Source: a bacterium
Lineage (GTDB): Bacteria; Pseudomonadota; Gammaproteobacteria; Burkholderiales; Burkholderiaceae_C
Length of the DNA stretch: 54,523 nucleotides
Direction: 5' to 3'
Assembly (NCBI GenBank): GCA_030824555.1
Contig: JAVBXK010000072.1
Location: 1-54,523, forward strand
Shown here: piece after piece, positions 1-54,523 of the stretch
Layout: every line of letters begins with the position of its first letter
Numbering within the stretch: the stretch's first letter is position 1
The notes under the pieces: model-generated
What the model saw: only the letters and a program-made list of their open reading frames with translations
What the model was told of the DNA's origin: nothing
Database searches by the model: none
Position numbers and translations under genes: made by a program

Positions 1-167
1 GACATGCCGCCATGGTGGGGGGGCTGTGTCGCGCGGGCATGTCGGCGCGGGGGGCTGTGTGTCGTGGTGCGTCGCGGTGTGTCGCGGGGCTTGGGGCTGT
101 GTATCAGCGTGTATCGGGGCGGTTGAGGCGGTGGTTTACCGTGCGGGTGCGGCCTAAACTCATCAAG

Positions 168-965
168 ATGACCCTCCCTGATTTGCCCCGTGTGCTGGTG
201 GTGGACGACGACCCCGACCTGCGTGACCTGCTGGCCACCTACTTGGGGGCCAACGGCCACGCCGTGCAGGTCGTGGGTGACGGCGTGGCGCTGCGGGCCG
301 CGCTGGCCCAGGGGCCGTTGCCCGATGTGATCGTGCTCGACCTGATGCTGCCCGGCGAAGACGGCCTGTCGCTCACGCGCTGGGTCAAAGCCCACTGGGC
401 TGTGCCGGTGCTCATGTTGTCGGCCCGTGGCGAAGAAATGGACCGCGTGATTGGTCTGGAGGTGGGGGCTGACGACTACCTGGCCAAACCGTTTGGCCCG
501 CGCGAGTTGCTGGCGCGTCTGCGCGCACTGATGCGTCGCGCACCCCCGCAGGTGCAGGACACCACCGCTGTCGCCTCTGCCATGGCCATTGCGTCAGCCA
601 ACCCGGCTGTTCGCGCCAACGCCATGCAAGCGGGCGATGCACCTCACAATCCCGGCAGCCGCTTTGGCCCCTTTGTGCTGGACGCAGCAGGCCGCCGTTT
701 GATGCGCGACGGGCAGGAGCTGACGCTGACCGGAGCCGAATTCGATCTGCTGGTGGCTTTGGTGGCGCACCCCAACCGCGTGCTGTCACGCGACACGCTG
801 GTGGACATGTTGAAAGGTTTTGACCGCGACCCGTTTGACCGCAGCATGGACAACCGCGTGACCCGCTTGCGCAAAAAAATAGAGGCTGATCCGGCCACAC
901 CTGCCTACATCCGCACCGTGCGTGGCGAGGGCTATCTGTTCAACCCGCGTGGCAACCAGCCATGA
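168..965 (+). CDS. OmpR-family response regulator
   Basis: A DNA-binding response regulator of about 265 residues. It has an N-terminal receiver domain (VLVVDDDPDLRDLL, phosphoacceptor Asp in VLDLMLPGEDG, Lys in ADDYLAKPFGP) and a C-terminal winged helix ending in VRGEGYLF. The wing segment DNRVTRLRKKIEADP is typical of the OmpR branch. The open frame extends upstream to about position 12, but that part is Arg/Gly/Val-rich and unlike the family. The ATG at 168, just before the receiver domain, is therefore preferred although its ribosome site is weak. A linker of about 35 residues between the domains is Ala-rich and probably flexible. The stop overlaps the start of the histidine kinase gene by 4 bp, so the two are co-translated and form a two-component system. 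Family assignment is secure; the regulated genes are unknown. Confidence 0.92.
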   Translation: MTLPDLPRVLVVDDDPDLRDLLATYLGANGHAVQVVGDGVALRAALAQGPLPDVIVLDLMLPGEDGLSLTRWVKAHWAVPVLMLSARGEEMDRVIGLEVGADDYLAKPFGPRELLARLRALMRRAPPQVQDTTAVASAMAIASANPAVRANAMQAGDAPHNPGSRFGPFVLDAAGRRLMRDGQELTLTGAEFDLLVALVAHPNRVLSRDTLVDMLKGFDRDPFDRSMDNRVTRLRKKIEADPATPAYIRTVRGEGYLFNPRGNQP

Positions 966-2293
966 CGCAGCCGCCCAGTCTGGTGCGCCAGAACGCGGTG
1001 TGGCTGGCGCTGGCGTTTCTGGCGGTCGAGTTGCTGGCCATGGTGGCCTTTGTCAGCCTGGTGGCGCTGCCCATGGCCCGCCGGTCGGCCGACGATCTGG
1101 CCGGGTTGATGGTCATTTCAGCCCAGACCTGGGCCGAATTGCCACCGCACACGCGCCCCGCCTTCGAGGCCGAGCTGCAGCTCAACCATGGCCTGCTGCT
1201 GCAACCCGCGCAGCCGGGTGAGCGTGTGGACGAGTGGCACCCCCCGTTTCTGTATCTGCTGGAAGCCGCGCTGGCCCGACGCGTGGGTACGCACGCGCAC
1301 CTGCTGCGCACCGCCACACCCCAAGGCGATACCCGGTACTGGGCCACGCTGCCATCTGGCGGACAGACCCTGGCAGTGGGCCTGGCTGCAGATCGCATGG
1401 CCAGTCAGCCGGTGGTGGCCTTGGTTGTCGTTCTGGTGCTGGGCCTGGTGGTGTCGGTGGGGCTGGCGTGGCTGCTGGCGCGGCGTGTGGTGGCCCCGCT
1501 GGCCAAGCTGGCGCAAGCTGCCGCGCAGATGGGCCTGGGGCAGCAGCCTGGGCGCTTGCCAGAGACAGGCCCCAGCGAGGTGGTGGCCCTGAGCCGCTGC
1601 TTCAACCACATGGCGGCCCAGGTGCACGAGCTGCTGACCGCACGCACGGCCTTGCTGGCCGGTGTGTCGCACGACTTGCGCACCCCGCTGGCCCGCATGC
1701 GCCTGGCGCTGGAGATGCTGGCAACCCATCCCAGCCCGTCGCTGCTGGCGCGGCTGGACCGCGATGTGCAGCACATGAACCAGATCATTGGCAATGTGCT
1801 GGACCTGGCGCGTGGTGTGGCCCACGAGGCCGCCACAACAGTCGATCTGGGCGCGTTGCTGGCCGAGCTGGCGGCGACCCATTCCACGGCAGCTTGCCAG
1901 GTGCTGGTACAGCTGGGTGAGGGTGCTGCGGGCTTGCACAGGGTGCCCGAGGTGTCGCTGCACCGTGCGCTGAACAACCTGCTTGAAAACGCCCTTCGCC
2001 ACGCCCCTTCGTGCCCGGTGACACTGGTGGGCGAGGTGGCCGGTGGTCGCCTGCGGCTGGGTGTGCTGGACCGCGGACCGGGCATTCCGTTGCACCGGGT
2101 CGAGCAGATGTTTCAGCCTTTTGAGCGGCTGGACGCTTCGCGCAGCCCCGCTGCGGGCGGCACGGGTTTGGGCTTGGCCATCGTGCGGGCACTGGCCCAG
2201 GCCCACGGTTGGCGGGTGACCCTGTTGCCCCGCGACGGCGGTGGCATGGCCGCGTGGCTGGCAATTCCCCTGGAGGGGGCGCTGAGCGATTAA
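962..2293 (+). CDS. Sensor histidine kinase, EnvZ-like
   Basis: An inner-membrane sensor kinase of 443 residues and partner of the OmpR-like regulator (4-bp overlap). It has an N-terminal membrane helix near residues 12-40, a periplasmic sensor loop, and a second helix near 148-170 (VVALVVVLVLGLVVSVGL). A HAMP linker follows, then the phosphoacceptor box GVSHDLRTPLARMRLALEM (His near 238). The ATP-binding domain has NNLLENALRHA (N box), DRGPGIP (G1) and GTGLGLAIVRA (G2). Organisation and length are normal for EnvZ-type kinases. The signal cannot be read from the periplasmic loop. No separate promoter is visible between regulator and kinase. Confidence 0.93.
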   Translation: MTQPPSLVRQNAVWLALAFLAVELLAMVAFVSLVALPMARRSADDLAGLMVISAQTWAELPPHTRPAFEAELQLNHGLLLQPAQPGERVDEWHPPFLYLLEAALARRVGTHAHLLRTATPQGDTRYWATLPSGGQTLAVGLAADRMASQPVVALVVVLVLGLVVSVGLAWLLARRVVAPLAKLAQAAAQMGLGQQPGRLPETGPSEVVALSRCFNHMAAQVHELLTARTALLAGVSHDLRTPLARMRLALEMLATHPSPSLLARLDRDVQHMNQIIGNVLDLARGVAHEAATTVDLGALLAELAATHSTAACQVLVQLGEGAAGLHRVPEVSLHRALNNLLENALRHAPSCPVTLVGEVAGGRLRLGVLDRGPGIPLHRVEQMFQPFERLDASRSPAAGGTGLGLAIVRALAQAHGWRVTLLPRDGGGMAAWLAIPLEGALSD

Positions 2294-2451
2294 GTTGTGT
2301 GTTGTAGAGTCGTAAACTGCTTGGCGCGCCCGTTGTTTTGGGCAAGGCAGGCAGGCTTCGCGTGGAGACCGGCGTGCTGATACCGAGTGCGTTGTATGCG
2401 GCCTGCCTTGGGCAGTGCCTGCTGCGTTGGGAAGCAGTCGTTGGGAAAAAA

Positions 2452-4794
2452 GTGAAAAAACTTCTGAATCAAATCGGGGATTTGGGTATTTGGCGTCCCG
2501 CAGCGGCGCTCATGCGCAACCTGGCCTTCCCTGTGAAGATGCTGCTGATTGCGGTGGCAACAGCGCTTCCGATGGCATGGCTGCTGTTTGCGTTCACCAG
2601 TGCGCAACGCGAGTCACTGGTGTTCGTTGCTGGTGAAAGGGATGGCGTGGCCATGGCCCAGGCCATATACCCAACGCTGAAGGCGGCTGGCAACTGGCGG
2701 TTTCACGCTCGCAGTGTGGCATTTGGCGAATCCGGCGCATCGGCTGACGAGGCCCGTCGCACCTTCGATGCACAGCTGAAGAAACTGGAAGACGTGCAAA
2801 ACAGAGTGGGCCCATCAATGGGTACGGGGCAAGCCTGGAGCCAGGTGCAACAGGCGGTCAGGGCAGCGCAAGCGGGTGAGCGTGGCAAGCCTGAGGCGGT
2901 TCTGGAGACGATGACGGTGTTGGCCCGTTCACTCGTCTCGCTGTTGAATGACGTGACTGACAAATCGGGACTGGCGCTGGATCCAGACATGGCTTCCTAC
3001 TACGTCATGAGTGCTGCGCTCATGCGCGGGCCGCTGGTGATTCAGGGTACGAGTGAGTTGCGTGGCCTGGCCAGCAGCACGTTGAAAGCGGGCAGTCTGA
3101 CGCCAGACACCTTTGTTCGCATGGTTCAGTTGCGTTCGGTCATCAGCCACGAAGTGGCCCTGGCAACAGAAGACCTGAGGAAGGTGCGTGCAGCAAATCC
3201 AGAAACAGCCAAACACTTGCAAGTGTCTGCACCCGAGGCCACAGCCGATTTCCTGAAGAAACTGGCCGACACTTTTCCGCCAGGGCAAGCAGACGTCAAG
3301 GGTGAGCGCGCGGTATTTGCTGCGCTGGCCAATCAGACGCTGGATCACCAGTTTGCTCAGATAGCGGTCAACCTGGGCGTGCTGGAAGACTTGCTTGTGC
3401 AACGCGAGAACCGGTTGACCCGCACGTTGTGGGTGTCGTTGGGCATCACGCTGCTGGGGCTGTTGGTGGCGGCTTACCTGACCATGGGCTTTTACGCGGC
3501 ACTCACCTCTGGGTTCAAGTCTGTTCGCACCCAGCTGCTGACCATGAGCATGGGCGACATGCGCAACGACATCCAGGTGGAAGGCAAAGACGAGGTGGCC
3601 GGTTTGCTGCGCGAACTGTCCTACATGCAGGCAGGCCTGCGCGACACCATGCGCCAGGTGCGCCACAGCAGCAACGAAGTGGTCAATGCCGCCATCGAAA
3701 TTGCCACTGGCACGCACGACCTCTCAGCCCGCACCGAGTCTGCCGCCGCCGCACTGGAAGAGTCTTCGGCTGCACTGGAGCAGACCGCTTCCACCACCGG
3801 CCACACGGCCGATGCCGTGCACCAGGCCACTGACCTGGCGCGCAGCAATGCCGACGTGGCTGCCCGAGGTGGTGAAGTGGTGGCGGAGGTGGTGCGCACC
3901 ATGGATCGCATCCATGCCTCTTCCAGCAAGATCAATGAAATCATCGGTGTGATCGATGGCATTGCCTTCCAGACCAACATCCTGGCGCTCAACGCTGCGG
4001 TGGAGGCGGCCCGGGCGGGTGAATCCGGGCGTGGTTTTGCTGTGGTGGCCACCGAGGTGCGCAACCTGGCGCAACGCAGTGCCAGTGCGGCCAAGGAAAT
4101 CAAGGCACTCATCACAGCCAGTGTGGCGCAGGTGACGCACGGTACTCAGGTGGTGCGCGGTGCTGGCGAGGCGATGGGAGAAATCGTGACGGCGGCAGAC
4201 CAGGTGCGCAGCTTGATGGACGAGGTGGCCACCGCCGCACGAGAGCAAAGCCAGGGCATTGCCCAGATTGGCCTGGCTGTGCAGGAGCTGGACCAGAACA
4301 CGCAGGCCAACGCCGCGCTGGTGGAAGAGGCCGCAGCCGCAGCCACTGCACAGCGTGGCGCAGCCTTGCGCATGGCCGCCATGGTGGATGAATTCCGCCT
4401 TGCGCCGGGCAAATCCGCGCAGGCTTCCATGGTGGATGGCATCGACATCGACGCCATCATCGACGGCCACCGCATGTGGAAGGTCAGGCTACGCGACGCC
4501 ATCGAGACGCATGCCACGGTGGACACCGCCACCCTGTCCCGTGACGACTGCTGCCCGCTGGGCAAGTGGGTGTACGGCGACGGTGGCAAACGGTTTGGCA
4601 GCCAGCCCAACTTCACCATGCTGATCGAACGACACAAAACCTTCCACCGGGTGGCAGGTCAGGTGGGTGAGCTGATCAACGGCAAGCAGTACTTGGCAGC
4701 CGAACAGGCCGTCGCACCCGGCACGCCCTTCGCCACTGCCACGCGCGAGGTGGTACAGGTGCTGTCAGCCGCCAAGCGAATGGGATTTGATTGA
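2452..4794 (+). CDS. Methyl-accepting chemotaxis protein with C-terminal CZB zinc domain
   Basis: A transmembrane chemoreceptor of about 780 residues. A helix near the N-terminus (MLLIAVATALPMAWLLFAF) is followed by a periplasmic ligand region of about 270 residues. A second helix (LWVSLGITLLGLLVAAYL), a HAMP domain and the signalling domain with its conserved hairpin ([20 protein letters not shown]) follow. After the signalling domain comes a CZB (chemoreceptor zinc-binding) domain: GHRMWKVRLRDAI, CCPLGKWVYGDGG and ERHKTFHRVAG carry the expected His/Cys ligands. In the family CZB senses zinc or hypochlorite-driven zinc release, here an inference. The frame is open upstream to 2338. The GTG at 2452 is chosen because it gives a short cytoplasmic leader; the ATG at 2512 is an alternative. 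It lies alone, 44 bp after the kinase stop if the longest frame is used. Confidence 0.9.
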   Translation: MKKLLNQIGDLGIWRPAAALMRNLAFPVKMLLIAVATALPMAWLLFAFTSAQRESLVFVAGERDGVAMAQAIYPTLKAAGNWRFHARSVAFGESGASADEARRTFDAQLKKLEDVQNRVGPSMGTGQAWSQVQQAVRAAQAGERGKPEAVLETMTVLARSLVSLLNDVTDKSGLALDPDMASYYVMSAALMRGPLVIQGTSELRGLASSTLKAGSLTPDTFVRMVQLRSVISHEVALATEDLRKVRAANPETAKHLQVSAPEATADFLKKLADTFPPGQADVKGERAVFAALANQTLDHQFAQIAVNLGVLEDLLVQRENRLTRTLWVSLGITLLGLLVAAYLTMGFYAALTSGFKSVRTQLLTMSMGDMRNDIQVEGKDEVAGLLRELSYMQAGLRDTMRQVRHSSNEVVNAAIEIATGTHDLSARTESAAAALEESSAALEQTASTTGHTADAVHQATDLARSNADVAARGGEVVAEVVRTMDRIHASSSKINEIIGVIDGIAFQTNILALNAAVEAARAGESGRGFAVVATEVRNLAQRSASAAKEIKALITASVAQVTHGTQVVRGAGEAMGEIVTAADQVRSLMDEVATAAREQSQGIAQIGLAVQELDQNTQANAALVEEAAAAATAQRGAALRMAAMVDEFRLAPGKSAQASMVDGIDIDAIIDGHRMWKVRLRDAIETHATVDTATLSRDDCCPLGKWVYGDGGKRFGSQPNFTMLIERHKTFHRVAGQVGELINGKQYLAAEQAVAPGTPFATATREVVQVLSAAKRMGFD

Positions 4795-4840
4795 TAGCAA
4801 ACTGTTGTTTACAGACAAGCGTCAGATGTGGTTTTTATTG
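4794..4840 (+). repeat. Dispersed intergenic repeat, copy A
   Basis: An AT-rich stretch starting ATAGCAAACTGTTGTTTA, containing AAGCG and ending in a T run, immediately after the chemoreceptor stop codon. It aligns by eye with copy B (47591-47640) along its whole length and more loosely with copies C, D and E. Local base composition is far below that of the neighbouring genes. It resembles the short intergenic repeats common in Comamonadaceae genomes. Confidence 0.6.
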
Positions 4841-4854
4841 GTAATTTAGCATGG

Positions 4855-4871
4855 TTTAAGCTTGCCCTAAG
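4855..4871 (+). promoter_or_regulatory. Putative PmrA/QseB-type box upstream of the QseB-like gene
   Basis: TTTAAG-CTTGC-CCTAAG: two six-base half-sites as a direct repeat with 5 bp between them. This matches the layout of the known PmrA/QseB box (YTTAAK-N5-YTTAAK). It ends 34 bp before the ATG at 4906, so it would suit autoregulation of the two-component operon. Similar 17-bp elements occur at 9440, 9477, 16932, 22899 and 22932. Confidence 0.6.
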
Positions 4872-4905
4872 ACAGGTGCGCTACCGTTCCTGCAGGAGAA
4901 AAACC

Positions 4906-5574
4906 ATGCGGGTGTTATTGGCTGAAGACGACGATTTATTGGGCTCTGGTTTGCGCGCAGGTTTGCGCCAGCAGGGCTTTCAGGTGGACTGGGTACGTGA
5001 CGGCGTGGCCGCTGAAAACGAGTTGCTGACGGGGGCCTATCTGGCCGCCGTGCTGGACCTGGGCCTGCCCCGCCAGGATGGCATGGACGTGCTGGCCAAG
5101 GTACGGGCGCGCAAGATCGTCACCCCCGTTCTGGTGTTGACCGCACGCGATGCCGTGCCCGATCGCATCCAGGGCCTGGATGCCGGGGCTGACGACTACC
5201 TGGTCAAACCCATCGACTTGCACGAGCTGGCTGCGCGCTTGCGCGCGCTGGTGCGCCGTTCGCATGGACAAACCCAGAATGCACTGGTGGCGGGTGGCCT
5301 TGAGCTGGATCCGCTGGCGCATCAGGTGAAGTGGGATGGCAACGTGCTGGACATCGTCGGGCGCGAATACGAGCTGCTGCATGTGCTGATGCGCAACGCA
5401 GGGCGGGTGTTGTCACGCGCCCAGATCGAGCAGCATTTGTATGAGTGGGGGCAAGAAGTGGCCAGCAACGCCATCGAGGTGCACATCCACCATCTGCGGC
5501 GAAAACTGCCCCCCAACACCATCGAAACCGTGCGAGGAGTGGGTTACGTGGTGCACAAAGGCGTTGCATCGTGA
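4906..5574 (+). CDS. QseB/PmrA-like response regulator
   Basis: A 222-residue OmpR-class transcription factor. The receiver domain has MRVLLAEDDDLLGSGL, acceptor Asp in VLDLGLPRQDGMD, LTARD and ADDYLVKPIDL. The C-terminal winged helix has VLSRAQIEQHLYEWGQEV and NAIEVHIHHLRRKLP, a signature of the QseB/PmrA/BasR branch. The start is the ATG at 4906, preceded by CAGGAG; the frame runs open upstream but has no conserved sequence there. Its stop overlaps the GTG of the kinase gene. A matching 17-bp box sits 34 bp upstream, suggesting autoregulation, and the same box recurs upstream of several redox operons in this window. Whether to call it QseB or PmrA cannot be settled from sequence alone. Confidence 0.92.
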   Translation: MRVLLAEDDDLLGSGLRAGLRQQGFQVDWVRDGVAAENELLTGAYLAAVLDLGLPRQDGMDVLAKVRARKIVTPVLVLTARDAVPDRIQGLDAGADDYLVKPIDLHELAARLRALVRRSHGQTQNALVAGGLELDPLAHQVKWDGNVLDIVGREYELLHVLMRNAGRVLSRAQIEQHLYEWGQEVASNAIEVHIHHLRRKLPPNTIETVRGVGYVVHKGVAS

Positions 5575-7058
5575 GCACTGTTCAACCCGGCCATGGCGGT
5601 CAAGCTGCTGGCAGCACCGTGCCGGTTGCTGCAACGGTCCGCCGTGCCCAGTCTCTGCAGGCGAGGCTGATGTGGACGGTGCTGGGCCTGGTGTTCGTGG
5701 TGTGGTCGGTGGCTGCTGTGGCCACCTGGCACGACACCGAACACGAAGTGGGCGAGTTGCTGGATGCGCACCTGTCTCAGGCGGCAGCGTTGCTGGTCAG
5801 CCAGCCCCTGGATGAACTGAGCCGCATCGATCTGCCGGAGACGCCCACGCTGCACGAGTACCAGCCCAAGGTGGTGTTGCAGGTGTGGCACGAGGGCACG
5901 CTGGTGGTGCGCTCTGCCAAGGCCCCGATGAAACCGTTGACGGCACCCAACCAGCGCGGGTTTATCCAGGTGGTGGTTGACGGTGTTGGCTGGCGTGTGT
6001 TCAGCGCACAGGGCCAGGACGAGCACGTGGTGGTGCACGTGGCCGAGCAGGACCAAGCCCGTCAGGACGTGGTGCTCGCCAGCATGCGCAGTGTCATCTG
6101 GCCCATGGCGGTGGCGTTGCCGTTTCTGGCGTTTGGGGTGTGGGTGGCGGTCAGGCATGCGCTCAAGCCGCTCAGCGAGCTGGGCTACCAGGTGTCCCAC
6201 CGCAAACCCGATGCATCCGAACCCTTGGCTGACAACGGCGTGCCGCGCGAGGTGCTGCCGCTGGTGGATGCGCTCAATCGCCTGTTCGGGCGCATTGCCA
6301 TGCTGATCGAGTCCGAACGCCGTTTCACGGCCGATGCCGCGCATGAGTTGCGCACGCCCCTTGCCGGCATCCGTATGCAGGCGCAGGTGGCGCAGGGTGC
6401 AGACGACGTGGCCGAGCGCAACGATGCGCTGGCCGCCACGCTTCAGGGTTGTGACCGGGCTGCACGCCTGGTAGACCAGTTGCTGCAACTGGCCAGGCTG
6501 GAAAGCCAGGCCGATGTGACCGGCCACCGTGCTCACGTGCCCACGTGGGTGCGCACGGTGGCGGCTGACCTGGCCCCAGTGGCTGCCAAGCGTGGCCAGC
6601 AGGTGAAAACCAGTTGCCGCGAGACGGCTGCCCCCGCAGATACCTTCGCTGAAAACGTGATGCGTGTGGGCAATGGGGTGGGTACTGCGTGGTATGCCCC
6701 CGCAGGCGCTGACTGGTGCCCTGTGCCAGAAGGTTTGTTGGCCATCCTGCTTCGCAACCTGCTGGACAACGCACTGCGTTACAGCCCGTCGGGGGCTGTG
6801 GTAAAGGTGGACTGCGGCGTGTTGCCCGAAGGGCGGGGCACCCTTACCGTGGAAGACAGTGGCCCGGGTATGGCGCCTGACGAACTCAAGCGGCTGGGCG
6901 AGCGATTCTTCAGGGTGGTGGGCACCAATCAGCCTGGCAGTGGTTTGGGTTGGTCCATCGTGACCCGCATCGCACGCCTGTACGGCCTGTCGCTGACGGC
7001 CACCCGCAGCCCTGAACTGGGTGGCCTGAGGGTGACCGTATCATGGGAGCCGATTTGA
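5571..7058 (+). CDS. QseC/PmrB-like sensor histidine kinase
   Basis: A 495-residue inner-membrane sensor kinase starting at the GTG that overlaps the regulator stop (GTGA). The first membrane helix (LMWTVLGLVFVVWSVAAVA) is followed by a periplasmic domain of about 135 residues. A second helix (VIWPMAVALPFLAFGVWVAV) comes next, then the phosphoacceptor box FTADAAHELRTPLAGIRMQ. The ATPase domain has RNLLDNALRYSP, DSGPGM and GSGLGWSIVTRIA. The periplasmic domain fits the 2CSK-type N-terminal sensor common in QseC-like kinases. A short stretch between the H box and N box (ENVMRVGNGVGTAWYAPAG) is longer than usual. It pairs with the QseB-like regulator; the stimulus is unknown. Confidence 0.92.
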   Translation: MSTVQPGHGGQAAGSTVPVAATVRRAQSLQARLMWTVLGLVFVVWSVAAVATWHDTEHEVGELLDAHLSQAAALLVSQPLDELSRIDLPETPTLHEYQPKVVLQVWHEGTLVVRSAKAPMKPLTAPNQRGFIQVVVDGVGWRVFSAQGQDEHVVVHVAEQDQARQDVVLASMRSVIWPMAVALPFLAFGVWVAVRHALKPLSELGYQVSHRKPDASEPLADNGVPREVLPLVDALNRLFGRIAMLIESERRFTADAAHELRTPLAGIRMQAQVAQGADDVAERNDALAATLQGCDRAARLVDQLLQLARLESQADVTGHRAHVPTWVRTVAADLAPVAAKRGQQVKTSCRETAAPADTFAENVMRVGNGVGTAWYAPAGADWCPVPEGLLAILLRNLLDNALRYSPSGAVVKVDCGVLPEGRGTLTVEDSGPGMAPDELKRLGERFFRVVGTNQPGSGLGWSIVTRIARLYGLSLTATRSPELGGLRVTVSWEPI

Positions 7059-7077
7059 ATTTTTAAGGCCATTCCAC

Positions 7078-8340
7078 ATGAAATCGTTCAAGCGCCTGGC
7101 TTTTTTGCGGATTGCCACGGTCACTGTCACGTTGTCGGCGTTGTCCACGCCGGTGGCCTGGTACATCTCGCGTGAAAATGCTGAACAGCAGGTGGTGGAG
7201 TTTGCACAAGAGGAGGCGCAACGCATCCTGGACCACTCCCACGCCATCGATCTGGCGGGGCCTGCTGCCCCGCAGCACGCAGCGCGGGCGGTTACCGTGC
7301 TGGTGGGTGGTTTGTTTGATATTGCAGAAATTTACAACGCCAGCGGGGTCAAGCTGGCCGAGGAAATGACGCCAGTCGGGCATGAACTGGAGCCCCTGTT
7401 GCCCAAGCATGGGCGGCCTGGCTACAAAAAATCTTTCTACGAAAGCCTGAAGGTGAGTCAGGACCGCTGGGTGATGCGGGTGATGGTGCCCTTGAAGCCG
7501 ATACCGGGTGGTGCCATCTCCGGGTATTTTGAAGGGGTGCGACTCATTCCCGAATGGCAGCGCGACCACATCCAGTCCGATGCCCTGGTGGTGGCGTTGA
7601 TGGTGTGTCTGGCATCGCTGATGTGCGGCGCGGTCATCTACCCGGTGGTCATTCACCTGTCCAGCGAGAACGAGCGGCGGGCGCAGCAGGTGCTGGAGTC
7701 GCACATTGCCATGATGGATGCCCTGGGCCGTGCCATTGCCAAACGCGACTCGGACACAGGCACGCACAACTACCGTGTGGCCTGGATTGCCGCCACGCTG
7801 GGTGAGGCGTTGGGCCTGAAAGGGGCCGACATGCAGTCACTGATCGCGGGCAGTTTTTTGCACGATGTGGGCAAAATCGGCATCCCCGATGGGATACTGC
7901 TCAAACCCGGTCGACTGGACGCCGACGAAATGGCCATCATGCGCACGCACGTCGAGCAGGGCCAGGAAATCGTGCACGGTGCGGGCTGGCTGGAGGGTGC
8001 CGCCGATGTGGTGGCCAGCCACCACGAAAAATGGGATGGCTCGGGCTACCCCAGGCAACTGGCGGCTGAGGCCATTCCGCTGTCGGCGCGCATTTTTGCG
8101 GTAGCCGACGTGTACGACGCCCTCAGCTCCAAGCGACCTTACAAGCCACCGATGCCGTTCGAGCAGGTGATGACCATTCTGCAAGAGGGGCGCGGCACCC
8201 ACTTCGACCCCACCGTACTGGCCTGCTTCGAGTCCATGGCACTGGCTGTACGCGACCGCATCGAAAGCCTGGATGAGGCCGGCATCAAACGCCTGATGGC
8301 AGACATGATCGAACGCCATTTCGACGCCATGACCGCCTGA
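7078..8340 (+). CDS. HD-GYP domain cyclic-di-GMP phosphodiesterase, membrane-bound
   Basis: A 420-residue protein with an N-terminal membrane helix, an extracytoplasmic sensor region of about 135 residues, and a second helix near 165-190 (DALVVALMVCLASLMCGAVIYP). The C-terminal HD-GYP domain has FLHDVGKIGIPDGIL (HD pair and conserved DxGKIGIPD), THVEQGQEI, SHHEKWDGSGYP and ADVYDALSSKRPYK. All expected metal-binding residues appear present, so an active phosphodiesterase degrading c-di-GMP is likely. It starts 19 bp after the QseC-like kinase stop and may share its transcript, which would link that system to second-messenger turnover. A hairpin follows the stop codon. Confidence 0.93.
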   Translation: MKSFKRLAFLRIATVTVTLSALSTPVAWYISRENAEQQVVEFAQEEAQRILDHSHAIDLAGPAAPQHAARAVTVLVGGLFDIAEIYNASGVKLAEEMTPVGHELEPLLPKHGRPGYKKSFYESLKVSQDRWVMRVMVPLKPIPGGAISGYFEGVRLIPEWQRDHIQSDALVVALMVCLASLMCGAVIYPVVIHLSSENERRAQQVLESHIAMMDALGRAIAKRDSDTGTHNYRVAWIAATLGEALGLKGADMQSLIAGSFLHDVGKIGIPDGILLKPGRLDADEMAIMRTHVEQGQEIVHGAGWLEGAADVVASHHEKWDGSGYPRQLAAEAIPLSARIFAVADVYDALSSKRPYKPPMPFEQVMTILQEGRGTHFDPTVLACFESMALAVRDRIESLDEAGIKRLMADMIERHFDAMTA

Positions 8341-8348
8341 AAACGACC

Positions 8349-8380
8349 ATCGCCGCAACGGACGGTGTCCGTGCGGCGAT
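8349..8380. terminator. Hairpin between convergent genes
   Basis: The arms ATCGCCGCAACGGAC and GTCCGTGCGGCGAT pair as a stem of about 14 bp with one bulged A and a 3-base loop. It lies between the convergent HD-GYP and cytochrome b561 genes. There is no long T run on either side, so it could be a weak bidirectional terminator. Confidence 0.5.
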
Positions 8381-8402
8381 CAGGCTTGGATTGGGGGGTG
8401 TA

Positions 8403-9020
8403 TCAGATGATGGAGTTGGAGAAGCGCGGTTGGGCGAAGCCAAGTGCCATGCGTGACATCAGGCCGTCCTTGATGACGTAGTGGTGCCCCAAGGCTGCTG
8501 CCACGTGAACACCGATCAGCCAGTAGCCCAGCTGGCCAACCACTTCATGCAGTTCCTTGATGTCGTGGGCAAATGCTTTGTTCGGCCCCATCAGTGCAGG
8601 CAGTTCCAGTCCGAAGAAGGGAATGGGTTTGCCCGCTGCGCTCAATGCCAGCCAGCCCGCCAGCGGCATCAGCAGCATGAAGCCGTACAGCGCCAGGTGG
8701 CCCATGGTGGCCATGCGGTGTGCCCACGTCTGTGCACTGCTGGCTGCGGTCTCCACTGGTTTGGGGCTGTTCCAACGGGCAGCCAGGCGAAGCACCACCA
8801 TCAGCAACACGCCCATGCCGAGCATGAAGTGAAGGGCTTTCATGAAATCACGCATCTCGGTGCCTTTTGCAAACAACACACGCAACTCGATGCTGGCAAA
8901 CACGGCCACCATCAGCAGTGCCATGAACCAGTGCACTGCCACCAGTGCGGTGCTGTAGCGAAATGGAGGTGGGGCAGCGGTGGTTCGACCTGGGTGTGTG
9001 GCGCTGAATGTGGTGGTCAT
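8403..9020 (-). CDS. Cytochrome b561-type membrane protein
   Basis: A 205-residue four-helix cytochrome b of the CybB/b561 superfamily. It has conserved heme-ligand histidines in the helices: ALVAVHWFMALLM, KALHFMLGMGVLL, MGHLALYGFMLLMPLAGW and GVHVAAALGHHYVIKDG. Such proteins move electrons between the quinone pool and periplasmic partners. The start codon overlaps the stop of the upstream PepSY gene by 4 bp, so the two form an operon. That operon is divergent from the DHC/SHP cluster, with two PmrA-like boxes in the shared control region. Confidence 0.92.
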   Translation of the reverse strand: MTTTFSATHPGRTTAAPPPFRYSTALVAVHWFMALLMVAVFASIELRVLFAKGTEMRDFMKALHFMLGMGVLLMVVLRLAARWNSPKPVETAASSAQTWAHRMATMGHLALYGFMLLMPLAGWLALSAAGKPIPFFGLELPALMGPNKAFAHDIKELHEVVGQLGYWLIGVHVAAALGHHYVIKDGLMSRMALGFAQPRFSNSII

Positions 9021-9415
9021 GGACGGACTCCTGAAGGGTTTGAAGTGGATGGATTGGGTGCCGGGATGCGTGTGATGCGTATCTGTGCCCCCGTGACCGG
9101 GTGCATGTACGCCTCCACCACATCACCTTGTGGATCGACGGCATAAAACTCGTGGCAGTTGCCTTTGGAAACCTTGAACTTCACCAGCGCGTAGTCATCG
9201 GCTTTGAACAGCTTACGGGCCTGCCGTTCGCTCATCCATTGGCTGCGTGGGGTTTGCGTGCACACCACTTTTTCCTGCGGGGTGCTGGCATGGGCGATGC
9301 CCGTGCTGACCGTGCTCAGACTGACTGCCAGGCACAAGCAGGCCAGAGCGGCGTGCGGCGTGTGGGCGGCGGGTCGGGCACCTGCTGGTGGCGGTTGACG
9401 GTGTGTTGAGTTCAT
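9017..9415 (-). CDS. Periplasmic PepSY-like protein
   Basis: A small secreted protein of about 132 residues. It has a Lys/Arg-poor leader, an Ala/Leu signal segment (LACLCLAVSLSTVSTGIAHA) and one short domain with SERQARKLFKADDYALVKFK and DVVEAYMHPVTGAQIRI. This fits a PepSY-like fold (helix then beta hairpin with DP..G..V). Single PepSY domains often act as periplasmic regulators or inhibitors near two-component and cytochrome genes; that role here is inference. The ATG at 9415 is chosen over 9439 because it begins the signal peptide. It is translationally coupled to the cytochrome b561 gene by a 4-bp overlap. Confidence 0.75.
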   Translation of the reverse strand: MNSTHRQPPPAGARPAAHTPHAALACLCLAVSLSTVSTGIAHASTPQEKVVCTQTPRSQWMSERQARKLFKADDYALVKFKVSKGNCHEFYAVDPQGDVVEAYMHPVTGAQIRITRIPAPNPSTSNPSGVRP

Positions 9416-9439
9416 GCGTCCAGACTGTAGTGACGCCAC

Positions 9440-9456
9440 CTGAAATTTTGCTTAAC
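9440..9456 (-). promoter_or_regulatory. Putative PmrA/QseB-type box facing the PepSY-cytochrome b561 operon
   Basis: On the minus strand the sequence reads GTTAAG-CAAAA-TTTCAG, a direct repeat of half-sites with 5-bp spacing. It is 24 bp upstream of the PepSY start at 9415. A plus-oriented box (9477-9493) lies 20 bp away, so the intergenic region has one box for each direction. Confidence 0.5.
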
Positions 9457-9476
9457 CGCGGTGGTTTGGGGGTGCT

Positions 9477-9493
9477 TTTAAGGAAAGCTTCAT
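9477..9493 (+). promoter_or_regulatory. Putative PmrA/QseB-type box facing DHC/SHP cluster 1
   Basis: TTTAAG-GAAAG-CTTCAT: the same half-site layout and spacing as the box upstream of the QseB-like gene. It precedes the diheme cytochrome gene that starts at 9608. Confidence 0.55.
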
Positions 9494-9607
9494 TTCGGAC
9501 GCTCAAGCTGGCGACCTCTCGTGCGCTGCTCCCCGTCTGTGCCGCGCATGAATCCACCCATGCACCGCTGCGCGTGTGCAGTCACTTCGAACAAACAGGA
9601 CCTGACC

Positions 9608-10159
9608 ATGAAGCCAGCACACCAAACTCCCCAGTCGAAGACATTCGGGATGCGTCAGATTCGGCATGGGCTGCTTGTTGCACTGGCCGGATGGGTCTTG
9701 ACCCAAAGTGCTTTGGCTGACAACGACGGTGGCTCTCGCCGTGGGGGTCAGGGCAGCAGTGGACAAATGACGTTGTCGCAAATGAATGCGAAGTACCGCG
9801 AAGAATGTGCCGCCTGCCACATGGCCTACCCCCCGGGTTTTTTGCCTGCTGTGTCATGGAAGCACCAGATGAACACACTTGAAAAACACTACGGCGCGGA
9901 TGCCGGTCTGGATGCTGCAACCGTGCAATCCATTGATCGATGGCTGCAAGCGGAAGGCGGCACCTACAAGCGCGCGGGTGAAGTGACCGCCGACCACCGC
10001 ATCAGCTCATCGGCCTGGTTCGAGCGCAAGCACCGTGAAATTGCCGCAGCCACCTGGAAGCGGGTCGGCATCAAGAGCAAAGCCAACTGTGTGGCCTGTC
10101 ACACCCAGGCAGAGCAAGGCAATTTTGACGAAAAAGCCGTGCGCATTCCCAAGCTGTGA
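9608..10159 (+). CDS. Diheme cytochrome c (DHC), cluster 1
   Basis: A 183-residue secreted cytochrome with a signal peptide (LLVALAGWVLTQSALA) and two heme-binding motifs: CAACH at residues 67-71, followed by MAYPPGFLP, and CVACH at 161-165, followed by TQAEQGNFDE. This pattern matches the diheme cytochrome c (DHC) family, known partner of SHP and a membrane cytochrome b in Rhodobacter and Shewanella. The start at 9608 gives a compact leader; the frame is open further upstream without conserved sequence. The SHP gene follows 34 bp later. A second copy lies at 17525-18124. Confidence 0.9.
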   Translation: MKPAHQTPQSKTFGMRQIRHGLLVALAGWVLTQSALADNDGGSRRGGQGSSGQMTLSQMNAKYREECAACHMAYPPGFLPAVSWKHQMNTLEKHYGADAGLDAATVQSIDRWLQAEGGTYKRAGEVTADHRISSSAWFERKHREIAAATWKRVGIKSKANCVACHTQAEQGNFDEKAVRIPKL

Positions 10160-10193
10160 GGCTGACTTTGTATCGACACATGGAACCCACGTT

Positions 10194-10631
10194 ATGAAAA
10201 AACCCCTTCAACTCCGAACGACTTTGGTAGGCGCTTTGCTCGCTTTGATGACCACACTGCCGCCGATGGCGCTGGCTGCCGACAGCGTCGCCAGTCAAAC
10301 GCAAGCCTGGTCCGAGCAGGCCAAATCCACACAGGCCGGATTCACGCCTTCCGCAGAGCGTGGCAAGGCCCTGTACTTCAAAACCTTCAAGGTCTCGGCC
10401 GAGTTTCCGAATTGCGCGGCTTGCCACACAGACGATGCCCGCAAAGAAGGCAAACACGCCATCACCGGCAAGAAGATCAGTGCCATGGCCCCTGCTGTCA
10501 CCGCAGACCGGTTCACCGATGCAGCCAAGACTGAAAAATGGTTCAGGCGCAATTGCAAAGAGGTCACCGGCGCCGAGTGCAGCGCAGCCGACAAGGCTGA
10601 TTTCGTGGCGTACCTGTCCAGCCTGAAATGA
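10194..10631 (+). CDS. SHP-like monoheme cytochrome c (DUF1924), cluster 1
   Basis: A 145-residue periplasmic protein with a signal peptide ending near ALA-A (residues 27-29) and one heme motif CAACH at 74-78. The conserved C-terminal block WFRRNCKEVTGAECS (117-130) has two further cysteines and an Asn. This is the hallmark of SHP (sphaeroides heme protein, DUF1924), in which an Asn is a labile axial heme ligand and the heme can bind small molecules such as O2 or NO. The electron donor is probably the adjacent DHC. Its stop overlaps the start of the cytochrome b gene (ATGA). Confidence 0.9.
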   Translation: MKKPLQLRTTLVGALLALMTTLPPMALAADSVASQTQAWSEQAKSTQAGFTPSAERGKALYFKTFKVSAEFPNCAACHTDDARKEGKHAITGKKISAMAPAVTADRFTDAAKTEKWFRRNCKEVTGAECSAADKADFVAYLSSLK

Positions 10632-11332
10632 GCCTCTACGCAAGGCGCCATCCTGATGGTCGTGCCACCGTCAGGGTGTGGGACCTGGCACAGCGTGTCG
10701 GGCACTGGGCGTTGGTTGGCAGCTTTGCGACCGCTTGGGTGTTGTCTGAAGGTGAGCGACTTCGCCAATGGCACGTGATGGCCGGCCTGGTGGCGGTAGG
10801 CGTTGCTCTGTGGCGACTGGGTTGGGGTTTGTTTGGCTCGCGCCACGCGCTGTTTTCCGACTTCGTGCGCGGTCCCGGCGCGGTGGCCCGCTACCTGCGG
10901 TCTCTGCTGGACAGGCCCGAACATCACCTGGGGCACAACCCGGCGGGCGGGTGGGCCATTGTGCTGCTGTTGACCCTGACACTGGCCACCGGCATCACCG
11001 GTTGGTTGGGGCAAAACGAGTTGTCGAGTTGGGCTGAAAAACTGCACGAGCCCTTGGCCAAGGCGTGGATGCTTGTGGTGGCGGTCCATGTCATGGGCGT
11101 GGTCACCGGCAGCATGCTGCACGCTGAAAACCTGGTGGTTGCCATGTTGCATGGCCGCAAACCCGCAGCCTCGGTATTCGGCTCACCCCGCGACGCCCAA
11201 CCTGTTCAAACAGCACTTGTCCCGGTGAGCGCCCGTGCACAGGATGTGATCGGGCTGCTCACACTCGGGGCCACAGTGGCCATCATCGTCTGGACGGGCC
11301 TGGTCGGCTTGCCGCGCTGGTTGGATCTGTAA
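10628..11332 (+). CDS. Cytochrome b (b561-type), cluster 1
   Basis: A 234-residue integral membrane cytochrome b with heme-ligating His in RVWDLAQRVGHWALVG, RQWHVMAGLVAVGVALWRL, LHEPLAKAWMLVVAVHVMG and a terminal helix. It carries the FVRGPGAVARYLRSLL loop typical of the Ni,Fe-hydrogenase/DHC-associated cytochrome b561 group. It is translationally coupled to SHP (4-bp overlap) and would feed electrons from quinol to DHC and then SHP. The paralogue at 18143-18970 completes the second cluster. Confidence 0.92.
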   Translation: MSLYARRHPDGRATVRVWDLAQRVGHWALVGSFATAWVLSEGERLRQWHVMAGLVAVGVALWRLGWGLFGSRHALFSDFVRGPGAVARYLRSLLDRPEHHLGHNPAGGWAIVLLLTLTLATGITGWLGQNELSSWAEKLHEPLAKAWMLVVAVHVMGVVTGSMLHAENLVVAMLHGRKPAASVFGSPRDAQPVQTALVPVSARAQDVIGLLTLGATVAIIVWTGLVGLPRWLDL

Positions 11333-11363
11333 GCGCTGTGGGCGCCTTGGCTTGCCGGGGCGT

Positions 11364-12845
11364 TCAATCGAGGCGAGCAGGCATGGCCCGGATCGACAGC
11401 GGCAGGGTGAGGGATGCCTCCAACCCACCACCCCAGCTGTTTTCGCCCAGCTGCAGCTGGCCGCCGTACAGGTGCGCCAGGTCGTTGACGATGGCCAGGC
11501 CCAGCCCGCTGCCGGGCGCTGATTCGTCCAGCCGTGCGCCGCGTGTCAGCATGGCTGCCCGCAAGTCGTGCGGGATGCCCGGCCCGTCGTCCTGAATGTG
11601 GAGGGTCACGGTGGTTGCGCTGGGCTGAACGCGAACAGCCACCGTTGACTGCGCCCATTTGCAGGCGTTGTCCAGCAGGTTGCCCAGCATTTCCTGCAGG
11701 TCTTGTTCGTCTGCTTCAACGCTGGCTTGCACAGGCGGGTCGGGCAGGTCGAAACGGATTGCCCTGTCAGCATGCACCCGGCTCATCACCCGTACCAGCG
11801 ATTGCAGCGTGGGCCACAGCGCGCTCGTGGTGGCGCCAGTGCCCGCTGTGGCGGCGGCGCGGGCGCGCTTGAGGTGCCAGTCCACCTGGCGGCGGGCCGT
11901 GAGCACCTGGTCTTGCACCTGGTGGGCAAATTCGTGCAAACCGCTGTTTGCTGCCGTCGCAGGCGTGGCCAGCATGTGATCGGCCGCGTGCTGGAGCACG
12001 GTCAGCGGTGTTTTCAGGGCATGGGCCAGGTTGCCTGCCTGGGTGCGTGCACGGGTCAGGTTCTCGGCCTGGGCATCCAGTGCAGCATTGAAGTCGTTGG
12101 CCAGGGGCTGCACTTCGGCCGGAAAGGTGCCCGCCAGCCGGGGGCGCAGGCCCTGGCTCACGGCCGACACCTCGGCCTGCAAGGCGCGCAGCGGGGCCAG
12201 CCCTATCCAGACCTGGGCGGTGGCAGCCAGCCCCAGCAGCGCCAACAGCACGCCCAGCGAAGCCGCCAGCGTGCCACTGAAAGCGTCGATGGCCTGTTGC
12301 GTGTCACGCGCGTCGGCCGCGACGATGAGTGTCCAGATGGCCGCCGGTTGTTCGGGGGCTCGTACCGAGCGTTCCAGCACCAGCAAGGGGTGCCCGTCGG
12401 GCCCAGGGATGGTGTGCGTGTGAACGGCGCCGTCAGCCACCACGTCTGGCGGCAATTGCAGCACCTGGTCCCAGAGAGACCGGGACCGCAACACGCCTGG
12501 GTGGGGTGCCTGCGTGCCAGGGCCTGCGGCACGGGTGTCGATTTGCCAGTACCGCCCCGACAAGGGTTTTTGCCAGCGGGGGTCGGTCAGCCCGGTGGGG
12601 TCCATCAGCGGTTGGCCGGAGGCATCGAAGGCCAGGCGTGCCGTCAGTTGCGCCAGGTGGGTGGCCAGTTCGGCCTGAAACTGGCGTGTGGCATGGTCTT
12701 TGAACAAGCCGCTCAGCAAAAAACCGGCCAGCACCATGGCCAGCGTCAAACCGATCAGGGTGCCCAGCAGCACCCGCCATTGCAGCGAGCGTGCCCACTT
12801 GCGTGGCCATGCACCGATCCACTTTCGATGCCACTCGCGGCTCAT
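11364..12845 (-). CDS. PhoQ-like sensor histidine kinase
   Basis: A 493-residue inner-membrane kinase. It has an N-terminal helix (VLLGTLIGLTLAMVLAGFLL), a periplasmic region of about 160 residues and a second helix (LAASLGVLLALLGLAATAQVW). The dimerisation box is GNLAHALKTPLTVLQHAAD, in which the sequence after His is ALKTPL rather than ELRTPL, as in PhoQ-type kinases. The ATPase domain has GNLLDNACKWA, DDGPGIP and GSGLGLAIVNDLA. The PhoP-like regulator gene overlaps by 4 bp upstream. The pair sits between DHC/SHP cluster 1 and cluster 2 and shares an operon with a PepSY protein. Confidence 0.92.
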   Translation of the reverse strand: MSREWHRKWIGAWPRKWARSLQWRVLLGTLIGLTLAMVLAGFLLSGLFKDHATRQFQAELATHLAQLTARLAFDASGQPLMDPTGLTDPRWQKPLSGRYWQIDTRAAGPGTQAPHPGVLRSRSLWDQVLQLPPDVVADGAVHTHTIPGPDGHPLLVLERSVRAPEQPAAIWTLIVAADARDTQQAIDAFSGTLAASLGVLLALLGLAATAQVWIGLAPLRALQAEVSAVSQGLRPRLAGTFPAEVQPLANDFNAALDAQAENLTRARTQAGNLAHALKTPLTVLQHAADHMLATPATAANSGLHEFAHQVQDQVLTARRQVDWHLKRARAAATAGTGATTSALWPTLQSLVRVMSRVHADRAIRFDLPDPPVQASVEADEQDLQEMLGNLLDNACKWAQSTVAVRVQPSATTVTLHIQDDGPGIPHDLRAAMLTRGARLDESAPGSGLGLAIVNDLAHLYGGQLQLGENSWGGGLEASLTLPLSIRAMPARLD

Positions 12846-13504
12846 GTGGGCACGGCCAGCCTGTAGCCCAGGCCGCGCACGGTTTCAATGAACTGGGTGC
12901 CCAGTTTTTTTCGCAGACGCCCCACGAACACCTCGATGGTGTTGGAGTCGCGGTCAAAGTCCTGCGCGTAGATGTGCTCGGTCAGCTCGGTGCGCGACAC
13001 CACCGCGTTGGCGTGGTGCATCAGGTAGGCCAGCACTTTGTACTCGTGGCTGGTCAGGGGAATGTGCTGGCCCTCCAGCGTCACGCGGCTGCTGCGCGTG
13101 TCCAGCTCAATGGGGCCGCACGTGAGCACCGGCGACGCATGCCCGCTGGCCCGGCGGATGAGCCCGCGCAGCCGCGCCAGCAGTTCTTCGGTGTGGAAGG
13201 GTTTGGTCAGGTAGTCGTCTGCGCCTGCGTCGATGCCCGCCACTTTTTCGTGCCAGCTGTCCCGCGCAGTCAGGATGAGCACCGGCATGCTCTGACCAGC
13301 CGTGCGCCAGCGTTTGAGCACGGTCAGGCCGTCCATTTCGGGCAGGCCCAGGTCGAGCACCACGGCATCGAAAGTTTCCACGTCGCCCAACGCCCAAGCC
13401 GTGCGGCCATTTGTGCAGGCATCGACCACATACCCGGCGGTTTCAAGTGCGAGGGTCAGCTGCGCATTCAGGGTGGGCTCGTCTTCGACCAGGAGGATTC
13501 GCAT
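12842..13504 (-). CDS. PhoP-like response regulator
   Basis: A 220-residue OmpR-class regulator: MRILLVEDEPTLNAQL, VVLDLGLPEMDGLTVL (acceptor Asp), LTARDSWHEKVAGIDAGADD and TKPFHTEEL. The output domain has VVSRTELTEHIYAQDFDRDS and NTIEVFVGRLRKKLG, typical of the PhoP subgroup. It is cotranscribed with the kinase (4-bp overlap), and 50 bp separate it from the upstream PepSY gene. No PmrA-like box was seen near this operon, so it probably recognises a different site. Confidence 0.92.
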   Translation of the reverse strand: MRILLVEDEPTLNAQLTLALETAGYVVDACTNGRTAWALGDVETFDAVVLDLGLPEMDGLTVLKRWRTAGQSMPVLILTARDSWHEKVAGIDAGADDYLTKPFHTEELLARLRGLIRRASGHASPVLTCGPIELDTRSSRVTLEGQHIPLTSHEYKVLAYLMHHANAVVSRTELTEHIYAQDFDRDSNTIEVFVGRLRKKLGTQFIETVRGLGYRLAVPT

Positions 13505-13554
13505 GGTGTGCAGTGAGATGGGCGGTGGGGGAGGCCGTGGAGTGACGGTGCGGT

Positions 13555-13929
13555 TCAGCGAGGAGTTCGGGCGTGTTCATCGTCAGCGGGCGCACCCTTG
13601 CCACCTTTGACGCCGAGTATCTGCCCGGTCTTGGCATCGAGCTTGATGCGGGCCAGTTGCCCGCCTGCTTCCAGCTGCTTGATTTCGTACACCCAGCCGC
13701 TGCCTTTGCGTTCCAGCTCAACCTCCAGCACGTTGCCGGGGCGCTGGCGCTCCAGGTGTGCCAGCACGGTTTTCAGGGGCAGCACCTGACCGGTTTCCAT
13801 GGCTGTGCGGGCCAGGTCGTGGTCGCTGCGGTCACTGGCCCACGATGCTGCAGGCAGCAGCATGCCCAGCGCCAGACAGGCAGTCAGGCAGACAGCGATG
13901 CAGGTCAGGTGTTGGGTCGATCGGTTCAT
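13555..13929 (-). CDS. Secreted PepSY-domain protein upstream of a PhoPQ-like pair
   Basis: A protein of about 124 residues with a signal peptide (CIAVCLTACLALGMLLPAASWA) and a PepSY domain: AMETGQVLPLKTVLAHLERQRPGNVLEVEL, then WVYEIKQLEAGGQLARIKLDAKTGQIL split over a beta meander. The C-terminus is short and Lys/Gly-rich. The ATG at 13929 is preferred to the open upstream extension because it starts the leader. PepSY genes placed ahead of PhoPQ-like pairs are common in betaproteobacteria and may tune the sensor; that is inference. Confidence 0.85.
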   Translation of the reverse strand: MNRSTQHLTCIAVCLTACLALGMLLPAASWASDRSDHDLARTAMETGQVLPLKTVLAHLERQRPGNVLEVELERKGSGWVYEIKQLEAGGQLARIKLDAKTGQILGVKGGKGAPADDEHARTPR

Positions 13930-14040
13930 GGCAGCAGCGTGGCGAATGGTGTGGATGCCGATTGTGCAAAGGCGAGGCTGAATGCGCGATGAACGGGTGC
14001 AAACTTGGTTGGGTATTTCACGCCGTACGGTGCTGTGCAT

Positions 14041-16536
14041 TCACGTCCCACGCGCCAAACTGTGTTTGAGCAGCTGCAGCGGGACCACCGTGCACAGCCC
14101 TGCGGCCATGGCAAGTGACCATTGCCCCACCGTCAACGCCACAAACCCGAAGCCCTGGGCCAGCATGGGCACGGTGCTGATGGCGGTCAGCGCCAGCAAG
14201 GTGCCGCCCAGCACCCACAGGCTGACGGGGGTCATGCCTGCCCACAGGCTGCGCCAGGCGGTCTGGCGCGAGCGGCTGGGCAGGATGAGCGCCGCATTGG
14301 CTGCCACCAGCACCACGAACGCCATGTTGCTGCTGACCGCCGTGGCCAGCCCGGTGTCGAGCAGCCAGACGTAGACACCCAGCACCGCAGCCGTGATCAG
14401 CCCGCCTTGCAGCAAACTCAGGCCCACCAGCTCGCGCGAGATCAACGGCGCTGACTTGCTGCGGGGTGGTTCGGTCATCAGTGTGCTGCGGCCGTTTTCG
14501 GCTTCGAACACCAGCGAGCAGGTGGGGTCGATCACCAGCTCCAGAAAGGCAATGTGCAGCGGGGCCAGCACCATCGGCAAGCCAAACAGCACGGGCAGCA
14601 TGGCCAGACCGATGATGGGCAGGTGCACCGCCAGCGTGTACACCATGGCCTGTCGCAGGTTGGCAAACGTGCGCCGCCCACGGTGGATGGCCTGCACGAT
14701 GGTGGCAAAGTCGTCGTTCAGCAGCACCAGTGCGGCGGCTTCGCGGGCCACATCGGTCCCGCGCTGCCCCATGGCAATGCCGATGTGGGCGGCTTTCAGG
14801 GCGGGCGCGTCGTTCACGCCGTCGCCGGTCATGGCCACCACTTCGCCACGGGCTTTCAGTGCCTCCACCAGCGCAAATTTTTGTTCAGGTTTGACGCGGG
14901 CGAACACGTTCACGCTGGCCACCCGGGCGGCCAGCTCTGCCGGGGGCAGACGGAACAGGTCCGCCCCAGTGAGCACATTGCGGGCATCGATACCCGCTTG
15001 GCGCCCAATGGCCGCAGCGGTGTGCGGGTGGTCGCCGGTGATCATCACCACCCGGATGCCCGCTGCCTGGCATTGCTGAATGGCCTCAGGTACCTCGGGG
15101 CGCAGCGGGTCGGCCAGGCCAACCATGCCCACCCATTCGAAATTGAAATCGTGCTGGTTATCGGGCCAGGGCTGGGCCACCGGGTGGCTGGCTTTGGCCA
15201 CGGCCAGCACGCGCAGGCCCTGGTCGGCCAGGCGGGCAGCGTGCGCGGCTACCTGCTGGCGTTGTGCATCGGGCAAATGGCACAGGTCGGCCACAGCTTC
15301 CGGGGCACCCTTGGCAGCCACCTCGTCGAGCGTGCCGTCTGCGCTGCGCCACACGTGGCTCATGGCCAGCAGGCCCGATGACAGTTCGTACTCGCGCGCC
15401 AGCGTCCATTCGGGGTGCAGGTGTTCGGTGCCGGTCAGCTGCTTGCCTGCCATCTGGTGAAAGGCCTGCTCCATGGGGTCGTGCGGGTCGGTCTCGCTGG
15501 CCAACACGGCGTATTCCAGCAGCTGGTGGAACGGTTCTGGCAGGGTGGACAGCGGCAGGTCAGGGGTGTCCAGCGCGTCGTCACCGGCCACCAGGCAGGC
15601 CACGGCCATGCGGTTCTGGGTCAGGGTGCCGGTTTTGTCGACACACAGCACCGTGGTTTGCCCGAGCGTTTCGATGGCGTTGAGCCGCCGCGTCAGCACC
15701 TGCTGTGCGGCCAGCCGCCGGGCGGCCAGCGCCAGGAACACGATCATGATCACCGGCAGCTCCTGTGGCAGCACGCCCATGGCCAGGGTGATGCCTGCCA
15801 GCAAGGCATCCAGCAACCCCCCCCGCATCAGCCAGAACAGGCCCATCAGCACCACACACAGCGCCGAACCGATGATCACCAGTTGCCGGGTGAGCCGGGC
15901 CATTTCTTCGCGCAGCGGCGATGCCTGCAACGCAATGTCGCCCAGCGACTGGCCAATGTGCCCCAGCGCCGTGGCCTGCCCGATGGCGGTGACGCGCATC
16001 ACACCCTGGCCACTGACCACCAGGGTGCCTGCAAACACTTGACCGCCTGGGGCCTGTTTGGCCACGGGCTCGGATTCGCCCGTCAGCATGGATTCGTCGG
16101 TGGCCAGTTCGTGCGCTTGCAGCAGTTCGCCGTCAGCGGGGATGCGGTCGCCCTCGGCCAGCATCAACACGTCTTCGCGCACCACCTCGCGGCCAGGTAT
16201 GCGCACGGCCTGGCCGTCGCGCAGGGCTTTGGCGCGGGGGCTGGAGAGGTCGCGCAGGGCTTCCAGTGCGTTGTCGGTGCGCCGCTCCTGCAGCAGCGTC
16301 ACGCCCATGATGATGAACACGAACCCCAGCAGCACCAGCGCCTCGTGGGCATCGCCCAGCGCCAGGTAAATGGCCCCCGCACCGATCAGCAGCAAAAACA
16401 TGGGTTCGCGCACCACCTCCCACGCCATGGCCAGCAGGCTGCGCCGCTGGCTGGCGGCCAGCTCGTTGGGGCCTTCGGCCACGTGGCGTTGGGCGGCTGC
16501 CGCAGAAGTGAGTCCGTCGGGGAGGGGGGTGTTCAT
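14041..16536 (-). CDS. Cation-transporting P-type ATPase
   Basis: An approximately 831-residue P-type ATPase pump. An N-terminal cytoplasmic segment (LTSAAAAQRHVAEGPNELA) is followed by membrane helices, the actuator loop with LTGESEPVAK, and a TM4 motif GVLPQELPVIMIVFLAL. The phosphorylation site is CVDKTGTLTQNRM, with MITGDHPHTA and the hinge MTGDGVNDAPALKAAHIGIA. A six-helix C-terminal domain ends the protein. PQELP in TM4 resembles P2-type (Ca2+/Mg2+/Na+-like) pumps of uncertain ion; heavy-metal CPx motifs are absent. The frame extends to an ATG at 16602, but the extra 22 residues look unconserved. It lies alone upstream of the PepSY-PhoPQ operon with 111 bp between. Confidence 0.9.
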   Translation of the reverse strand: MNTPLPDGLTSAAAAQRHVAEGPNELAASQRRSLLAMAWEVVREPMFLLLIGAGAIYLALGDAHEALVLLGFVFIIMGVTLLQERRTDNALEALRDLSSPRAKALRDGQAVRIPGREVVREDVLMLAEGDRIPADGELLQAHELATDESMLTGESEPVAKQAPGGQVFAGTLVVSGQGVMRVTAIGQATALGHIGQSLGDIALQASPLREEMARLTRQLVIIGSALCVVLMGLFWLMRGGLLDALLAGITLAMGVLPQELPVIMIVFLALAARRLAAQQVLTRRLNAIETLGQTTVLCVDKTGTLTQNRMAVACLVAGDDALDTPDLPLSTLPEPFHQLLEYAVLASETDPHDPMEQAFHQMAGKQLTGTEHLHPEWTLAREYELSSGLLAMSHVWRSADGTLDEVAAKGAPEAVADLCHLPDAQRQQVAAHAARLADQGLRVLAVAKASHPVAQPWPDNQHDFNFEWVGMVGLADPLRPEVPEAIQQCQAAGIRVVMITGDHPHTAAAIGRQAGIDARNVLTGADLFRLPPAELAARVASVNVFARVKPEQKFALVEALKARGEVVAMTGDGVNDAPALKAAHIGIAMGQRGTDVAREAAALVLLNDDFATIVQAIHRGRRTFANLRQAMVYTLAVHLPIIGLAMLPVLFGLPMVLAPLHIAFLELVIDPTCSLVFEAENGRSTLMTEPPRSKSAPLISRELVGLSLLQGGLITAAVLGVYVWLLDTGLATAVSSNMAFVVLVAANAALILPSRSRQTAWRSLWAGMTPVSLWVLGGTLLALTAISTVPMLAQGFGFVALTVGQWSLAMAAGLCTVVPLQLLKHSLARGT

Positions 16537-16693
16537 GTGAGCCAGTTTGCGCGTTTGTGAGGTGGGGGGTGAAGACAGATTCTGAGGTGCCGACATGAAC
16601 ATCGGGTGAACAGCGGCTTCATATGGTGTTCAGTGCCTGCGGCGCACCATGCATGGCGGCCTGAATTCGGGCTGTGTCACCAGGAGCCCATTC

Positions 16694-16858
16694 ATGAACC
16701 CCCACATCAAATCATTCGTTGCAACCGTCCTCATGGCTGTGTTGCCCACGCTGCTGGTGGTGGCCACCACGGCTTTCGTCAGCATCCCGTATGTACTGGG
16801 TCACCACCCCGGCGAGCTGCCAGGGCAGGGCGTTACGGCCGTTTCTCACTTGACCTGA
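16694..16858 (+). CDS. Small single-helix membrane protein, unknown
   Basis: A 54-residue open frame beginning MNPHIKSFVATVLMAVLPT, with one hydrophobic helix (about residues 8-33) and a polar tail VLGHHPGELPGQGV. CAGGAG lies 8 bp upstream of the ATG, which supports real translation. It resembles small one-helix proteins found near cytochrome genes, but no family is recognised. It precedes SHP/DHC cluster 2 by 147 bp, with a PmrA-like box between. Confidence 0.55.
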   Translation: MNPHIKSFVATVLMAVLPTLLVVATTAFVSIPYVLGHHPGELPGQGVTAVSHLT

Positions 16859-16920
16859 CAGGCCGGGCGTTTTTCGGCTTTGTGCCTGCCCCGCCCAGTT
16901 GCTGCGAACCTGAACGCTAC

Positions 16921-16948
16921 CTGAACAAACGCTTAAGCCTTTGTTCAA
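16921..16948. promoter_or_regulatory. Putative symmetric PmrA/QseB-type site upstream of SHP/DHC cluster 2
   Basis: CTGAAC-AAACG-CTTAAG-CCTTT-GTTCAA. The central palindromic CTTAAG forms a 17-bp box with the right half-site on the plus strand (16932-16948). It forms another with the left half-site on the minus strand (16921-16937). It lies 57 bp ahead of the SHP start at 17006. Confidence 0.55.
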
Positions 16949-17005
16949 GTCGGTTTGCCAACAATGCCTTCACACCTTGAACACCGCCCCAGAAGGAGCC
17001 CCGCC

Positions 17006-17467
17006 ATGCAATCTGTTGCATCCAACCTGCCCCTGCCGTCTTCGCGTGCCAAGCCGTCTCGCCATTTGACTGCTGTCGTGCGGGGCATGGCCGTTGCCCT
17101 GTGCATGGTGCAGGGCAGTTTGGCCCTGGCTGCAGACACGTCTGCAGCCGAACAGCTGCAACGCTGGACGGCCGAAGCCAAAGTCCCCGGCAACGCCGAC
17201 AGGGGCAAAGCGTTTTTCAACGCCAAACACGGTGGCGAGTGGAGCTGTGCCTCGTGCCACAACGTGCCGCCCACCACAGAAGGCAAACACACCACCACGG
17301 GCAAGCCCATTGCACCGCTGGCCCCCGGCTTCAACCCCAAGGCCTTTACCGATACGGCCAAGGTGGACAAGTGGTTTCGCCGCAACTGCAAGGACGTGCT
17401 CAGCCGCGAATGCACGGCCCCCGAAAAGGCCGACGTGATGGCATACCTGCTGTCCCTCAAACCCTGA
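17006..17467 (+). CDS. SHP-like monoheme cytochrome c (DUF1924), cluster 2
   Basis: A 153-residue paralogue of the cluster 1 SHP. It has a signal peptide through about residue 42 (MVQGSLALA), a heme motif CASCH at 81-85, and the diagnostic WFRRNCKDVLSRECT at 123-137 with the conserved Asn and Cys pair. GAAGGAG stands 8 bp before the ATG. Here SHP precedes DHC, the reverse of cluster 1. The two SHPs differ markedly in the heme loop (HGGEWSCASCHNV versus SAEFPNCAACHTD), so this is an old or separately acquired copy rather than a recent duplication. Confidence 0.9.
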   Translation: MQSVASNLPLPSSRAKPSRHLTAVVRGMAVALCMVQGSLALAADTSAAEQLQRWTAEAKVPGNADRGKAFFNAKHGGEWSCASCHNVPPTTEGKHTTTGKPIAPLAPGFNPKAFTDTAKVDKWFRRNCKDVLSRECTAPEKADVMAYLLSLKP

Positions 17468-17524
17468 ACGCCAACGACACGGTCACCACCCTTGACATCA
17501 ACACCGATACCGGAAGACAACACC

Positions 17525-18124
17525 ATGCACCGCTTGCCCTTCCTCGCCGCAGCGCGCCTGCGCCGCACAGCAGCCCACACACTGGCCGGCGTGTTTGCCA
17601 GCTCGTTTGTCCAGATATTTGCCCGCACCCTGGCAGGCGCATCGCTGGCCATGGCAGCCCTGATGGCTGTGGCCCCAGCCCACGCCGACAGCCGCAACAT
17701 GCTGCCGCGCAACGAACTGGCCGCCTACGCACAGGAATGCGCGGCCTGCCACATGGCGTATGCCCCTGGTTTTTTGCCCGCCGCATCGTGGAGCCACATG
17801 ATGAAAAACCTGGACAAGCACTACGGCACCGACGCGTCGCTGGATGCTGCCGCTGTGCAGCAAATTGCCACCTGGCTGTCTGCCAACGCCAGCACCTACA
17901 AGCGCGTGGCCGAGGCCCCGCCTGAAGACCGCATGACCCGTTCGGCCTGGTTCGAGCGCAAGCACCGCAAGATCGACTCGCTGGTGTGGCAGCACGCATC
18001 CGTCAAGAGCGCGTCCAACTGCATGGCCTGCCACACGCGTGCCGACAAAGGCAATTACGACGACGACAGCGTGACCTATCCGCAAGGGCTGCCCGCCCGC
18101 TTTCGCACCGGTTGGAACGACTGA
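17525..18124 (+). CDS. Diheme cytochrome c (DHC), cluster 2
   Basis: A 199-residue secreted diheme cytochrome with an unusually long leader (about 54 residues, hydrophobic at 36-54, ending PAHA). Heme motifs are CAACH at 72-76, followed by MAYAPGFLPAASW, and CMACH at 166-170. SAWFERKHRKIDSL matches SAWFERKHREIAAA in the cluster 1 copy. It starts 57 bp after SHP and ends 18 bp before the cytochrome b gene. Confidence 0.9.
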   Translation: MHRLPFLAAARLRRTAAHTLAGVFASSFVQIFARTLAGASLAMAALMAVAPAHADSRNMLPRNELAAYAQECAACHMAYAPGFLPAASWSHMMKNLDKHYGTDASLDAAAVQQIATWLSANASTYKRVAEAPPEDRMTRSAWFERKHRKIDSLVWQHASVKSASNCMACHTRADKGNYDDDSVTYPQGLPARFRTGWND

Positions 18125-18142
18125 ACCCAGGCGCCACACACC

Positions 18143-18970
18143 ATGACCAACCCATCCTGCTCCCCCACTATGCATACCACTCCATCCTTGAGCGCCGCAG
18201 CCGGCCCTTCAGTGGGCGCCTCGGCAGGTGCCAGATCCGCTTCCCCCGCATCTCCCGCAACCCCTTCACGGGCCAGCACCGCAGCGCCATCGCGCCGCTT
18301 GATCGACGCACCCACCCGAGCCTTTCACTGGTTGTTTGCGCTGTGTTTTCTGGGGGCCTACCTCAGCGCGGACGGCGAACGCTGGCGGCTGCTGCACGTG
18401 GTACTGGGCTACAGCATGGCCGGTTTGCTGGCGTTTCGCGTGGGCTATGGGCTGGTGGGGCCGAAACAGGTTCGGCTGAGCCTGCTGGGGTCGAAGCTGG
18501 CAGGCGGCCGGGCCTGGCTGCACAGCCTGTGGCGCGCACGCAGGCCGGGTGATGTGAACTGGCGGCAAGGCCAGAACCTGTTCATGGCACTGGCCGTGGT
18601 GGCCCTGCTGGCGCTGGTGGTGCCCATCACGCTGACGGGCTATGCCTCGTTCAACGAATGGGGCGGCGACTGGCTGGGTGAGATCCACGAAGCCGTGGGC
18701 GAAGCCTTCCTGTGGGTGGTGGTGGGGCACCTGGCTGCCATCGCGGGTTTGAGCTGGTTGCGACGCAAAAACGTGGCTGCACCCATGTTCACCGGGCGCA
18801 CCGAGGGCCGTGGCCCCGATGTGGCCCAACACAACCACACCTGGCTGGCCTGGCTGCTGTGTGCTGCCGTGTTGGGCTACGTGGCGTGGGAATGGCAGCA
18901 AGCCCCCAACGGGCTGGTCAGTCTGAGCAGCCAGCGGTTGGGCACTTCAGCTCATGACGATGAAGATTGA
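18143..18970 (+). CDS. Cytochrome b (b561-type), cluster 2
   Basis: A 275-residue membrane cytochrome b. It carries an N-terminal extension of about 48 residues rich in Ala/Ser/Pro before the first helix (RLIDAPTRAFHWLFALCFL), so a later start such as the ATG at 18170 is possible. Histidine-bearing helices include LLHVVLGYSMAGLLAFRVGYGL, split here by function, and IHEAVGEAFLWVVVGHLAAI. It ends SLSSQRLGTSAHDDED. The rubredoxin gene follows 67 bp later and is likely part of the same operon. Confidence 0.9.
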   Translation: MTNPSCSPTMHTTPSLSAAAGPSVGASAGARSASPASPATPSRASTAAPSRRLIDAPTRAFHWLFALCFLGAYLSADGERWRLLHVVLGYSMAGLLAFRVGYGLVGPKQVRLSLLGSKLAGGRAWLHSLWRARRPGDVNWRQGQNLFMALAVVALLALVVPITLTGYASFNEWGGDWLGEIHEAVGEAFLWVVVGHLAAIAGLSWLRRKNVAAPMFTGRTEGRGPDVAQHNHTWLAWLLCAAVLGYVAWEWQQAPNGLVSLSSQRLGTSAHDDED

Positions 18971-19037
18971 ACAGCTGACTGTTCAACACCATCAAGCGCT
19001 GGGAAGCTTTTTTTATTCAACATGTCAAGGTGAAAAC

Positions 19038-19202
19038 ATGAAAACGTATTTGTGTGTGGTGTGTGGGTTTGTGTACGACGAAGCCGAAGGCCGCCCGGAA
19101 GACGGCATTGCACCCGGCACGCCCTGGGCAGCGGTGCCCGACCACTGGATGTGCCCCGAGTGCAGCGTGGGCAAGGGGCAGTTCGAGATGGTGGAAATTT
19201 GA
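19038..19202 (+). CDS. Rubredoxin
   Basis: A 54-residue rubredoxin with the two iron-binding Cys pairs YLCVVCGFVYD and WMCPECSVGKGQFE, plus the conserved core EDGIAPGTPWAAVPDHW. AAGGTGA precedes the ATG at 19038. Rubredoxin carries single electrons on an Fe(Cys)4 centre in the cytoplasm. Its place at the end of the SHP/DHC/cytochrome b cluster is unusual, because those partners are membrane or periplasmic and this protein has no signal peptide. Confidence 0.95.
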   Translation: MKTYLCVVCGFVYDEAEGRPEDGIAPGTPWAAVPDHWMCPECSVGKGQFEMVEI

Positions 19203-19242
19203 GGTTGATAGTGAAAAGTGCCTCCATCGCTTTTTCAGTAAC

Positions 19243-19257
19243 ACAAGTTTGCTATCT
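19243..19257. repeat. 15-bp inverted repeat, left copy
   Basis: ACAAGTTTGCTATCT occurs here on the plus strand and as its exact reverse complement at 20782-20796. The two copies bracket the toxin-antitoxin and restriction-remnant patch (about 1.5 kb). It may mark an insertion or rearrangement boundary, or be part of the dispersed repeat. Confidence 0.6.
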
Positions 19258-19269
19258 AATTTAAAATTT

Positions 19270-19331
19270 ATAGCTGACTTGTCAATGACATAAAGCGATA
19301 AGCCCTGTTTTCTTTGTGAAAACAGGGCTTT
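19270..19331 (+). repeat. Dispersed intergenic repeat, copy D
   Basis: ATAGCTGACTTGTCAATGAC and the following bases, through AAAGCG to AAAACAGGGCTT, align directly with copy C at 20784-20844, with about two thirds identity by eye. Its right half contains a perfect 13-bp stem-loop (19300-19330). Confidence 0.6.
19300..19330. terminator. Stem-loop terminator downstream of rubredoxin
   Basis: AAGCCCTGTTTTC pairs perfectly with GAAAACAGGGCTT around the loop TTTGT, and is followed by TGGTTT. It can end transcription of the rubredoxin operon and, in the other direction, of the toxin-antitoxin operon. Confidence 0.65.
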
Positions 19332-19676
19332 GGTTTGGGCGGTGCGGGGCCCTGCAACTCGTTCGCGTTCAATTCAAGGCGCTGCGCCCGGCCATCCTCC
19401 CAGACGACGGCGTACTGGCCCAGTCGCTGTTTGCGCTCCAGGCATTTGCGCACTGCCGATTGCAGCGATGCCAGCATGGCCAACGATTCGATGCAGGGGG
19501 CTTGGTGGTGGAGACCGTCAAACAGTTGCGCTCGATGAATCCGACCGCTTCAGCAAGCACTGCCGCACTTTCACCTTGGAACGACCTGTCATGGCTGACG
19601 TTGACAACAGCCCCCTCAGGCCGCCAACGCACGTTGAGCAAGACCGGATGGCTGGTGGGCACTGGTTTGCGCATCG

Positions 19677-20048
19677 TCATGGTTTGGGGCGCTGAAGCAC
19701 TGCCTTCGCCAGGGCAGCCATCTTTTCTGTCACTCTCGCCATGGCCGACTGGTACACCACGCTGTCTTCGCGTTTGTCTACCGCCATCACCATGACGATC
19801 AACACATCGTCTTGCACGCCATACACCAGCCGGTAGCCTTGTTTGTTGAGTTTGATTTTGTAATGCCCTGCCAGTGCACCGTGAAGGGCTGCACCCGGTA
19901 CATGGGGGTTGTCCAGCCGCTTTTTCAGCAACTTGCGCAACGGCTCTTTCACCGAACCGTCCAGCTTTTGCCACTCTGCCCACGCGCTGGGCACAAACTG
20001 CAAGCGGTACTTGTGTTTGCGCGCTGGCTGGGGCGGCTCAGATGGCAT
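19677..20048 (-). CDS. RelE-family toxin of a type II toxin-antitoxin pair
   Basis: A 123-residue RelE/ParE-superfamily protein: KYRLQFVPSAWAEWQKLD, VKEPLRKLLKKRLDNPHVP, GHYKIKLNKQGYRLVYGVQD and VMAVDKREDSVVYQ. The GxYKIKL..GYRLVY core is typical of RelE mRNA interferases. The ATG at 20048 is preferred to an upstream TTG; it overlaps the antitoxin stop by 11 bp, giving coupled translation. The C-terminus extends about 25 residues beyond the usual RelE end (SAMARVTEKMAALAKAVLQ) as a helix. Likely cleaves translated mRNA when free of its antitoxin. Confidence 0.92.
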   Translation of the reverse strand: MPSEPPQPARKHKYRLQFVPSAWAEWQKLDGSVKEPLRKLLKKRLDNPHVPGAALHGALAGHYKIKLNKQGYRLVYGVQDDVLIVMVMAVDKREDSVVYQSAMARVTEKMAALAKAVLQRPKP

Positions 20049-20289
20049 CAATGTCCACCTCAATCGCCTGTGCCCGCTCGCCCATGCGTGCCAGCACCGT
20101 GCGGCCCAGTTCCTGGTCAGACAGCTCTTCGAGCATGGCCTCGAACAAAGCGGGTTCGATCATGTAGAACGCCGCCTTGTTGTGGTTCAGCACGGCCACC
20201 GGGCGGCGCTTGGCTTCACGCAACACAGCAGCCGGGTTCTTCTTGAACTCGGACATGCTGATCATCACATCGGCGTAAATGGCTTCCAT
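20038..20289 (-). CDS. Antitoxin, Phd/YefM or StbD-like
   Basis: An 83-residue antitoxin with the DNA-binding N-terminal fold ADVMISMSEFKKNPAAVL, VLNHNKAAFYMIEPALFEAM and an acidic C-terminal helix that should wrap the RelE-like toxin. AAGGAG lies 6 bp before the ATG. An AT-rich stretch (CATAATAA, 20312-20319) upstream could hold the -10 element, where the complex would autoregulate. The upstream neighbour is the DarG/HsdS remnant on the same strand. Confidence 0.9.
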   Translation of the reverse strand: MEAIYADVMISMSEFKKNPAAVLREAKRRPVAVLNHNKAAFYMIEPALFEAMLEELSDQELGRTVLARMGERAQAIEVDIDAI

Positions 20290-20362
20290 GGTTAGCTCCT
20301 TATTTGGCTCTTATTATGGCGCTGAAAGAGCGGATTTGCCTATTTTTTGACTCCGCCAAAGC

Positions 20363-20663
20363 TCACGGCAGTTCGTACACCTGCACATGCAAGCCCAAAT
20401 TGCCCAGCGCAACTTCGATATGCCCACGCACGGTGGCCCAGGGCAGTCCGCCCAGGCTTGCGCCCATTGCTGGCAGCGCAATCGACTGCACTGGGCTGCT
20501 GACCAGGAAGCCGCGCAAGTCTTGCCAGCCATCCACCACCCATTCCAACCGCGACGGGTCGCGCCAGCGCAATGCCCTTGGCCATCACACCCACGGTGTT
20601 GACCGCGTTGACGAGGGCATCCACGTCGGCATCCAGCAGGTTGCCCTGGCGACAGTTGATCAC
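20363..20663 (-). pseudogene. DarG-like macro-domain gene remnant, internally deleted
   Basis: The first frame gives [20 protein letters not shown] then [13 protein letters not shown], the start of a DarG-type macro domain that removes ADP-ribose from DNA. The expected next 45-50 residues are missing. The sequence jumps to a different frame reading [20 protein letters not shown], then [20 protein letters not shown] and a short ending VQVYELP, which is the end of the same macro domain. The join is near 20570. Only the C-terminal half of a full DarG is absent in addition. The gene cannot make an intact macro domain. It begins at a GTG overlapping the hsdS remnant stop, as in intact type I RM/DarTG loci. 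Confidence 0.8.
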
Positions 20664-20796
20664 GCTGCCTTCCCGGTGTGTTCAGGTTGGACAGAGAGCG
20701 GGACTTTGCCGGTGAGCAGGTCTTGTATCAGGCCGAGTTTTTGTTCTTGCAGCTTCTTGGCGCATACAGTCTCGACTGCAAAGATAGCAAACTTGT
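20660..20796 (-). pseudogene. C-terminal remnant of a type I restriction specificity subunit (HsdS)
   Basis: About 44 residues read in one frame: AIFAVETVCAKKLQEQKLGL then IQDLLTGKVPLSV and a stop overlapping the next gene. K..L...K.GL.QDLLTGKV is the characteristic end of HsdS proteins. Nothing of the rest of hsdS, hsdM or hsdR is seen; upstream DNA is the dispersed repeat and then the dsbD 3' end. This is the scar of a deleted type I restriction-modification locus. Confidence 0.75.
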
Positions 20797-20844
20797 CAAT
20801 ACAGGAAAGCGAAAAGACCCATTTTCTTCATGAAAACAGGGCTT
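20784..20844 (+). repeat. Dispersed intergenic repeat, copy C
   Basis: ATAGCAAACTTGTCAATACA through GAAAACAGGGCTTG aligns directly with copy D (19270-19331). Its first 13 bases belong to the 15-bp inverted repeat 20782-20796. The stem is degenerate compared with copy D. Confidence 0.6.
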
Positions 20845-20898
20845 GTCTGTGGGGGCGCAAGGTATCGCCAGGTGCGTGCCCTGGGCGTGCAGCGGTGT

Positions 20899-22857
20899 TC
20901 ACATGGCGCGGGGTGGGGCCCACACCCGGCTGATCGAGGCCAGGAATGCGTCGGCGGGTTCGTACCCCACCACCTTGCCTGCGTGGCTGCCCTGCGCATC
21001 GAAAAACACGATGCCAGGTGGGCCAAACAGTGCAAAGCGTTTGAGCAGCGCTTTGTCTTCAGCGGTGTTGCGGGTGACATCGGCCTGCAGCAGGCGGACG
21101 CCTTTCAGCTGCTGCACCACGCGGTCGTTGCTGAAGGTATTCAGCTCGAACTCTTTGCAGGCCACGCACCAGTCGGCGTAAAAGTCGAGCATGACGCGCT
21201 GCCCGTTGTTGGCTGCAGCGGCCACGGCAGCGTCGAGTGCGGCGGTGGAGTCGATGCGCTCGAACGTCAGCCCATGGGCCTGCACGGCTGTGCCGTTGGT
21301 GGCTGCACTGGCTCTCAAATGGGCCAGGGGTTGCATCACCGATTGGCCGGCGGAAGCGGCTCCTACCAGTTCCATGGACCCCAGGGCCAACGCCAGCATG
21401 CCGATCCAGCGCCCAACCAAGGGTGGCGGCTGGTGATGGGTGCCGATGGCATGGCCCAGCGCGCCCAGGCCCATGGCTGCCAGCAGCAGCCACATGCCCC
21501 AGGCCAGCATGTGCAGTTGCACCGACAGCACGGGCGACACCATCCAGATGGCCACGCCCAGCAGCATCATGCCGAACACTTGCTTGACCTTTTCCATCCA
21601 CGCACCGGCTTTGGGCAACAGGTGACCGGCCGATGCGCCCACCAGCAGCAGGGGGCCACCCATGCTGAGTGCCATGACGAACAGGGCCGAGCCGCCCAGC
21701 CACACGTCACCCGTCTGGCTGATGTACACCAATGCACCCGCCAGTGGCGCGGCCACACAAGGCCCGCACACCAGGGCCGACACGCCGCCCATGCAGAACA
21801 CACCACCCAGCGAGCCGCCGCTGAAGCGGTTGGACCAGCCCGATGCGCTGTTTTGAATGAACGAGGGCATTTGCAGCTCATACCAGCCGAACATCGACAG
21901 CGAAAACGCCACCAGCATGAGCGCAAACCCACCCAGTACCCACGCGTTTTGCAGGGCGGCTGACAAACCTTCGCCCGCCAGGCCTGCGGCCACGCCGAAG
22001 GCCGCGTACACCACGGCCATGCCCACGGTGTAGCTGGCGGCCAGTGCAATGCCCCGCTTGCGGCTGACGGGCTGGGTCTGCCCCACGATGATGGATGACA
22101 GGATGGGGATCATGGGCAGCACGCAGGGCGTGAGCGACAGCAGGAAGCCCGCCAGGGCGAACGCTGCCAGCGTGGTCAGCAGGTTGCCGCCACTCAGAAA
22201 GCGGGTGAACTGGTCGTCGGCACCACCGGTTTCGGGTGTGGTGGGGGTGACCGTGCCAGCGTGGGCCACGCCCACCTTGGGTGTGACGGTGGTGGTGGCC
22301 ACCCACGGTGTGGCACCGGCGGGCAGCTCGGCCACAGCGGTGACCTCGTCTTGGGTGGCCCCAAAAGCGCGCAAACGCACGCGCCACAGCTGATCTGCCG
22401 GCGGGTAGCACAAGCCCGCGTCGGCACACCCTTGCCAGGCGGTGCGCACGAACACTTCCGATGCGCCTTGGGCGGGTTGCACGGTCACGGCCAGGGTGCC
22501 TTCGTACATCTGGACTTCTTTGCCGAAGTTCGGGTCGAACTTGGCAATGGACGGTGGCAGATCGAGCTTGTCAGGCCACGCCATGGGGCCGCTTTCGGGC
22601 TGGATGGCCAGTTTGTCGCGGTACAGGTGGTAACCGGGGGCAATCTGCCACGTCCAGGTCACGCCCTTGGGGGTGACGGTGGCACTGGCGGCAAACGCTT
22701 GCTCGGGTGGCAGGAAGTCTGTTGCCGCCCAGCCATGGCCGCTGAACAACAGCAGCCACGTCAGCGTCAGCAGGCTGAACAGCCTGTGCAGGCCGTGTGG
22801 GGTGGCGGGTGTGGCAGGGGGGGTGGTGTGCATGAGGAGGTTCCGTCTGAAAAACAT
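20899..22857 (-). CDS. dsbD: Thiol:disulfide interchange protein DsbD
   Basis: A 652-residue transmembrane reductant conduit that passes electrons from cytoplasmic thioredoxin to periplasmic partners. It has a signal peptide near residues 25-45 and an N-terminal immunoglobulin-like domain with QGCADAGLCYPP (Cys 144 and 150). Eight membrane helices follow, with the redox Cys in LSLTPCVLPMIPILSS and VCGPCVAAPLAG. The C-terminal thioredoxin domain has DFYADWCVACKEFE. All six catalytic cysteines are present. The start may be 22857 or 22833 (8 residues shorter). It is divergent from the tlpA-apbE operon, with two opposed PmrA-like boxes in between, so it probably reduces the neighbouring TlpA-like protein or supports cytochrome maturation. 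Confidence 0.95.
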   Translation of the reverse strand: MFFRRNLLMHTTPPATPATPHGLHRLFSLLTLTWLLLFSGHGWAATDFLPPEQAFAASATVTPKGVTWTWQIAPGYHLYRDKLAIQPESGPMAWPDKLDLPPSIAKFDPNFGKEVQMYEGTLAVTVQPAQGASEVFVRTAWQGCADAGLCYPPADQLWRVRLRAFGATQDEVTAVAELPAGATPWVATTTVTPKVGVAHAGTVTPTTPETGGADDQFTRFLSGGNLLTTLAAFALAGFLLSLTPCVLPMIPILSSIIVGQTQPVSRKRGIALAASYTVGMAVVYAAFGVAAGLAGEGLSAALQNAWVLGGFALMLVAFSLSMFGWYELQMPSFIQNSASGWSNRFSGGSLGGVFCMGGVSALVCGPCVAAPLAGALVYISQTGDVWLGGSALFVMALSMGGPLLLVGASAGHLLPKAGAWMEKVKQVFGMMLLGVAIWMVSPVLSVQLHMLAWGMWLLLAAMGLGALGHAIGTHHQPPPLVGRWIGMLALALGSMELVGAASAGQSVMQPLAHLRASAATNGTAVQAHGLTFERIDSTAALDAAVAAAANNGQRVMLDFYADWCVACKEFELNTFSNDRVVQQLKGVRLLQADVTRNTAEDKALLKRFALFGPPGIVFFDAQGSHAGKVVGYEPADAFLASISRVWAPPRAM

Positions 22858-22898
22858 TCACGCCAAGGTGAGGGATGGACGGATCGTGCCGCCCCAGC

Positions 22899-22915
22899 CT
22901 GAAGTTCAGCTTAAG
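22899..22915 (-). promoter_or_regulatory. Putative PmrA/QseB-type box facing dsbD
   Basis: On the minus strand it reads CTTAAG-CTGAA-CTTCAG, 41 bp upstream of the dsbD start at 22857. Half-sites and 5-bp spacing are the same as in the box facing the tlpA operon 16 bp away. Confidence 0.6.
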
Positions 22916-22931
22916 CAGCCACCCTGTTTGT

Positions 22932-22948
22932 CTTAAGGGAGTCTTCAG
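22932..22948 (+). promoter_or_regulatory. Putative PmrA/QseB-type box facing the tlpA-apbE operon
   Basis: CTTAAG-GGAGT-CTTCAG, identical in both half-sites to the oppositely oriented box at 22899-22915. The tlpA-like start is at 23018. Confidence 0.6.
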
Positions 22949-23017
22949 GTGCGCAGGGCTCAATCCAGGGTGTCGAGCTGGCGATGGTTGCCAGCGTCTC
23001 GTTTACCAGGAACACAC

Positions 23018-23545
23018 ATGTCTTTGCACGAAACACGCAGATTCACGGCCAACGGGCACCGGCTCGCACGTGCCGCTGCTGCTGTGGTGGGCGCCGCAGC
23101 GCTTGCCTGGGGGTTGGCAGCGCAAGCCGTTGAAGTGGGGCAGAAGGCCCCCAGCCTGTCAGCGGGCGCCGTTGGCGCACAGGTGGTTTATGTCGATTTC
23201 TGGGCCTCGTGGTGCGGGCCGTGCCGCGAATCGTTCCCATGGATGAATGCCATGCAAGCCAAGTACGGCGCGCAGGGCCTGCGCATCGTGGCCATCAACG
23301 TCGACCAGAAGCCTGACGACATGAAGGCCTTTCTGAAGGACTTCCCGGCGTCGTTCGAGGTGGTGGCCGACCACAAGGGTGAGAACCCCAAGGCATGGGG
23401 TGTCAAAGGCATGCCCACCGCCTATCTGGTCGATGCCCAGGGCGTGGTGCGCAAGGTTCACCAGGGCTTCAAGCGCGCCCAGGCCGACGAGCTGGAGGCC
23501 AGCATCCGCGAGTTGCTGCAGCCGGGCAAAGGGGCTGCGAAATGA
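23018..23545 (+). CDS. TlpA/ResA-like periplasmic thioredoxin
   Basis: A 175-residue exported thioredoxin-fold protein. The leader (RRFTANGHRLARAAAAVVG then AAALAWGLAAQA) contains an Arg pair, so Tat export is conceivable. The active site is VDFWASWCGPCRESFPWM, and the cis-Pro loop is KGMPTAYLVD. It is a disulfide reductase of the AhpC/TSA-Redoxin group, likely kept reduced by DsbD encoded divergently. AGGAACACAC precedes the ATG. The stop overlaps the DUF4266 start (ATGA). TlpA-like proteins of this gene neighbourhood are thought to support cofactor or heme attachment. Confidence 0.9.
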   Translation: MSLHETRRFTANGHRLARAAAAVVGAAALAWGLAAQAVEVGQKAPSLSAGAVGAQVVYVDFWASWCGPCRESFPWMNAMQAKYGAQGLRIVAINVDQKPDDMKAFLKDFPASFEVVADHKGENPKAWGVKGMPTAYLVDAQGVVRKVHQGFKRAQADELEASIRELLQPGKGAAK

Positions 23546-23766
23546 GCCGCGCCACCGTGTGCGGCGTGTTCGTCGCATCCGTTCTGTTGAGTGGGTGTGG
23601 CCAGTTGCCGCCGGTTCAGCCCTGGGAAAAAGGCCAGTTGGCCAAGCCCTACATGGTGTTGGATGACGACCCGCTGGACCAGAAGCTGGTTCAGCACATT
23701 TATTTCAGCAAAGAAAGCGCCAGCGGTGGTGCCGGTGTGGGTGGAGGTGGCTGTGGCTGCAATTGA
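23542..23766 (+). CDS. Small lipoprotein, DUF4266
   Basis: A 74-residue lipoprotein with lipobox LLSGC (Cys near residue 19). The conserved DUF4266 core is VQPWEKGQLAKPYM then VLDDDPLDQKLVQHIYFSKE, and a Gly-rich tail ends GVGGGGCGCN. The terminal Cys pair is conserved in this family and may bind metal or a redox cofactor; function is unknown. The gene overlaps tlpA by 4 bp and the DUF3570 gene by 14 bp, so the three are tightly coupled. Confidence 0.85.
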   Translation: MSRATVCGVFVASVLLSGCGQLPPVQPWEKGQLAKPYMVLDDDPLDQKLVQHIYFSKESASGGAGVGGGGCGCN

Positions 23767-24898
23767 ACACAACACCGCAGTCATCGTCATGGCGGCCAGC
23801 GCTTTGCTGGCGGCTGTGCCCTTGGCTGTGCAGGCCGAGGGCGCACCCGAGACGGCCACGCTGTCCATCAAATACGGTGCCTACGAGGACAGTCAGCCTG
23901 GGCTGGAGCGCATTGGTGTGCGTTCCCCTTCGGTGTATGTGCAAACCCCTGTGGCCGAAAACTGGTCGTTTGAAGGCTCGTGGGTGGGTGACAGCGTGTC
24001 GGGCGCATCGCCCCGCATGTATGACCTGGTCTCCAGTGCCAGCAAGATGAACGACTACCGCAAAGCAGCAGATGCCAAGCTCACGCGCCATTTCGACCGG
24101 GCATCGCTGAGCGCGTCTGTGGCGTACTCGGACGAGCACGACTACACGTCCAAAACACTGGGTGTGCAGGGGCGCTGGTCATCAGACGACAACAACACAA
24201 CCTGGACCGTGGGGCATGCCCGTTCACTGGACCGGATTGACAACACCTCGAACGGCGTGAACTCCGCCATCGACGAGCGCAAGCGCGCCAGCGAATACCT
24301 GGTGGGCTGGACGCATGCGTTGACCGCGCAAGATCTGGTGCAGGCCAACCTGACGCGCACCCTGGCGCAGGGCTACATGAATGACCCCTACAAAACGCTG
24401 GATGCGCGGCCGGGCTACCGCAATGCCTGGGTCATGCTGTTGCGCTGGAACCATCACCTGGACGGCCGCGATGCCGCGCTGCGCAGCAGCTACCGGCTGT
24501 ACCGCGATACATACGGTGTGCTGGCGCACACGGTGTCGCTGGAGTGGGCGCAAAGCATGGGCCAATGGACCCTGACACCCGGCGTGCGTTACCACAGCCA
24601 GGGCGCTGCCGACTTCTTTGTGCCCCCCGTTCTCCGGGCGGATGGCAGCATTGACCAGGGTGGGTCCATCCGGCGTGCGGTGGCGCAAGGCAAGCCGCGC
24701 TCCATGGATCAGCGTTTGTCGGCCTACGGTGCGGTGACGGTGTCGTTCAAGGCGGCCTACAAGTTGTCTGCGCAAGACACCGTGGATGTCAAGGTCGAGC
24801 GCTACATGCAGCGGTCGGGTTGGGCGCTGGGGACAGGCTCGGGCCTGGGGCCGTTCAACGCGTGGTTTGCCCAGGTGGGCTGGTCACACCGTTTCTGA
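23753..24898 (+). CDS. Outer-membrane beta-barrel protein, DUF3570
   Basis: A 381-residue protein starting at a GTG inside the DUF4266 tail (VAAIEHNTAVIVMAASALLA) with a signal segment ending AVQA. The mature part alternates aromatic and polar residues in beta strands (YEDSQPG, NWSFEGSWVGDSVSGASPR, RYHSQGAADFF) and ends in the aromatic HRF typical of outer-membrane barrels. DUF3570 is found with DUF4266, TlpA and ApbE across Proteobacteria. It probably forms the outer-membrane component of that system. An ATG at 23789 is an alternative start. Confidence 0.85.
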   Translation: MAAIEHNTAVIVMAASALLAAVPLAVQAEGAPETATLSIKYGAYEDSQPGLERIGVRSPSVYVQTPVAENWSFEGSWVGDSVSGASPRMYDLVSSASKMNDYRKAADAKLTRHFDRASLSASVAYSDEHDYTSKTLGVQGRWSSDDNNTTWTVGHARSLDRIDNTSNGVNSAIDERKRASEYLVGWTHALTAQDLVQANLTRTLAQGYMNDPYKTLDARPGYRNAWVMLLRWNHHLDGRDAALRSSYRLYRDTYGVLAHTVSLEWAQSMGQWTLTPGVRYHSQGAADFFVPPVLRADGSIDQGGSIRRAVAQGKPRSMDQRLSAYGAVTVSFKAAYKLSAQDTVDVKVERYMQRSGWALGTGSGLGPFNAWFAQVGWSHRF

Positions 24899-24905
24899 GC
24901 ACCCC

Positions 24906-25868
24906 ATGACCACCCACACCGACATCAGCCTGACATTCCCGGCCATGGCCTGCGAAGGGACGGTCCGCCTGGGCGGCGCACCCGCCGCTGTCCTGGCCAA
25001 GGCGGCCCAGGCCGCCCAGGCAGAGGTGTGCCGAATAGAAGCCAAGTACTCACGCTACCGGCCCGACAGCGTGACCCGCATCCTGCGGTCCGCCGCAGGC
25101 GGTGGGTGGGTGGACGTGGATGCCGAAACGCAGTCCTTGCTCGATTACGCCGACGCCCTCTGGCAACAGAGCGGTGGCCTGTTCGACATCACGGCGGGCG
25201 TGTTGCGCCGGGCGTGGAACTTCCAGGCCAGGCACCTGCCCACGCCCGAAACGGTAGACACGTGCCTGCCCTTCATTGGCTGGGACCGCATACAGCGTCG
25301 CCCGGGTCAGGTCCGTCTGCCTGCCGGCATGGAGATTGACTTTGGCGGCATCGGCAAGGAGTACGCGGCCGACAGGGCAGCTGCCCTGGCAAAGGCTCAC
25401 GGGGCCGAGGTGGGGTGGGTGAACTTGGGCGGCGACATCTCGGTCATCGGGTCTGACCAGGCTTCACCCGCTGTGCGAGGGTGGGACATTGGCATCGCGC
25501 ATCCGCGCCCTGAGCACCCCGGCCACATGTTGGCCCATGTGGCGCTGTCCCGTGGTGGGCTGGCGACCAGTGGGGACAGCGAGCGTTACATCGAAGTGGA
25601 CGGACAGCGCCACTGCCACATCTTGAACCCGCGTACCGGCTGGCCGGTGAGGTACTGGCAGTCGGTGTCCGTGGTGGCGGCCAGCGCCACGGCAGCGGGT
25701 TCGCTGTCAACGATTGCCATGCTCAAAGAGGCCCAGGCTGTGGGTTGGCTGCAGGCGCAGCACGTCCAGTTCCTGGCCGTTGATGCGCTGGGCCGCGTGG
25801 TGCAACACGTGCCCGGTCAAGCCTCGCCTGGCGGGGCGGTGGGCGCGTGTATTTCTCTGTCGGCCTGA
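24906..25868 (+). CDS. ApbE-like FAD:protein FMN transferase
   Basis: A 320-residue flavin transferase that attaches FMN to Thr/Ser of target proteins in the periplasm. It shows YSRYRPDSVTRILRSA, GLFDITAGVLRRAW, MEIDFGGIGKEYAADRAAAL (Mg2+/FAD site), WVNLGGDISVIG, GLATSGDSERY and HILNPRTGWPV. No obvious signal peptide or lipobox is seen, which is unusual for ApbE and suggests a cytoplasmic form or a missed leader. It starts 7 bp after the DUF3570 stop. No FMN-binding-domain substrate is encoded in the window. Confidence 0.9.
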   Translation: MTTHTDISLTFPAMACEGTVRLGGAPAAVLAKAAQAAQAEVCRIEAKYSRYRPDSVTRILRSAAGGGWVDVDAETQSLLDYADALWQQSGGLFDITAGVLRRAWNFQARHLPTPETVDTCLPFIGWDRIQRRPGQVRLPAGMEIDFGGIGKEYAADRAAALAKAHGAEVGWVNLGGDISVIGSDQASPAVRGWDIGIAHPRPEHPGHMLAHVALSRGGLATSGDSERYIEVDGQRHCHILNPRTGWPVRYWQSVSVVAASATAAGSLSTIAMLKEAQAVGWLQAQHVQFLAVDALGRVVQHVPGQASPGGAVGACISLSA

Positions 25869-25912
25869 GCGGCTGACTGTTTTTTCTGAATGACCTGTTG
25901 ACAACCTGAACC

Positions 25913-26962
25913 ATGACCGACGCAAAACGCTTTCGAACACTGAACCTGTATGCCCTGACACTCGTTGCTGCCGCTGCCTTGGTGGCATGCGGTGGTGGAG
26001 GGGAGGACGGTGAAGATGATGATGACGGCAACAGGGCCAATGCCCCTGTGCTGCTCACCACCACCGTGATGGATGGCCTGCTGGGCAACGCCGTGGTGTG
26101 TGCCGACTTGAACGCCAGCGGCACCTGCGATGGCAACGAGCCCCAGGCACGCACGGCCGCCAATGGCAAAGCCGTGTTGAACGTGGCAGGCCTCAACTTG
26201 GCCGCCACCCGGTTGCTGGCCGTGGTGGGCACCGATGCGGTGGATGCCGATTTCGGTCCCGTGACACAGGCTTACACACTGCAGACGCCCAGCACCGAAT
26301 CCAAAGTGATCAGCCCGCTGACCACGCTCATCCGTTTGCGCATGGATGCCACCGGTGAAAGCGCCGATGCGGCCAAGGCCCACATCAAAGGGCTGTTGGG
26401 CGGCATTTCTCCCCAAGACGATTACGTCAGAGACCGTGCCACCCAAGCTGAAGATTTCCGGGCCGGGCTGGTTGCGCGTTGGGCGCTGCTGAGCGCGCAG
26501 TTTCAAGCGGTGAATGGTGTGCCCAACTGGTCCGCTGTGTTGGGGCAACTGGGGCAAGCCCCTGCGCGGTTGTCTGCGGTGCAATGCACCAGCATGAACG
26601 CCGCGTGCGACCAACAATTGCGAGCAGCGGCGCTGGGTTCTGCACCTGCACCTGCACCTGCACCTGCACCAGCACCAGCACCAGCACCAGCACCAGCACC
26701 AGCACCAGCTCCAGCTCCAGCTCCGGCACCCGCCCCAGCGCCTGCACCCGCACTGAACGGCAAATCGCTGTATGCCAACAGTTGTGCGATGTGCCATGGT
26801 GCTTCGCCCGCACAAAACGTCTCCAACATCCGCAGCGCGACAAGTGCGGCCAAAACGCTGGGTGCCATCGCATCCAACAAGGGTGGCATGGGCATCTTGA
26901 GCGGGACCATCGGGGCCGCCGAGGCGCAAGCCATTGCCAGTTTCGTCGCCAACCCCATTTGA
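25913..26962 (+). CDS. Lipoprotein cytochrome c with Ala-Pro linker
   Basis: A 349-residue exported protein with lipobox ALVACGGGG (Cys near residue 24) and an acidic stretch EDGEDDDDG. An N-terminal domain of about 180 residues carries DGLLGNAVVCADLNASGTCD, a calcium- or dockerin-like secreted module. Then comes a linker of about 19 Ala-Pro repeats (residues 243-281), and a small cytochrome c domain with CAMCHG and NKGGMGILSG. The linker DNA is a 6-bp microsatellite. The gene follows apbE by 44 bp and precedes a related cytochrome. A tethered electron carrier reaching between membranes is the likely role (inference). Confidence 0.85.
   Translation: MTDAKRFRTLNLYALTLVAAAALVACGGGGEDGEDDDDGNRANAPVLLTTTVMDGLLGNAVVCADLNASGTCDGNEPQARTAANGKAVLNVAGLNLAATRLLAVVGTDAVDADFGPVTQAYTLQTPSTESKVISPLTTLIRLRMDATGESADAAKAHIKGLLGGISPQDDYVRDRATQAEDFRAGLVARWALLSAQFQAVNGVPNWSAVLGQLGQAPARLSAVQCTSMNAACDQQLRAAALGSAPAPAPAPAPAPAPAPAPAPAPAPAPAPAPAPAPAPALNGKSLYANSCAMCHGASPAQNVSNIRSATSAAKTLGAIASNKGGMGILSGTIGAAEAQAIASFVANPI
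26641..26753 (+). repeat. Hexanucleotide microsatellite encoding (Ala-Pro)n
   Basis: Blocks of GCACCT, then GCACCA, then GCTCCA-type units are repeated head to tail inside the lipoprotein cytochrome gene. Gain or loss of units keeps the reading frame, so the linker length may vary between strains. Confidence 0.9.
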
Positions 26963-26993
26963 TTTTTCATTCCCTTACTAAAGGACATTCACT

Positions 26994-27518
26994 GTGAAAC
27001 ACATTGCTGCAACCTGCCTCACCGCACTGGCCCTGGTGCCAGCCATTTCTTCTGCCCAGACGCTGGCCATTGGCAAATCTTTGTTCAATGCCCAGTGCCA
27101 GGCTTGCCATGGCACACCACCCAGGCTTTCCGACAATGGCGGAAGAGGCATCAACAACCCCAACGCCATCCGAAGTGCCATCAACGGCAACAAAGGTGGC
27201 ATGGGGTACCTGTCGACACTCAGCACCCAGGACCTGACGGACATTGCGGCTTACATGGGCGCGCCAACGGGTGTCAGCGCCGCAGCTGCCACGGCCAACG
27301 AACGTGTGTTGAACTGGGCCGAGTGGAAGTTCCAGACCATGTTGCTGCCGCGTGCCACCAGCACACAAGTCGGGCCCTATGCCGTGCGCGGCTACGGCAA
27401 CGGTTTGTATGTGGGCATGGATGACGCGACGGTGTACCTGTATTCCGCAGCCAACGGCCTGCAACCCGTGGGTGCGTTGAGCAGTTTCCTCAGCATGGCT
27501 GCTGCCGACGGTTTCTGA
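26994..27518 (+). CDS. Secreted monoheme cytochrome c with C-terminal beta module
   Basis: A 174-residue protein with a signal peptide (CLTALALVPAISSAQ), a heme motif CQACHG and a distal loop NKGGMGYLSTLSTQDLTDIA similar to the preceding gene's cytochrome domain. About 70 C-terminal residues (VLNWAEWKFQTMLLPR to FLSMAAADGF) form a separate module that resembles the end of the cyclophilin encoded at 51155-52117. It is the last gene of the tlpA-apbE operon; the next genes are convergent. Confidence 0.88.
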   Translation: MKHIAATCLTALALVPAISSAQTLAIGKSLFNAQCQACHGTPPRLSDNGGRGINNPNAIRSAINGNKGGMGYLSTLSTQDLTDIAAYMGAPTGVSAAAATANERVLNWAEWKFQTMLLPRATSTQVGPYAVRGYGNGLYVGMDDATVYLYSAANGLQPVGALSSFLSMAAADGF

Positions 27519-27578
27519 TTCACTGGGGCGACTGACCCGGCCCCTGCTGTGCCCGGCACCCCGGTGTCGGTGTTGCCC

Positions 27579-28355
27579 CTAAACGGAGGGTGAAATGCCC
27601 AGCAAATCCATGATGCCGTTGATGAACGTCAGCGGGTGCGCCGGGCAGCCGGGCACGTAGAGGCTGGGCGGGTACTTGTCCAGAAACTCTCGGGCCAGGG
27701 CCGGGCTTTCGGCATACACACCACCTGAAATGGCACACGCCCCCACGGCGATGACGATGCGCGGTTCGGGGATGGCCTCCCACGCGAGCTGCAAGGCTTC
27801 CATCATGTTGCGGGTGATGGGGCCGGTCAGCACCAGGCCGTCGGCGTGTCGGGGGCTGGCCACGATGTCGATGCCGTAGCGGCCCAGGTCGAAATTGACG
27901 TTGCCCCAGGCGTTGACCTCCATCTCGCAGCCATTGCACCCACCTGCCGACACCGAGCGCAACTTGAGCGAGCGGCCAAAGCGCTTTTTCAGTTCGGCTG
28001 ATACCGCCACCGGGCTCAGGTTGGGGCGCGCGGCGGTCACCACCAGGTCTTCGCGGTGGCTGGCGCACAGGCGAACGTCGTTGCTGAAACTCAATTTCTG
28101 TGTGGGGCACACGGGGGCGCAGTCACCGCACATCACGCAGCGGCCCAGGTCAATGGCCACAGCATCGGCCCCGGTGGTGTCGAGCCGGATGGCTTGCGAC
28201 GGGCACACCTGGGTGCAGGCTGTGCAGCCAGGGGCACAGGCATCGGCAGCGATGACAGGCTTGGCCCGAAACCCCGCAGGCTGGGCGGCGCGCAGGTTGG
28301 CAATGTATTGGGTACCTTGGGCGTGCCGGACGGCGAAAGACTCGAACATGGGCAT
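27579..28355 (-). CDS. Ehr complex small subunit fused to a two-cluster ferredoxin (HycG/NuoB-like)
   Basis: A 258-residue protein. Residues 34-90 hold two 4Fe4S motifs: CAPGCTACTQVCP (irregular C-x3-C-x2-C-x3-C) and CVMCGDCAPVCP (standard). Residues 130-245 form the small-subunit domain with CNGC (140-143), ACA near 207 and YVPGCP near 237, the four Cys of the proximal 4Fe4S cluster as in hydrogenases. It thus combines NuoI- and NuoB-like parts in one polypeptide. It is the last gene of the six-gene operon, 58 bp after the large subunit. Start ATG at 28355, or two residues later. Confidence 0.9.
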   Translation of the reverse strand: MPMFESFAVRHAQGTQYIANLRAAQPAGFRAKPVIAADACAPGCTACTQVCPSQAIRLDTTGADAVAIDLGRCVMCGDCAPVCPTQKLSFSNDVRLCASHREDLVVTAARPNLSPVAVSAELKKRFGRSLKLRSVSAGGCNGCEMEVNAWGNVNFDLGRYGIDIVASPRHADGLVLTGPITRNMMEALQLAWEAIPEPRIVIAVGACAISGGVYAESPALAREFLDKYPPSLYVPGCPAHPLTFINGIMDLLGISPSV

Positions 28356-28413
28356 GGGCCTCTGGGTGGTCTGGGCGGGTGAGGGTGTCAGGTGGTGCAG
28401 GCAAGCCCTGCGC

Positions 28414-30069
28414 TCACAGGTCGTTGCCGCAGTAGGACAGGTCGAAACTTTTGTTGCAGATGGGGAAGTCTGAAATGGCCTGGTTGCGCAGTGCGTAGGC
28501 CAGGCCGAACCAGTTGGCCATGGACGGGTCTTGCACCTTCGCATGCACCAGCTGACCGCTGTGCCCTGTTTCCAGCGCCACCATCACCGGGCCGCGCACA
28601 CCTTCTGTCAGCGACACACACAGCACCCCAGGCGTCAGCGCCCACGGGGTGGCCTGTGTGCCGGCCGGGCCTGCCGAAAAGGCAGCGGCGGATGCAACCG
28701 GTGCAACCTGTGCGAAGGGCGCGGGCGTGTCGGCCAGGTTCAGCGTGGCATCGGCCAGGCGGTCGATGAGCCATTGGGCGCTGGCCTCGGCCTCGGTCAT
28801 GCGCTGGGCCATGCGCGCCCAGCAGTCGCCGGTGGGTTCGGTGTGTGCAGGCACGGGGTGGGTGCGGTACAGCGTGCTGGGCAAGGCCTGGCGCACATCC
28901 AGCGGCATGCCGCTGGCACGCGCCACGACGCCGGTCAGGCCCAGGTCGCGGGCGGCCTGGGGGCTGACGGTGCCCACACCCTGAAACCGCGCACGGGTGC
29001 TGCGGCTGTGGCGCATCAGGTGGTTCACTTGCAGAAAGTCGGGCAAAAAGGCGCGCAACGTGGCCAGTGCATTCTGGCGCAGCGCGTCGGTCAGCGGGGC
29101 GGCGGCACCGGGCCGGATCCAGCCCCGGCCAAACCGGTTGCCGCACAGCCGCTGGCTGGCATTGATGATGGCCGTGCGCAGGCGGCCATAGGTGGCCGCC
29201 GCTTGAAGGTAGGCAATGTCGGTGGCCAGGCCATTCAGCGTGGCCAGGTGGATGGCCAGGCGTTCAAGTTCAAGGCCGATAGCGCGAGATGCTTCTGCAG
29301 CAAGCGGTAGAGCCCATTTTGATGCTGATTCCAGCGCGCTGTTGAAACCCCAGGCATACGCCACGACCGAGTCACCCACGATGGATTCCACCAGTGGCGT
29401 CAGCCTGTGTGGTGGTGTGCGCAGCAGCAGGGCCTCCACCCCGCGGTGCTGGTAGCCCAATTGAATTTCAAGATGGTGCACCTGCTCGCCGTGGCACATG
29501 AAGCGAAAGTGTCCGGGCTCGATCACCCCGGCGTGAATGGGGCCCACCCCCACCTCGTGCACCTGCTGCCCACGGACCTTGAAAAACGGGTACTCGCCTG
29601 TGCGGCCTTGCAAGGCCCCTTCAAAACGCACGGGCTTGAGCCAGGGGTGGCCTTGTGGCACCAGGCCGGTCTGCTCCCACAGCTCGCGTTCGTGTGTTTG
29701 GGTGGCTGGGAATGTGGGTGTCAGGCTGGGGTAGGCCTCGGCGGATTGGGCGTGACCGCGCAGCACCTGAAGGCCGCTGTCGGGGCCGAGCAGCACGGCG
29801 GTAACGCAAACACCAGGCGGTTCGTCAACCGTGGCCGGGCGGCCAAACAGGGTCATGAGACGTGAGCCTGCAGCCAGCCGCTGGCTGCATTCACCGATCA
29901 GCCCGGTCAGCGAGTGTGTCGCGGTGTGGTCAAGCTGGCACCGCAGCGTGGGGCTGGCGGTGGCCCGTGGGGCAGCCGGTGCTGTGGCGGGGGCATCCGG
30001 GGCCGCGATGGGGGCTGCTGAGTGGTCTGCTGAGTGGTCTGCAGAGTGGTCTGTGTTGGGATGGGCCAT
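28414..30069 (-). CDS. Ehr complex large subunit (HycE/NuoCD-like) lacking Ni ligands
   Basis: A 551-residue protein with an N-terminal NuoC-like part and a NuoD/hydrogenase large-subunit domain (IEPGHFRFMCHGEQVHHLEI, LGYQHRGVEALLL, LELERLAIHLATLNGLATD). In a hydrogenase the first Ni-binding motif RxCGxC should lie near residues 231-235, but VGDSV stands there. The C-terminal DPCxxC is FDLSYC, with only the last Cys kept. Three of the four Ni-ligand cysteines are absent. It therefore probably binds no NiFe site, like complex I and energy-converting-hydrogenase-related (Ehr) complexes. The N-terminus has a HSAD repeat. No hydrogenase maturation genes are in the window. Confidence 0.9.
   Translation of the reverse strand: MAHPNTDHSADHSADHSAAPIAAPDAPATAPAAPRATASPTLRCQLDHTATHSLTGLIGECSQRLAAGSRLMTLFGRPATVDEPPGVCVTAVLLGPDSGLQVLRGHAQSAEAYPSLTPTFPATQTHERELWEQTGLVPQGHPWLKPVRFEGALQGRTGEYPFFKVRGQQVHEVGVGPIHAGVIEPGHFRFMCHGEQVHHLEIQLGYQHRGVEALLLRTPPHRLTPLVESIVGDSVVAYAWGFNSALESASKWALPLAAEASRAIGLELERLAIHLATLNGLATDIAYLQAAATYGRLRTAIINASQRLCGNRFGRGWIRPGAAAPLTDALRQNALATLRAFLPDFLQVNHLMRHSRSTRARFQGVGTVSPQAARDLGLTGVVARASGMPLDVRQALPSTLYRTHPVPAHTEPTGDCWARMAQRMTEAEASAQWLIDRLADATLNLADTPAPFAQVAPVASAAAFSAGPAGTQATPWALTPGVLCVSLTEGVRGPVMVALETGHSGQLVHAKVQDPSMANWFGLAYALRNQAISDFPICNKSFDLSYCGNDL
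30015..30053. repeat. 12-bp tandem repeat in the Ehr large-subunit gene
   Basis: CTGCTGAGTGGT occurs three times head to tail (last copy CTGCAGAGTGGT), encoding a repeated HSAD tetrapeptide near the N-terminus. In-frame length change is possible. Its effect is unknown. Confidence 0.75.
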
Positions 30070-30073
30070 CGCC

Positions 30074-31534
30074 TCAACCTCCGATGGAAACCGCCACCGT
30101 CCGCAGCAAGGCGGTCAGCGGGGCAGGGGTGTAGGTGCCCAGCATCACCAGAATGCCCACGAACCCCAGCTTGGGCAGTGTGGTCAACCAGGGTTGGGGT
30201 GGGGCGCTCAGCTGCCGTTGGGGGGTGCCCCACACCATGGGGAACACGGTGCGGCCCGTGGCCACAAAAATGACGGTCAGCATCACGCACATGAGGGTGA
30301 AGGCCAACAGGTTGCCCGCTTGCACGATGCCCGACAGGATCAGCATTTCGGCCAGAAAGCTGGCAAACGGCGGAAAGCCCAGCAGCGCAAAAATGCCGCC
30401 TGTGAACAGCAGTCCCGCCAGTGGCAAGGTGCGGATGACACCGCTCAGGGGGCCTACCTCGTTGGTGCCGTACACGCCGCGCATGCGCCCGGCCGTCAGG
30501 AACAGCAGCGACTTCACGAAAGCGTTGCTCACGATGTACAGCACCACGCCATATGCCGCCGCCTTGCCCACCGACAGGCCCAGTGCAATCACACCCGATG
30601 AACTGACGCAGGCGTAGGCCACCAGGCGCTTGTAGTTGGTGGTGGACATGATCTGCACCGTGGCCACGGCCAACGACAGGTAGCCCATCATCATCAGCTC
30701 CTGTGACACGAAGCTGGCTTCTGTGCCGCGCAGCACTTGCAGGATGCGAAACACGGCCACCATGCTGACGTTGAACTGCACCGACGCCAGCAACGCACTG
30801 GTGGTGGTGGGCGCACCCTCGTAGGTTTCGGGCAGCCAGCCATACAGCGGTGCCAGACCCAGCTTGCCCCCCAGCCCGAACAGCATGAGCGACAGTCCCA
30901 GCTGTTGCCAGGCATCGTGTCCGTGGGCAAGGGCAGGTCCCAATTCGTCCAGCATGAAGCTGATGGGCAGCCCGCGCAGTTGGGCCGATTGCACCAGCGC
31001 CATGAAGCCCACGAAGGTGATGGCCAGCGTCATCGCCGAATACAGCATGTAACGCCACGCCAGGGCCTTGGGGTTGGGAGCCTCGCCGCGTGCCACCAGC
31101 GGTGCCAGGCACAGTGTGCTGATTTCAATCAGCGCCCACAGCAGTACCAGGTGGTGCGTCATCAGCCCCACATTGGCCACCACCATGAACAGCAGCATCA
31201 GCGCCGCACGCGAGCGGATGTCGACCGTGAGCGATGGTGTGTCGCGCTCCCGCGAAAACAGATACACACAAATGCCCAGGAACACGGTGTTGACGACCAC
31301 CAGAAACAGCAGTGACGTGGCATCGAGCACCAGGTAGCGATGCGCCAGGTACAGCGGCAGGCGTTCGGGCGGGTGGGTCAGGAACACGCCCATGGTGGCC
31401 AGCCACAGCAACAGGGCTGTGCCCACCAATGCCGGTGACACCCAGCGCACACGGGCTGCCGCATCTGTGTACAGGGTGGGGGCTGGCTGTGCAGGGGTTT
31501 CGGGTACCGGGTCGGGCAAGGCAAGTGCGGTCAT
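30074..31534 (-). CDS. Ehr complex proton-pumping membrane subunit (HyfF/NuoN-like)
   Basis: A 486-residue antiporter-like subunit with about 13-14 membrane helices. Key charged residues expected for proton translocation are present: Glu in LLWALIEISTLCLAP, Lys in FGLGGKLGLAPLYGWLPETY and Lys in NAFVKSLLFLTAGRMRGVYG. The start ATG at 31534 overlaps the HyfE-like stop by 4 bp. Four bases separate it from the large-subunit gene downstream. Confidence 0.92.
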   Translation of the reverse strand: MTALALPDPVPETPAQPAPTLYTDAAARVRWVSPALVGTALLLWLATMGVFLTHPPERLPLYLAHRYLVLDATSLLFLVVVNTVFLGICVYLFSRERDTPSLTVDIRSRAALMLLFMVVANVGLMTHHLVLLWALIEISTLCLAPLVARGEAPNPKALAWRYMLYSAMTLAITFVGFMALVQSAQLRGLPISFMLDELGPALAHGHDAWQQLGLSLMLFGLGGKLGLAPLYGWLPETYEGAPTTTSALLASVQFNVSMVAVFRILQVLRGTEASFVSQELMMMGYLSLAVATVQIMSTTNYKRLVAYACVSSSGVIALGLSVGKAAAYGVVLYIVSNAFVKSLLFLTAGRMRGVYGTNEVGPLSGVIRTLPLAGLLFTGGIFALLGFPPFASFLAEMLILSGIVQAGNLLAFTLMCVMLTVIFVATGRTVFPMVWGTPQRQLSAPPQPWLTTLPKLGFVGILVMLGTYTPAPLTALLRTVAVSIGG

Positions 31535-32166
31535 TGGGGGGACTCCTTGGGCTCGGGGTGCGGTGGCGGCGTGCCATGCGCAGCCTCCTGGCCACGGATG
31601 AGCCAGCCCCCCACCGCCACGGTACCCACGTACACGCTGGCTATGGCCACGTGCACCGGCAAGGGCCACGGCTCAGGCATGAGCGACTCGAACAATGCCA
31701 GTGCGTTTTCCATGAACAGCAGCGCCACGAGCTGTGTTGCAGGTTCGTGGTTGGTGGCCAGCACCAGGAAGGCAATGGCCACGGTGACGGCGATGACACC
31801 CAGTGTGAGCGCGCGTGCGTCAGCCCGCGCACCATCCCCAAACCGGAATGCCAGGATGATGAGTGCCACCGCCACGCCCCAGGCAAACAGGTTGCTGGGG
31901 ATCAGGTCGATGGACGCGGCCCGTTGGCTCAGCGTGTGGCGCAGCAGGCGGGGTACCAGCCAGCCGCGCACCACCAGAATTTCAAGGCCCACGGCCACCA
32001 CGTGCCCGTCCAGCTGGGGGTGCATGTTCAAGGTCATCCAGCCCAGGGCCAGTGCCTGAATGCTCAGCCACGAAGGCGTGGCCGCGAGCTTGCCAAAAAA
32101 CACGGGTATCACCGTGGCCAGCAAGCAAACCATCAGCGCCGCAATGGGGTTGTGTACGACGTTCAC
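31531..32166 (-). CDS. Ehr complex small membrane subunit (HyfE-like)
   Basis: A 211-residue membrane protein with about six helices. SWLSIQALALGWMTLNMHP and EILVVRGWLVPRLLRHTL are typical of HyfE, which fuses a NuoK-like region and extra helices. The C-terminal tail is Pro/Glu-rich. Start and stop overlap both neighbours by 4 bp, so the operon is translationally coupled. Confidence 0.85.
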   Translation of the reverse strand: MNVVHNPIAALMVCLLATVIPVFFGKLAATPSWLSIQALALGWMTLNMHPQLDGHVVAVGLEILVVRGWLVPRLLRHTLSQRAASIDLIPSNLFAWGVAVALIILAFRFGDGARADARALTLGVIAVTVAIAFLVLATNHEPATQLVALLFMENALALFESLMPEPWPLPVHVAIASVYVGTVAVGGWLIRGQEAAHGTPPPHPEPKESPQ

Positions 32167-33095
32167 AGGCCACCCCCTGCAATGCCCACCACGGCTGCAG
32201 CCACCACCGCGAACCAGCTGGCCAGCCAGGCATAGGGGCTGACCAGGCGCATGGGCAGGCGGGCCATCAATGATTCAAAGCACCCCACCACCACGGCCAC
32301 GGCCAGCATCAGCCCGACAGACGTGGCCATGGCCGCGGCAGGGGCCAGTACGGGGTCGAACGGGTTGAGCAGCGTGGCCATCAGGCCGGCATACAGCGTC
32401 ATCTTCAGACCGGCGGCGTATTGCATGGCTGCCAGCTCGGGGCCGCTGTGGTCCAGGATCATCACTTCGTGGATCATGGTCAGCTCCAGGTGGGTGAGCG
32501 GGTCGTCCACGGGGACGCGGGCGGCTTCGGTCTGCAACAGAATCAGCAGCGCCAGCAGCAGGGGCAGCACGATCAGCGCGTAGTGGGGCGTGTGGTGCAG
32601 GTGCCCCAGCACATCGGCAAAGCTGCTCAGCCCGGTGGCGGCACTGGCCGTGCCCAGCAGCAAAAACAGGGCAGGCTCGGCAAACGAGCCGAACATGGCC
32701 TCGCGGGAGGCCCCCATGCCTTCAAACGGGCTGCCCACGTCCATGGCTGACAGCATCAGGGCCAGCCGCGCCAGACCCAGGGTGTAAGCCACAGCCACAA
32801 AATCGTGGGCGAACGACGCGGGTGCAAACTGCCCCAGCAGCGGTACGCACGCCATGACTGCAAGGGTGCACACCAGCACCACGTAAGCCCCCAGCCTGAA
32901 CACCGGCGTGGCCGTGTGGCTGACCACCGGGCGCTTGCCCAGCAGGCGTTTGAGGTCGTGGAACGACTGCAACAGGCCAGGCCCCTTGCGCCCGGCCCAC
33001 CATGACTTGGTGCGGTTGATGACCCCCACCAGTAAAAAAGGCATGGCCAGTGCGGTCAGCAGGTGGGCCATGGCGAGCAGCCAGAACGGGATCAT
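32163..33095 (-). CDS. Ehr complex membrane anchor subunit (HyfC/NuoH-like)
   Basis: A 310-residue NuoH/EchB-like protein with about eight helices. The family signatures RKGPGLLQSFHDLKRLLGK (cytoplasmic loop next to the quinone or redox module) and LLQTEAARVPVDDPLTHLEL then MIHEVMILDHSGPELA are intact. It links the hydrophilic subunits to the antiporter-like subunits. The start overlaps the HyfB-like stop by 4 bp. Confidence 0.92.
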   Translation of the reverse strand: MIPFWLLAMAHLLTALAMPFLLVGVINRTKSWWAGRKGPGLLQSFHDLKRLLGKRPVVSHTATPVFRLGAYVVLVCTLAVMACVPLLGQFAPASFAHDFVAVAYTLGLARLALMLSAMDVGSPFEGMGASREAMFGSFAEPALFLLLGTASAATGLSSFADVLGHLHHTPHYALIVLPLLLALLILLQTEAARVPVDDPLTHLELTMIHEVMILDHSGPELAAMQYAAGLKMTLYAGLMATLLNPFDPVLAPAAAMATSVGLMLAVAVVVGCFESLMARLPMRLVSPYAWLASWFAVVAAAVVGIAGGGL

Positions 33096-35119
33096 GTCAG
33101 CGCTCCTTCCGCCAGCACCACCAGCGCGGCGATGCCCACCAGGGCAGCCAGGCCCAGCGCGAACGCCAGCCGGGGGTCGTCTTCGCGCATCAGGCGTGAT
33201 ATCAGTCTGGCGGACTGGTCACCTTCGCCAATGACGCTGAACATGCGCCGCTCCACCGCATCGACACAGTGGGTGCTGACATGGGCATCGGTCGGAAAGT
33301 AGCCTTCCGGCGGTTTCAGGTTTTTTTCCAGCGTCAGGATGCCGGGGTAGTGCTGGGCGAAGTCTTCGGAAAAACTGCCCGCGCTGTACTGCATGCGGGC
33401 GTTGCCTGCCGTGTAGCCACAGCCCCAGGTGGGCCCGGCGGCTGTCTGTGGTTTGACCGTTGGGGGTCGCCAGACGCTGCGCCAGCGCCAGGTTGCCCAG
33501 GCCAGGGCTGTGAGCACCATCAGCGTCACCGAGATGTGCCCCAACTGCGTGAGTGTGGCGTGCACCCCTTGCATGGATGCTGTGGCCGCAGCGGGTGGCA
33601 TGTCCTGCAAGAACAGCAGGGTGGGGCCGGCGACCAGGGTCAGGCCCAGCACCGGTGCCAGCCCCAGCATCACCGTGCCGATGGTGTGGATCAGCAAGGG
33701 GGCCAACATCCAGCGGCTGGGTTCGTGCCCTGGGGGCACGGAGCCGTCGCGCGGATGGCCCATGAATGCCGCACCGTAAGCCCGTGTGATGGACAGGGCC
33801 GACACAGCGCCCACAAAGGCCAGCAAGGTGGCGGCACCGGCCAGCAGCAGCTTGAACCACACGTTGAGGGGTTCGGCGGTGAACAACCCGCTGTAAATCA
33901 GGAACTCGCTGGCAAATCCATTGAGCGGTGGCAGGGCAGAGATGGCGACACCGCCCACCAGGAAGCACAGCGCGGTGAGTGGCATCAATTTGGCCAGTCC
34001 GCCCAGGCGCTCGATGTCCACCGTGTGTGTGCCCTGGTAAACGCAGCCCGCTGCGTAAAACAGCTGGCATTTGAAGAACGCATGGTTCAGCACGTGCAAC
34101 ATGCCCCCGGCAAAGCCCGCTGCCACCAGCGAGGGCACGTCCCAGGCCAGACCCAGCGTGCCCACGCCGAAGCCGATGCCGGCAATGCCGACGTTCTCGG
34201 TGGACGAGTAACCCAGCAGGCGTTTGAGGTCGCGCTGGCCCACGGTGTACAGCCCACCGATCACGGCCGATGCGAGCGAAAACGCAATCAGTGCCCACCC
34301 CATCCACGCATCGGGTTTGCCCATGATGAGCAGGCAATGCAGCAGTGCAAACAGGCCCGCCTTGTGGATGACGCCCGACATCAGCGCACTGACGTTGGCG
34401 GGGGCCGCAGCATGGGCGCGCGGCAGCCACGAGTGAAACGGGAAAAATGCCGACTTCAAGCCAAAGCTGGTCAGCAACAGCAGGAACACGGTGTTGCGCA
34501 CGGTGCCGGGGTGCTGGTGCATCCACACGCCAAAATCGTGCAGGTACCAGCTCTGGGTCTGTGTGTACAGCACCATGAACGCAGCCACCAGAAAAATCAG
34601 GCCGATGTGGGTGGAGACCAGATAGTTGAAACCTGCGAACCGCACTTTCTGGTTGGTGTAGTCCCAGATGACCAGCAGCCAGGCTGACAGCGCGGCGATT
34701 TCCCACCCCATGAGAAACGTGACGATGTGCTCGCCCGTGTACACCATCAGGAATGACAGCGAAATGGTGTTCAGCAGCGCAAAGTGAACCCCCACATGCC
34801 GTGGGCCGTTGAAGAACGGCCGCAGGTAACCCACGGCATACACACCGCCCAACAGCGTCATGGGCAACGACCAGCTCAGGAAAAACGCGCCCAGCGCATC
34901 CAGCCGGAACCGCACCTCGCCAATCGGGTAGCCCCACGGCAGCGCCAGGGCTTGCGGGGGCGACCCGCTCAGCACCGGCCACACAGCCGACCAGACGCAA
35001 AGTGTGGCCACGGCCTGCGAAACAAGACCCAACCCTGCACGCCAGCGGTTGTGTACGGGCAACAGACACAAGGCCGCACCCGCGATGAGCGCCACCGCAG
35101 CCCACACCAGGGCGCTCAC
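33092..35119 (-). CDS. Ehr complex proton-pumping membrane subunit (HyfB/NuoL-like)
   Basis: A 675-residue antiporter-like subunit with about 14-16 helices and key residues Glu (LMGWEIAALSAWLLV), Lys (FGLKSAFFPFHSWLPRAHAA) and His/Lys (MSGVIHKAGLFALLH). A start at the GTG at 35119 is chosen because GGAGGG lies 7 bp upstream; the frame extends eight residues to 35143. It is the first gene of the six-gene Ehr operon, and the operon promoter should lie in 35120-35408. Confidence 0.9.
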   Translation of the reverse strand: MSALVWAAVALIAGAALCLLPVHNRWRAGLGLVSQAVATLCVWSAVWPVLSGSPPQALALPWGYPIGEVRFRLDALGAFFLSWSLPMTLLGGVYAVGYLRPFFNGPRHVGVHFALLNTISLSFLMVYTGEHIVTFLMGWEIAALSAWLLVIWDYTNQKVRFAGFNYLVSTHIGLIFLVAAFMVLYTQTQSWYLHDFGVWMHQHPGTVRNTVFLLLLTSFGLKSAFFPFHSWLPRAHAAAPANVSALMSGVIHKAGLFALLHCLLIMGKPDAWMGWALIAFSLASAVIGGLYTVGQRDLKRLLGYSSTENVGIAGIGFGVGTLGLAWDVPSLVAAGFAGGMLHVLNHAFFKCQLFYAAGCVYQGTHTVDIERLGGLAKLMPLTALCFLVGGVAISALPPLNGFASEFLIYSGLFTAEPLNVWFKLLLAGAATLLAFVGAVSALSITRAYGAAFMGHPRDGSVPPGHEPSRWMLAPLLIHTIGTVMLGLAPVLGLTLVAGPTLLFLQDMPPAAATASMQGVHATLTQLGHISVTLMVLTALAWATWRWRSVWRPPTVKPQTAAGPTWGCGYTAGNARMQYSAGSFSEDFAQHYPGILTLEKNLKPPEGYFPTDAHVSTHCVDAVERRMFSVIGEGDQSARLISRLMREDDPRLAFALGLAALVGIAALVVLAEGALT

Positions 35120-35408
35120 TGGGCTACCCTCCGTGCTGTGCACTGCGGGGCTGAGCGCCTTCGGAGCGGCCGGACGGCGCTCATGACACGGCTTCAGCGA
35201 ATGCTGTCGCTGAACAGGGCAACGAAGGGGAAAAAGAACGACAAAAAGGAATCATGGACTCTCCGCACGCAGGGTTGAACAACCAGGTTCAAGGCGTGCA
35301 GGGAGGTCCGTTGTGGTGAAGCCGCATGTCAAAACGCCTGCGCTTTGACAGCAGCAGCGTCTGGCCATGGGAGGGTGCGCGTTCAAGGCAAATCATGAGG
35401 GGCCGATT
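35120..35408. other. Intergenic region upstream of the Ehr operon
   Basis: 289 bp between fbpC (ends 35409) and the Ehr operon start. It contains an imperfect hairpin at 35328-35349 (GTCAAAACGC and GCGCTTTGAC with a 2-base loop) that could end the fbpC transcript. No clear sigma-70 or sigma-54 promoter and no gene were recognised. Confidence 0.35.
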
Positions 35409-36533
35409 TTACGGGCCAGCAGCTGACACCAGGATTGCGTTGGCTGGTGCCGGTGTGGCAGTGGCCCCCGCATCGCGTGCAAAGGTCACCACGTGATCGA
35501 CCTCGGGGCGGATGCCTATCCATTCGCCCACCTCGTGGTTGTGATGTGAGGGCACGTGCGTCATGAGCACGTCGCCGGTGGTCAGCTGCAGGGTGTACAG
35601 GAATTCGGAGCCGCGGAACGCCTTGCGCACGATCTGCGCCTTCACCGGTGACGCATCGTCGTGCACGATGTCGTCGGCGCGCAGCAGCACGTCGCACAGG
35701 CCACCTTCGTAGGCGCTGGGCAGGGGGCATTCCTCCAGGTCGTGCAGGGCACCCAGGGGGGTGTGCACCACCACGTCGTTGCCCTGCATGCTGAGCCGTG
35801 CCGGGGTGAACACGCCGTGCCCGATGAACTCGGCCACGAAGCGGGTGGCCGGTCGGTGGTACAGCGCATAGGCATCGTCCCACTGGTGCAGCTTGCCCTG
35901 ATGCATCACGCCGATCACGTCACCGATGGCAAAGGCTTCCAGCTGGTCGTGTGTGACGAACAGGGCGGTGGCCCCGGCGGCTTTCAGGATGCCGCGCACC
36001 TCGTGGGCCAGGCGTTCACGCAGGTCCACGTCGAGGTTGGAAAACGGTTCGTCCAGCAACAGCAGCCGGGGGCGGGGGGCCAGCGCACGGGCCAGCGCCA
36101 CGCGCTGCTGCTGGCCACCTGACAGCTCGTGCGGAAAGCGTGCCTCCATGCCCTGCAGCCCCACCAGTGCCAGCACCTCGGCCACGCGGCTGGCACGCTC
36201 GGACTTGGGCAGGTGGTGGATGCCAAACCCCACATTGCCTGCCAGGTCCAGGTGCGGGAACAGCGCGTAGTCCTGAAACACCATGCCGATGCGCCGCTGC
36301 TCGGCGGGCACATGCAGGCCGGGCTTGCTGACGGCTTCGCGTTCGATGGCAATGGTGCCGCTGCTGACGCGCTCCAGCCCGGCCACGGCGCGCAGCAACG
36401 TGGTTTTGCCACAGCCCGACGGCCCGATCAGCACACCGATGTCACCCGCGCGCAGACCCAGCGTGACGTTGTCAACAGCAGGCGCCACTGCGCCGGGGTA
36501 GGTGATGGAAAGGTTGGCAACGTTCAGGAACAT
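35409..36533 (-). CDS. fbpC: Fe3+-type ABC transporter ATP-binding protein, FbpC-like
   Basis: A 374-residue ATPase subunit: Walker A GPSGCGKTTLLRAVAGLE, Q-loop FQDYALFPHL, signature LSGGQQQRVALARAL, Walker B RLLLLDEPFSNLD, H-loop VTHDQLEA. A C-terminal regulatory TOBE-like domain follows. It belongs to the FbpC/PotA/CysA group; the best match by pattern is the iron importer. The permease FbpB is encoded about 3.5 kb away on the opposite strand, and no FbpA binding protein lies in the window. Confidence 0.88.
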   Translation of the reverse strand: MFLNVANLSITYPGAVAPAVDNVTLGLRAGDIGVLIGPSGCGKTTLLRAVAGLERVSSGTIAIEREAVSKPGLHVPAEQRRIGMVFQDYALFPHLDLAGNVGFGIHHLPKSERASRVAEVLALVGLQGMEARFPHELSGGQQQRVALARALAPRPRLLLLDEPFSNLDVDLRERLAHEVRGILKAAGATALFVTHDQLEAFAIGDVIGVMHQGKLHQWDDAYALYHRPATRFVAEFIGHGVFTPARLSMQGNDVVVHTPLGALHDLEECPLPSAYEGGLCDVLLRADDIVHDDASPVKAQIVRKAFRGSEFLYTLQLTTGDVLMTHVPSHHNHEVGEWIGIRPEVDHVVTFARDAGATATPAPANAILVSAAGP

Positions 36534-36777
36534 GGTGCGATTGTAGGCAGTGGGGGGGCTTCAACCCTGCACGGCTCAACTGCGCACCAGGACGTCCCCA
36601 AATGAGGGTCGACATCCTATAGGTCACATGCGGTGACCACCATCCACCAGATGGGGGAGGCAGCCACAGTCGTGTTGCTGTGGTTTTCAAGCGCAGCTGG
36701 CATGGGTAGGATGCCGACAAACGCCGCAAATCAAGACGGCGATCAACCCGTTAACCCGCCAACAGAGAGGAAAACCC

Positions 36778-37312
36778 ATGTCCAAACTTCCCCTGAACTC
36801 GGGCACAAGCATCCCCCAGACCTTTCGCGCCGTCCGCGTTCAGTGAGGTGTTGCCATGATGAGCGTGATCTTGATTGCGGGGGCGCTCGCCCCTGCGTGC
36901 TTGCCTGGCAGCGATGGGCCCTTTCCCATCGCAGAAGAAATCCCGGCCCCCTATTACTCAGAGACGAATCCTTCTAAAACCATTGGTCGGTATTTCCCGC
37001 GCTTGTTGGAAACTTGCTTTCGCAACGGATCGCCCGATAACTGCAAAGAAGTCGTTGTGGAGGATTTAGAAACCCTCAAGAAATTGGATATTTTTCTTTT
37101 CGAGGGATCAGGTGATTCTTTCGTATGGAGCCAGTATTTTGAAAAAAATTTCAACTGGCGTGATCACAAGCTGGTGGCTCGTTTACCCGAGCGCCGGGGC
37201 TTACCGCCTGGCGCGCGGTAGCTCAGTCACAACCAAAATCACGAAACAAGTTGAGTACGCTGAGCGGTTGGAGATTGAATACACCATCCGAGACCGGACC
37301 AACGACGGATAG
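36778..37312 (+). pseudogene. Broken small gene, unknown
   Basis: After GAGAGGAAAACCC the ATG at 36778 opens 22 codons, then a TGA (36844-36846) in the same frame, followed by MMSVILIAGALAPACLPGSD, ETNPSKTIGRYFPRLLETCF and EVVVEDLETLKKLDIFLFEG. This frame stops at 37221. From about 37170 the neighbouring frame continues sensibly as WWLVYPSAGAYRLARGSSVT to TIRDRTNDG and a stop at 37312. A nonsense change plus a one-base shift would explain both breaks. The product may have been a small exported protein (lipobox-like APAC), of no family I know. Base composition is lower in GC than the neighbours, so it may be acquired. Confidence 0.5.
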
Positions 37313-37477
37313 TCGGTCTATCCTCTTATACCTGTGACGCCTCCCCCCCTACCTGAATATGGCTCGGCACTGGTCATCCCCCGAACCTGCAAGCCCGTCG
37401 TTTTCAAACGAAACGTTGAAAACTTGATCGAGTGGAATTGATGGGCCGCCCCCTGGGTTTGAGGGCCGGTGAAGCAT

Positions 37478-39514
37478 TCAGCGGGGCATCAGCTCGAACA
37501 GGTCAAACCCGTTGCTGCGCCCGCCCAGGCAGGTGGCGAGGTGGTCTTCCACCTTGCGCCACAGCGCCAGGCGGTTGCGCCAGTGGCGGATGCTGTGGCC
37601 TTCGTTGTCGAACACCAGTGCCTCCACCGGGCGGCCCAGTGCTTTGAGGCCAGCCACCACATCGTCCGAATCCTGCTTCAGCACCCGCACGTCGTTGGCC
37701 CCGTGCACCACCAGCAGGGGTGCGGTGATTCGGTCCAGGTGGCTGACGGGCGAGTTGGCCAGCATCTTTGCGCGGTCTTTCGGATCGGTTGCATCGCCAT
37801 AAAAGCGCTGGAAGATGTGGCGGTTGCGCCAGAACGGGGGCCAGTTGTCCACCACCCTGGGCCAGTTGGCCACGCCCACGATGCTGATGCCGCACCGGTA
37901 GTCATGCGGTTGCTGGGCAAGCTGGGTCAGCACCGAAAAGCCGCCGAAACTGCCGCCCAGCACAGCCAGCGCTTTCGGGTCGGCCACCTTCTGGTCAATG
38001 GCCCATTGGACGGCCTCGGCAATGTCTTGCTGCAAACGCCCGGCGTATTCGTGGGCACCGGCCCACATGAACGCCCTGCCATAGCCGGTGGAGCCCCGGT
38101 AGTTGACCGTCAGCACGGCATAGCCCCGGTTGACCAGCATCTGCCGTGGCCGAAAGGCCGCATCGCTCCAGCCGTCGCGTGCCCAGGGCCCGCCATGGAT
38201 CTCGGCCACCAGCGGCACCGGCCCGGTCACGCCCCTGGGTTTGATGAGGTAGCCGTGGATCGTGACGCCGTCGCTGGCCTGGAAGCTGAACGGCTCGACC
38301 GGCGCCAGTGTGGCCTGTGCTTCGGCGTGGTCGGGTGTGTTCAGGCGCTTCACCTGCCCGGTGCGGCGGTCCAGCAGCAGCTCGGCGGCATCGAAATGGC
38401 CGACGGCGCGCAGCACCCAGCGCTGTCCGTTTTCGCTGCTGCTTTGCGGGCGCAGGAACACGGGCGCTTCGGGCAGGTCGCCTTGCGACAGTGCCTTGGC
38501 GGCGGCCTGGGTCATGTCCTGGCCTCGCTCGGTGTCGAGTGACACCAGTTCGGGGTAACCGGGCTCCACCATGTACGCCCAGGGTGCGCCGCGTGCGCCC
38601 AGGTAAACCGGCCCGATGTCGGTAACCGGGTGGCTGGCCAGCACGCGCTCGGCACCCGTGGCCAGGTTGTGTTCGATCAGGGCGGTTTTGTCACGCCCTT
38701 CGTTGCTGGAGGCCCACCACACGCCTGCGTTGGTGTCGATGCGGTGTACCCAGTAGGCATCGAAGCCGTCGATGGACTTCACGGTGCGCCAGGTGCCGTC
38801 TGCCTGCAACAGCTGGAAATCGGTGCCCGACCCATCGGCCGTGCCACGTTGCCGCACGCGCCCGGCCAGTTGCCGTTGCGAGCTGGTCAGCCAGCCCAGC
38901 ACCTGGCCGTCGCTGCGGGCCATTTCCTTGACCGAGCGGGTGGCGGCGTCGGCTTCGTACAGGTCGAAGGTGGATTTGTCGCGCTGGTTGCTGCTGAACA
39001 GGAAGCGGGTGCTGCCCGCTGCCCCACGGCTGACGAACATGCTGCGGCTGCGTGCGGCCATGGGCAGCGCCCAGGGTGGTGTGTTGCCCTGGGTGTCCCA
39101 CACCCAGAGGGTGGTGTTTTCGTCGCCGCTGGGGTCTTTCAGGTACACCACGTGGCGGCTGTCGGCCAGCCAGGTGTAGGTGGGGCCAGCCGATCCGGGG
39201 CGCGACAACGGACCGGTTGCCAATTGTTGGCCAGCCGCCGGTCTGGGCGATGTGGTCGGGACCGGGCCGACGGCCAGGCCAGTGTCGGTGCCCACCACGG
39301 TTTGCCACAGCAGGTGCTCGCCGTCCGGCGACAGCACGTGGCCACCGGCAAAGTCGGTGTTGGCCACGAACCGCCGTACCGGCAGCAGCTTGGGCAGTGT
39401 GCCGGCCTCGTCTGCGGCGCGCAGGGTGGGGTGCGTGGGTGCCGTCCCCGCATGGGCGGTGGCTGCAAAGGCAACCGTCAGTGCGAGCAGCGCTGCTGAA
39501 AGTACAAAAGTCAT
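37478..39514 (-). CDS. S9-family serine peptidase (prolyl oligopeptidase type)
   Basis: A 678-residue exported peptidase with a signal peptide (MTFVLSAALLALTVAFAATA HA). An N-terminal beta-propeller of about 400 residues contains WD40-like repeats. The C-terminal alpha/beta hydrolase has the nucleophile in LGGSFGGFSVLTQLAQ, the Asp in VVHGANDVRVLKQ and the His in DNEGHSIRHWRNRLALW. The catalytic triad looks complete. It likely degrades short peptides in the periplasm. The gene stands alone between the iron-transport genes. Confidence 0.92.
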   Translation of the reverse strand: MTFVLSAALLALTVAFAATAHAGTAPTHPTLRAADEAGTLPKLLPVRRFVANTDFAGGHVLSPDGEHLLWQTVVGTDTGLAVGPVPTTSPRPAAGQQLATGPLSRPGSAGPTYTWLADSRHVVYLKDPSGDENTTLWVWDTQGNTPPWALPMAARSRSMFVSRGAAGSTRFLFSSNQRDKSTFDLYEADAATRSVKEMARSDGQVLGWLTSSQRQLAGRVRQRGTADGSGTDFQLLQADGTWRTVKSIDGFDAYWVHRIDTNAGVWWASSNEGRDKTALIEHNLATGAERVLASHPVTDIGPVYLGARGAPWAYMVEPGYPELVSLDTERGQDMTQAAAKALSQGDLPEAPVFLRPQSSSENGQRWVLRAVGHFDAAELLLDRRTGQVKRLNTPDHAEAQATLAPVEPFSFQASDGVTIHGYLIKPRGVTGPVPLVAEIHGGPWARDGWSDAAFRPRQMLVNRGYAVLTVNYRGSTGYGRAFMWAGAHEYAGRLQQDIAEAVQWAIDQKVADPKALAVLGGSFGGFSVLTQLAQQPHDYRCGISIVGVANWPRVVDNWPPFWRNRHIFQRFYGDATDPKDRAKMLANSPVSHLDRITAPLLVVHGANDVRVLKQDSDDVVAGLKALGRPVEALVFDNEGHSIRHWRNRLALWRKVEDHLATCLGGRSNGFDLFELMPR

Positions 39515-40042
39515 TCAAATCTCCATTCGTCGCAACGTCAATGATGAAGCATTGCTATGAAGAATGTCATTTTGAGGTGAGGTGGTGTTTGCCTTCACCG
39601 AACGCGCCACCCGGCACCGCCAAACCGAAGCCGCTGTCTGCATAGGGTGAAGCGCAAAGCGAGATCGCCTGCTTTGGCTGCAAACTCACACAGCACCCAC
39701 ATGGCGATGGTTGAGGGTGGTATGAATAAAAGCATAGCTGTACTCGCTTTTGAATAAAGCGCCAAAAGGCATTTTCATTGATATTTTTGATCGATTTGTG
39801 TCAGCCCTGTTCCGCATACAGATGATGGCGCGGACATTGCTTGCCCGCACCTTGTGCACAGACATCGTCGCAGTTGCCACATGGGGCGGCACCGGGTGAG
39901 GGCTGATGCCAAGTGGAGGTGCGTGTCGATGAGCTGGATGCGTACACTTCTCATTTATTTCCAAGCCGCGCCAGTTGACGGCGTGCAGGGCAGCCGGGCG
40001 GGTACCAGCAGCGTTTCTTTGTTGTTTTAACTTTTGTTCCAC
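39515..40042. other. Intergenic region between the S9 peptidase and fbpB
   Basis: 528 bp with low coding character. It contains repeat copy E (39723-39785) and AT-rich sequence near 40016-40040 (TTTCTTTGTTGTTTTAACTT) that could hold the fbpB promoter. A minus-strand frame of 162 codons crosses the region but has no family and ends inside fbpB, so it is not called. No clear Fur box was identified. Confidence 0.4.
39723..39785 (+). repeat. Dispersed intergenic repeat, copy E
   Basis: TGAATAAAAGCATAGCTGTA and the following bases, with GAATAAAGCGCC and CATTTTCATTGAT, are the clearest match to the Comamonadaceae-type intergenic repeat as I remember it. Other copies in this window share ATAGC followed by AAAGCG and a T-rich end. 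Confidence 0.6.
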
Positions 40043-41671
40043 ATGAGCCGTTGGCCGTTTCTGATCTTCCTGAGCCTGCTGGCCGTGTTGCTGACGCTGC
40101 CCGTGGTGTCGCTGGGGGCATCGTGGTTGCAGTGGAATGCCGAGGTGGGGCAGGTGATGCGCGAAATGGCGCAAACCGTGTTGCCCAGTTACGCACTCAC
40201 GTCGTTGCTGCTGTGCGTGGCCGTGGCCGCAGGCGTAGCGGTAGTGGGGCTGGGCACGGCATGCGCCGTGACGCTGTTCGACTTCCCTGGCCGTCGCGTT
40301 TGGGAGTGGGCGCTGCTGCTGCCCCTGGCCATGCCCGCCTATGTGGTGGCCTATGCCTACACCGATTTTTTCCAGTTTTCAGGCCCGTTCCAGGCTTGGG
40401 TGCGCGAGGCGTTTGGCCTGCAGGGCCGGGTGTTCCCCGAGGTGCGCAACACCGCCGGGGCGGCATGGGTGTTCACGTTCTCGCTGTACCCCTATGTGTA
40501 CCTGCTGGCACGCACCGCGTTGAGCGAGCGCGCCAGCCAGCTGATGGAAGCCGCACGCCTGCTGGGTGCCCCGCTGTCGCGTCGCATCCGTGAGGTGGCG
40601 TTGCCGCTGGCGCGCCCGGCCGTGGCGGCGGGTGTGGCGTTGGCGCTGATGGAAACGCTGGCTGATTTTGGCGTGGCCAGCTACTTTGGCATCCAGACGT
40701 TCACCGCCGGTGTGTACAAGGCTTGGCTGGTGATGGACAACCGCATTGCCGCCGCTCAGCTGGCCACGGTGCTGCTGGTGCTGGTGGCCGGGCTGTTGCG
40801 GCTGGAGCACGTGGCCCAGCGCCGCATGCGGTTTGCCGTGACAAAGGGCGGCCGCGCCGTGGGGGCCGAGGCGCAGCCCGTTCGCTTGCGCAGGCACCGG
40901 GCCGTGCTGGCCTGGTGTGTGTGCGGGCTGCCGGTTGCGCTGGGGTTTGTGTTGCCGGTGGTGTTCATGCTGCGCCCGCTCATGGGCGGGTGGGACGAGC
41001 TGAACTGGACACCCTTTCTGGGTTGGGCCGCCAACAGCCTGAGCCTGGGTGCCGTGAGTGCCACGCTGGCCGTGGGCATTGCCATGGTGCTGGCCTTTGC
41101 GGTGCGCGTGCAAACCGGCCGTGGTTGGCAGGCACGGTTCAGTCAGGGCGTGGCCCAACTGGCCGCGCTGGGGTACGCGGTGCCCGGTGCGGTCATCGTG
41201 GTGGGCTTGTTGTTGCCTGTGGGCTGGTTGCAAGCCGTGGCGCCCGACACCAGCGTGGGTTACTGGCTCACGGCCACGGTGCTGGGCCTGGTGTGGGCCT
41301 ATCTGGTGCGGTTTGTGGCGGTGGCGCTGCAGTCGGTGCAAAGCGGGTATGCGCGCATTCCCGGCAGCCTGGACGAGTCGGCCCGCATGCTGGGCAGCAC
41401 GGGGCTGGCGCTGGCCTGGCGCGTGCACTGGCCGTTGCTGCGCCGTTCCACGGCGGCAGCCGGGTTGCTGGTGTTTGTGGACGTGATGAAGGAGCTGCCC
41501 GCCACCCTGGTGCTGCGCCCGTTCAACACCGACACCCTGGCTGTCATGGCCTATCAGCTGGCCCGTGACGAGCGACTGGGCGAGGCTGCGTTGCCCGCAC
41601 TGGCGCTGGTGCTGGTGGGTCTGATTCCGGTGATGATGCTCAGCCGCACCTTGCGGGCAGCCCGATCCTGA
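40043..41671 (+). CDS. fbpB: Fe3+-type ABC transporter permease, FbpB-like
   Basis: A 542-residue permease with two fused halves of about six helices each. The conserved EAA loops are MEAARLLGAPLSRRIREVALP and DESARMLGSTGLALAWRVHWP, each reaching the ATPase. PLMGGWDELNWTPF marks the central loop. The frame extends nine bases upstream to a TTG; the ATG at 40043 is preferred. The partner ATPase fbpC is 3.5 kb away in the other direction. It probably imports ferric iron from a periplasmic binding protein encoded elsewhere. Confidence 0.9.
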   Translation: MSRWPFLIFLSLLAVLLTLPVVSLGASWLQWNAEVGQVMREMAQTVLPSYALTSLLLCVAVAAGVAVVGLGTACAVTLFDFPGRRVWEWALLLPLAMPAYVVAYAYTDFFQFSGPFQAWVREAFGLQGRVFPEVRNTAGAAWVFTFSLYPYVYLLARTALSERASQLMEAARLLGAPLSRRIREVALPLARPAVAAGVALALMETLADFGVASYFGIQTFTAGVYKAWLVMDNRIAAAQLATVLLVLVAGLLRLEHVAQRRMRFAVTKGGRAVGAEAQPVRLRRHRAVLAWCVCGLPVALGFVLPVVFMLRPLMGGWDELNWTPFLGWAANSLSLGAVSATLAVGIAMVLAFAVRVQTGRGWQARFSQGVAQLAALGYAVPGAVIVVGLLLPVGWLQAVAPDTSVGYWLTATVLGLVWAYLVRFVAVALQSVQSGYARIPGSLDESARMLGSTGLALAWRVHWPLLRRSTAAAGLLVFVDVMKELPATLVLRPFNTDTLAVMAYQLARDERLGEAALPALALVLVGLIPVMMLSRTLRAARS

Positions 41672-41795
41672 CTTTCATTCCTGACTTTTATTTGTAGCAG
41701 AATGATTGCCGGAAGGGCGGCGTTGCATGAACCCAGTAGTTGGATGCAAGGCGTTTGCAGGGCCGCTCCGTAACGCCACCTGACGGAGTTTCTTC

Positions 41796-43427
41796 ATGCG
41801 CAACAACCAGCCAGTTTCAGACCGCGAGTTCACCTTTCCCGCCGATCAGACGCTGATTTCGGTTACCGATCTGAAAGGGCGTATCACTTATTGCAACAAA
41901 AATTTCATTGCCGTCAGCGGTTACATCGAAGACGAGCTGCTGGGGCAACCCCACAACCTGGTGCGCCACCCAGACATGCCCGTGGAAGCCTTCAGAGACC
42001 TGTGGGCCACCATCGAGTCTGGCAGGCCTTGGACAGGGTTGGTCAAAAACCGCCGCAAAACTGGCGACCACTACTGGGTGCGTGCCAATGCAACGCCTGT
42101 GCGCAATGGCGATCGCATTTTGGGTTACCTGTCGGTGCGCACCAAGCCGTCGCAGCAGGAAATCGATGCCGCCACAGCGCTGTACGCCAAGATGAACGAG
42201 CAGGCCCGCAGTGGCCGTGTGACGATGGGCCTGGACAAAGGTGAACTGGTGTCCACCACTCTGTTTGGCAAGCTGTTGCGCAAGCTCAAACCCTCAGCAT
42301 GGGGATGGTCGATCATCATGGTGCTGTTTGCAGCGGAAATTGGCCATTTGCTGGAGCACATGGGACTGCCGGACAGCGTGGGTGAACCTGCATCCATGGC
42401 GTTTTCAGGGTTGGCGCTGTGGACGATTTGGGTGAAGTTTGTGAAGCCTGTTCAGACAGTCAGGGCGGCCATTGAGCAAGCAGCGGCTGGCGACATGAAC
42501 AATTTGCCACCAGTGCTCGGTGATGGCGAAACCCGTCGCATGCTGTCGGCCATCCAGCAACTGGTGCTGGGTGTGCGCACCGTGGTGCGTGACACCCGCC
42601 ATGAAGTGGCTGACCTGCGCACTGGGTCCAGAGAGCTGTCATCGGGCAGCCAGGAAATGTCGGCCCGTGCCGAGGCACAGGCCAGCAGCCTGGAACAAAC
42701 TGCCGCTGCGCTGGAGCAGATCACCGGCCAACTGCGCAACACAGCGCAATTGGCGCAAGAGGGTGCGACATTGGCCAATGAGGCCACAGGCCTGTCCAAC
42801 CTGAGCCTGGAGGCGGTTCAGTCAGCCAGTGAAACCATGGGCGAGATCGAAGCGTCATCGAAAAAGATCGGCGAGATCCTCAAGCTTATAGAAGGTGTGG
42901 CTTTCCAGACCAACATCCTTGCGCTCAATGCTGCGGTGGAGGCGGCCAGGGCTGGTGAGCAAGGGCGCGGCTTTGCAGTGGTGGCGTCCGAGGTGCGTGC
43001 ACTGGCTCAGCGCACCACGTCGGCAGCCAAAGATGTGCGGAATTTGATCGACGAATCAAGCGAACGCGTTGCCAAGGGCAACGATCGGACAGAGAGGGCT
43101 CTTGAGCGGATGCGTGGGTCCATGGAAGCTGTGGCCCAAACGGCTGGCATTCTCGGTCAAATCGAGCATGCCAGCCGCGAGCAAGACCTGGGCGTCAGCC
43201 AGATCAACCAAGCCGTGGCGCAGCTTGACACCATCACCCAGCAAAACGCAGCCATGGCCGAAGAACTGTCGTCAGTGTCGGATGTGCAAGATGGTCTGGT
43301 CGCCAACGTGCACAACACCATTCGCGTGTTCAAACTGACCGACAAGGACAAAACTTTGTGTGAAGAAGATGCGGTCGCTTTGCGCAGAGCCGCCGCTGCC
43401 CGCATGGGGCAAGTGGTCAGTGAGTGA
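41796..43427 (+). CDS. PAS-domain methyl-accepting chemotaxis protein (Aer-like)
   Basis: A 543-residue chemoreceptor without a periplasmic domain. Its N-terminal PAS domain ([62 protein letters not shown]) matches the FAD-binding Aer type that senses redox or oxygen. A hydrophobic anchor near 170-215 precedes a HAMP-like segment and the signalling domain with [27 protein letters not shown] lies 9 bp before the ATG. A hairpin (GGCGTT and AACGCC arms near 41749-41776) stands in the leader. Confidence 0.93.
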
Positions 43428-43504
43428 GGGGTCCACCAACCCGCAACACAGCGTGAAGCATCATTTGCCAGTTGCGGATGAGTGGCCCTCACCACAGGTG
43501 TATT

Positions 43505-46500
43505 TCAATAGCTGTAAGCCAAACCGGTGCTTGCCAGACCGACCAGATTCACATGCTCCTGATTGAGGTCGAGACTGGCGGCTGCGGTGATCAGCTGAGC
43601 CAGTGTCTGTTGCCCTGGCGCACTGCCCACGGACGCGGCAACCATGTTGATCAGCGCACTCGGTTGCGTACCCGTGATGTTCTGAAACAGCGTCGTCACC
43701 ACCTGGGTGATGGTCTGCCCCGCCACCAGGTTGACAATGCCCAAATCCGCCAACATCTGGACGCCGTCACTCAGGCTGCTCCGGTCGTCAAAGAAGGTGA
43801 TGGCGTCCCGCATCAGTGAGGGGTTCTGCAAACCCGTGGTACCAAACAGTGCGCCCACAACCAGAACGGCATTGCCACCGGCACTGCCCAGTTGCATGTC
43901 ATACGCCAGCTGTTTGTCTGAAAACGCCAGGCGCTCGATGTTGATCAGCGTGTCGGTGCCATCCAGACCACTGTTGTCAGTGACGGTCAGGCCACCGGAG
44001 ACCCAGTTGATGGTGTGTTGCGAGAGGCTGCCGCTGAACGTGGCAACGTCGGTGCCACTGCCGCCGTCCAGGCGGTCGTTGCCGCCCGCGCCGGTCAGGG
44101 TGTCGTTGCCTGCCAAGCCTGACAGGTTGTCGTCGTTGCTGTTGCCCGTCAAACGGTCATTGCCCGCCGTACCCACGCCACTGACGTTGCTGGCACTTGT
44201 GCGCGACCCCAGTGTGTAGGCACCGGTCCCGCTGCTGTAGTCCAGTGCCCCCAGGTAGTGCACGCCACTGACGGACGGTGTGTACAGAATGCTGGCATTG
44301 CCACTGCCTCCACTGTCGTCGTCGAACGCAATTTCGTTCAGTTCGGGGGAATAGAGGATGAGATAGGGGTCTGACAACCCCCCCGTGCTGCGTGTCAGGT
44401 CAAAGGTGTAGGTGAGGCCTGCGGTCAAGGACACCTTGAACAGGTCTGCGTCACCGGCGGTGTTGATCGTACCGGTCATGGCATTGCCGTTCACCGTGAC
44501 CACGCCGGTGGTGGTGGTGCTCCAGGGGTAGTCGTCAGTCGAGCGCGTGGCCGTGACCGTGTACGACCCCAGTCCTGTGCCCGCATCGAAAGCGGCGAGG
44601 TAGTGGGTGCCTGTGGTCGTGGCCACGTACAGAAGTTCGGCATCCAGGCTGACATCGCTGTCATCGTTGAAGGTGATCAGTGCCGTGTCGGTGCCGTACA
44701 GCACCAGGTAGGGGTCGGGCAGCCCGGCGCTGTTGACCCGGAATGTGTAGCTTTGGCCTGCCACCAGATCCACTTTGAACAAGTCGCCATCGTCGACGAA
44801 CTGAATTTGCCCGGTCACCGCAGGGCCGTCCACGCTCACCCGGCCTGTGGTGGCCACCGACATGGGGAAGTCGTCTGCAAGTGCTGCCGTTGCGGTCGAA
44901 AAATTCAGTGCCGTGGGGCTTGAGATGCCGGCAAACGCGTTGCCCGCCATGTCTTTGACGGCACTGGTGGCGAGGGTCACGTAGTAGGCCGCGCCAGCCG
45001 CCAGATTGTCGGTGGGGTTGATGGTGACCGTGGACCCGCTGAACGTCACCTGGGTGGTGTCGGTTGCCGCAATGGTGCGTGCAATGCTGCCGTTGCCGTT
45101 GTAAATGACGATGTTGCCATTGCCCGCCTGCACGGCTTCCGAAAACACCAGCACCAGGTTGGCATCGGTGGCCACGCCCGTGGCGTTGTCTGCCGGGCTG
45201 GCGCTCAGCAGCGTGGGTGCCACGGCATCGGCCGCTGTCGCGCTGATTTGATAGGCCCCCGTGCCCGTGGCGTAGTCCACCGCACCCAGGTAGTAGGTGC
45301 CACTGGTGGGTGCTGTGTAGGTGATGCGTGCGTTGCCGCTGCCGCCGCTGTCGTCGTCAAACGTCAGTTGGCTGAGGTCAGGGCCGTACAGCACCAGGTA
45401 AGGGTCGTCCAACCCGCCCGTGCCTGACCGGCTGAGGCTGAACGTATAGGTGATGCCCGCGATGAGCGCCACCTTGAAAATGTCGCCATCGTCAGGCGTT
45501 TCGATGGCGCCGGTGGCCGGGCTGCCGCCCACGACAACGGTGCCTGTGGTGCTGGTGCTCCAGGGGTAGTCGTCGGTGGCTGTGGCGCTGGCCGTGGTGA
45601 AGTTGAGCGCCGTTTGCCCGGTGATGCCCGCAAAGGCATTGCCAGACACGTCACGGATGGCGCCGTTGGCCACGTTGATGTAGTAACCCGACCCCGAGGC
45701 CAGATCGGCAGTGGGGTTGACCGTGACGGTGGCGCCCGAGAAGCTCACCTGGGTGGTGTCAGTGGCGGCAATGGTGCGTGCCACCGTGCCGTTGGTGTTG
45801 TAGATGACGATGTTGCCGGTGCCCGCCTGCACAGATTCTGAAAAGGTCAGCACCAGGTTGGCCCCGGCAGCGATGCCGCTTGCATTGTCCGACGGGCTGC
45901 TGCCTGTCAGTGTGGGCGCGGTGGTGTCGGCGGTGGTGGCACCGGTGGTGGAAAAATTGAAAGCCGTTGACCCGGTGATGCCTGCATAGGCATTGCCTGC
46001 CAGGTCTTTGATGACACCGCTTGCCAGGTTGATGTAATAGGTGGTGCCACCGGCCAGGTTTGCGCTGGGATTGAGCGTGAGCGTGGCACCGCTGAAGCTC
46101 ACCTGTGTGGTGTCGCTCACGGCAATGGTGCGTGCCACCGTGCCGTTGGTGTTGTAGATGACGATGTTGCCGCTGCCTGCCTGCACGGGTTCGGAAAACG
46201 TCAGCGACAAGTTTGCGCTGGTGGCCACGCCCGTGGCGTTGTCGGCGGGCAAGGTGCTGGTCAGCGTGGGGGCGACGGTGTCAGACGCGGTGAGTTGATC
46301 GATGGCGCGCAACACATCGGCAAACTGGAAGAACTCGATGTTGCTGAACACATCGCGCCCGCTCGACGCACCTGTGACGGCGAACAGCCGGGTCACCGCG
46401 TCGTAGTTGAAAGCGTAGCTTGCCAAGGTGCCTGGCAGCACAGCGGTGTCTGTGCCGGTGCCGCCGTCGACGGTGTCGTTGCCCGCGCCACCTGCTAACT

Positions 46501-47485
46501 GGTCGTCGCCACCTTCGCCGTTGATGACATCGTCGCCAGCGCCGCCATCCAGCTGGTTTGCCAGGGCGTTGCCGTTGAGCAGGTCGTTGCCAGAGCCGCC
46601 CACAGCGTTTTCAATGGCTGCGCCGTAGGCAATGACAATGTTGTTCGTCATGCTGTTGGCTGACGAAAACACACCAGGTTCGAGGCTGATTTCCGACCGC
46701 GTGCTCCAGCCGCTCAAGTTGAGCGTGTCGTTGCCGCCCGAGTCGAACAGGGCCAGTATCGGGTTGCGGTTGATGCTGAAGTCGTAAATGCTGGCCAGCG
46801 TGCCGGTGACGTTGCTGCCAAACCCATACACCGTGTCGCCCGTGCGGGTGGTGGTGGACGCGCCGTACATCTGCTGGATGACCATTACGTCGTTCAGCAT
46901 GGGCGTTTGGGGGCTGTAGTCCACACCATCTGCCCCGCGCCAGTCTGCGCCTGCCACCTCTGCAGACCGCAGCGGTGCGCTCGGGCCGAAATACGACATG
47001 ATGGACAGCACGACAGAGTCTTGGTAAGACGACGGGTTCCAAGACCCTTCACCGTCGTAATTGCCCATGTGATTCAGCCCGAGCGCATGCCCAATTTCAT
47101 GGACCATGGTCTGGAACCCGTATGCCCCCACGCGGGTGGTGACCAAGCTGGGCTCAGACGGGTTGAACCACACCGTGCCGCCTGTGGGGAAGTAGGCATG
47201 CGCAAATTCGATACCCGTTGTTGTGTAGGCAAACTCGATCTGTGACGACGTTGACGTGGTTTGTGTCAGCGTGCGCGCAATCAGGTCATCCCAGGTGGCG
47301 ATCGCCACAGAAAACAGCGCCTGCTGGGCAGCCGTGGCGGGACGGAACGCGGTGGCCTCTCCCCCGCTGTTGTTCAAGCCCGTCGTGGTGGTCGGGTAGG
47401 CGTAGGTGATGGTGCTGCTGCTCCAGCTTCTGCCGGAGTTCAGCTGTGCAGATACCTGTGCATTCGTCAGATTGGCGATGGTCAT
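43505..47485 (-). CDS. Serralysin-type M10 metalloprotease with Ig-like, PPC and RTX domains
   Basis: A 1326-residue secreted protein without an N-terminal signal peptide. Residues 1-190 form an M10 protease with HEIGHALGLNH (129-139, zinc site) and Met-turn SIMSY (161-165). Next come calcium-binding RTX nonapeptides (GGAGDDVINGEGGDDQLAGG). Three bacterial Ig-like Big_5 repeats and three pre-peptidase C-terminal (PPC) domains follow. A second short RTX block precedes a C-terminal region with SLMRDAITFFDDRSSLSDGV, likely needed for export. Type I secretion is expected, but no transporter genes lie in the window. The mixture of Ig and PPC copies is richer than in standard serralysins. Confidence 0.9.
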   Translation of the reverse strand: MTIANLTNAQVSAQLNSGRSWSSSTITYAYPTTTTGLNNSGGEATAFRPATAAQQALFSVAIATWDDLIARTLTQTTSTSSQIEFAYTTTGIEFAHAYFPTGGTVWFNPSEPSLVTTRVGAYGFQTMVHEIGHALGLNHMGNYDGEGSWNPSSYQDSVVLSIMSYFGPSAPLRSAEVAGADWRGADGVDYSPQTPMLNDVMVIQQMYGASTTTRTGDTVYGFGSNVTGTLASIYDFSINRNPILALFDSGGNDTLNLSGWSTRSEISLEPGVFSSANSMTNNIVIAYGAAIENAVGGSGNDLLNGNALANQLDGGAGDDVINGEGGDDQLAGGAGNDTVDGGTGTDTAVLPGTLASYAFNYDAVTRLFAVTGASSGRDVFSNIEFFQFADVLRAIDQLTASDTVAPTLTSTLPADNATGVATSANLSLTFSEPVQAGSGNIVIYNTNGTVARTIAVSDTTQVSFSGATLTLNPSANLAGGTTYYINLASGVIKDLAGNAYAGITGSTAFNFSTTGATTADTTAPTLTGSSPSDNASGIAAGANLVLTFSESVQAGTGNIVIYNTNGTVARTIAATDTTQVSFSGATVTVNPTADLASGSGYYINVANGAIRDVSGNAFAGITGQTALNFTTASATATDDYPWSTSTTGTVVVGGSPATGAIETPDDGDIFKVALIAGITYTFSLSRSGTGGLDDPYLVLYGPDLSQLTFDDDSGGSGNARITYTAPTSGTYYLGAVDYATGTGAYQISATAADAVAPTLLSASPADNATGVATDANLVLVFSEAVQAGNGNIVIYNGNGSIARTIAATDTTQVTFSGSTVTINPTDNLAAGAAYYVTLATSAVKDMAGNAFAGISSPTALNFSTATAALADDFPMSVATTGRVSVDGPAVTGQIQFVDDGDLFKVDLVAGQSYTFRVNSAGLPDPYLVLYGTDTALITFNDDSDVSLDAELLYVATTTGTHYLAAFDAGTGLGSYTVTATRSTDDYPWSTTTTGVVTVNGNAMTGTINTAGDADLFKVSLTAGLTYTFDLTRSTGGLSDPYLILYSPELNEIAFDDDSGGSGNASILYTPSVSGVHYLGALDYSSGTGAYTLGSRTSASNVSGVGTAGNDRLTGNSNDDNLSGLAGNDTLTGAGGNDRLDGGSGTDVATFSGSLSQHTINWVSGGLTVTDNSGLDGTDTLINIERLAFSDKQLAYDMQLGSAGGNAVLVVGALFGTTGLQNPSLMRDAITFFDDRSSLSDGVQMLADLGIVNLVAGQTITQVVTTLFQNITGTQPSALINMVAASVGSAPGQQTLAQLITAAASLDLNQEHVNLVGLASTGLAYSY

Positions 47486-47590
47486 ATCTTGTCCCTTTGC
47501 ACCTCATGATACGGCCAACCGCAGTGCATGGGGCGCGAATCGGCTTCGGCCAGATGGCCACAAATGGCGGCGTCAGTAATGTAAAAATAT

Positions 47591-47640
47591 ATAGCAAACT
47601 ATTGTTTAATATAAAGCGCTAAATGTGTTTTTTATTCATT
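47591..47640 (+). repeat. Dispersed intergenic repeat, copy B
   Basis: ATAGCAAACTATTGTTTAAT and the following AAAGCGCTAAATGTG and T run align closely with copy A. It is directly downstream of the DsrE-like gene (minus strand), just as copy A is directly downstream of a stop codon. Confidence 0.65.
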
Positions 47641-47641
47641 A

Positions 47642-48223
47642 CTATCTGATGGCTTCGGTGGCCACCTTCTTGTCCGTTACCACCGGTGTGATCAGCGCAT
47701 AACCCCGGTTCTGCCAGTGCACCAGCTCGGACATGGCGGATGGTGTCACCTCTATAAACGGCTGCATGTCTGCCATCTGGTAGCCAAAGTCTTTCAGCGC
47801 CAGGCCACAAACTTTGAACTTCACACCCTGGCTGGCGTAGTAGCGCATGCGTTGCACCACGTCTTCATATTGCGCTGCGTTCTTTTTGGCCACGGTGACC
47901 AGCTCGGTGCCGTGCAGCAGCACGATGATGTGCATGTCTTCCGGCAACATGCTGTAGGGGGCCTCGACCAGCGGGTTCACCAGCGAACGCAGCCAGTACA
48001 GGGCCGCGCCCATTTTGGCCGGGTGGTCCAGGTACACATCCACCAGCGCCTTGGGGCTTTCGTAGGGGGTTTGCACAAAGCTGGCTTGTGCGTGGGCGGG
48101 TAGTTGCCAGGCGGGCAGGGCCACGCAGCACAAAAGCGCCAGTGCGCGCAGCACAGCACGCAGGCGGGTGGTACGGTGTGTGGCGTGCGCTGGTGCAAAA
48201 CGGTGGGGCAGGTGTGGTGTCAT
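47642..48223 (-). CDS. Exported DsrE-like protein
   Basis: A 193-residue protein with a signal peptide (LRALALLCCVALPAWQLPAHA) and a DsrE-like alpha/beta domain: VDVYLDHPAKMGAALYWLRS, MHIIVLLHGTELVTVAKKN, MRYYASQGVKFKVCGLALKD and MQPFIEVTPSAMSELVHWQN. The single Cys in VKFKVCGLAL sits where sulfur-handling DsrE/YchN proteins carry theirs. The ATG at 48223 is chosen; the frame extends upstream without similarity. It is divergent from the zinc-ribbon gene, 71 bp apart. Confidence 0.85.
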   Translation of the reverse strand: MTPHLPHRFAPAHATHRTTRLRAVLRALALLCCVALPAWQLPAHAQASFVQTPYESPKALVDVYLDHPAKMGAALYWLRSLVNPLVEAPYSMLPEDMHIIVLLHGTELVTVAKKNAAQYEDVVQRMRYYASQGVKFKVCGLALKDFGYQMADMQPFIEVTPSAMSELVHWQNRGYALITPVVTDKKVATEAIR

Positions 48224-48294
48224 GGCTGCATGGCGGTAGGCGGGTGCGTGGTCAGCATACAGCGGCACCCCGAGATTCACGACAATGTGCAGCC

Positions 48295-49374
48295 ATGACC
48301 GAACCGTTTTACGAAATGTTGTGGGATTGCGCCCAGTGCGGCGCAAAGGGTTTGCTGGGCGTGTCACACCGCCATTGCCCGCAGTGTGGTGCTGCGCAGG
48401 ACCCCGCCAGCCGGTACTTTCCCGAACCCGGTTCGGAAGTCGAGGCCAAACACCACCGCTACACAGGTGTGGACTGGCGCTGCACGTTTTGCGAGTCGCC
48501 CAACTCGGCGGCGGCGGCTTTCTGCGTCAACTGCGGCGGCCCCAAAGACGGTGCCAAGGACGTGAAGCTGGTGGCCGACGGCCCCGAACCGGCGGGCCCT
48601 CAAGCAGTGACTGCACTGAAACCCCAACCGATGGGGTCACCGGTCGCCCCCCAGACTGCCTTCCCGAAATTGACCGGCAAACCACCACAAGCCAGTCCGA
48701 CGGGCAGCCTGCGCTGGCTGACCATCGTGGTGGGCCTGGTGTTTGCCGCGCTGGCCGTGTTGGCGTATCAGTTTTTCACCAAACACGACGAAACCGTGCA
48801 ACTGGCCGACAAAGCCTGGACGCGCGAAGTGGACGTGGAACGGTTCACCTCGCTGTCCACGTCTGCCTGGTGCGACGCCATGCCGGGCGATGCCTATCAG
48901 GTGACGCGCAAGCGCGAGCAGCGCGGCAGCAAACAGGTGCCTGATGGCCAAGACTGTCGCGCGGTGCGCACAGACGCTGGCGATGGTTCGTTCACCCAAC
49001 GCCAGGAATGCAGCACCCGCTACCGCGATGAGCCGGTGTACGACACCCGCTGCCACTACCGCGTCAACCGCTGGCAGGTGCTGCGAACGGACAAACTGGC
49101 AGGCAACGCCAGCCTGATGCCCGCCTGGCCACAACCCTTGCTGGCCGGTCCACCAGCGGGCAGCATGGGGCTCAGTGGCGGGACCGCCTTGCTGGGCGCT
49201 GACCGCCTGGGCAGCAAACGCGAGCAATACCAGGTCACGCTGCAATCGGCCAAAGGCAAGCAGTGGACCTGCAAACTCAGTGCTGACCGCTGGGCCGCCC
49301 TGGCCGAGGGCAAACCCGTGACCCTGAAGGTGCGCGGAACGGGCGGTGCCGATTGCGACAGTGTGATGCAGTGA
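48295..49374 (+). CDS. Membrane protein with N-terminal zinc ribbons, unknown
   Basis: A 359-residue protein. Residues 10-80 hold two zinc-ribbon units (WDCAQCGAKGLLG with HCPQCGAAQDP, and WRCTFCESPNSAAAAFCVNC). A Pro-rich stretch, one membrane helix near 140-162 (WLTIVVGLVFAALAVLAYQF) and a C-terminal domain of about 190 residues with paired Cys (SAWCDAMPG, QDCRAV, QECSTRY, DTRCHYRV, WTCKLS) follow. The zinc part lies inside the cell if the helix is a single anchor. No clear family is recognised; it may sense or scaffold. Confidence 0.75.
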   Translation: MTEPFYEMLWDCAQCGAKGLLGVSHRHCPQCGAAQDPASRYFPEPGSEVEAKHHRYTGVDWRCTFCESPNSAAAAFCVNCGGPKDGAKDVKLVADGPEPAGPQAVTALKPQPMGSPVAPQTAFPKLTGKPPQASPTGSLRWLTIVVGLVFAALAVLAYQFFTKHDETVQLADKAWTREVDVERFTSLSTSAWCDAMPGDAYQVTRKREQRGSKQVPDGQDCRAVRTDAGDGSFTQRQECSTRYRDEPVYDTRCHYRVNRWQVLRTDKLAGNASLMPAWPQPLLAGPPAGSMGLSGGTALLGADRLGSKREQYQVTLQSAKGKQWTCKLSADRWAALAEGKPVTLKVRGTGGADCDSVMQ

Positions 49375-49435
49375 GCCCCTGCTGACATGCAACCGAATCC
49401 AAGGAGAATCACGGCTTCCTCAACCTGCATGCCAT

Positions 49436-51112
49436 ATGTCATTTAACTTGTCGCTTCTGCTCATTCAATTTGTTCGGCACGGGAGGTCGATGCTTGCCGC
49501 GCTTGCCTTGTCGGGCCTGTTCTTTGCCACTGGTGCCAAAGCCTTGCCGGGTGCCGAAGGCATCGTGGGTTACCAGACAGGGGCCATGGATCAGGTCGAA
49601 ATCGGTTATTCGCTCCAGTTTCAGGCCGCCGATGTCGGCCGCCCGGTGCAGGTGTATGTGTTGCTGCAACTTGACCAAACCGTTCTGGCATTGGATGCCA
49701 CCGGCCAATTCAAGCCCTTGGGAACGGGGCCAGTGCCCTTCAGCACGCTCCTGGCGACAACCGGTACCGTGAAGCGCTCGCTCGTCAGTCAATTGCGCTT
49801 GCTGGATTTGCCTGCATTCAAGGTCGTGGTGGGGTACGGCTTCAGTTGGGAGGACATGTTGGCTGCACAGCGGTTCAAGCAAGTGTTTCCGCTGGACGAT
49901 GGCAGCTCGACATTGGCTGCGCTGCCCTTGCCCCTGACACCAGGTGCAAGACAACAAGCGGATGCATTGCTGGCGCAACTTGCCTTGCGCCTGTCGGCCT
50001 ACAACCCCACTGACCCAGCCACGCCCAACAACACCGATTTCCTGCGTGCGGCAGCCATGTATGACCAGGTGGTTCGTGCCATTACCGCACAAGGGCAACA
50101 AGAAGAGCGCATTTTGCGAGAGGCCAGTGAAACCGGGCAACTGGCTCTCGGGCAAGGCGAGTCTGTCACGCTGCCCCTTGACCCCGCAGGCCAGCTGCCT
50201 GCTTTTTGCACGGGGACGGTCACATGCAGACGCGATACCGATGCCGAAACCGGTGAGCCACAGGTGACCGTGGTCAACACGGCATACCCGACGGCAGCCA
50301 ACCCCACTGTGCCCAAAACGCAGTTGCCCACTGCGGCCATCGATTTGCCTGGTTTGGTGCAATCAGCGTACCCACTCAGCATCACGCTCAAGCGTTGCAT
50401 GCCGTGGGCGCAGAGCTGCAGCAGCACGGCCTCGATGAATACCGGTAGCCTGGGTGTTGGCCACGAAGCGCTGGCCGCTGCGGTGCAAACGCAGGCGGAG
50501 GCCATGCTGGGCCAGTGCGCGTCCTATGTCGAGGGGGTGTACCGCTCGCAAAGCTCGCCGACCTATGGCAACGGCGATGCCGCGTTGGTGTCAGGCATGT
50601 ACTTGCCTGTGTCGCGTACCTACTACCTGACTTGCCGCGAAGTGGCTTTGTTCTGGACTTACACCACCGGCAACCTGTTCGAAGCCTCGGTCAACGCAGA
50701 CACCGGATCGACCCGGACCACCGCCGTGGCCAGTCGAATGGTGACATATGCCGACACGAAGCGCCTGTCGGTGCAGAAGCTTGCTGCCAACTTGGTGGTG
50801 GGGCAGGTGCCGTATTTGAATGTGGTCAATTCGGGTGTGAAATGCCTGTTCGGCACTTCAGCGGTCGACATGTTGATCAATCAGTTTGCCCGCACGGTCA
50901 ACGGCATCGCCTGCCGTCAGGCGGCAGTGAATCTGGCCACGTCTGTCATCCCGTTGCTCAAAACCATTCCCATCCCCATTGCGAACACGGGCAGTGTGAC
51001 GTCGGCACTGGGTATCAGCCTGGCGGTCATTGACGGCGTGGAGGACTTTTGGAGTCGCGCGTCATATGCCTGGACAACGTCGAACGCACGCTACGGCCTG
51101 GCCGCTCGCTGA
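49436..51112 (+). CDS. Secreted protein, unknown
   Basis: A 558-residue protein with a signal segment (MLAALALSGLFFATGAKALP). The ATG at 49490, preceded by GGGAGG, is an alternative start. Beta-rich N-terminal part (VYVLLQLDQTVLALDATGQF), central Gln/Ala-rich helices, and ten or so Cys residues in the C-terminal half (ARGRCMPWAQSC-like spacing is not conserved in any family I recall). It has no recognised domain. It lies between a zinc-ribbon protein and a cyclophilin with 43 bp to the latter, so they may be cotranscribed. Confidence 0.7.
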   Translation: MSFNLSLLLIQFVRHGRSMLAALALSGLFFATGAKALPGAEGIVGYQTGAMDQVEIGYSLQFQAADVGRPVQVYVLLQLDQTVLALDATGQFKPLGTGPVPFSTLLATTGTVKRSLVSQLRLLDLPAFKVVVGYGFSWEDMLAAQRFKQVFPLDDGSSTLAALPLPLTPGARQQADALLAQLALRLSAYNPTDPATPNNTDFLRAAAMYDQVVRAITAQGQQEERILREASETGQLALGQGESVTLPLDPAGQLPAFCTGTVTCRRDTDAETGEPQVTVVNTAYPTAANPTVPKTQLPTAAIDLPGLVQSAYPLSITLKRCMPWAQSCSSTASMNTGSLGVGHEALAAAVQTQAEAMLGQCASYVEGVYRSQSSPTYGNGDAALVSGMYLPVSRTYYLTCREVALFWTYTTGNLFEASVNADTGSTRTTAVASRMVTYADTKRLSVQKLAANLVVGQVPYLNVVNSGVKCLFGTSAVDMLINQFARTVNGIACRQAAVNLATSVIPLLKTIPIPIANTGSVTSALGISLAVIDGVEDFWSRASYAWTTSNARYGLAAR

Positions 51113-51154
51113 GTGCATCCATCCTGATGCCGCCCAACCCAGGCGGTCAACACC

Positions 51155-52117
51155 ATGAACCAGAAGTCAACTTGCCTATCTCCATTCATCCACTCATCAA
51201 TGACGTTTTCGGCCCGGCGGGCCGTCAGAGGGGTGCTCGTCAGTCTGATGCTTTCGGCCACGGGTGCGTATGCACAAACGGCCACATTGGTGCGCATGCA
51301 AACGCAGGCAGGCCCCATCGATATCCAGTTGTATGACAGCACCGCACCGCGCACTGTTGCCAACTTTCTGTCGTATGTGCAAAGCGGTGCCTATGACGGC
51401 AGCATTTTTCACCGCCTGGTACGTGGCTTTGTGCTTCAGGGCGGAGGGTTGAAGTGGGCCGAAGCCTCAACCCCCAAACTGGGCCAGGTGCCGGTTGCAT
51501 CGCCCGTGGCCAACGAGTTCAGCGCAACCCGATCCAACGTCCGTGGCACGGTGGCCATGGCCAAGGTTGAAGGCAACCCTGACAGCGCAACCAACCAATG
51601 GTTTGTCAATTTGGCAGATAACGCGACAAACCTTGACAGCCAGAATGGTGGGTTCACGGTGTTTGGCCGGGTGCTTGCGCCTGGGATGGGCGTTGTGGAT
51701 GGCCTGGCACAGTTGCCGCTCATCAACGCCTCAAGTTGTACCAACCTGGGTGCACTGGCTTCGGCGCTGTCACAGGTGCCCATGTTCAGCCGCCCAGCCG
51801 ACTGCGAATCGGTGGCTGCAGCCAATCTGCTGCAGGTCAGCAGCGCCAAGGTGTTGTCGGCGCGGCATGTGGTGGCATCGACAGAGCGCGTTTTCGATTA
51901 CATCGAAGCGGTATTTCCGCAATACGTTTCGCCAGCCAGCCCGCAAACTCAACAAGGTGCAGGCTTCGTGTACCGACACTACCCCAAAACGCAGTCGTAT
52001 TTGGGGGTGATCAATGATGAGGTGTTTGCGGTGGTGCCAGCGGCAGGCGTAGCAACGCCTGTATCTGTCGGGCCTGTGGCCACTTGGCTGGAGCTGGCGC
52101 AGACACACGGCTACTGA
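51155..52117 (+). CDS. Secreted cyclophilin-type peptidyl-prolyl isomerase with C-terminal module
   Basis: A 320-residue protein with a signal peptide ending AYA-Q; the ATG at 51200 is a plausible alternative start. The cyclophilin domain has VRMQTQAGPIDIQLYDSTAP, NFLSYVQSGAYDGSIFHRLV, RGFVLQGGGLKW, NQWFVNLADN and GFTVFGRVLAPGM. It isomerises X-Pro bonds of exported proteins. The last 70 residues (VFDYIEAVFPQY, YRHYPKTQSYLGVINDEVFA, WLELAQTHGY) form a module shared with the cytochrome encoded at 26994-27518. Confidence 0.9.
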   Translation: MNQKSTCLSPFIHSSMTFSARRAVRGVLVSLMLSATGAYAQTATLVRMQTQAGPIDIQLYDSTAPRTVANFLSYVQSGAYDGSIFHRLVRGFVLQGGGLKWAEASTPKLGQVPVASPVANEFSATRSNVRGTVAMAKVEGNPDSATNQWFVNLADNATNLDSQNGGFTVFGRVLAPGMGVVDGLAQLPLINASSCTNLGALASALSQVPMFSRPADCESVAAANLLQVSSAKVLSARHVVASTERVFDYIEAVFPQYVSPASPQTQQGAGFVYRHYPKTQSYLGVINDEVFAVVPAAGVATPVSVGPVATWLELAQTHGY

Positions 52118-52140
52118 TGCCAAGCCTCGCCGCCAGGGCC

Positions 52141-52638
52141 TCACGGTACAGTGAAAACGTGCGCGACTTGTCCCCTGGCCATCATGTCTGCCCCCGTTCT
52201 GCCAAAACCGGCAAACAGCTGCAAGCCGGAAAGTGATGTCAGGTCACCCAGCCCGATGTACCACGTCTGCGCGGCAAAGCCGCCATTCGGCTGGTCCACA
52301 TACAGCTCAGCGCCGTTTGCCGTCTGGTACACAGGTGGCTCGCCGCCGGTGTATGGCACGACGCGTTTCTGTAAGTTTTCAAGGGTCAGAAAGTAGAGCT
52401 GGTTGGCATACAGCGCCGCCACGTAAAGCCGGTAGCTTCCGTCGCGCTCCGCAGGTACCGGGGCAAAGATCAAGATGGGGTTGACTTCACTCGCACTGGC
52501 AACTGGCGTGGACACCGTGATGACCCCGCCGGGCGGTTGCAGCACCGGCGAGACAACCTGCGCATGTGCCGCAGCAGCGGTGAGCACCAGCGCAAGGACT
52601 GCCCCCCACAGTTTCAGTAACGTGAACAGGTTTTTCAT
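52141..52638 (-). CDS. Secreted protein, unknown
   Basis: A 165-residue protein with a signal peptide (LLKLWGAVLALVLTAAAAHAQ) and a beta-rich mature part (LYVAALYANQLYFLTLENLQ, WYIGLGDLTSLSGLQLFAGF, HVFTVP). No family is recognised. It is convergent with the cyclophilin gene, 23 bp apart. The ATG at 52638 is preferred to a start at 52659 because it opens the signal peptide. Confidence 0.65.
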   Translation of the reverse strand: MKNLFTLLKLWGAVLALVLTAAAAHAQVVSPVLQPPGGVITVSTPVASASEVNPILIFAPVPAERDGSYRLYVAALYANQLYFLTLENLQKRVVPYTGGEPPVYQTANGAELYVDQPNGGFAAQTWYIGLGDLTSLSGLQLFAGFGRTGADMMARGQVAHVFTVP

Positions 52639-52739
52639 GGCGTCGCCTTTCAGACGCATTGAGCTGCGTCAGCTGTTGGTTAAGCCATTGTGCGCCTACG
52701 CTGTTTTCAAGCTGAAACACAGGCGACATATGGCTGGCG

Positions 52740-52763
52740 GTAGCGGCTATCAACAGCCGCTAC
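52740..52763 (-). terminator. Hairpin downstream of the RTX gene
   Basis: GTAGCGGCT and AGCCGCTAC pair perfectly over 9 bp around the loop ATCAAC, 32 bp after the RTX gene's stop codon. No T run follows on the minus strand. Confidence 0.45.
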
Positions 52764-52795
52764 ACCACAACCCAATTCCCCCATCTTCCCCTATC

Positions 52796-54523
52796 TCATC
52801 CCAGCCACCCCGAGTTCAGCACCACCCCCACCAGCTGCGCATCGACCACAGGCTGCACATAGCTGCCCAGTTCCACAAACACCCCATCAGCAGGCTGCGT
52901 CTGCCCGTGCGACAGCGCATAAACCGTTTGGCCCACCTTGAACAGCTCTACGTTGCGCACGGTGTCCACCTCGCCCGTCAACTTGTGGCGGATCAGCGCA
53001 TCGTGCGAGCCCGCTGGTGAGCCCTGCGCCGTGCTCGGTGTGATGGCCACCTGGTAGTCAGCCAGCGCACCCAGCCACACTGCCATGTCGGTGCCACTGC
53101 CACCGTCGATCTCATCGTTGCCATTGCCGCCCACCAGCACGTCGTTGCCTGTGCCGCCGAACAGCTTGTCGGCGCCAGAGTTGGCAGACCAACCCGTGTC
53201 ACTCAAAAGCCCGTTGCCGATCAGATTCACATTGCCCTGCGCATCGGTGATCTGGTTGGCATTCGTGCTGTGGCGCGCCAAGGCCAGCCAGATGTCAGCC
53301 CAGTTGCCACCTGTGGACAGGTGCGCCTTGCCCACCTGAACCAACTCGTGGGTGGCGGCACCGCTGCCCCACACCTGCGTGATCACCGCTTGCAGTTGGG
53401 CTTCAGTGGTCGCGTTCTCCGTGCCACTGATGCGGCTGAAGTACGCATGGGCCATCGTGGCCAGTTGCTGGCTGCTCAGGCTGCCATCGGCCAACGTGCC
53501 CATCTCGGTCAGCGTGGGCAAACGCCCGGCCAGCGCATGCACCAGCAGCGCCGCATCCTTGGCCACAGCGTAGTCGTCGTACACCCACGCAAACCGGCTG
53601 TCAGTGACCGGACCACTGCCGTTCACACCCGCCGGTGCAGACCAGTTGCCCGTCACACTGAAACCCGTGCTGTCAGCCAGCTCGGTGCTGGTGGGCACAA
53701 AACTGGCCTGGAGCTGACCCTGTGTGTTGAGCTTGAAGTTCCAGGTACCCGCGTCCGATGCACCGCCTTGGAGGGTGTCGTTGCCATCCCCGCCTTGCAG
53801 CGTGTCGTTGCCGATGCCACCCACCACCCAATCGTTGCCCTCGTCACCGAAGAGTTGGTCGTCTCCGCCCTTGGAGCCCACGGTGTCGTTGCCTGCACCA
53901 CCGTGGATGATGTCGTCCTCTGGCCCCAGGATGATGGTCTGGGGCGAACCGTCACCGACGACGTAGTTGCGCCCCGAACCGCCGGTGGCGGTGGTGGGGC
54001 CGATGATGATGGCGAACTCCACCAGGCTCAGGTCCAGCACCGTGCCTGGTGGCAGGTTGCGGGCATCGATGACCAGGGCTTCCTGGCGATTGGGGTGCGC
54101 GGCATCACCTTCACCCGTGCCGCTGGCACCGGTGATGACGATGGGGGCAGTCGGTGCGGTGGGCGTGCCACCGTTGGCGGGCGCAGCTACCGTCAGCGTG
54201 ATGGTGCGCACTGTGACCTGGCTTGGGACGCTTGCGCTGCCAACGAATTCATCGATGCCGTTGGCAATGTCTGTACCCAGTGGTTCAGTGCCCCCTATGG
54301 CAGTGGAGCTGGCACCCACGAGCTGTTCACGCAAGCCTTGGTCGCTGCCGGTGGTGGTGCTGGAGGTCACGCCCACGCCCACGGGCAGGCTGACTTGCAA
54401 TGTGGGCGCGCCGGTGCTGTCGGTGGCCAGCGGGATGTCGGCCAAGCCGCTGTTGGGGGTGTTCGGGTTTTCTGGCCGGGTGGGGGTGACCGGGGCCACG
54501 GTTTGAGTGGTGGTGGTTGTGCC
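52796..54523 (-). CDS. C-terminal part of a large RTX protein (runs off the window)
   Basis: More than 570 residues of the C-terminal end of a much longer protein; the frame is open to the right edge, so the N-terminus lies beyond 54523. The visible part starts with a Thr/Pro-rich linker and a Ser/Thr-rich region. RTX nonapeptide blocks follow (DDIIHGGAGNDTVGSKGGDD, NDWVVGGIGNDTLQGGDGND). Next comes a region with DAALLVHALAGRLPTLTEMG and SSQQLATMAHAYFSRISGTE, similar to DUF4214-like domains, then another RTX block and a terminal export signal region. Such ends occur in type I-secreted adhesins. An internal GTG at 54499 is not the true start. Confidence 0.88.
   Translation of the reverse strand, partial: GTTTTTQTVAPVTPTRPENPNTPNSGLADIPLATDSTGAPTLQVSLPVGVGVTSSTTTGSDQGLREQLVGASSTAIGGTEPLGTDIANGIDEFVGSASVPSQVTVRTITLTVAAPANGGTPTAPTAPIVITGASGTGEGDAAHPNRQEALVIDARNLPPGTVLDLSLVEFAIIIGPTTATGGSGRNYVVGDGSPQTIILGPEDDIIHGGAGNDTVGSKGGDDQLFGDEGNDWVVGGIGNDTLQGGDGNDTLQGGASDAGTWNFKLNTQGQLQASFVPTSTELADSTGFSVTGNWSAPAGVNGSGPVTDSRFAWVYDDYAVAKDAALLVHALAGRLPTLTEMGTLADGSLSSQQLATMAHAYFSRISGTENATTEAQLQAVITQVWGSGAATHELVQVGKAHLSTGGNWADIWLALARHSTNANQITDAQGNVNLIGNGLLSDTGWSANSGADKLFGGTGNDVLVGGNGNDEIDGGSGTDMAVWLGALADYQVAITPSTAQGSPAGSHDALIRHKLTGEVDTVRNVELFKVGQTVYALSHGQTQPADGVFVELGSYVQPVVDAQLVGVVLNSGWLG

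Follow-up and report, generated by a model that had tools for sequence, protein, structure and literature searches.

The window (the whole 54,523-nucleotide stretch of DNA analysed) is very probably the core of a regulon in which a two-component system of the PmrA/QseB family, as predicted from sequence, activates five promoters through one shared composite promoter. The response regulator (222 aa; 4906..5574, + strand; Pfam Response_reg and Trans_reg_C) is followed by a QseC-like sensor kinase (2CSK_N, HisKA and HATPase_c), whose open frame spans 5445..7058 (+) and whose true start is probably internal, and, 3' of qseC, by an HD-domain protein (Pfam HD_5; 7078..8340, +). Judged by its best models and nearest solved relatives, the regulator belongs to the QseB/PmrA branch of OmpR-type regulators in a broad sense: it scores 247.8 bits with the NCBIfam QseB model (cut-off 345) and 235.4 with PmrA (cut-off 330), and its closest solved chain is BasR (8jo2/4s04). 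The kinase scores 285.4 with QseC (cut-off 475) and 172.6 with the PmrAB model (cut-off 314); the pair thus stays under both curated cut-offs of the QseBC equivalogs (NF007663 and NF007664) and under both of the PmrAB equivalogs (NF007928 and NF008025). Around the recognition helix, the QseB-like regulator reads NAIEVHIHHLRRK and PmrA NTLEVHIHNLREK, the SK1-type regulator described below reads NTIEVFVGRLRKK, and the window regulator at 12-965 reads RSMDNRVTRLRKK. Synteny, an autoregulatory position and the recognition-helix similarity predict that the QseB-like regulator binds the boxes described here.

The initial annotation had listed six direct repeats in the window, at coordinates and on strands that all proved correct, and five of them are QseB-type. 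TTTAAG-CTTGC-CCTAAG (4855..4871, +) lies in the qseBC promoter, with a −10 element TACCGT at 4882-4887 (+). GTTAAG-CAAAA-TTTCAG (9440..9456, −), with TACAGT at 9429-9424 (−), precedes a pair of genes (8403..9439, −) identified with Pfam as encoding a PepSY_2 protein (9017-9439, likely ATG at 9415) and a cytochrome b561 (8403-9020). TTTAAG-GAAAG-CTTCAT (9477..9493, +), with CAAGCT at 9504-9509 (+), faces cluster 1 (9521..11332, +), which encodes a DHC diheme cytochrome c (PF09626), SHP (DUF1924, PF09086) and a cytochrome b561 (PF01292). The last two sites face the two sides of a divergent promoter: CTTAAG-CTGAA-CTTCAG (22899..22915, −), with CACGAT at 22888-22883 (−), precedes dsbD (20899..22857, −), and CTTAAG-GGAGT-CTTCAG (22932..22948, +), with a weak CTCAAT (score 1.6) at 22959-22964 (+), precedes an operon (22949..26962, +) encoding a TlpA-like thioredoxin (likely ATG at 23018), a DUF3570 protein, ApbE and a cytochrome c. 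The sixth, CTTAAG-CCTTT-GTTCAA (16932..16948, +), lies in the promoter of cluster 2 (16955..18970, +; SHP (DUF1924) with a likely ATG at 17006, DHC and cytochrome b561) and is best read as SK1-type. None of the six falls within a Pfam-supported gene provided that the likely start codons are used (4906, 9415 on the minus strand, 9608, 17006 and 23018). The likening of half-sites and 5-bp spacing to the PmrA/QseB box was sound, as these are head-to-tail hexamers related to CTTAAG in an 11-bp repeat.

Control counts at other spacings, across the genome and in shuffles ruled out a chance origin of the boxes. At spacing 5, a loose dyad pattern that misses 4855 gave six matches in the window, compared to three at 16, one each at 18 and 20, and none at the remaining spacings from 0 to 24. 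The pattern BTTAAG-N5-BYTMAD occurs 11 times in the 5.16-Mb genome (20 times in its reversed control), and seven of these matches, two of which (16921 and 16932) overlap, lie within the 54.5-kb window, that is, 1% of the genome. Exact YTTAAG-N5-YTTCAG is found genome-wide only at 22899 and 22932. When one mismatch is tolerated, this pattern shows no genome-wide enrichment (26 matches vs 28 in the reversed control), and the letters of the box alone are therefore insufficient to define the regulon.

What completes the promoter is a phased −10. In relatives, a −10-like (T/C)ANNAT occupies bases 27-32 counted from the start of the box, with A28 in 57 and T32 in 53 of 61 loci (53 with redox genes and eight with qseB first). 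The mean −10 score is 5.1 at offset 0 and at most −3.8 at every further offset between −8 and 11; the relatives' boxes were found with a window-trained matrix, but their −10 elements were not located that way. Among 64 offsets, the −10 ranks first at 4855, 9440 and 9477, second at 22899 and fifth at 22932, and when window positions were resampled 50,000 times, the mean score of the seven scored window sites was never reached. Five window promoters thus have the box over the −35 region with a −10 at a fixed distance, 22932 being the weakest, and the phasing indicates that the box spans the −35 region, as with an activator. In PmrA promoters, the box likewise covers the −35 with the −10 at a set distance. 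Scored with composite matrices built from the relatives' QseB-type and SK1-type promoters, respectively, the sites give 26.3 and −6.3 (4855), 19.6 and −2.6 (9440), 22.5 and 7.6 (9477), 23.9 and 0.4 (22899), and 20.5 and −4.7 (22932); these are the top five matches of the QseB matrix in the window, the sixth being 16932. The phased −10 was absent from the initial annotation, as was a minus-strand site at 16921 (half-site at 16910). The latter was dropped as a promoter, since its −10 ranks only 42nd of 64 offsets.

Between the two SHP clusters lies a second two-component system (11364..14040, −). Its sensor kinase (11364-12845) carries SGRYWQ and RSRSLWD and has a PepSY protein (13555-14040) beside its regulator (12842-13504), and is accordingly an SK1 sensor as defined for SHP operons; the PepSY protein would correspond to Orf1. 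Upstream of the PepSY gene is a cation-transporting P-type ATPase (14041..16602, −; E1-E2, Cation_ATPase_N/C). CarR is a Vibrio regulator tied to Ca2+, and the SK1 regulator matches its receiver (8gc6) at 125 bits, PhoP (2pkx) at 112 and the BasS partner (3w9s) at 104; the likeness to CarR-type regulators lies in this receiver match, and the SK1 operon includes the cation-ATPase gene. The promoter found beside SK1 systems reads CTTCAG-N5-GTTCAN, followed by ANAAT one base beyond the QseB −10 phase. One such composite site (13978..13994, −; score 21.7) predicts autoregulation of the PepSY-regulator-SK1 operon, and another (16617..16633, +; 23.7) precedes a 54-aa open frame (16694-16858) for which a Pfam search gave no match. 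A tandem GTTCAG-N5-GTTCAG with SK1-type half-sites (16910..16926, −) has a composite score of only 6.3.

The boxes recur in related loci. The window-trained matrix was built from seven sites, including 16921 and 16932, later judged non-functional or SK1-type. At 11 bits or more and within 350 bp upstream, it found a spacing-5 box in 54 of 58 loci with SHP/DHC/cytochrome b and QseBC, compared to 3-22 at other spacings from 0 to 12 (22 at spacing 4) and 2-4 in five shuffles; at 14 bits the counts were 45 vs 0-5 and 0-1. When spacings were compared across 80 loci (1.31 Mb), N5 gave 56 matches, 40 of them at the operon start; the remaining spacings between 0 and 20 gave 0-6 each, except for 13 at spacing 16. 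As the relatives share common descent, these locus counts are not independent. Where qseB comes first, the box was present in only 8 of 21 loci. Within the same genus, the composite box precedes qseBC or eptA-qseBC in four of five neighbourhoods, and PepSY in all four that have it (L219, L220, L222 and L223), while in L223 no site above 12 was found in front of qseB. The form CTTAAG-N5-CCTAAG is present in relatives such as L061, L064, L066, L072, L076 and L080. eptA is a classical PmrA target; two same-genus genomes have an eptA-qseBC operon with the box, and the source genome's own eptA is preceded by the same composite promoter (score 20.9).

Four pattern matches lie elsewhere in the source genome, with composite scores of 8.2 to 23.2, so values of 15-19 may be background. 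The lowest (C6:12532, 8.2) was rejected as lacking a −10 (score −7.5), and C6:24844 (18.6) was taken as chance because it is oriented against the neighbouring GST gene. C53:53203 scores 15.6, and C105:73065 (23.2) precedes a gene without a Pfam match.

The initial annotation assigned all six sites to one pair, which is supported for qseBC, PepSY-cytochrome b561, cluster 1, dsbD and tlpA, each with box and phased −10, but probably does not apply to 16932. This site scores 26.9 as SK1-type and 15.4 as QseB-type, failing as a promoter of the latter kind, and the six sites therefore probably mix two regulators. It differs by one change from the SK1 box CTTCAG-N5-GTTCAA and has AACAAT at 16960-16965, in the SK1 phase (28-33). 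It could still be a true dual site coupling the two systems at cluster 2, a possible though doubtful reading: its first half-site, CTTAAG, is QseB-type, the second, GTTCAA, and the −10 spacing are SK1-type, and its QseB-phase −10 ranks third of 64 offsets; however, the single change from the SK1 consensus suffices to explain it. It is highly improbable that the boxes are bound by a different response regulator encoded in the window, above all the SK1-type one, which would then control everything. The SK1-type regulator is also PmrA-like (223 bits with the NCBIfam PmrA model, cut-off 330), and its relatives' box shares one half-site type with the dsbD and tlpA boxes. Against this, TTAAG-Nk-TTMAG was found in none of 31 SK1 loci at k = 0 to 15 (the QseB box being k = 6). 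Instead, GTTCA-Nk-GTTCA occurs there at k = 6, directed toward the SK1 operon in 14 loci and toward the opposite side in 3, with a single match at any other k (k = 8). Furthermore, TTAAG boxes sit upstream of qseBC-containing operons, and the composite matrices separate the five sites from the SK1 type by at least 14.9 bits, with leave-one-out misassignment of 0 of 61 QseB and 1 of 23 SK1 promoters.

Conservation in relatives holds for the boxes of qseBC, SHP/DHC and PepSY-cytochrome, but not for those of dsbD and tlpA, whose broad conservation is contradicted by three counts. At the order level, one of 40 DUF3570 regions has a strict-pattern box, and spacing 5 is not enriched in these 40. In 20 TlpA loci (14 with a DUF3570 match), scores upstream of tlpA reach 13.1 at best, and a 15.9 site is located within tlpA itself. 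Among 60 DUF3570 regions from the same family, of which 51 have a tlpA match, a composite site above 14 faces tlpA in two; one of these, L325, has SK1-like half-sites by eye and scores 19.1 as QseB-type and 14.2 as SK1-type. This rarity is what would be expected if the dsbD and tlpA boxes were remnants or chance and the disulfide and flavin operons lay outside the regulon, yet we consider this unlikely. They are the only exact strict matches in the genome, point at the genes on both sides of a single divergent promoter and reach the high composite scores given above. In addition, 573 kb of DUF3570 regions from other genomes contain two sites above 20, including one of 30.1 (L148) before a cytochrome c-tlpA-DUF3570-apbE operon, in a genome that is 86% complete and in which the best QseB relative shows 46% identity. 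Repression of these promoters by the QseB-like regulator is quite improbable: a box over the −35 region might also shut out polymerase, but the box-to-(−10) distance is fixed with no further conserved block between, as expected if the regulator replaces the −35.

Activation at the five promoters would then proceed as follows. The phosphorylated QseB-like regulator would bind YTTAAG-N5-YTTMAG as a head-to-tail dimer, with the box standing in for the −35 and the −10 hexamer beginning 10 bases past it, an arrangement that suggests recruitment of RNA polymerase to qseBC, PepSY-cytochrome b561, cluster 1, dsbD and tlpA-DUF3570-apbE. The second SHP cluster would be run by the separate SK1-type system via its own box. 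One electron route may lead from quinol by way of the b-type cytochromes to DHC and SHP; on a second, DsbD may pass electrons to TlpA and the flavinylated DUF3570 protein. More tentatively, and with somewhat less than even confidence in the whole, the PmrA/QseB lineage in Burkholderiales might serve mainly as a master switch for reducing power in the periplasm, with one cue, related to redox state or to metals, engaging haem (SHP/DHC/b561), thiol (DsbD/TlpA) and flavin (ApbE/DUF3570) routes together with EptA lipid A modification, while a paralogous, Ca2+-linked SK1 system would drive a second SHP branch nearby through its own box.

The PmrA box consists of head-to-tail CTTAAT/CCTAAG or CTTAAG/NTTAAT with a 5-bp spacer (PMC3973317). 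The window resembles the enterobacterial PmrAB (BasRS) regulon in hexamer form, spacer and a box at eptA, but differs in that several targets are periplasmic redox operons, the second half-site is often TTCAG and the regulator falls under the PmrA equivalog cut-off. With QseBC/PreAB of Salmonella and E. coli it shares the best NCBIfam models, autoregulation and a cytochrome b561 target, albeit with scores under the equivalog cut-offs. In Salmonella, the targets activated by PreA/QseB include STM1253, a cytochrome b561 gene, with STM1252, as well as mdaB-ygiN (PMC2653508); SHP/DHC, DsbD and ApbE genes are not among the PreA targets described in the accessible portion of that report. SHP-DHC-cytochrome b operons carry either SK1, recognised by Orf1 and SGVYWQ/RSRSLWD motifs, or the QseC-like SK2 (Meyer, Kyndt and Cusanovich 2010, PMC2909971). 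With these precedents for STM1253 and mdaB and for a QseC-like kinase in SHP operons in print, the novelty originally claimed for such shared control was too strong. Both sensor types occur here at one locus, each with its own box and promoter geometry, unlike the 2010 account, which, as far as its accessible portion goes, is without binding sites. SHP was described in 2010 as the sole known oxygen-binding haem protein of the c type, its role being open (PMC2909971); the regulator and promoter code point to which mutant to test for it, and SHP may be tied to disulfide and flavin electron transfer. One orthologous regulator would act at eptA-qseBC in sister species and, in the window, at redox operons, and two neighbouring regulators of the same family are seemingly kept apart by single half-site bases and one base of −10 spacing.

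The described DsbD-thioredoxin-DUF3570-ApbE flavinylation clusters have a DUF3570 protein with an [S/T]GA[S/T] motif (PMC8238504). The window has DsbD, a TlpA-like protein, ApbE and a DUF3570 protein with one SGAS motif (no second flavinylation motif was found in it by eye), and is such a cluster. It differs from those clusters, as far as the accessible portion of their description goes, in its predicted PmrA/QseB-type promoter pair, and no DUF4266 was found between tlpA and DUF3570, where the gap is only 45 bp and the sole frame checked (23379-23666) has no Pfam match. In L097, where qseBC lies beside apbE-DUF3570-tlpA, a site of 24.9 is directed at a flavin oxidoreductase gene, while the box directed at tlpA is weaker. 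In the same-genus L222, a composite site also lies in front of the relative of the HD-domain protein.

The proposed QseB-type regulon is very probably real, and its promoter code is well supported. Pfam searches backed the gene calls of the initial annotation, namely the QseB-like regulator, QseC-like kinase, HD protein, PepSY_2 and cytochrome b561, the DHC-SHP(DUF1924)-cytochrome b561 and SHP-DHC-cytochrome b561 clusters, and the DsbD, TlpA-like, DUF3570, ApbE and cytochrome c proteins. All six proposed boxes are present, at 4855, 9440 (minus strand), 9477, 16932, 22899 (minus strand) and 22932. Among spacings of 0-24, a loose form of the dyad occurs in the window six times at spacing 5, three times at 16, once each at 18 and 20, and at none of the others. 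Genome-wide, BTTAAG-N5-BYTMAD has 11 matches, seven of them in the window, which is 1% of the sequence (reversed control, 20 genome-wide), and BTTAAG-N5-BTTCAN has nine, six of them inside the window (control, five). The loosest pattern, YTTAAG-N5-YTTCAG with up to one mismatch, was not enriched in the genome (26 versus 28 in the control). The gene directly upstream of the qseBC promoter (2338-4794) encodes a chemoreceptor that has a CZB zinc-binding domain.

We then considered the best 80 of at least 572 relatives of the QseB-like regulator; 79 loci were scored, one at a contig edge being left out, with a box matrix trained solely on seven window sites (the six boxes and 16921, minus strand). 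In 58 of the 79, qseBC follows SHP, DHC or cytochrome b genes within a single gene run. In these 58 loci, a box scoring 11 bits or more was found at spacing 5 in 54, at spacing 4 in 22, at other spacings from 0 to 12 in 3-12, and in five shuffles in 2-4. At 14 bits or more, the count was 45 at spacing 5 versus 0-5 at other spacings and 0-1 in shuffles. The box forms include CTTAAG-N5-CTTAAT and CTTAAG-N5-CCTAAG; as the initial annotation had held for its own sites, the half-sites resemble those of the PmrA box given in an excerpt of PMC3973317. Where qseB comes first, the box was found in 8 of 21 loci.

Alignment of 61 loci (53 redox-type, eight qseB-first) on boxes located without any use of a -10-like block showed a second block, with T/C at 27 (47/61), A28 (57), A31 (38) and T32 (53). 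Its mean score is 5.1 in place and does not exceed -3.8 at any of the remaining offsets from -8 to 11. Among 64 offsets, the -10 element ranks first at 4855, 9440 and 9477, second at 22899, third at 16932, fifth at 22932 and 42nd at the minus-strand site 16921; the mean score of the seven sites was equalled in none of 50,000 draws of seven random window positions. The box ends 10 bases before the -10 and so lies over the -35, the usual position for an activating PmrA-type regulator.

The window encodes further two-component systems: an OmpR/EnvZ-like pair (12-2293) and, behind a cation ATPase, a PepSY-regulator-kinase group (11364-14040), whose regulator has a receiver domain resembling CarR (8gc6). 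The kinase of this group contains SGRYWQ and RSRSLWD, a type of signature that marks SK1 of SHP operons, so the window has both common SHP-operon sensor types of Meyer and colleagues (excerpt of PMC2909971). A search of 150 genomes gave a kinase match in 32 besides the window's own; 29 of these supplied 29 same-family loci with a PepSY match, which together with the same-genus neighbourhoods L219 and L220 form a set of 31 SK1 loci. In this set, TTAAG-Nk-TTMAG is absent at all spacings of 0-15. CTTCAG-N5-GTTCAD, read on the strand that points away from the PepSY gene, is exact in nine loci and has at most two mismatches in 23 (0, 1, 0 and 4 loci at control spacings 3, 4, 6 and 7), followed by ANAAT one base farther from the box than the QseB-type -10. 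A divergent SHP gene is found in 16 of the 31, and on the opposite strand the SK1-type half-site consensus is exact in six and weak in the others.

Composite matrices, scoring box and phased -10 together, were built from 61 QseB and 23 SK1 promoters (leave-one-out misassignments, 0/61 and 1/23). The idea of one box type at six sites held for five, with QseB/SK1 scores of 26.3/-6.3 at 4855 (qseBC), 19.6/-2.6 at 9440 (PepSY-cytochrome b561), 22.5/7.6 at 9477 (DHC/SHP cluster 1), 23.9/0.4 at 22899 (dsbD) and 20.5/-4.7 at 22932 (tlpA-DUF3570-apbE); these are also the five best QseB matches of the window. The site at 16932 was reassigned (15.4 QseB versus 26.9 SK1). It heads the SK1 ranking of the window, ahead of 16617 (plus strand, 23.7) and 13978 (minus strand, 21.7), with the rest at 16.3 or below. 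Predicted SK1-type boxes (CTTCAG-N5-GTTCAN plus ANAAT) precede SHP cluster 2, an open frame of 54 aa and the PepSY-RR-SK1 genes, a putative second regulon at 11364-18970 adjoining the cation-ATPase gene. The SK1 scan also matched similar 35-bp stretches at 45128, 45827 and 46181 (minus strand), suggesting a repeated unit. Between SHP cluster 2 and dsbD lie ParE-like toxin and Phd/YefM antitoxin frames (19677-20289, minus strand).

The boxes behind the proposed link to disulfide and flavin operons seldom recur in relatives. Of 399 genomes of the order, 43 besides the window's own have the DUF3570 family; 39 of them supplied 40 regions, one of which had the strict box. In 20 TlpA loci, 14 with a DUF3570 match, the best site upstream of tlpA scored 13.1, and one site of 15.9 lay inside tlpA. 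We also hand-picked 60 same-family regions among the matches listed, setting aside those examined earlier and three that belong to a distant subfamily. They came from 51 of the 84 genomes, the window's own included, that passed the cut-off; tlpA was present in 51 regions, and a composite site above 14 faced it in two (19.1 and 18.1). This scant recurrence points either to a lineage-specific gain or to non-functional dsbD and tlpA sites. We favour the former, since no other site in the genome matches the strict pattern exactly and the two, each with a -10 element, point towards both genes; on this reading, dsbD and tlpA were probably recruited into the regulon within this lineage, and the link seems lineage-specific. 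In G122, an incomplete genome of another family, a composite promoter of 30.1 with a palindromic CTTAAG box (L148, 504, plus strand) lies before cytochrome c-tlpA-DUF3570-apbE; the best QseB relative found there is 46% identical.

Shared control of redox genes had been put forward as undescribed. In Salmonella, PreA (QseB) activates mdaB-ygiN and STM1252/53, which includes a cytochrome b561 gene and was, per the authors, already known as PmrA-regulated (excerpt of PMC2653508). SHP control by SK1 and the QseC-like SK2 was proposed in 2010 (PMC2909971, in part), and DsbD-DUF3570-ApbE clusters were described in 2021 (PMC8238504, in part). We found no description in the open-licence literature of the box, its -10 phase, the SK1/SK2 code split or the ApbE/DUF3570 link. 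What is new is a variation on the PmrA/QseB theme.

An ortholog of the QseB-like regulator (at least 71% identity) is present in six of seven genus genomes, own included, and five neighbourhoods besides that of the window (L219-L223) were compared. Composite sites precede qseBC in L219 (18.3) and L220 (16.1), and PepSY in L219, L220, L222 and L223 (20.7-23.2); in L223, no composite site above 12 precedes qseB. In L221 (7774-10248; 23.3) and L222 (6627-9054; 20.7), the box is followed by an operon in which eptA comes first, ahead of the QseBC-like pair; the neighbours of one orthologous regulator thus differ within the genus, and so, probably, do its main targets. L222 has further sites before the HD gene (21.2) and, if the PAP2 start lies inside its longest frame, at the PAP2 gene (24.1). 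The window genome's own eptA, on another contig, has a site of 20.9. Elsewhere in the phylum, PepSY_2 matched in 22 of 398 genomes, own included; of 24 loci scanned, 17 had a cytochrome b561 match and eight a composite site above 12, which faced PepSY in six (five distinct sites, 12.7-24.1). A strong candidate QseB-type promoter (composite score 23.2) also lies on another contig of the window's genome (C105:73065; L226, 9966, minus strand), before an uncharacterised protein that begins MSWLKNWLGR and has no Pfam match.
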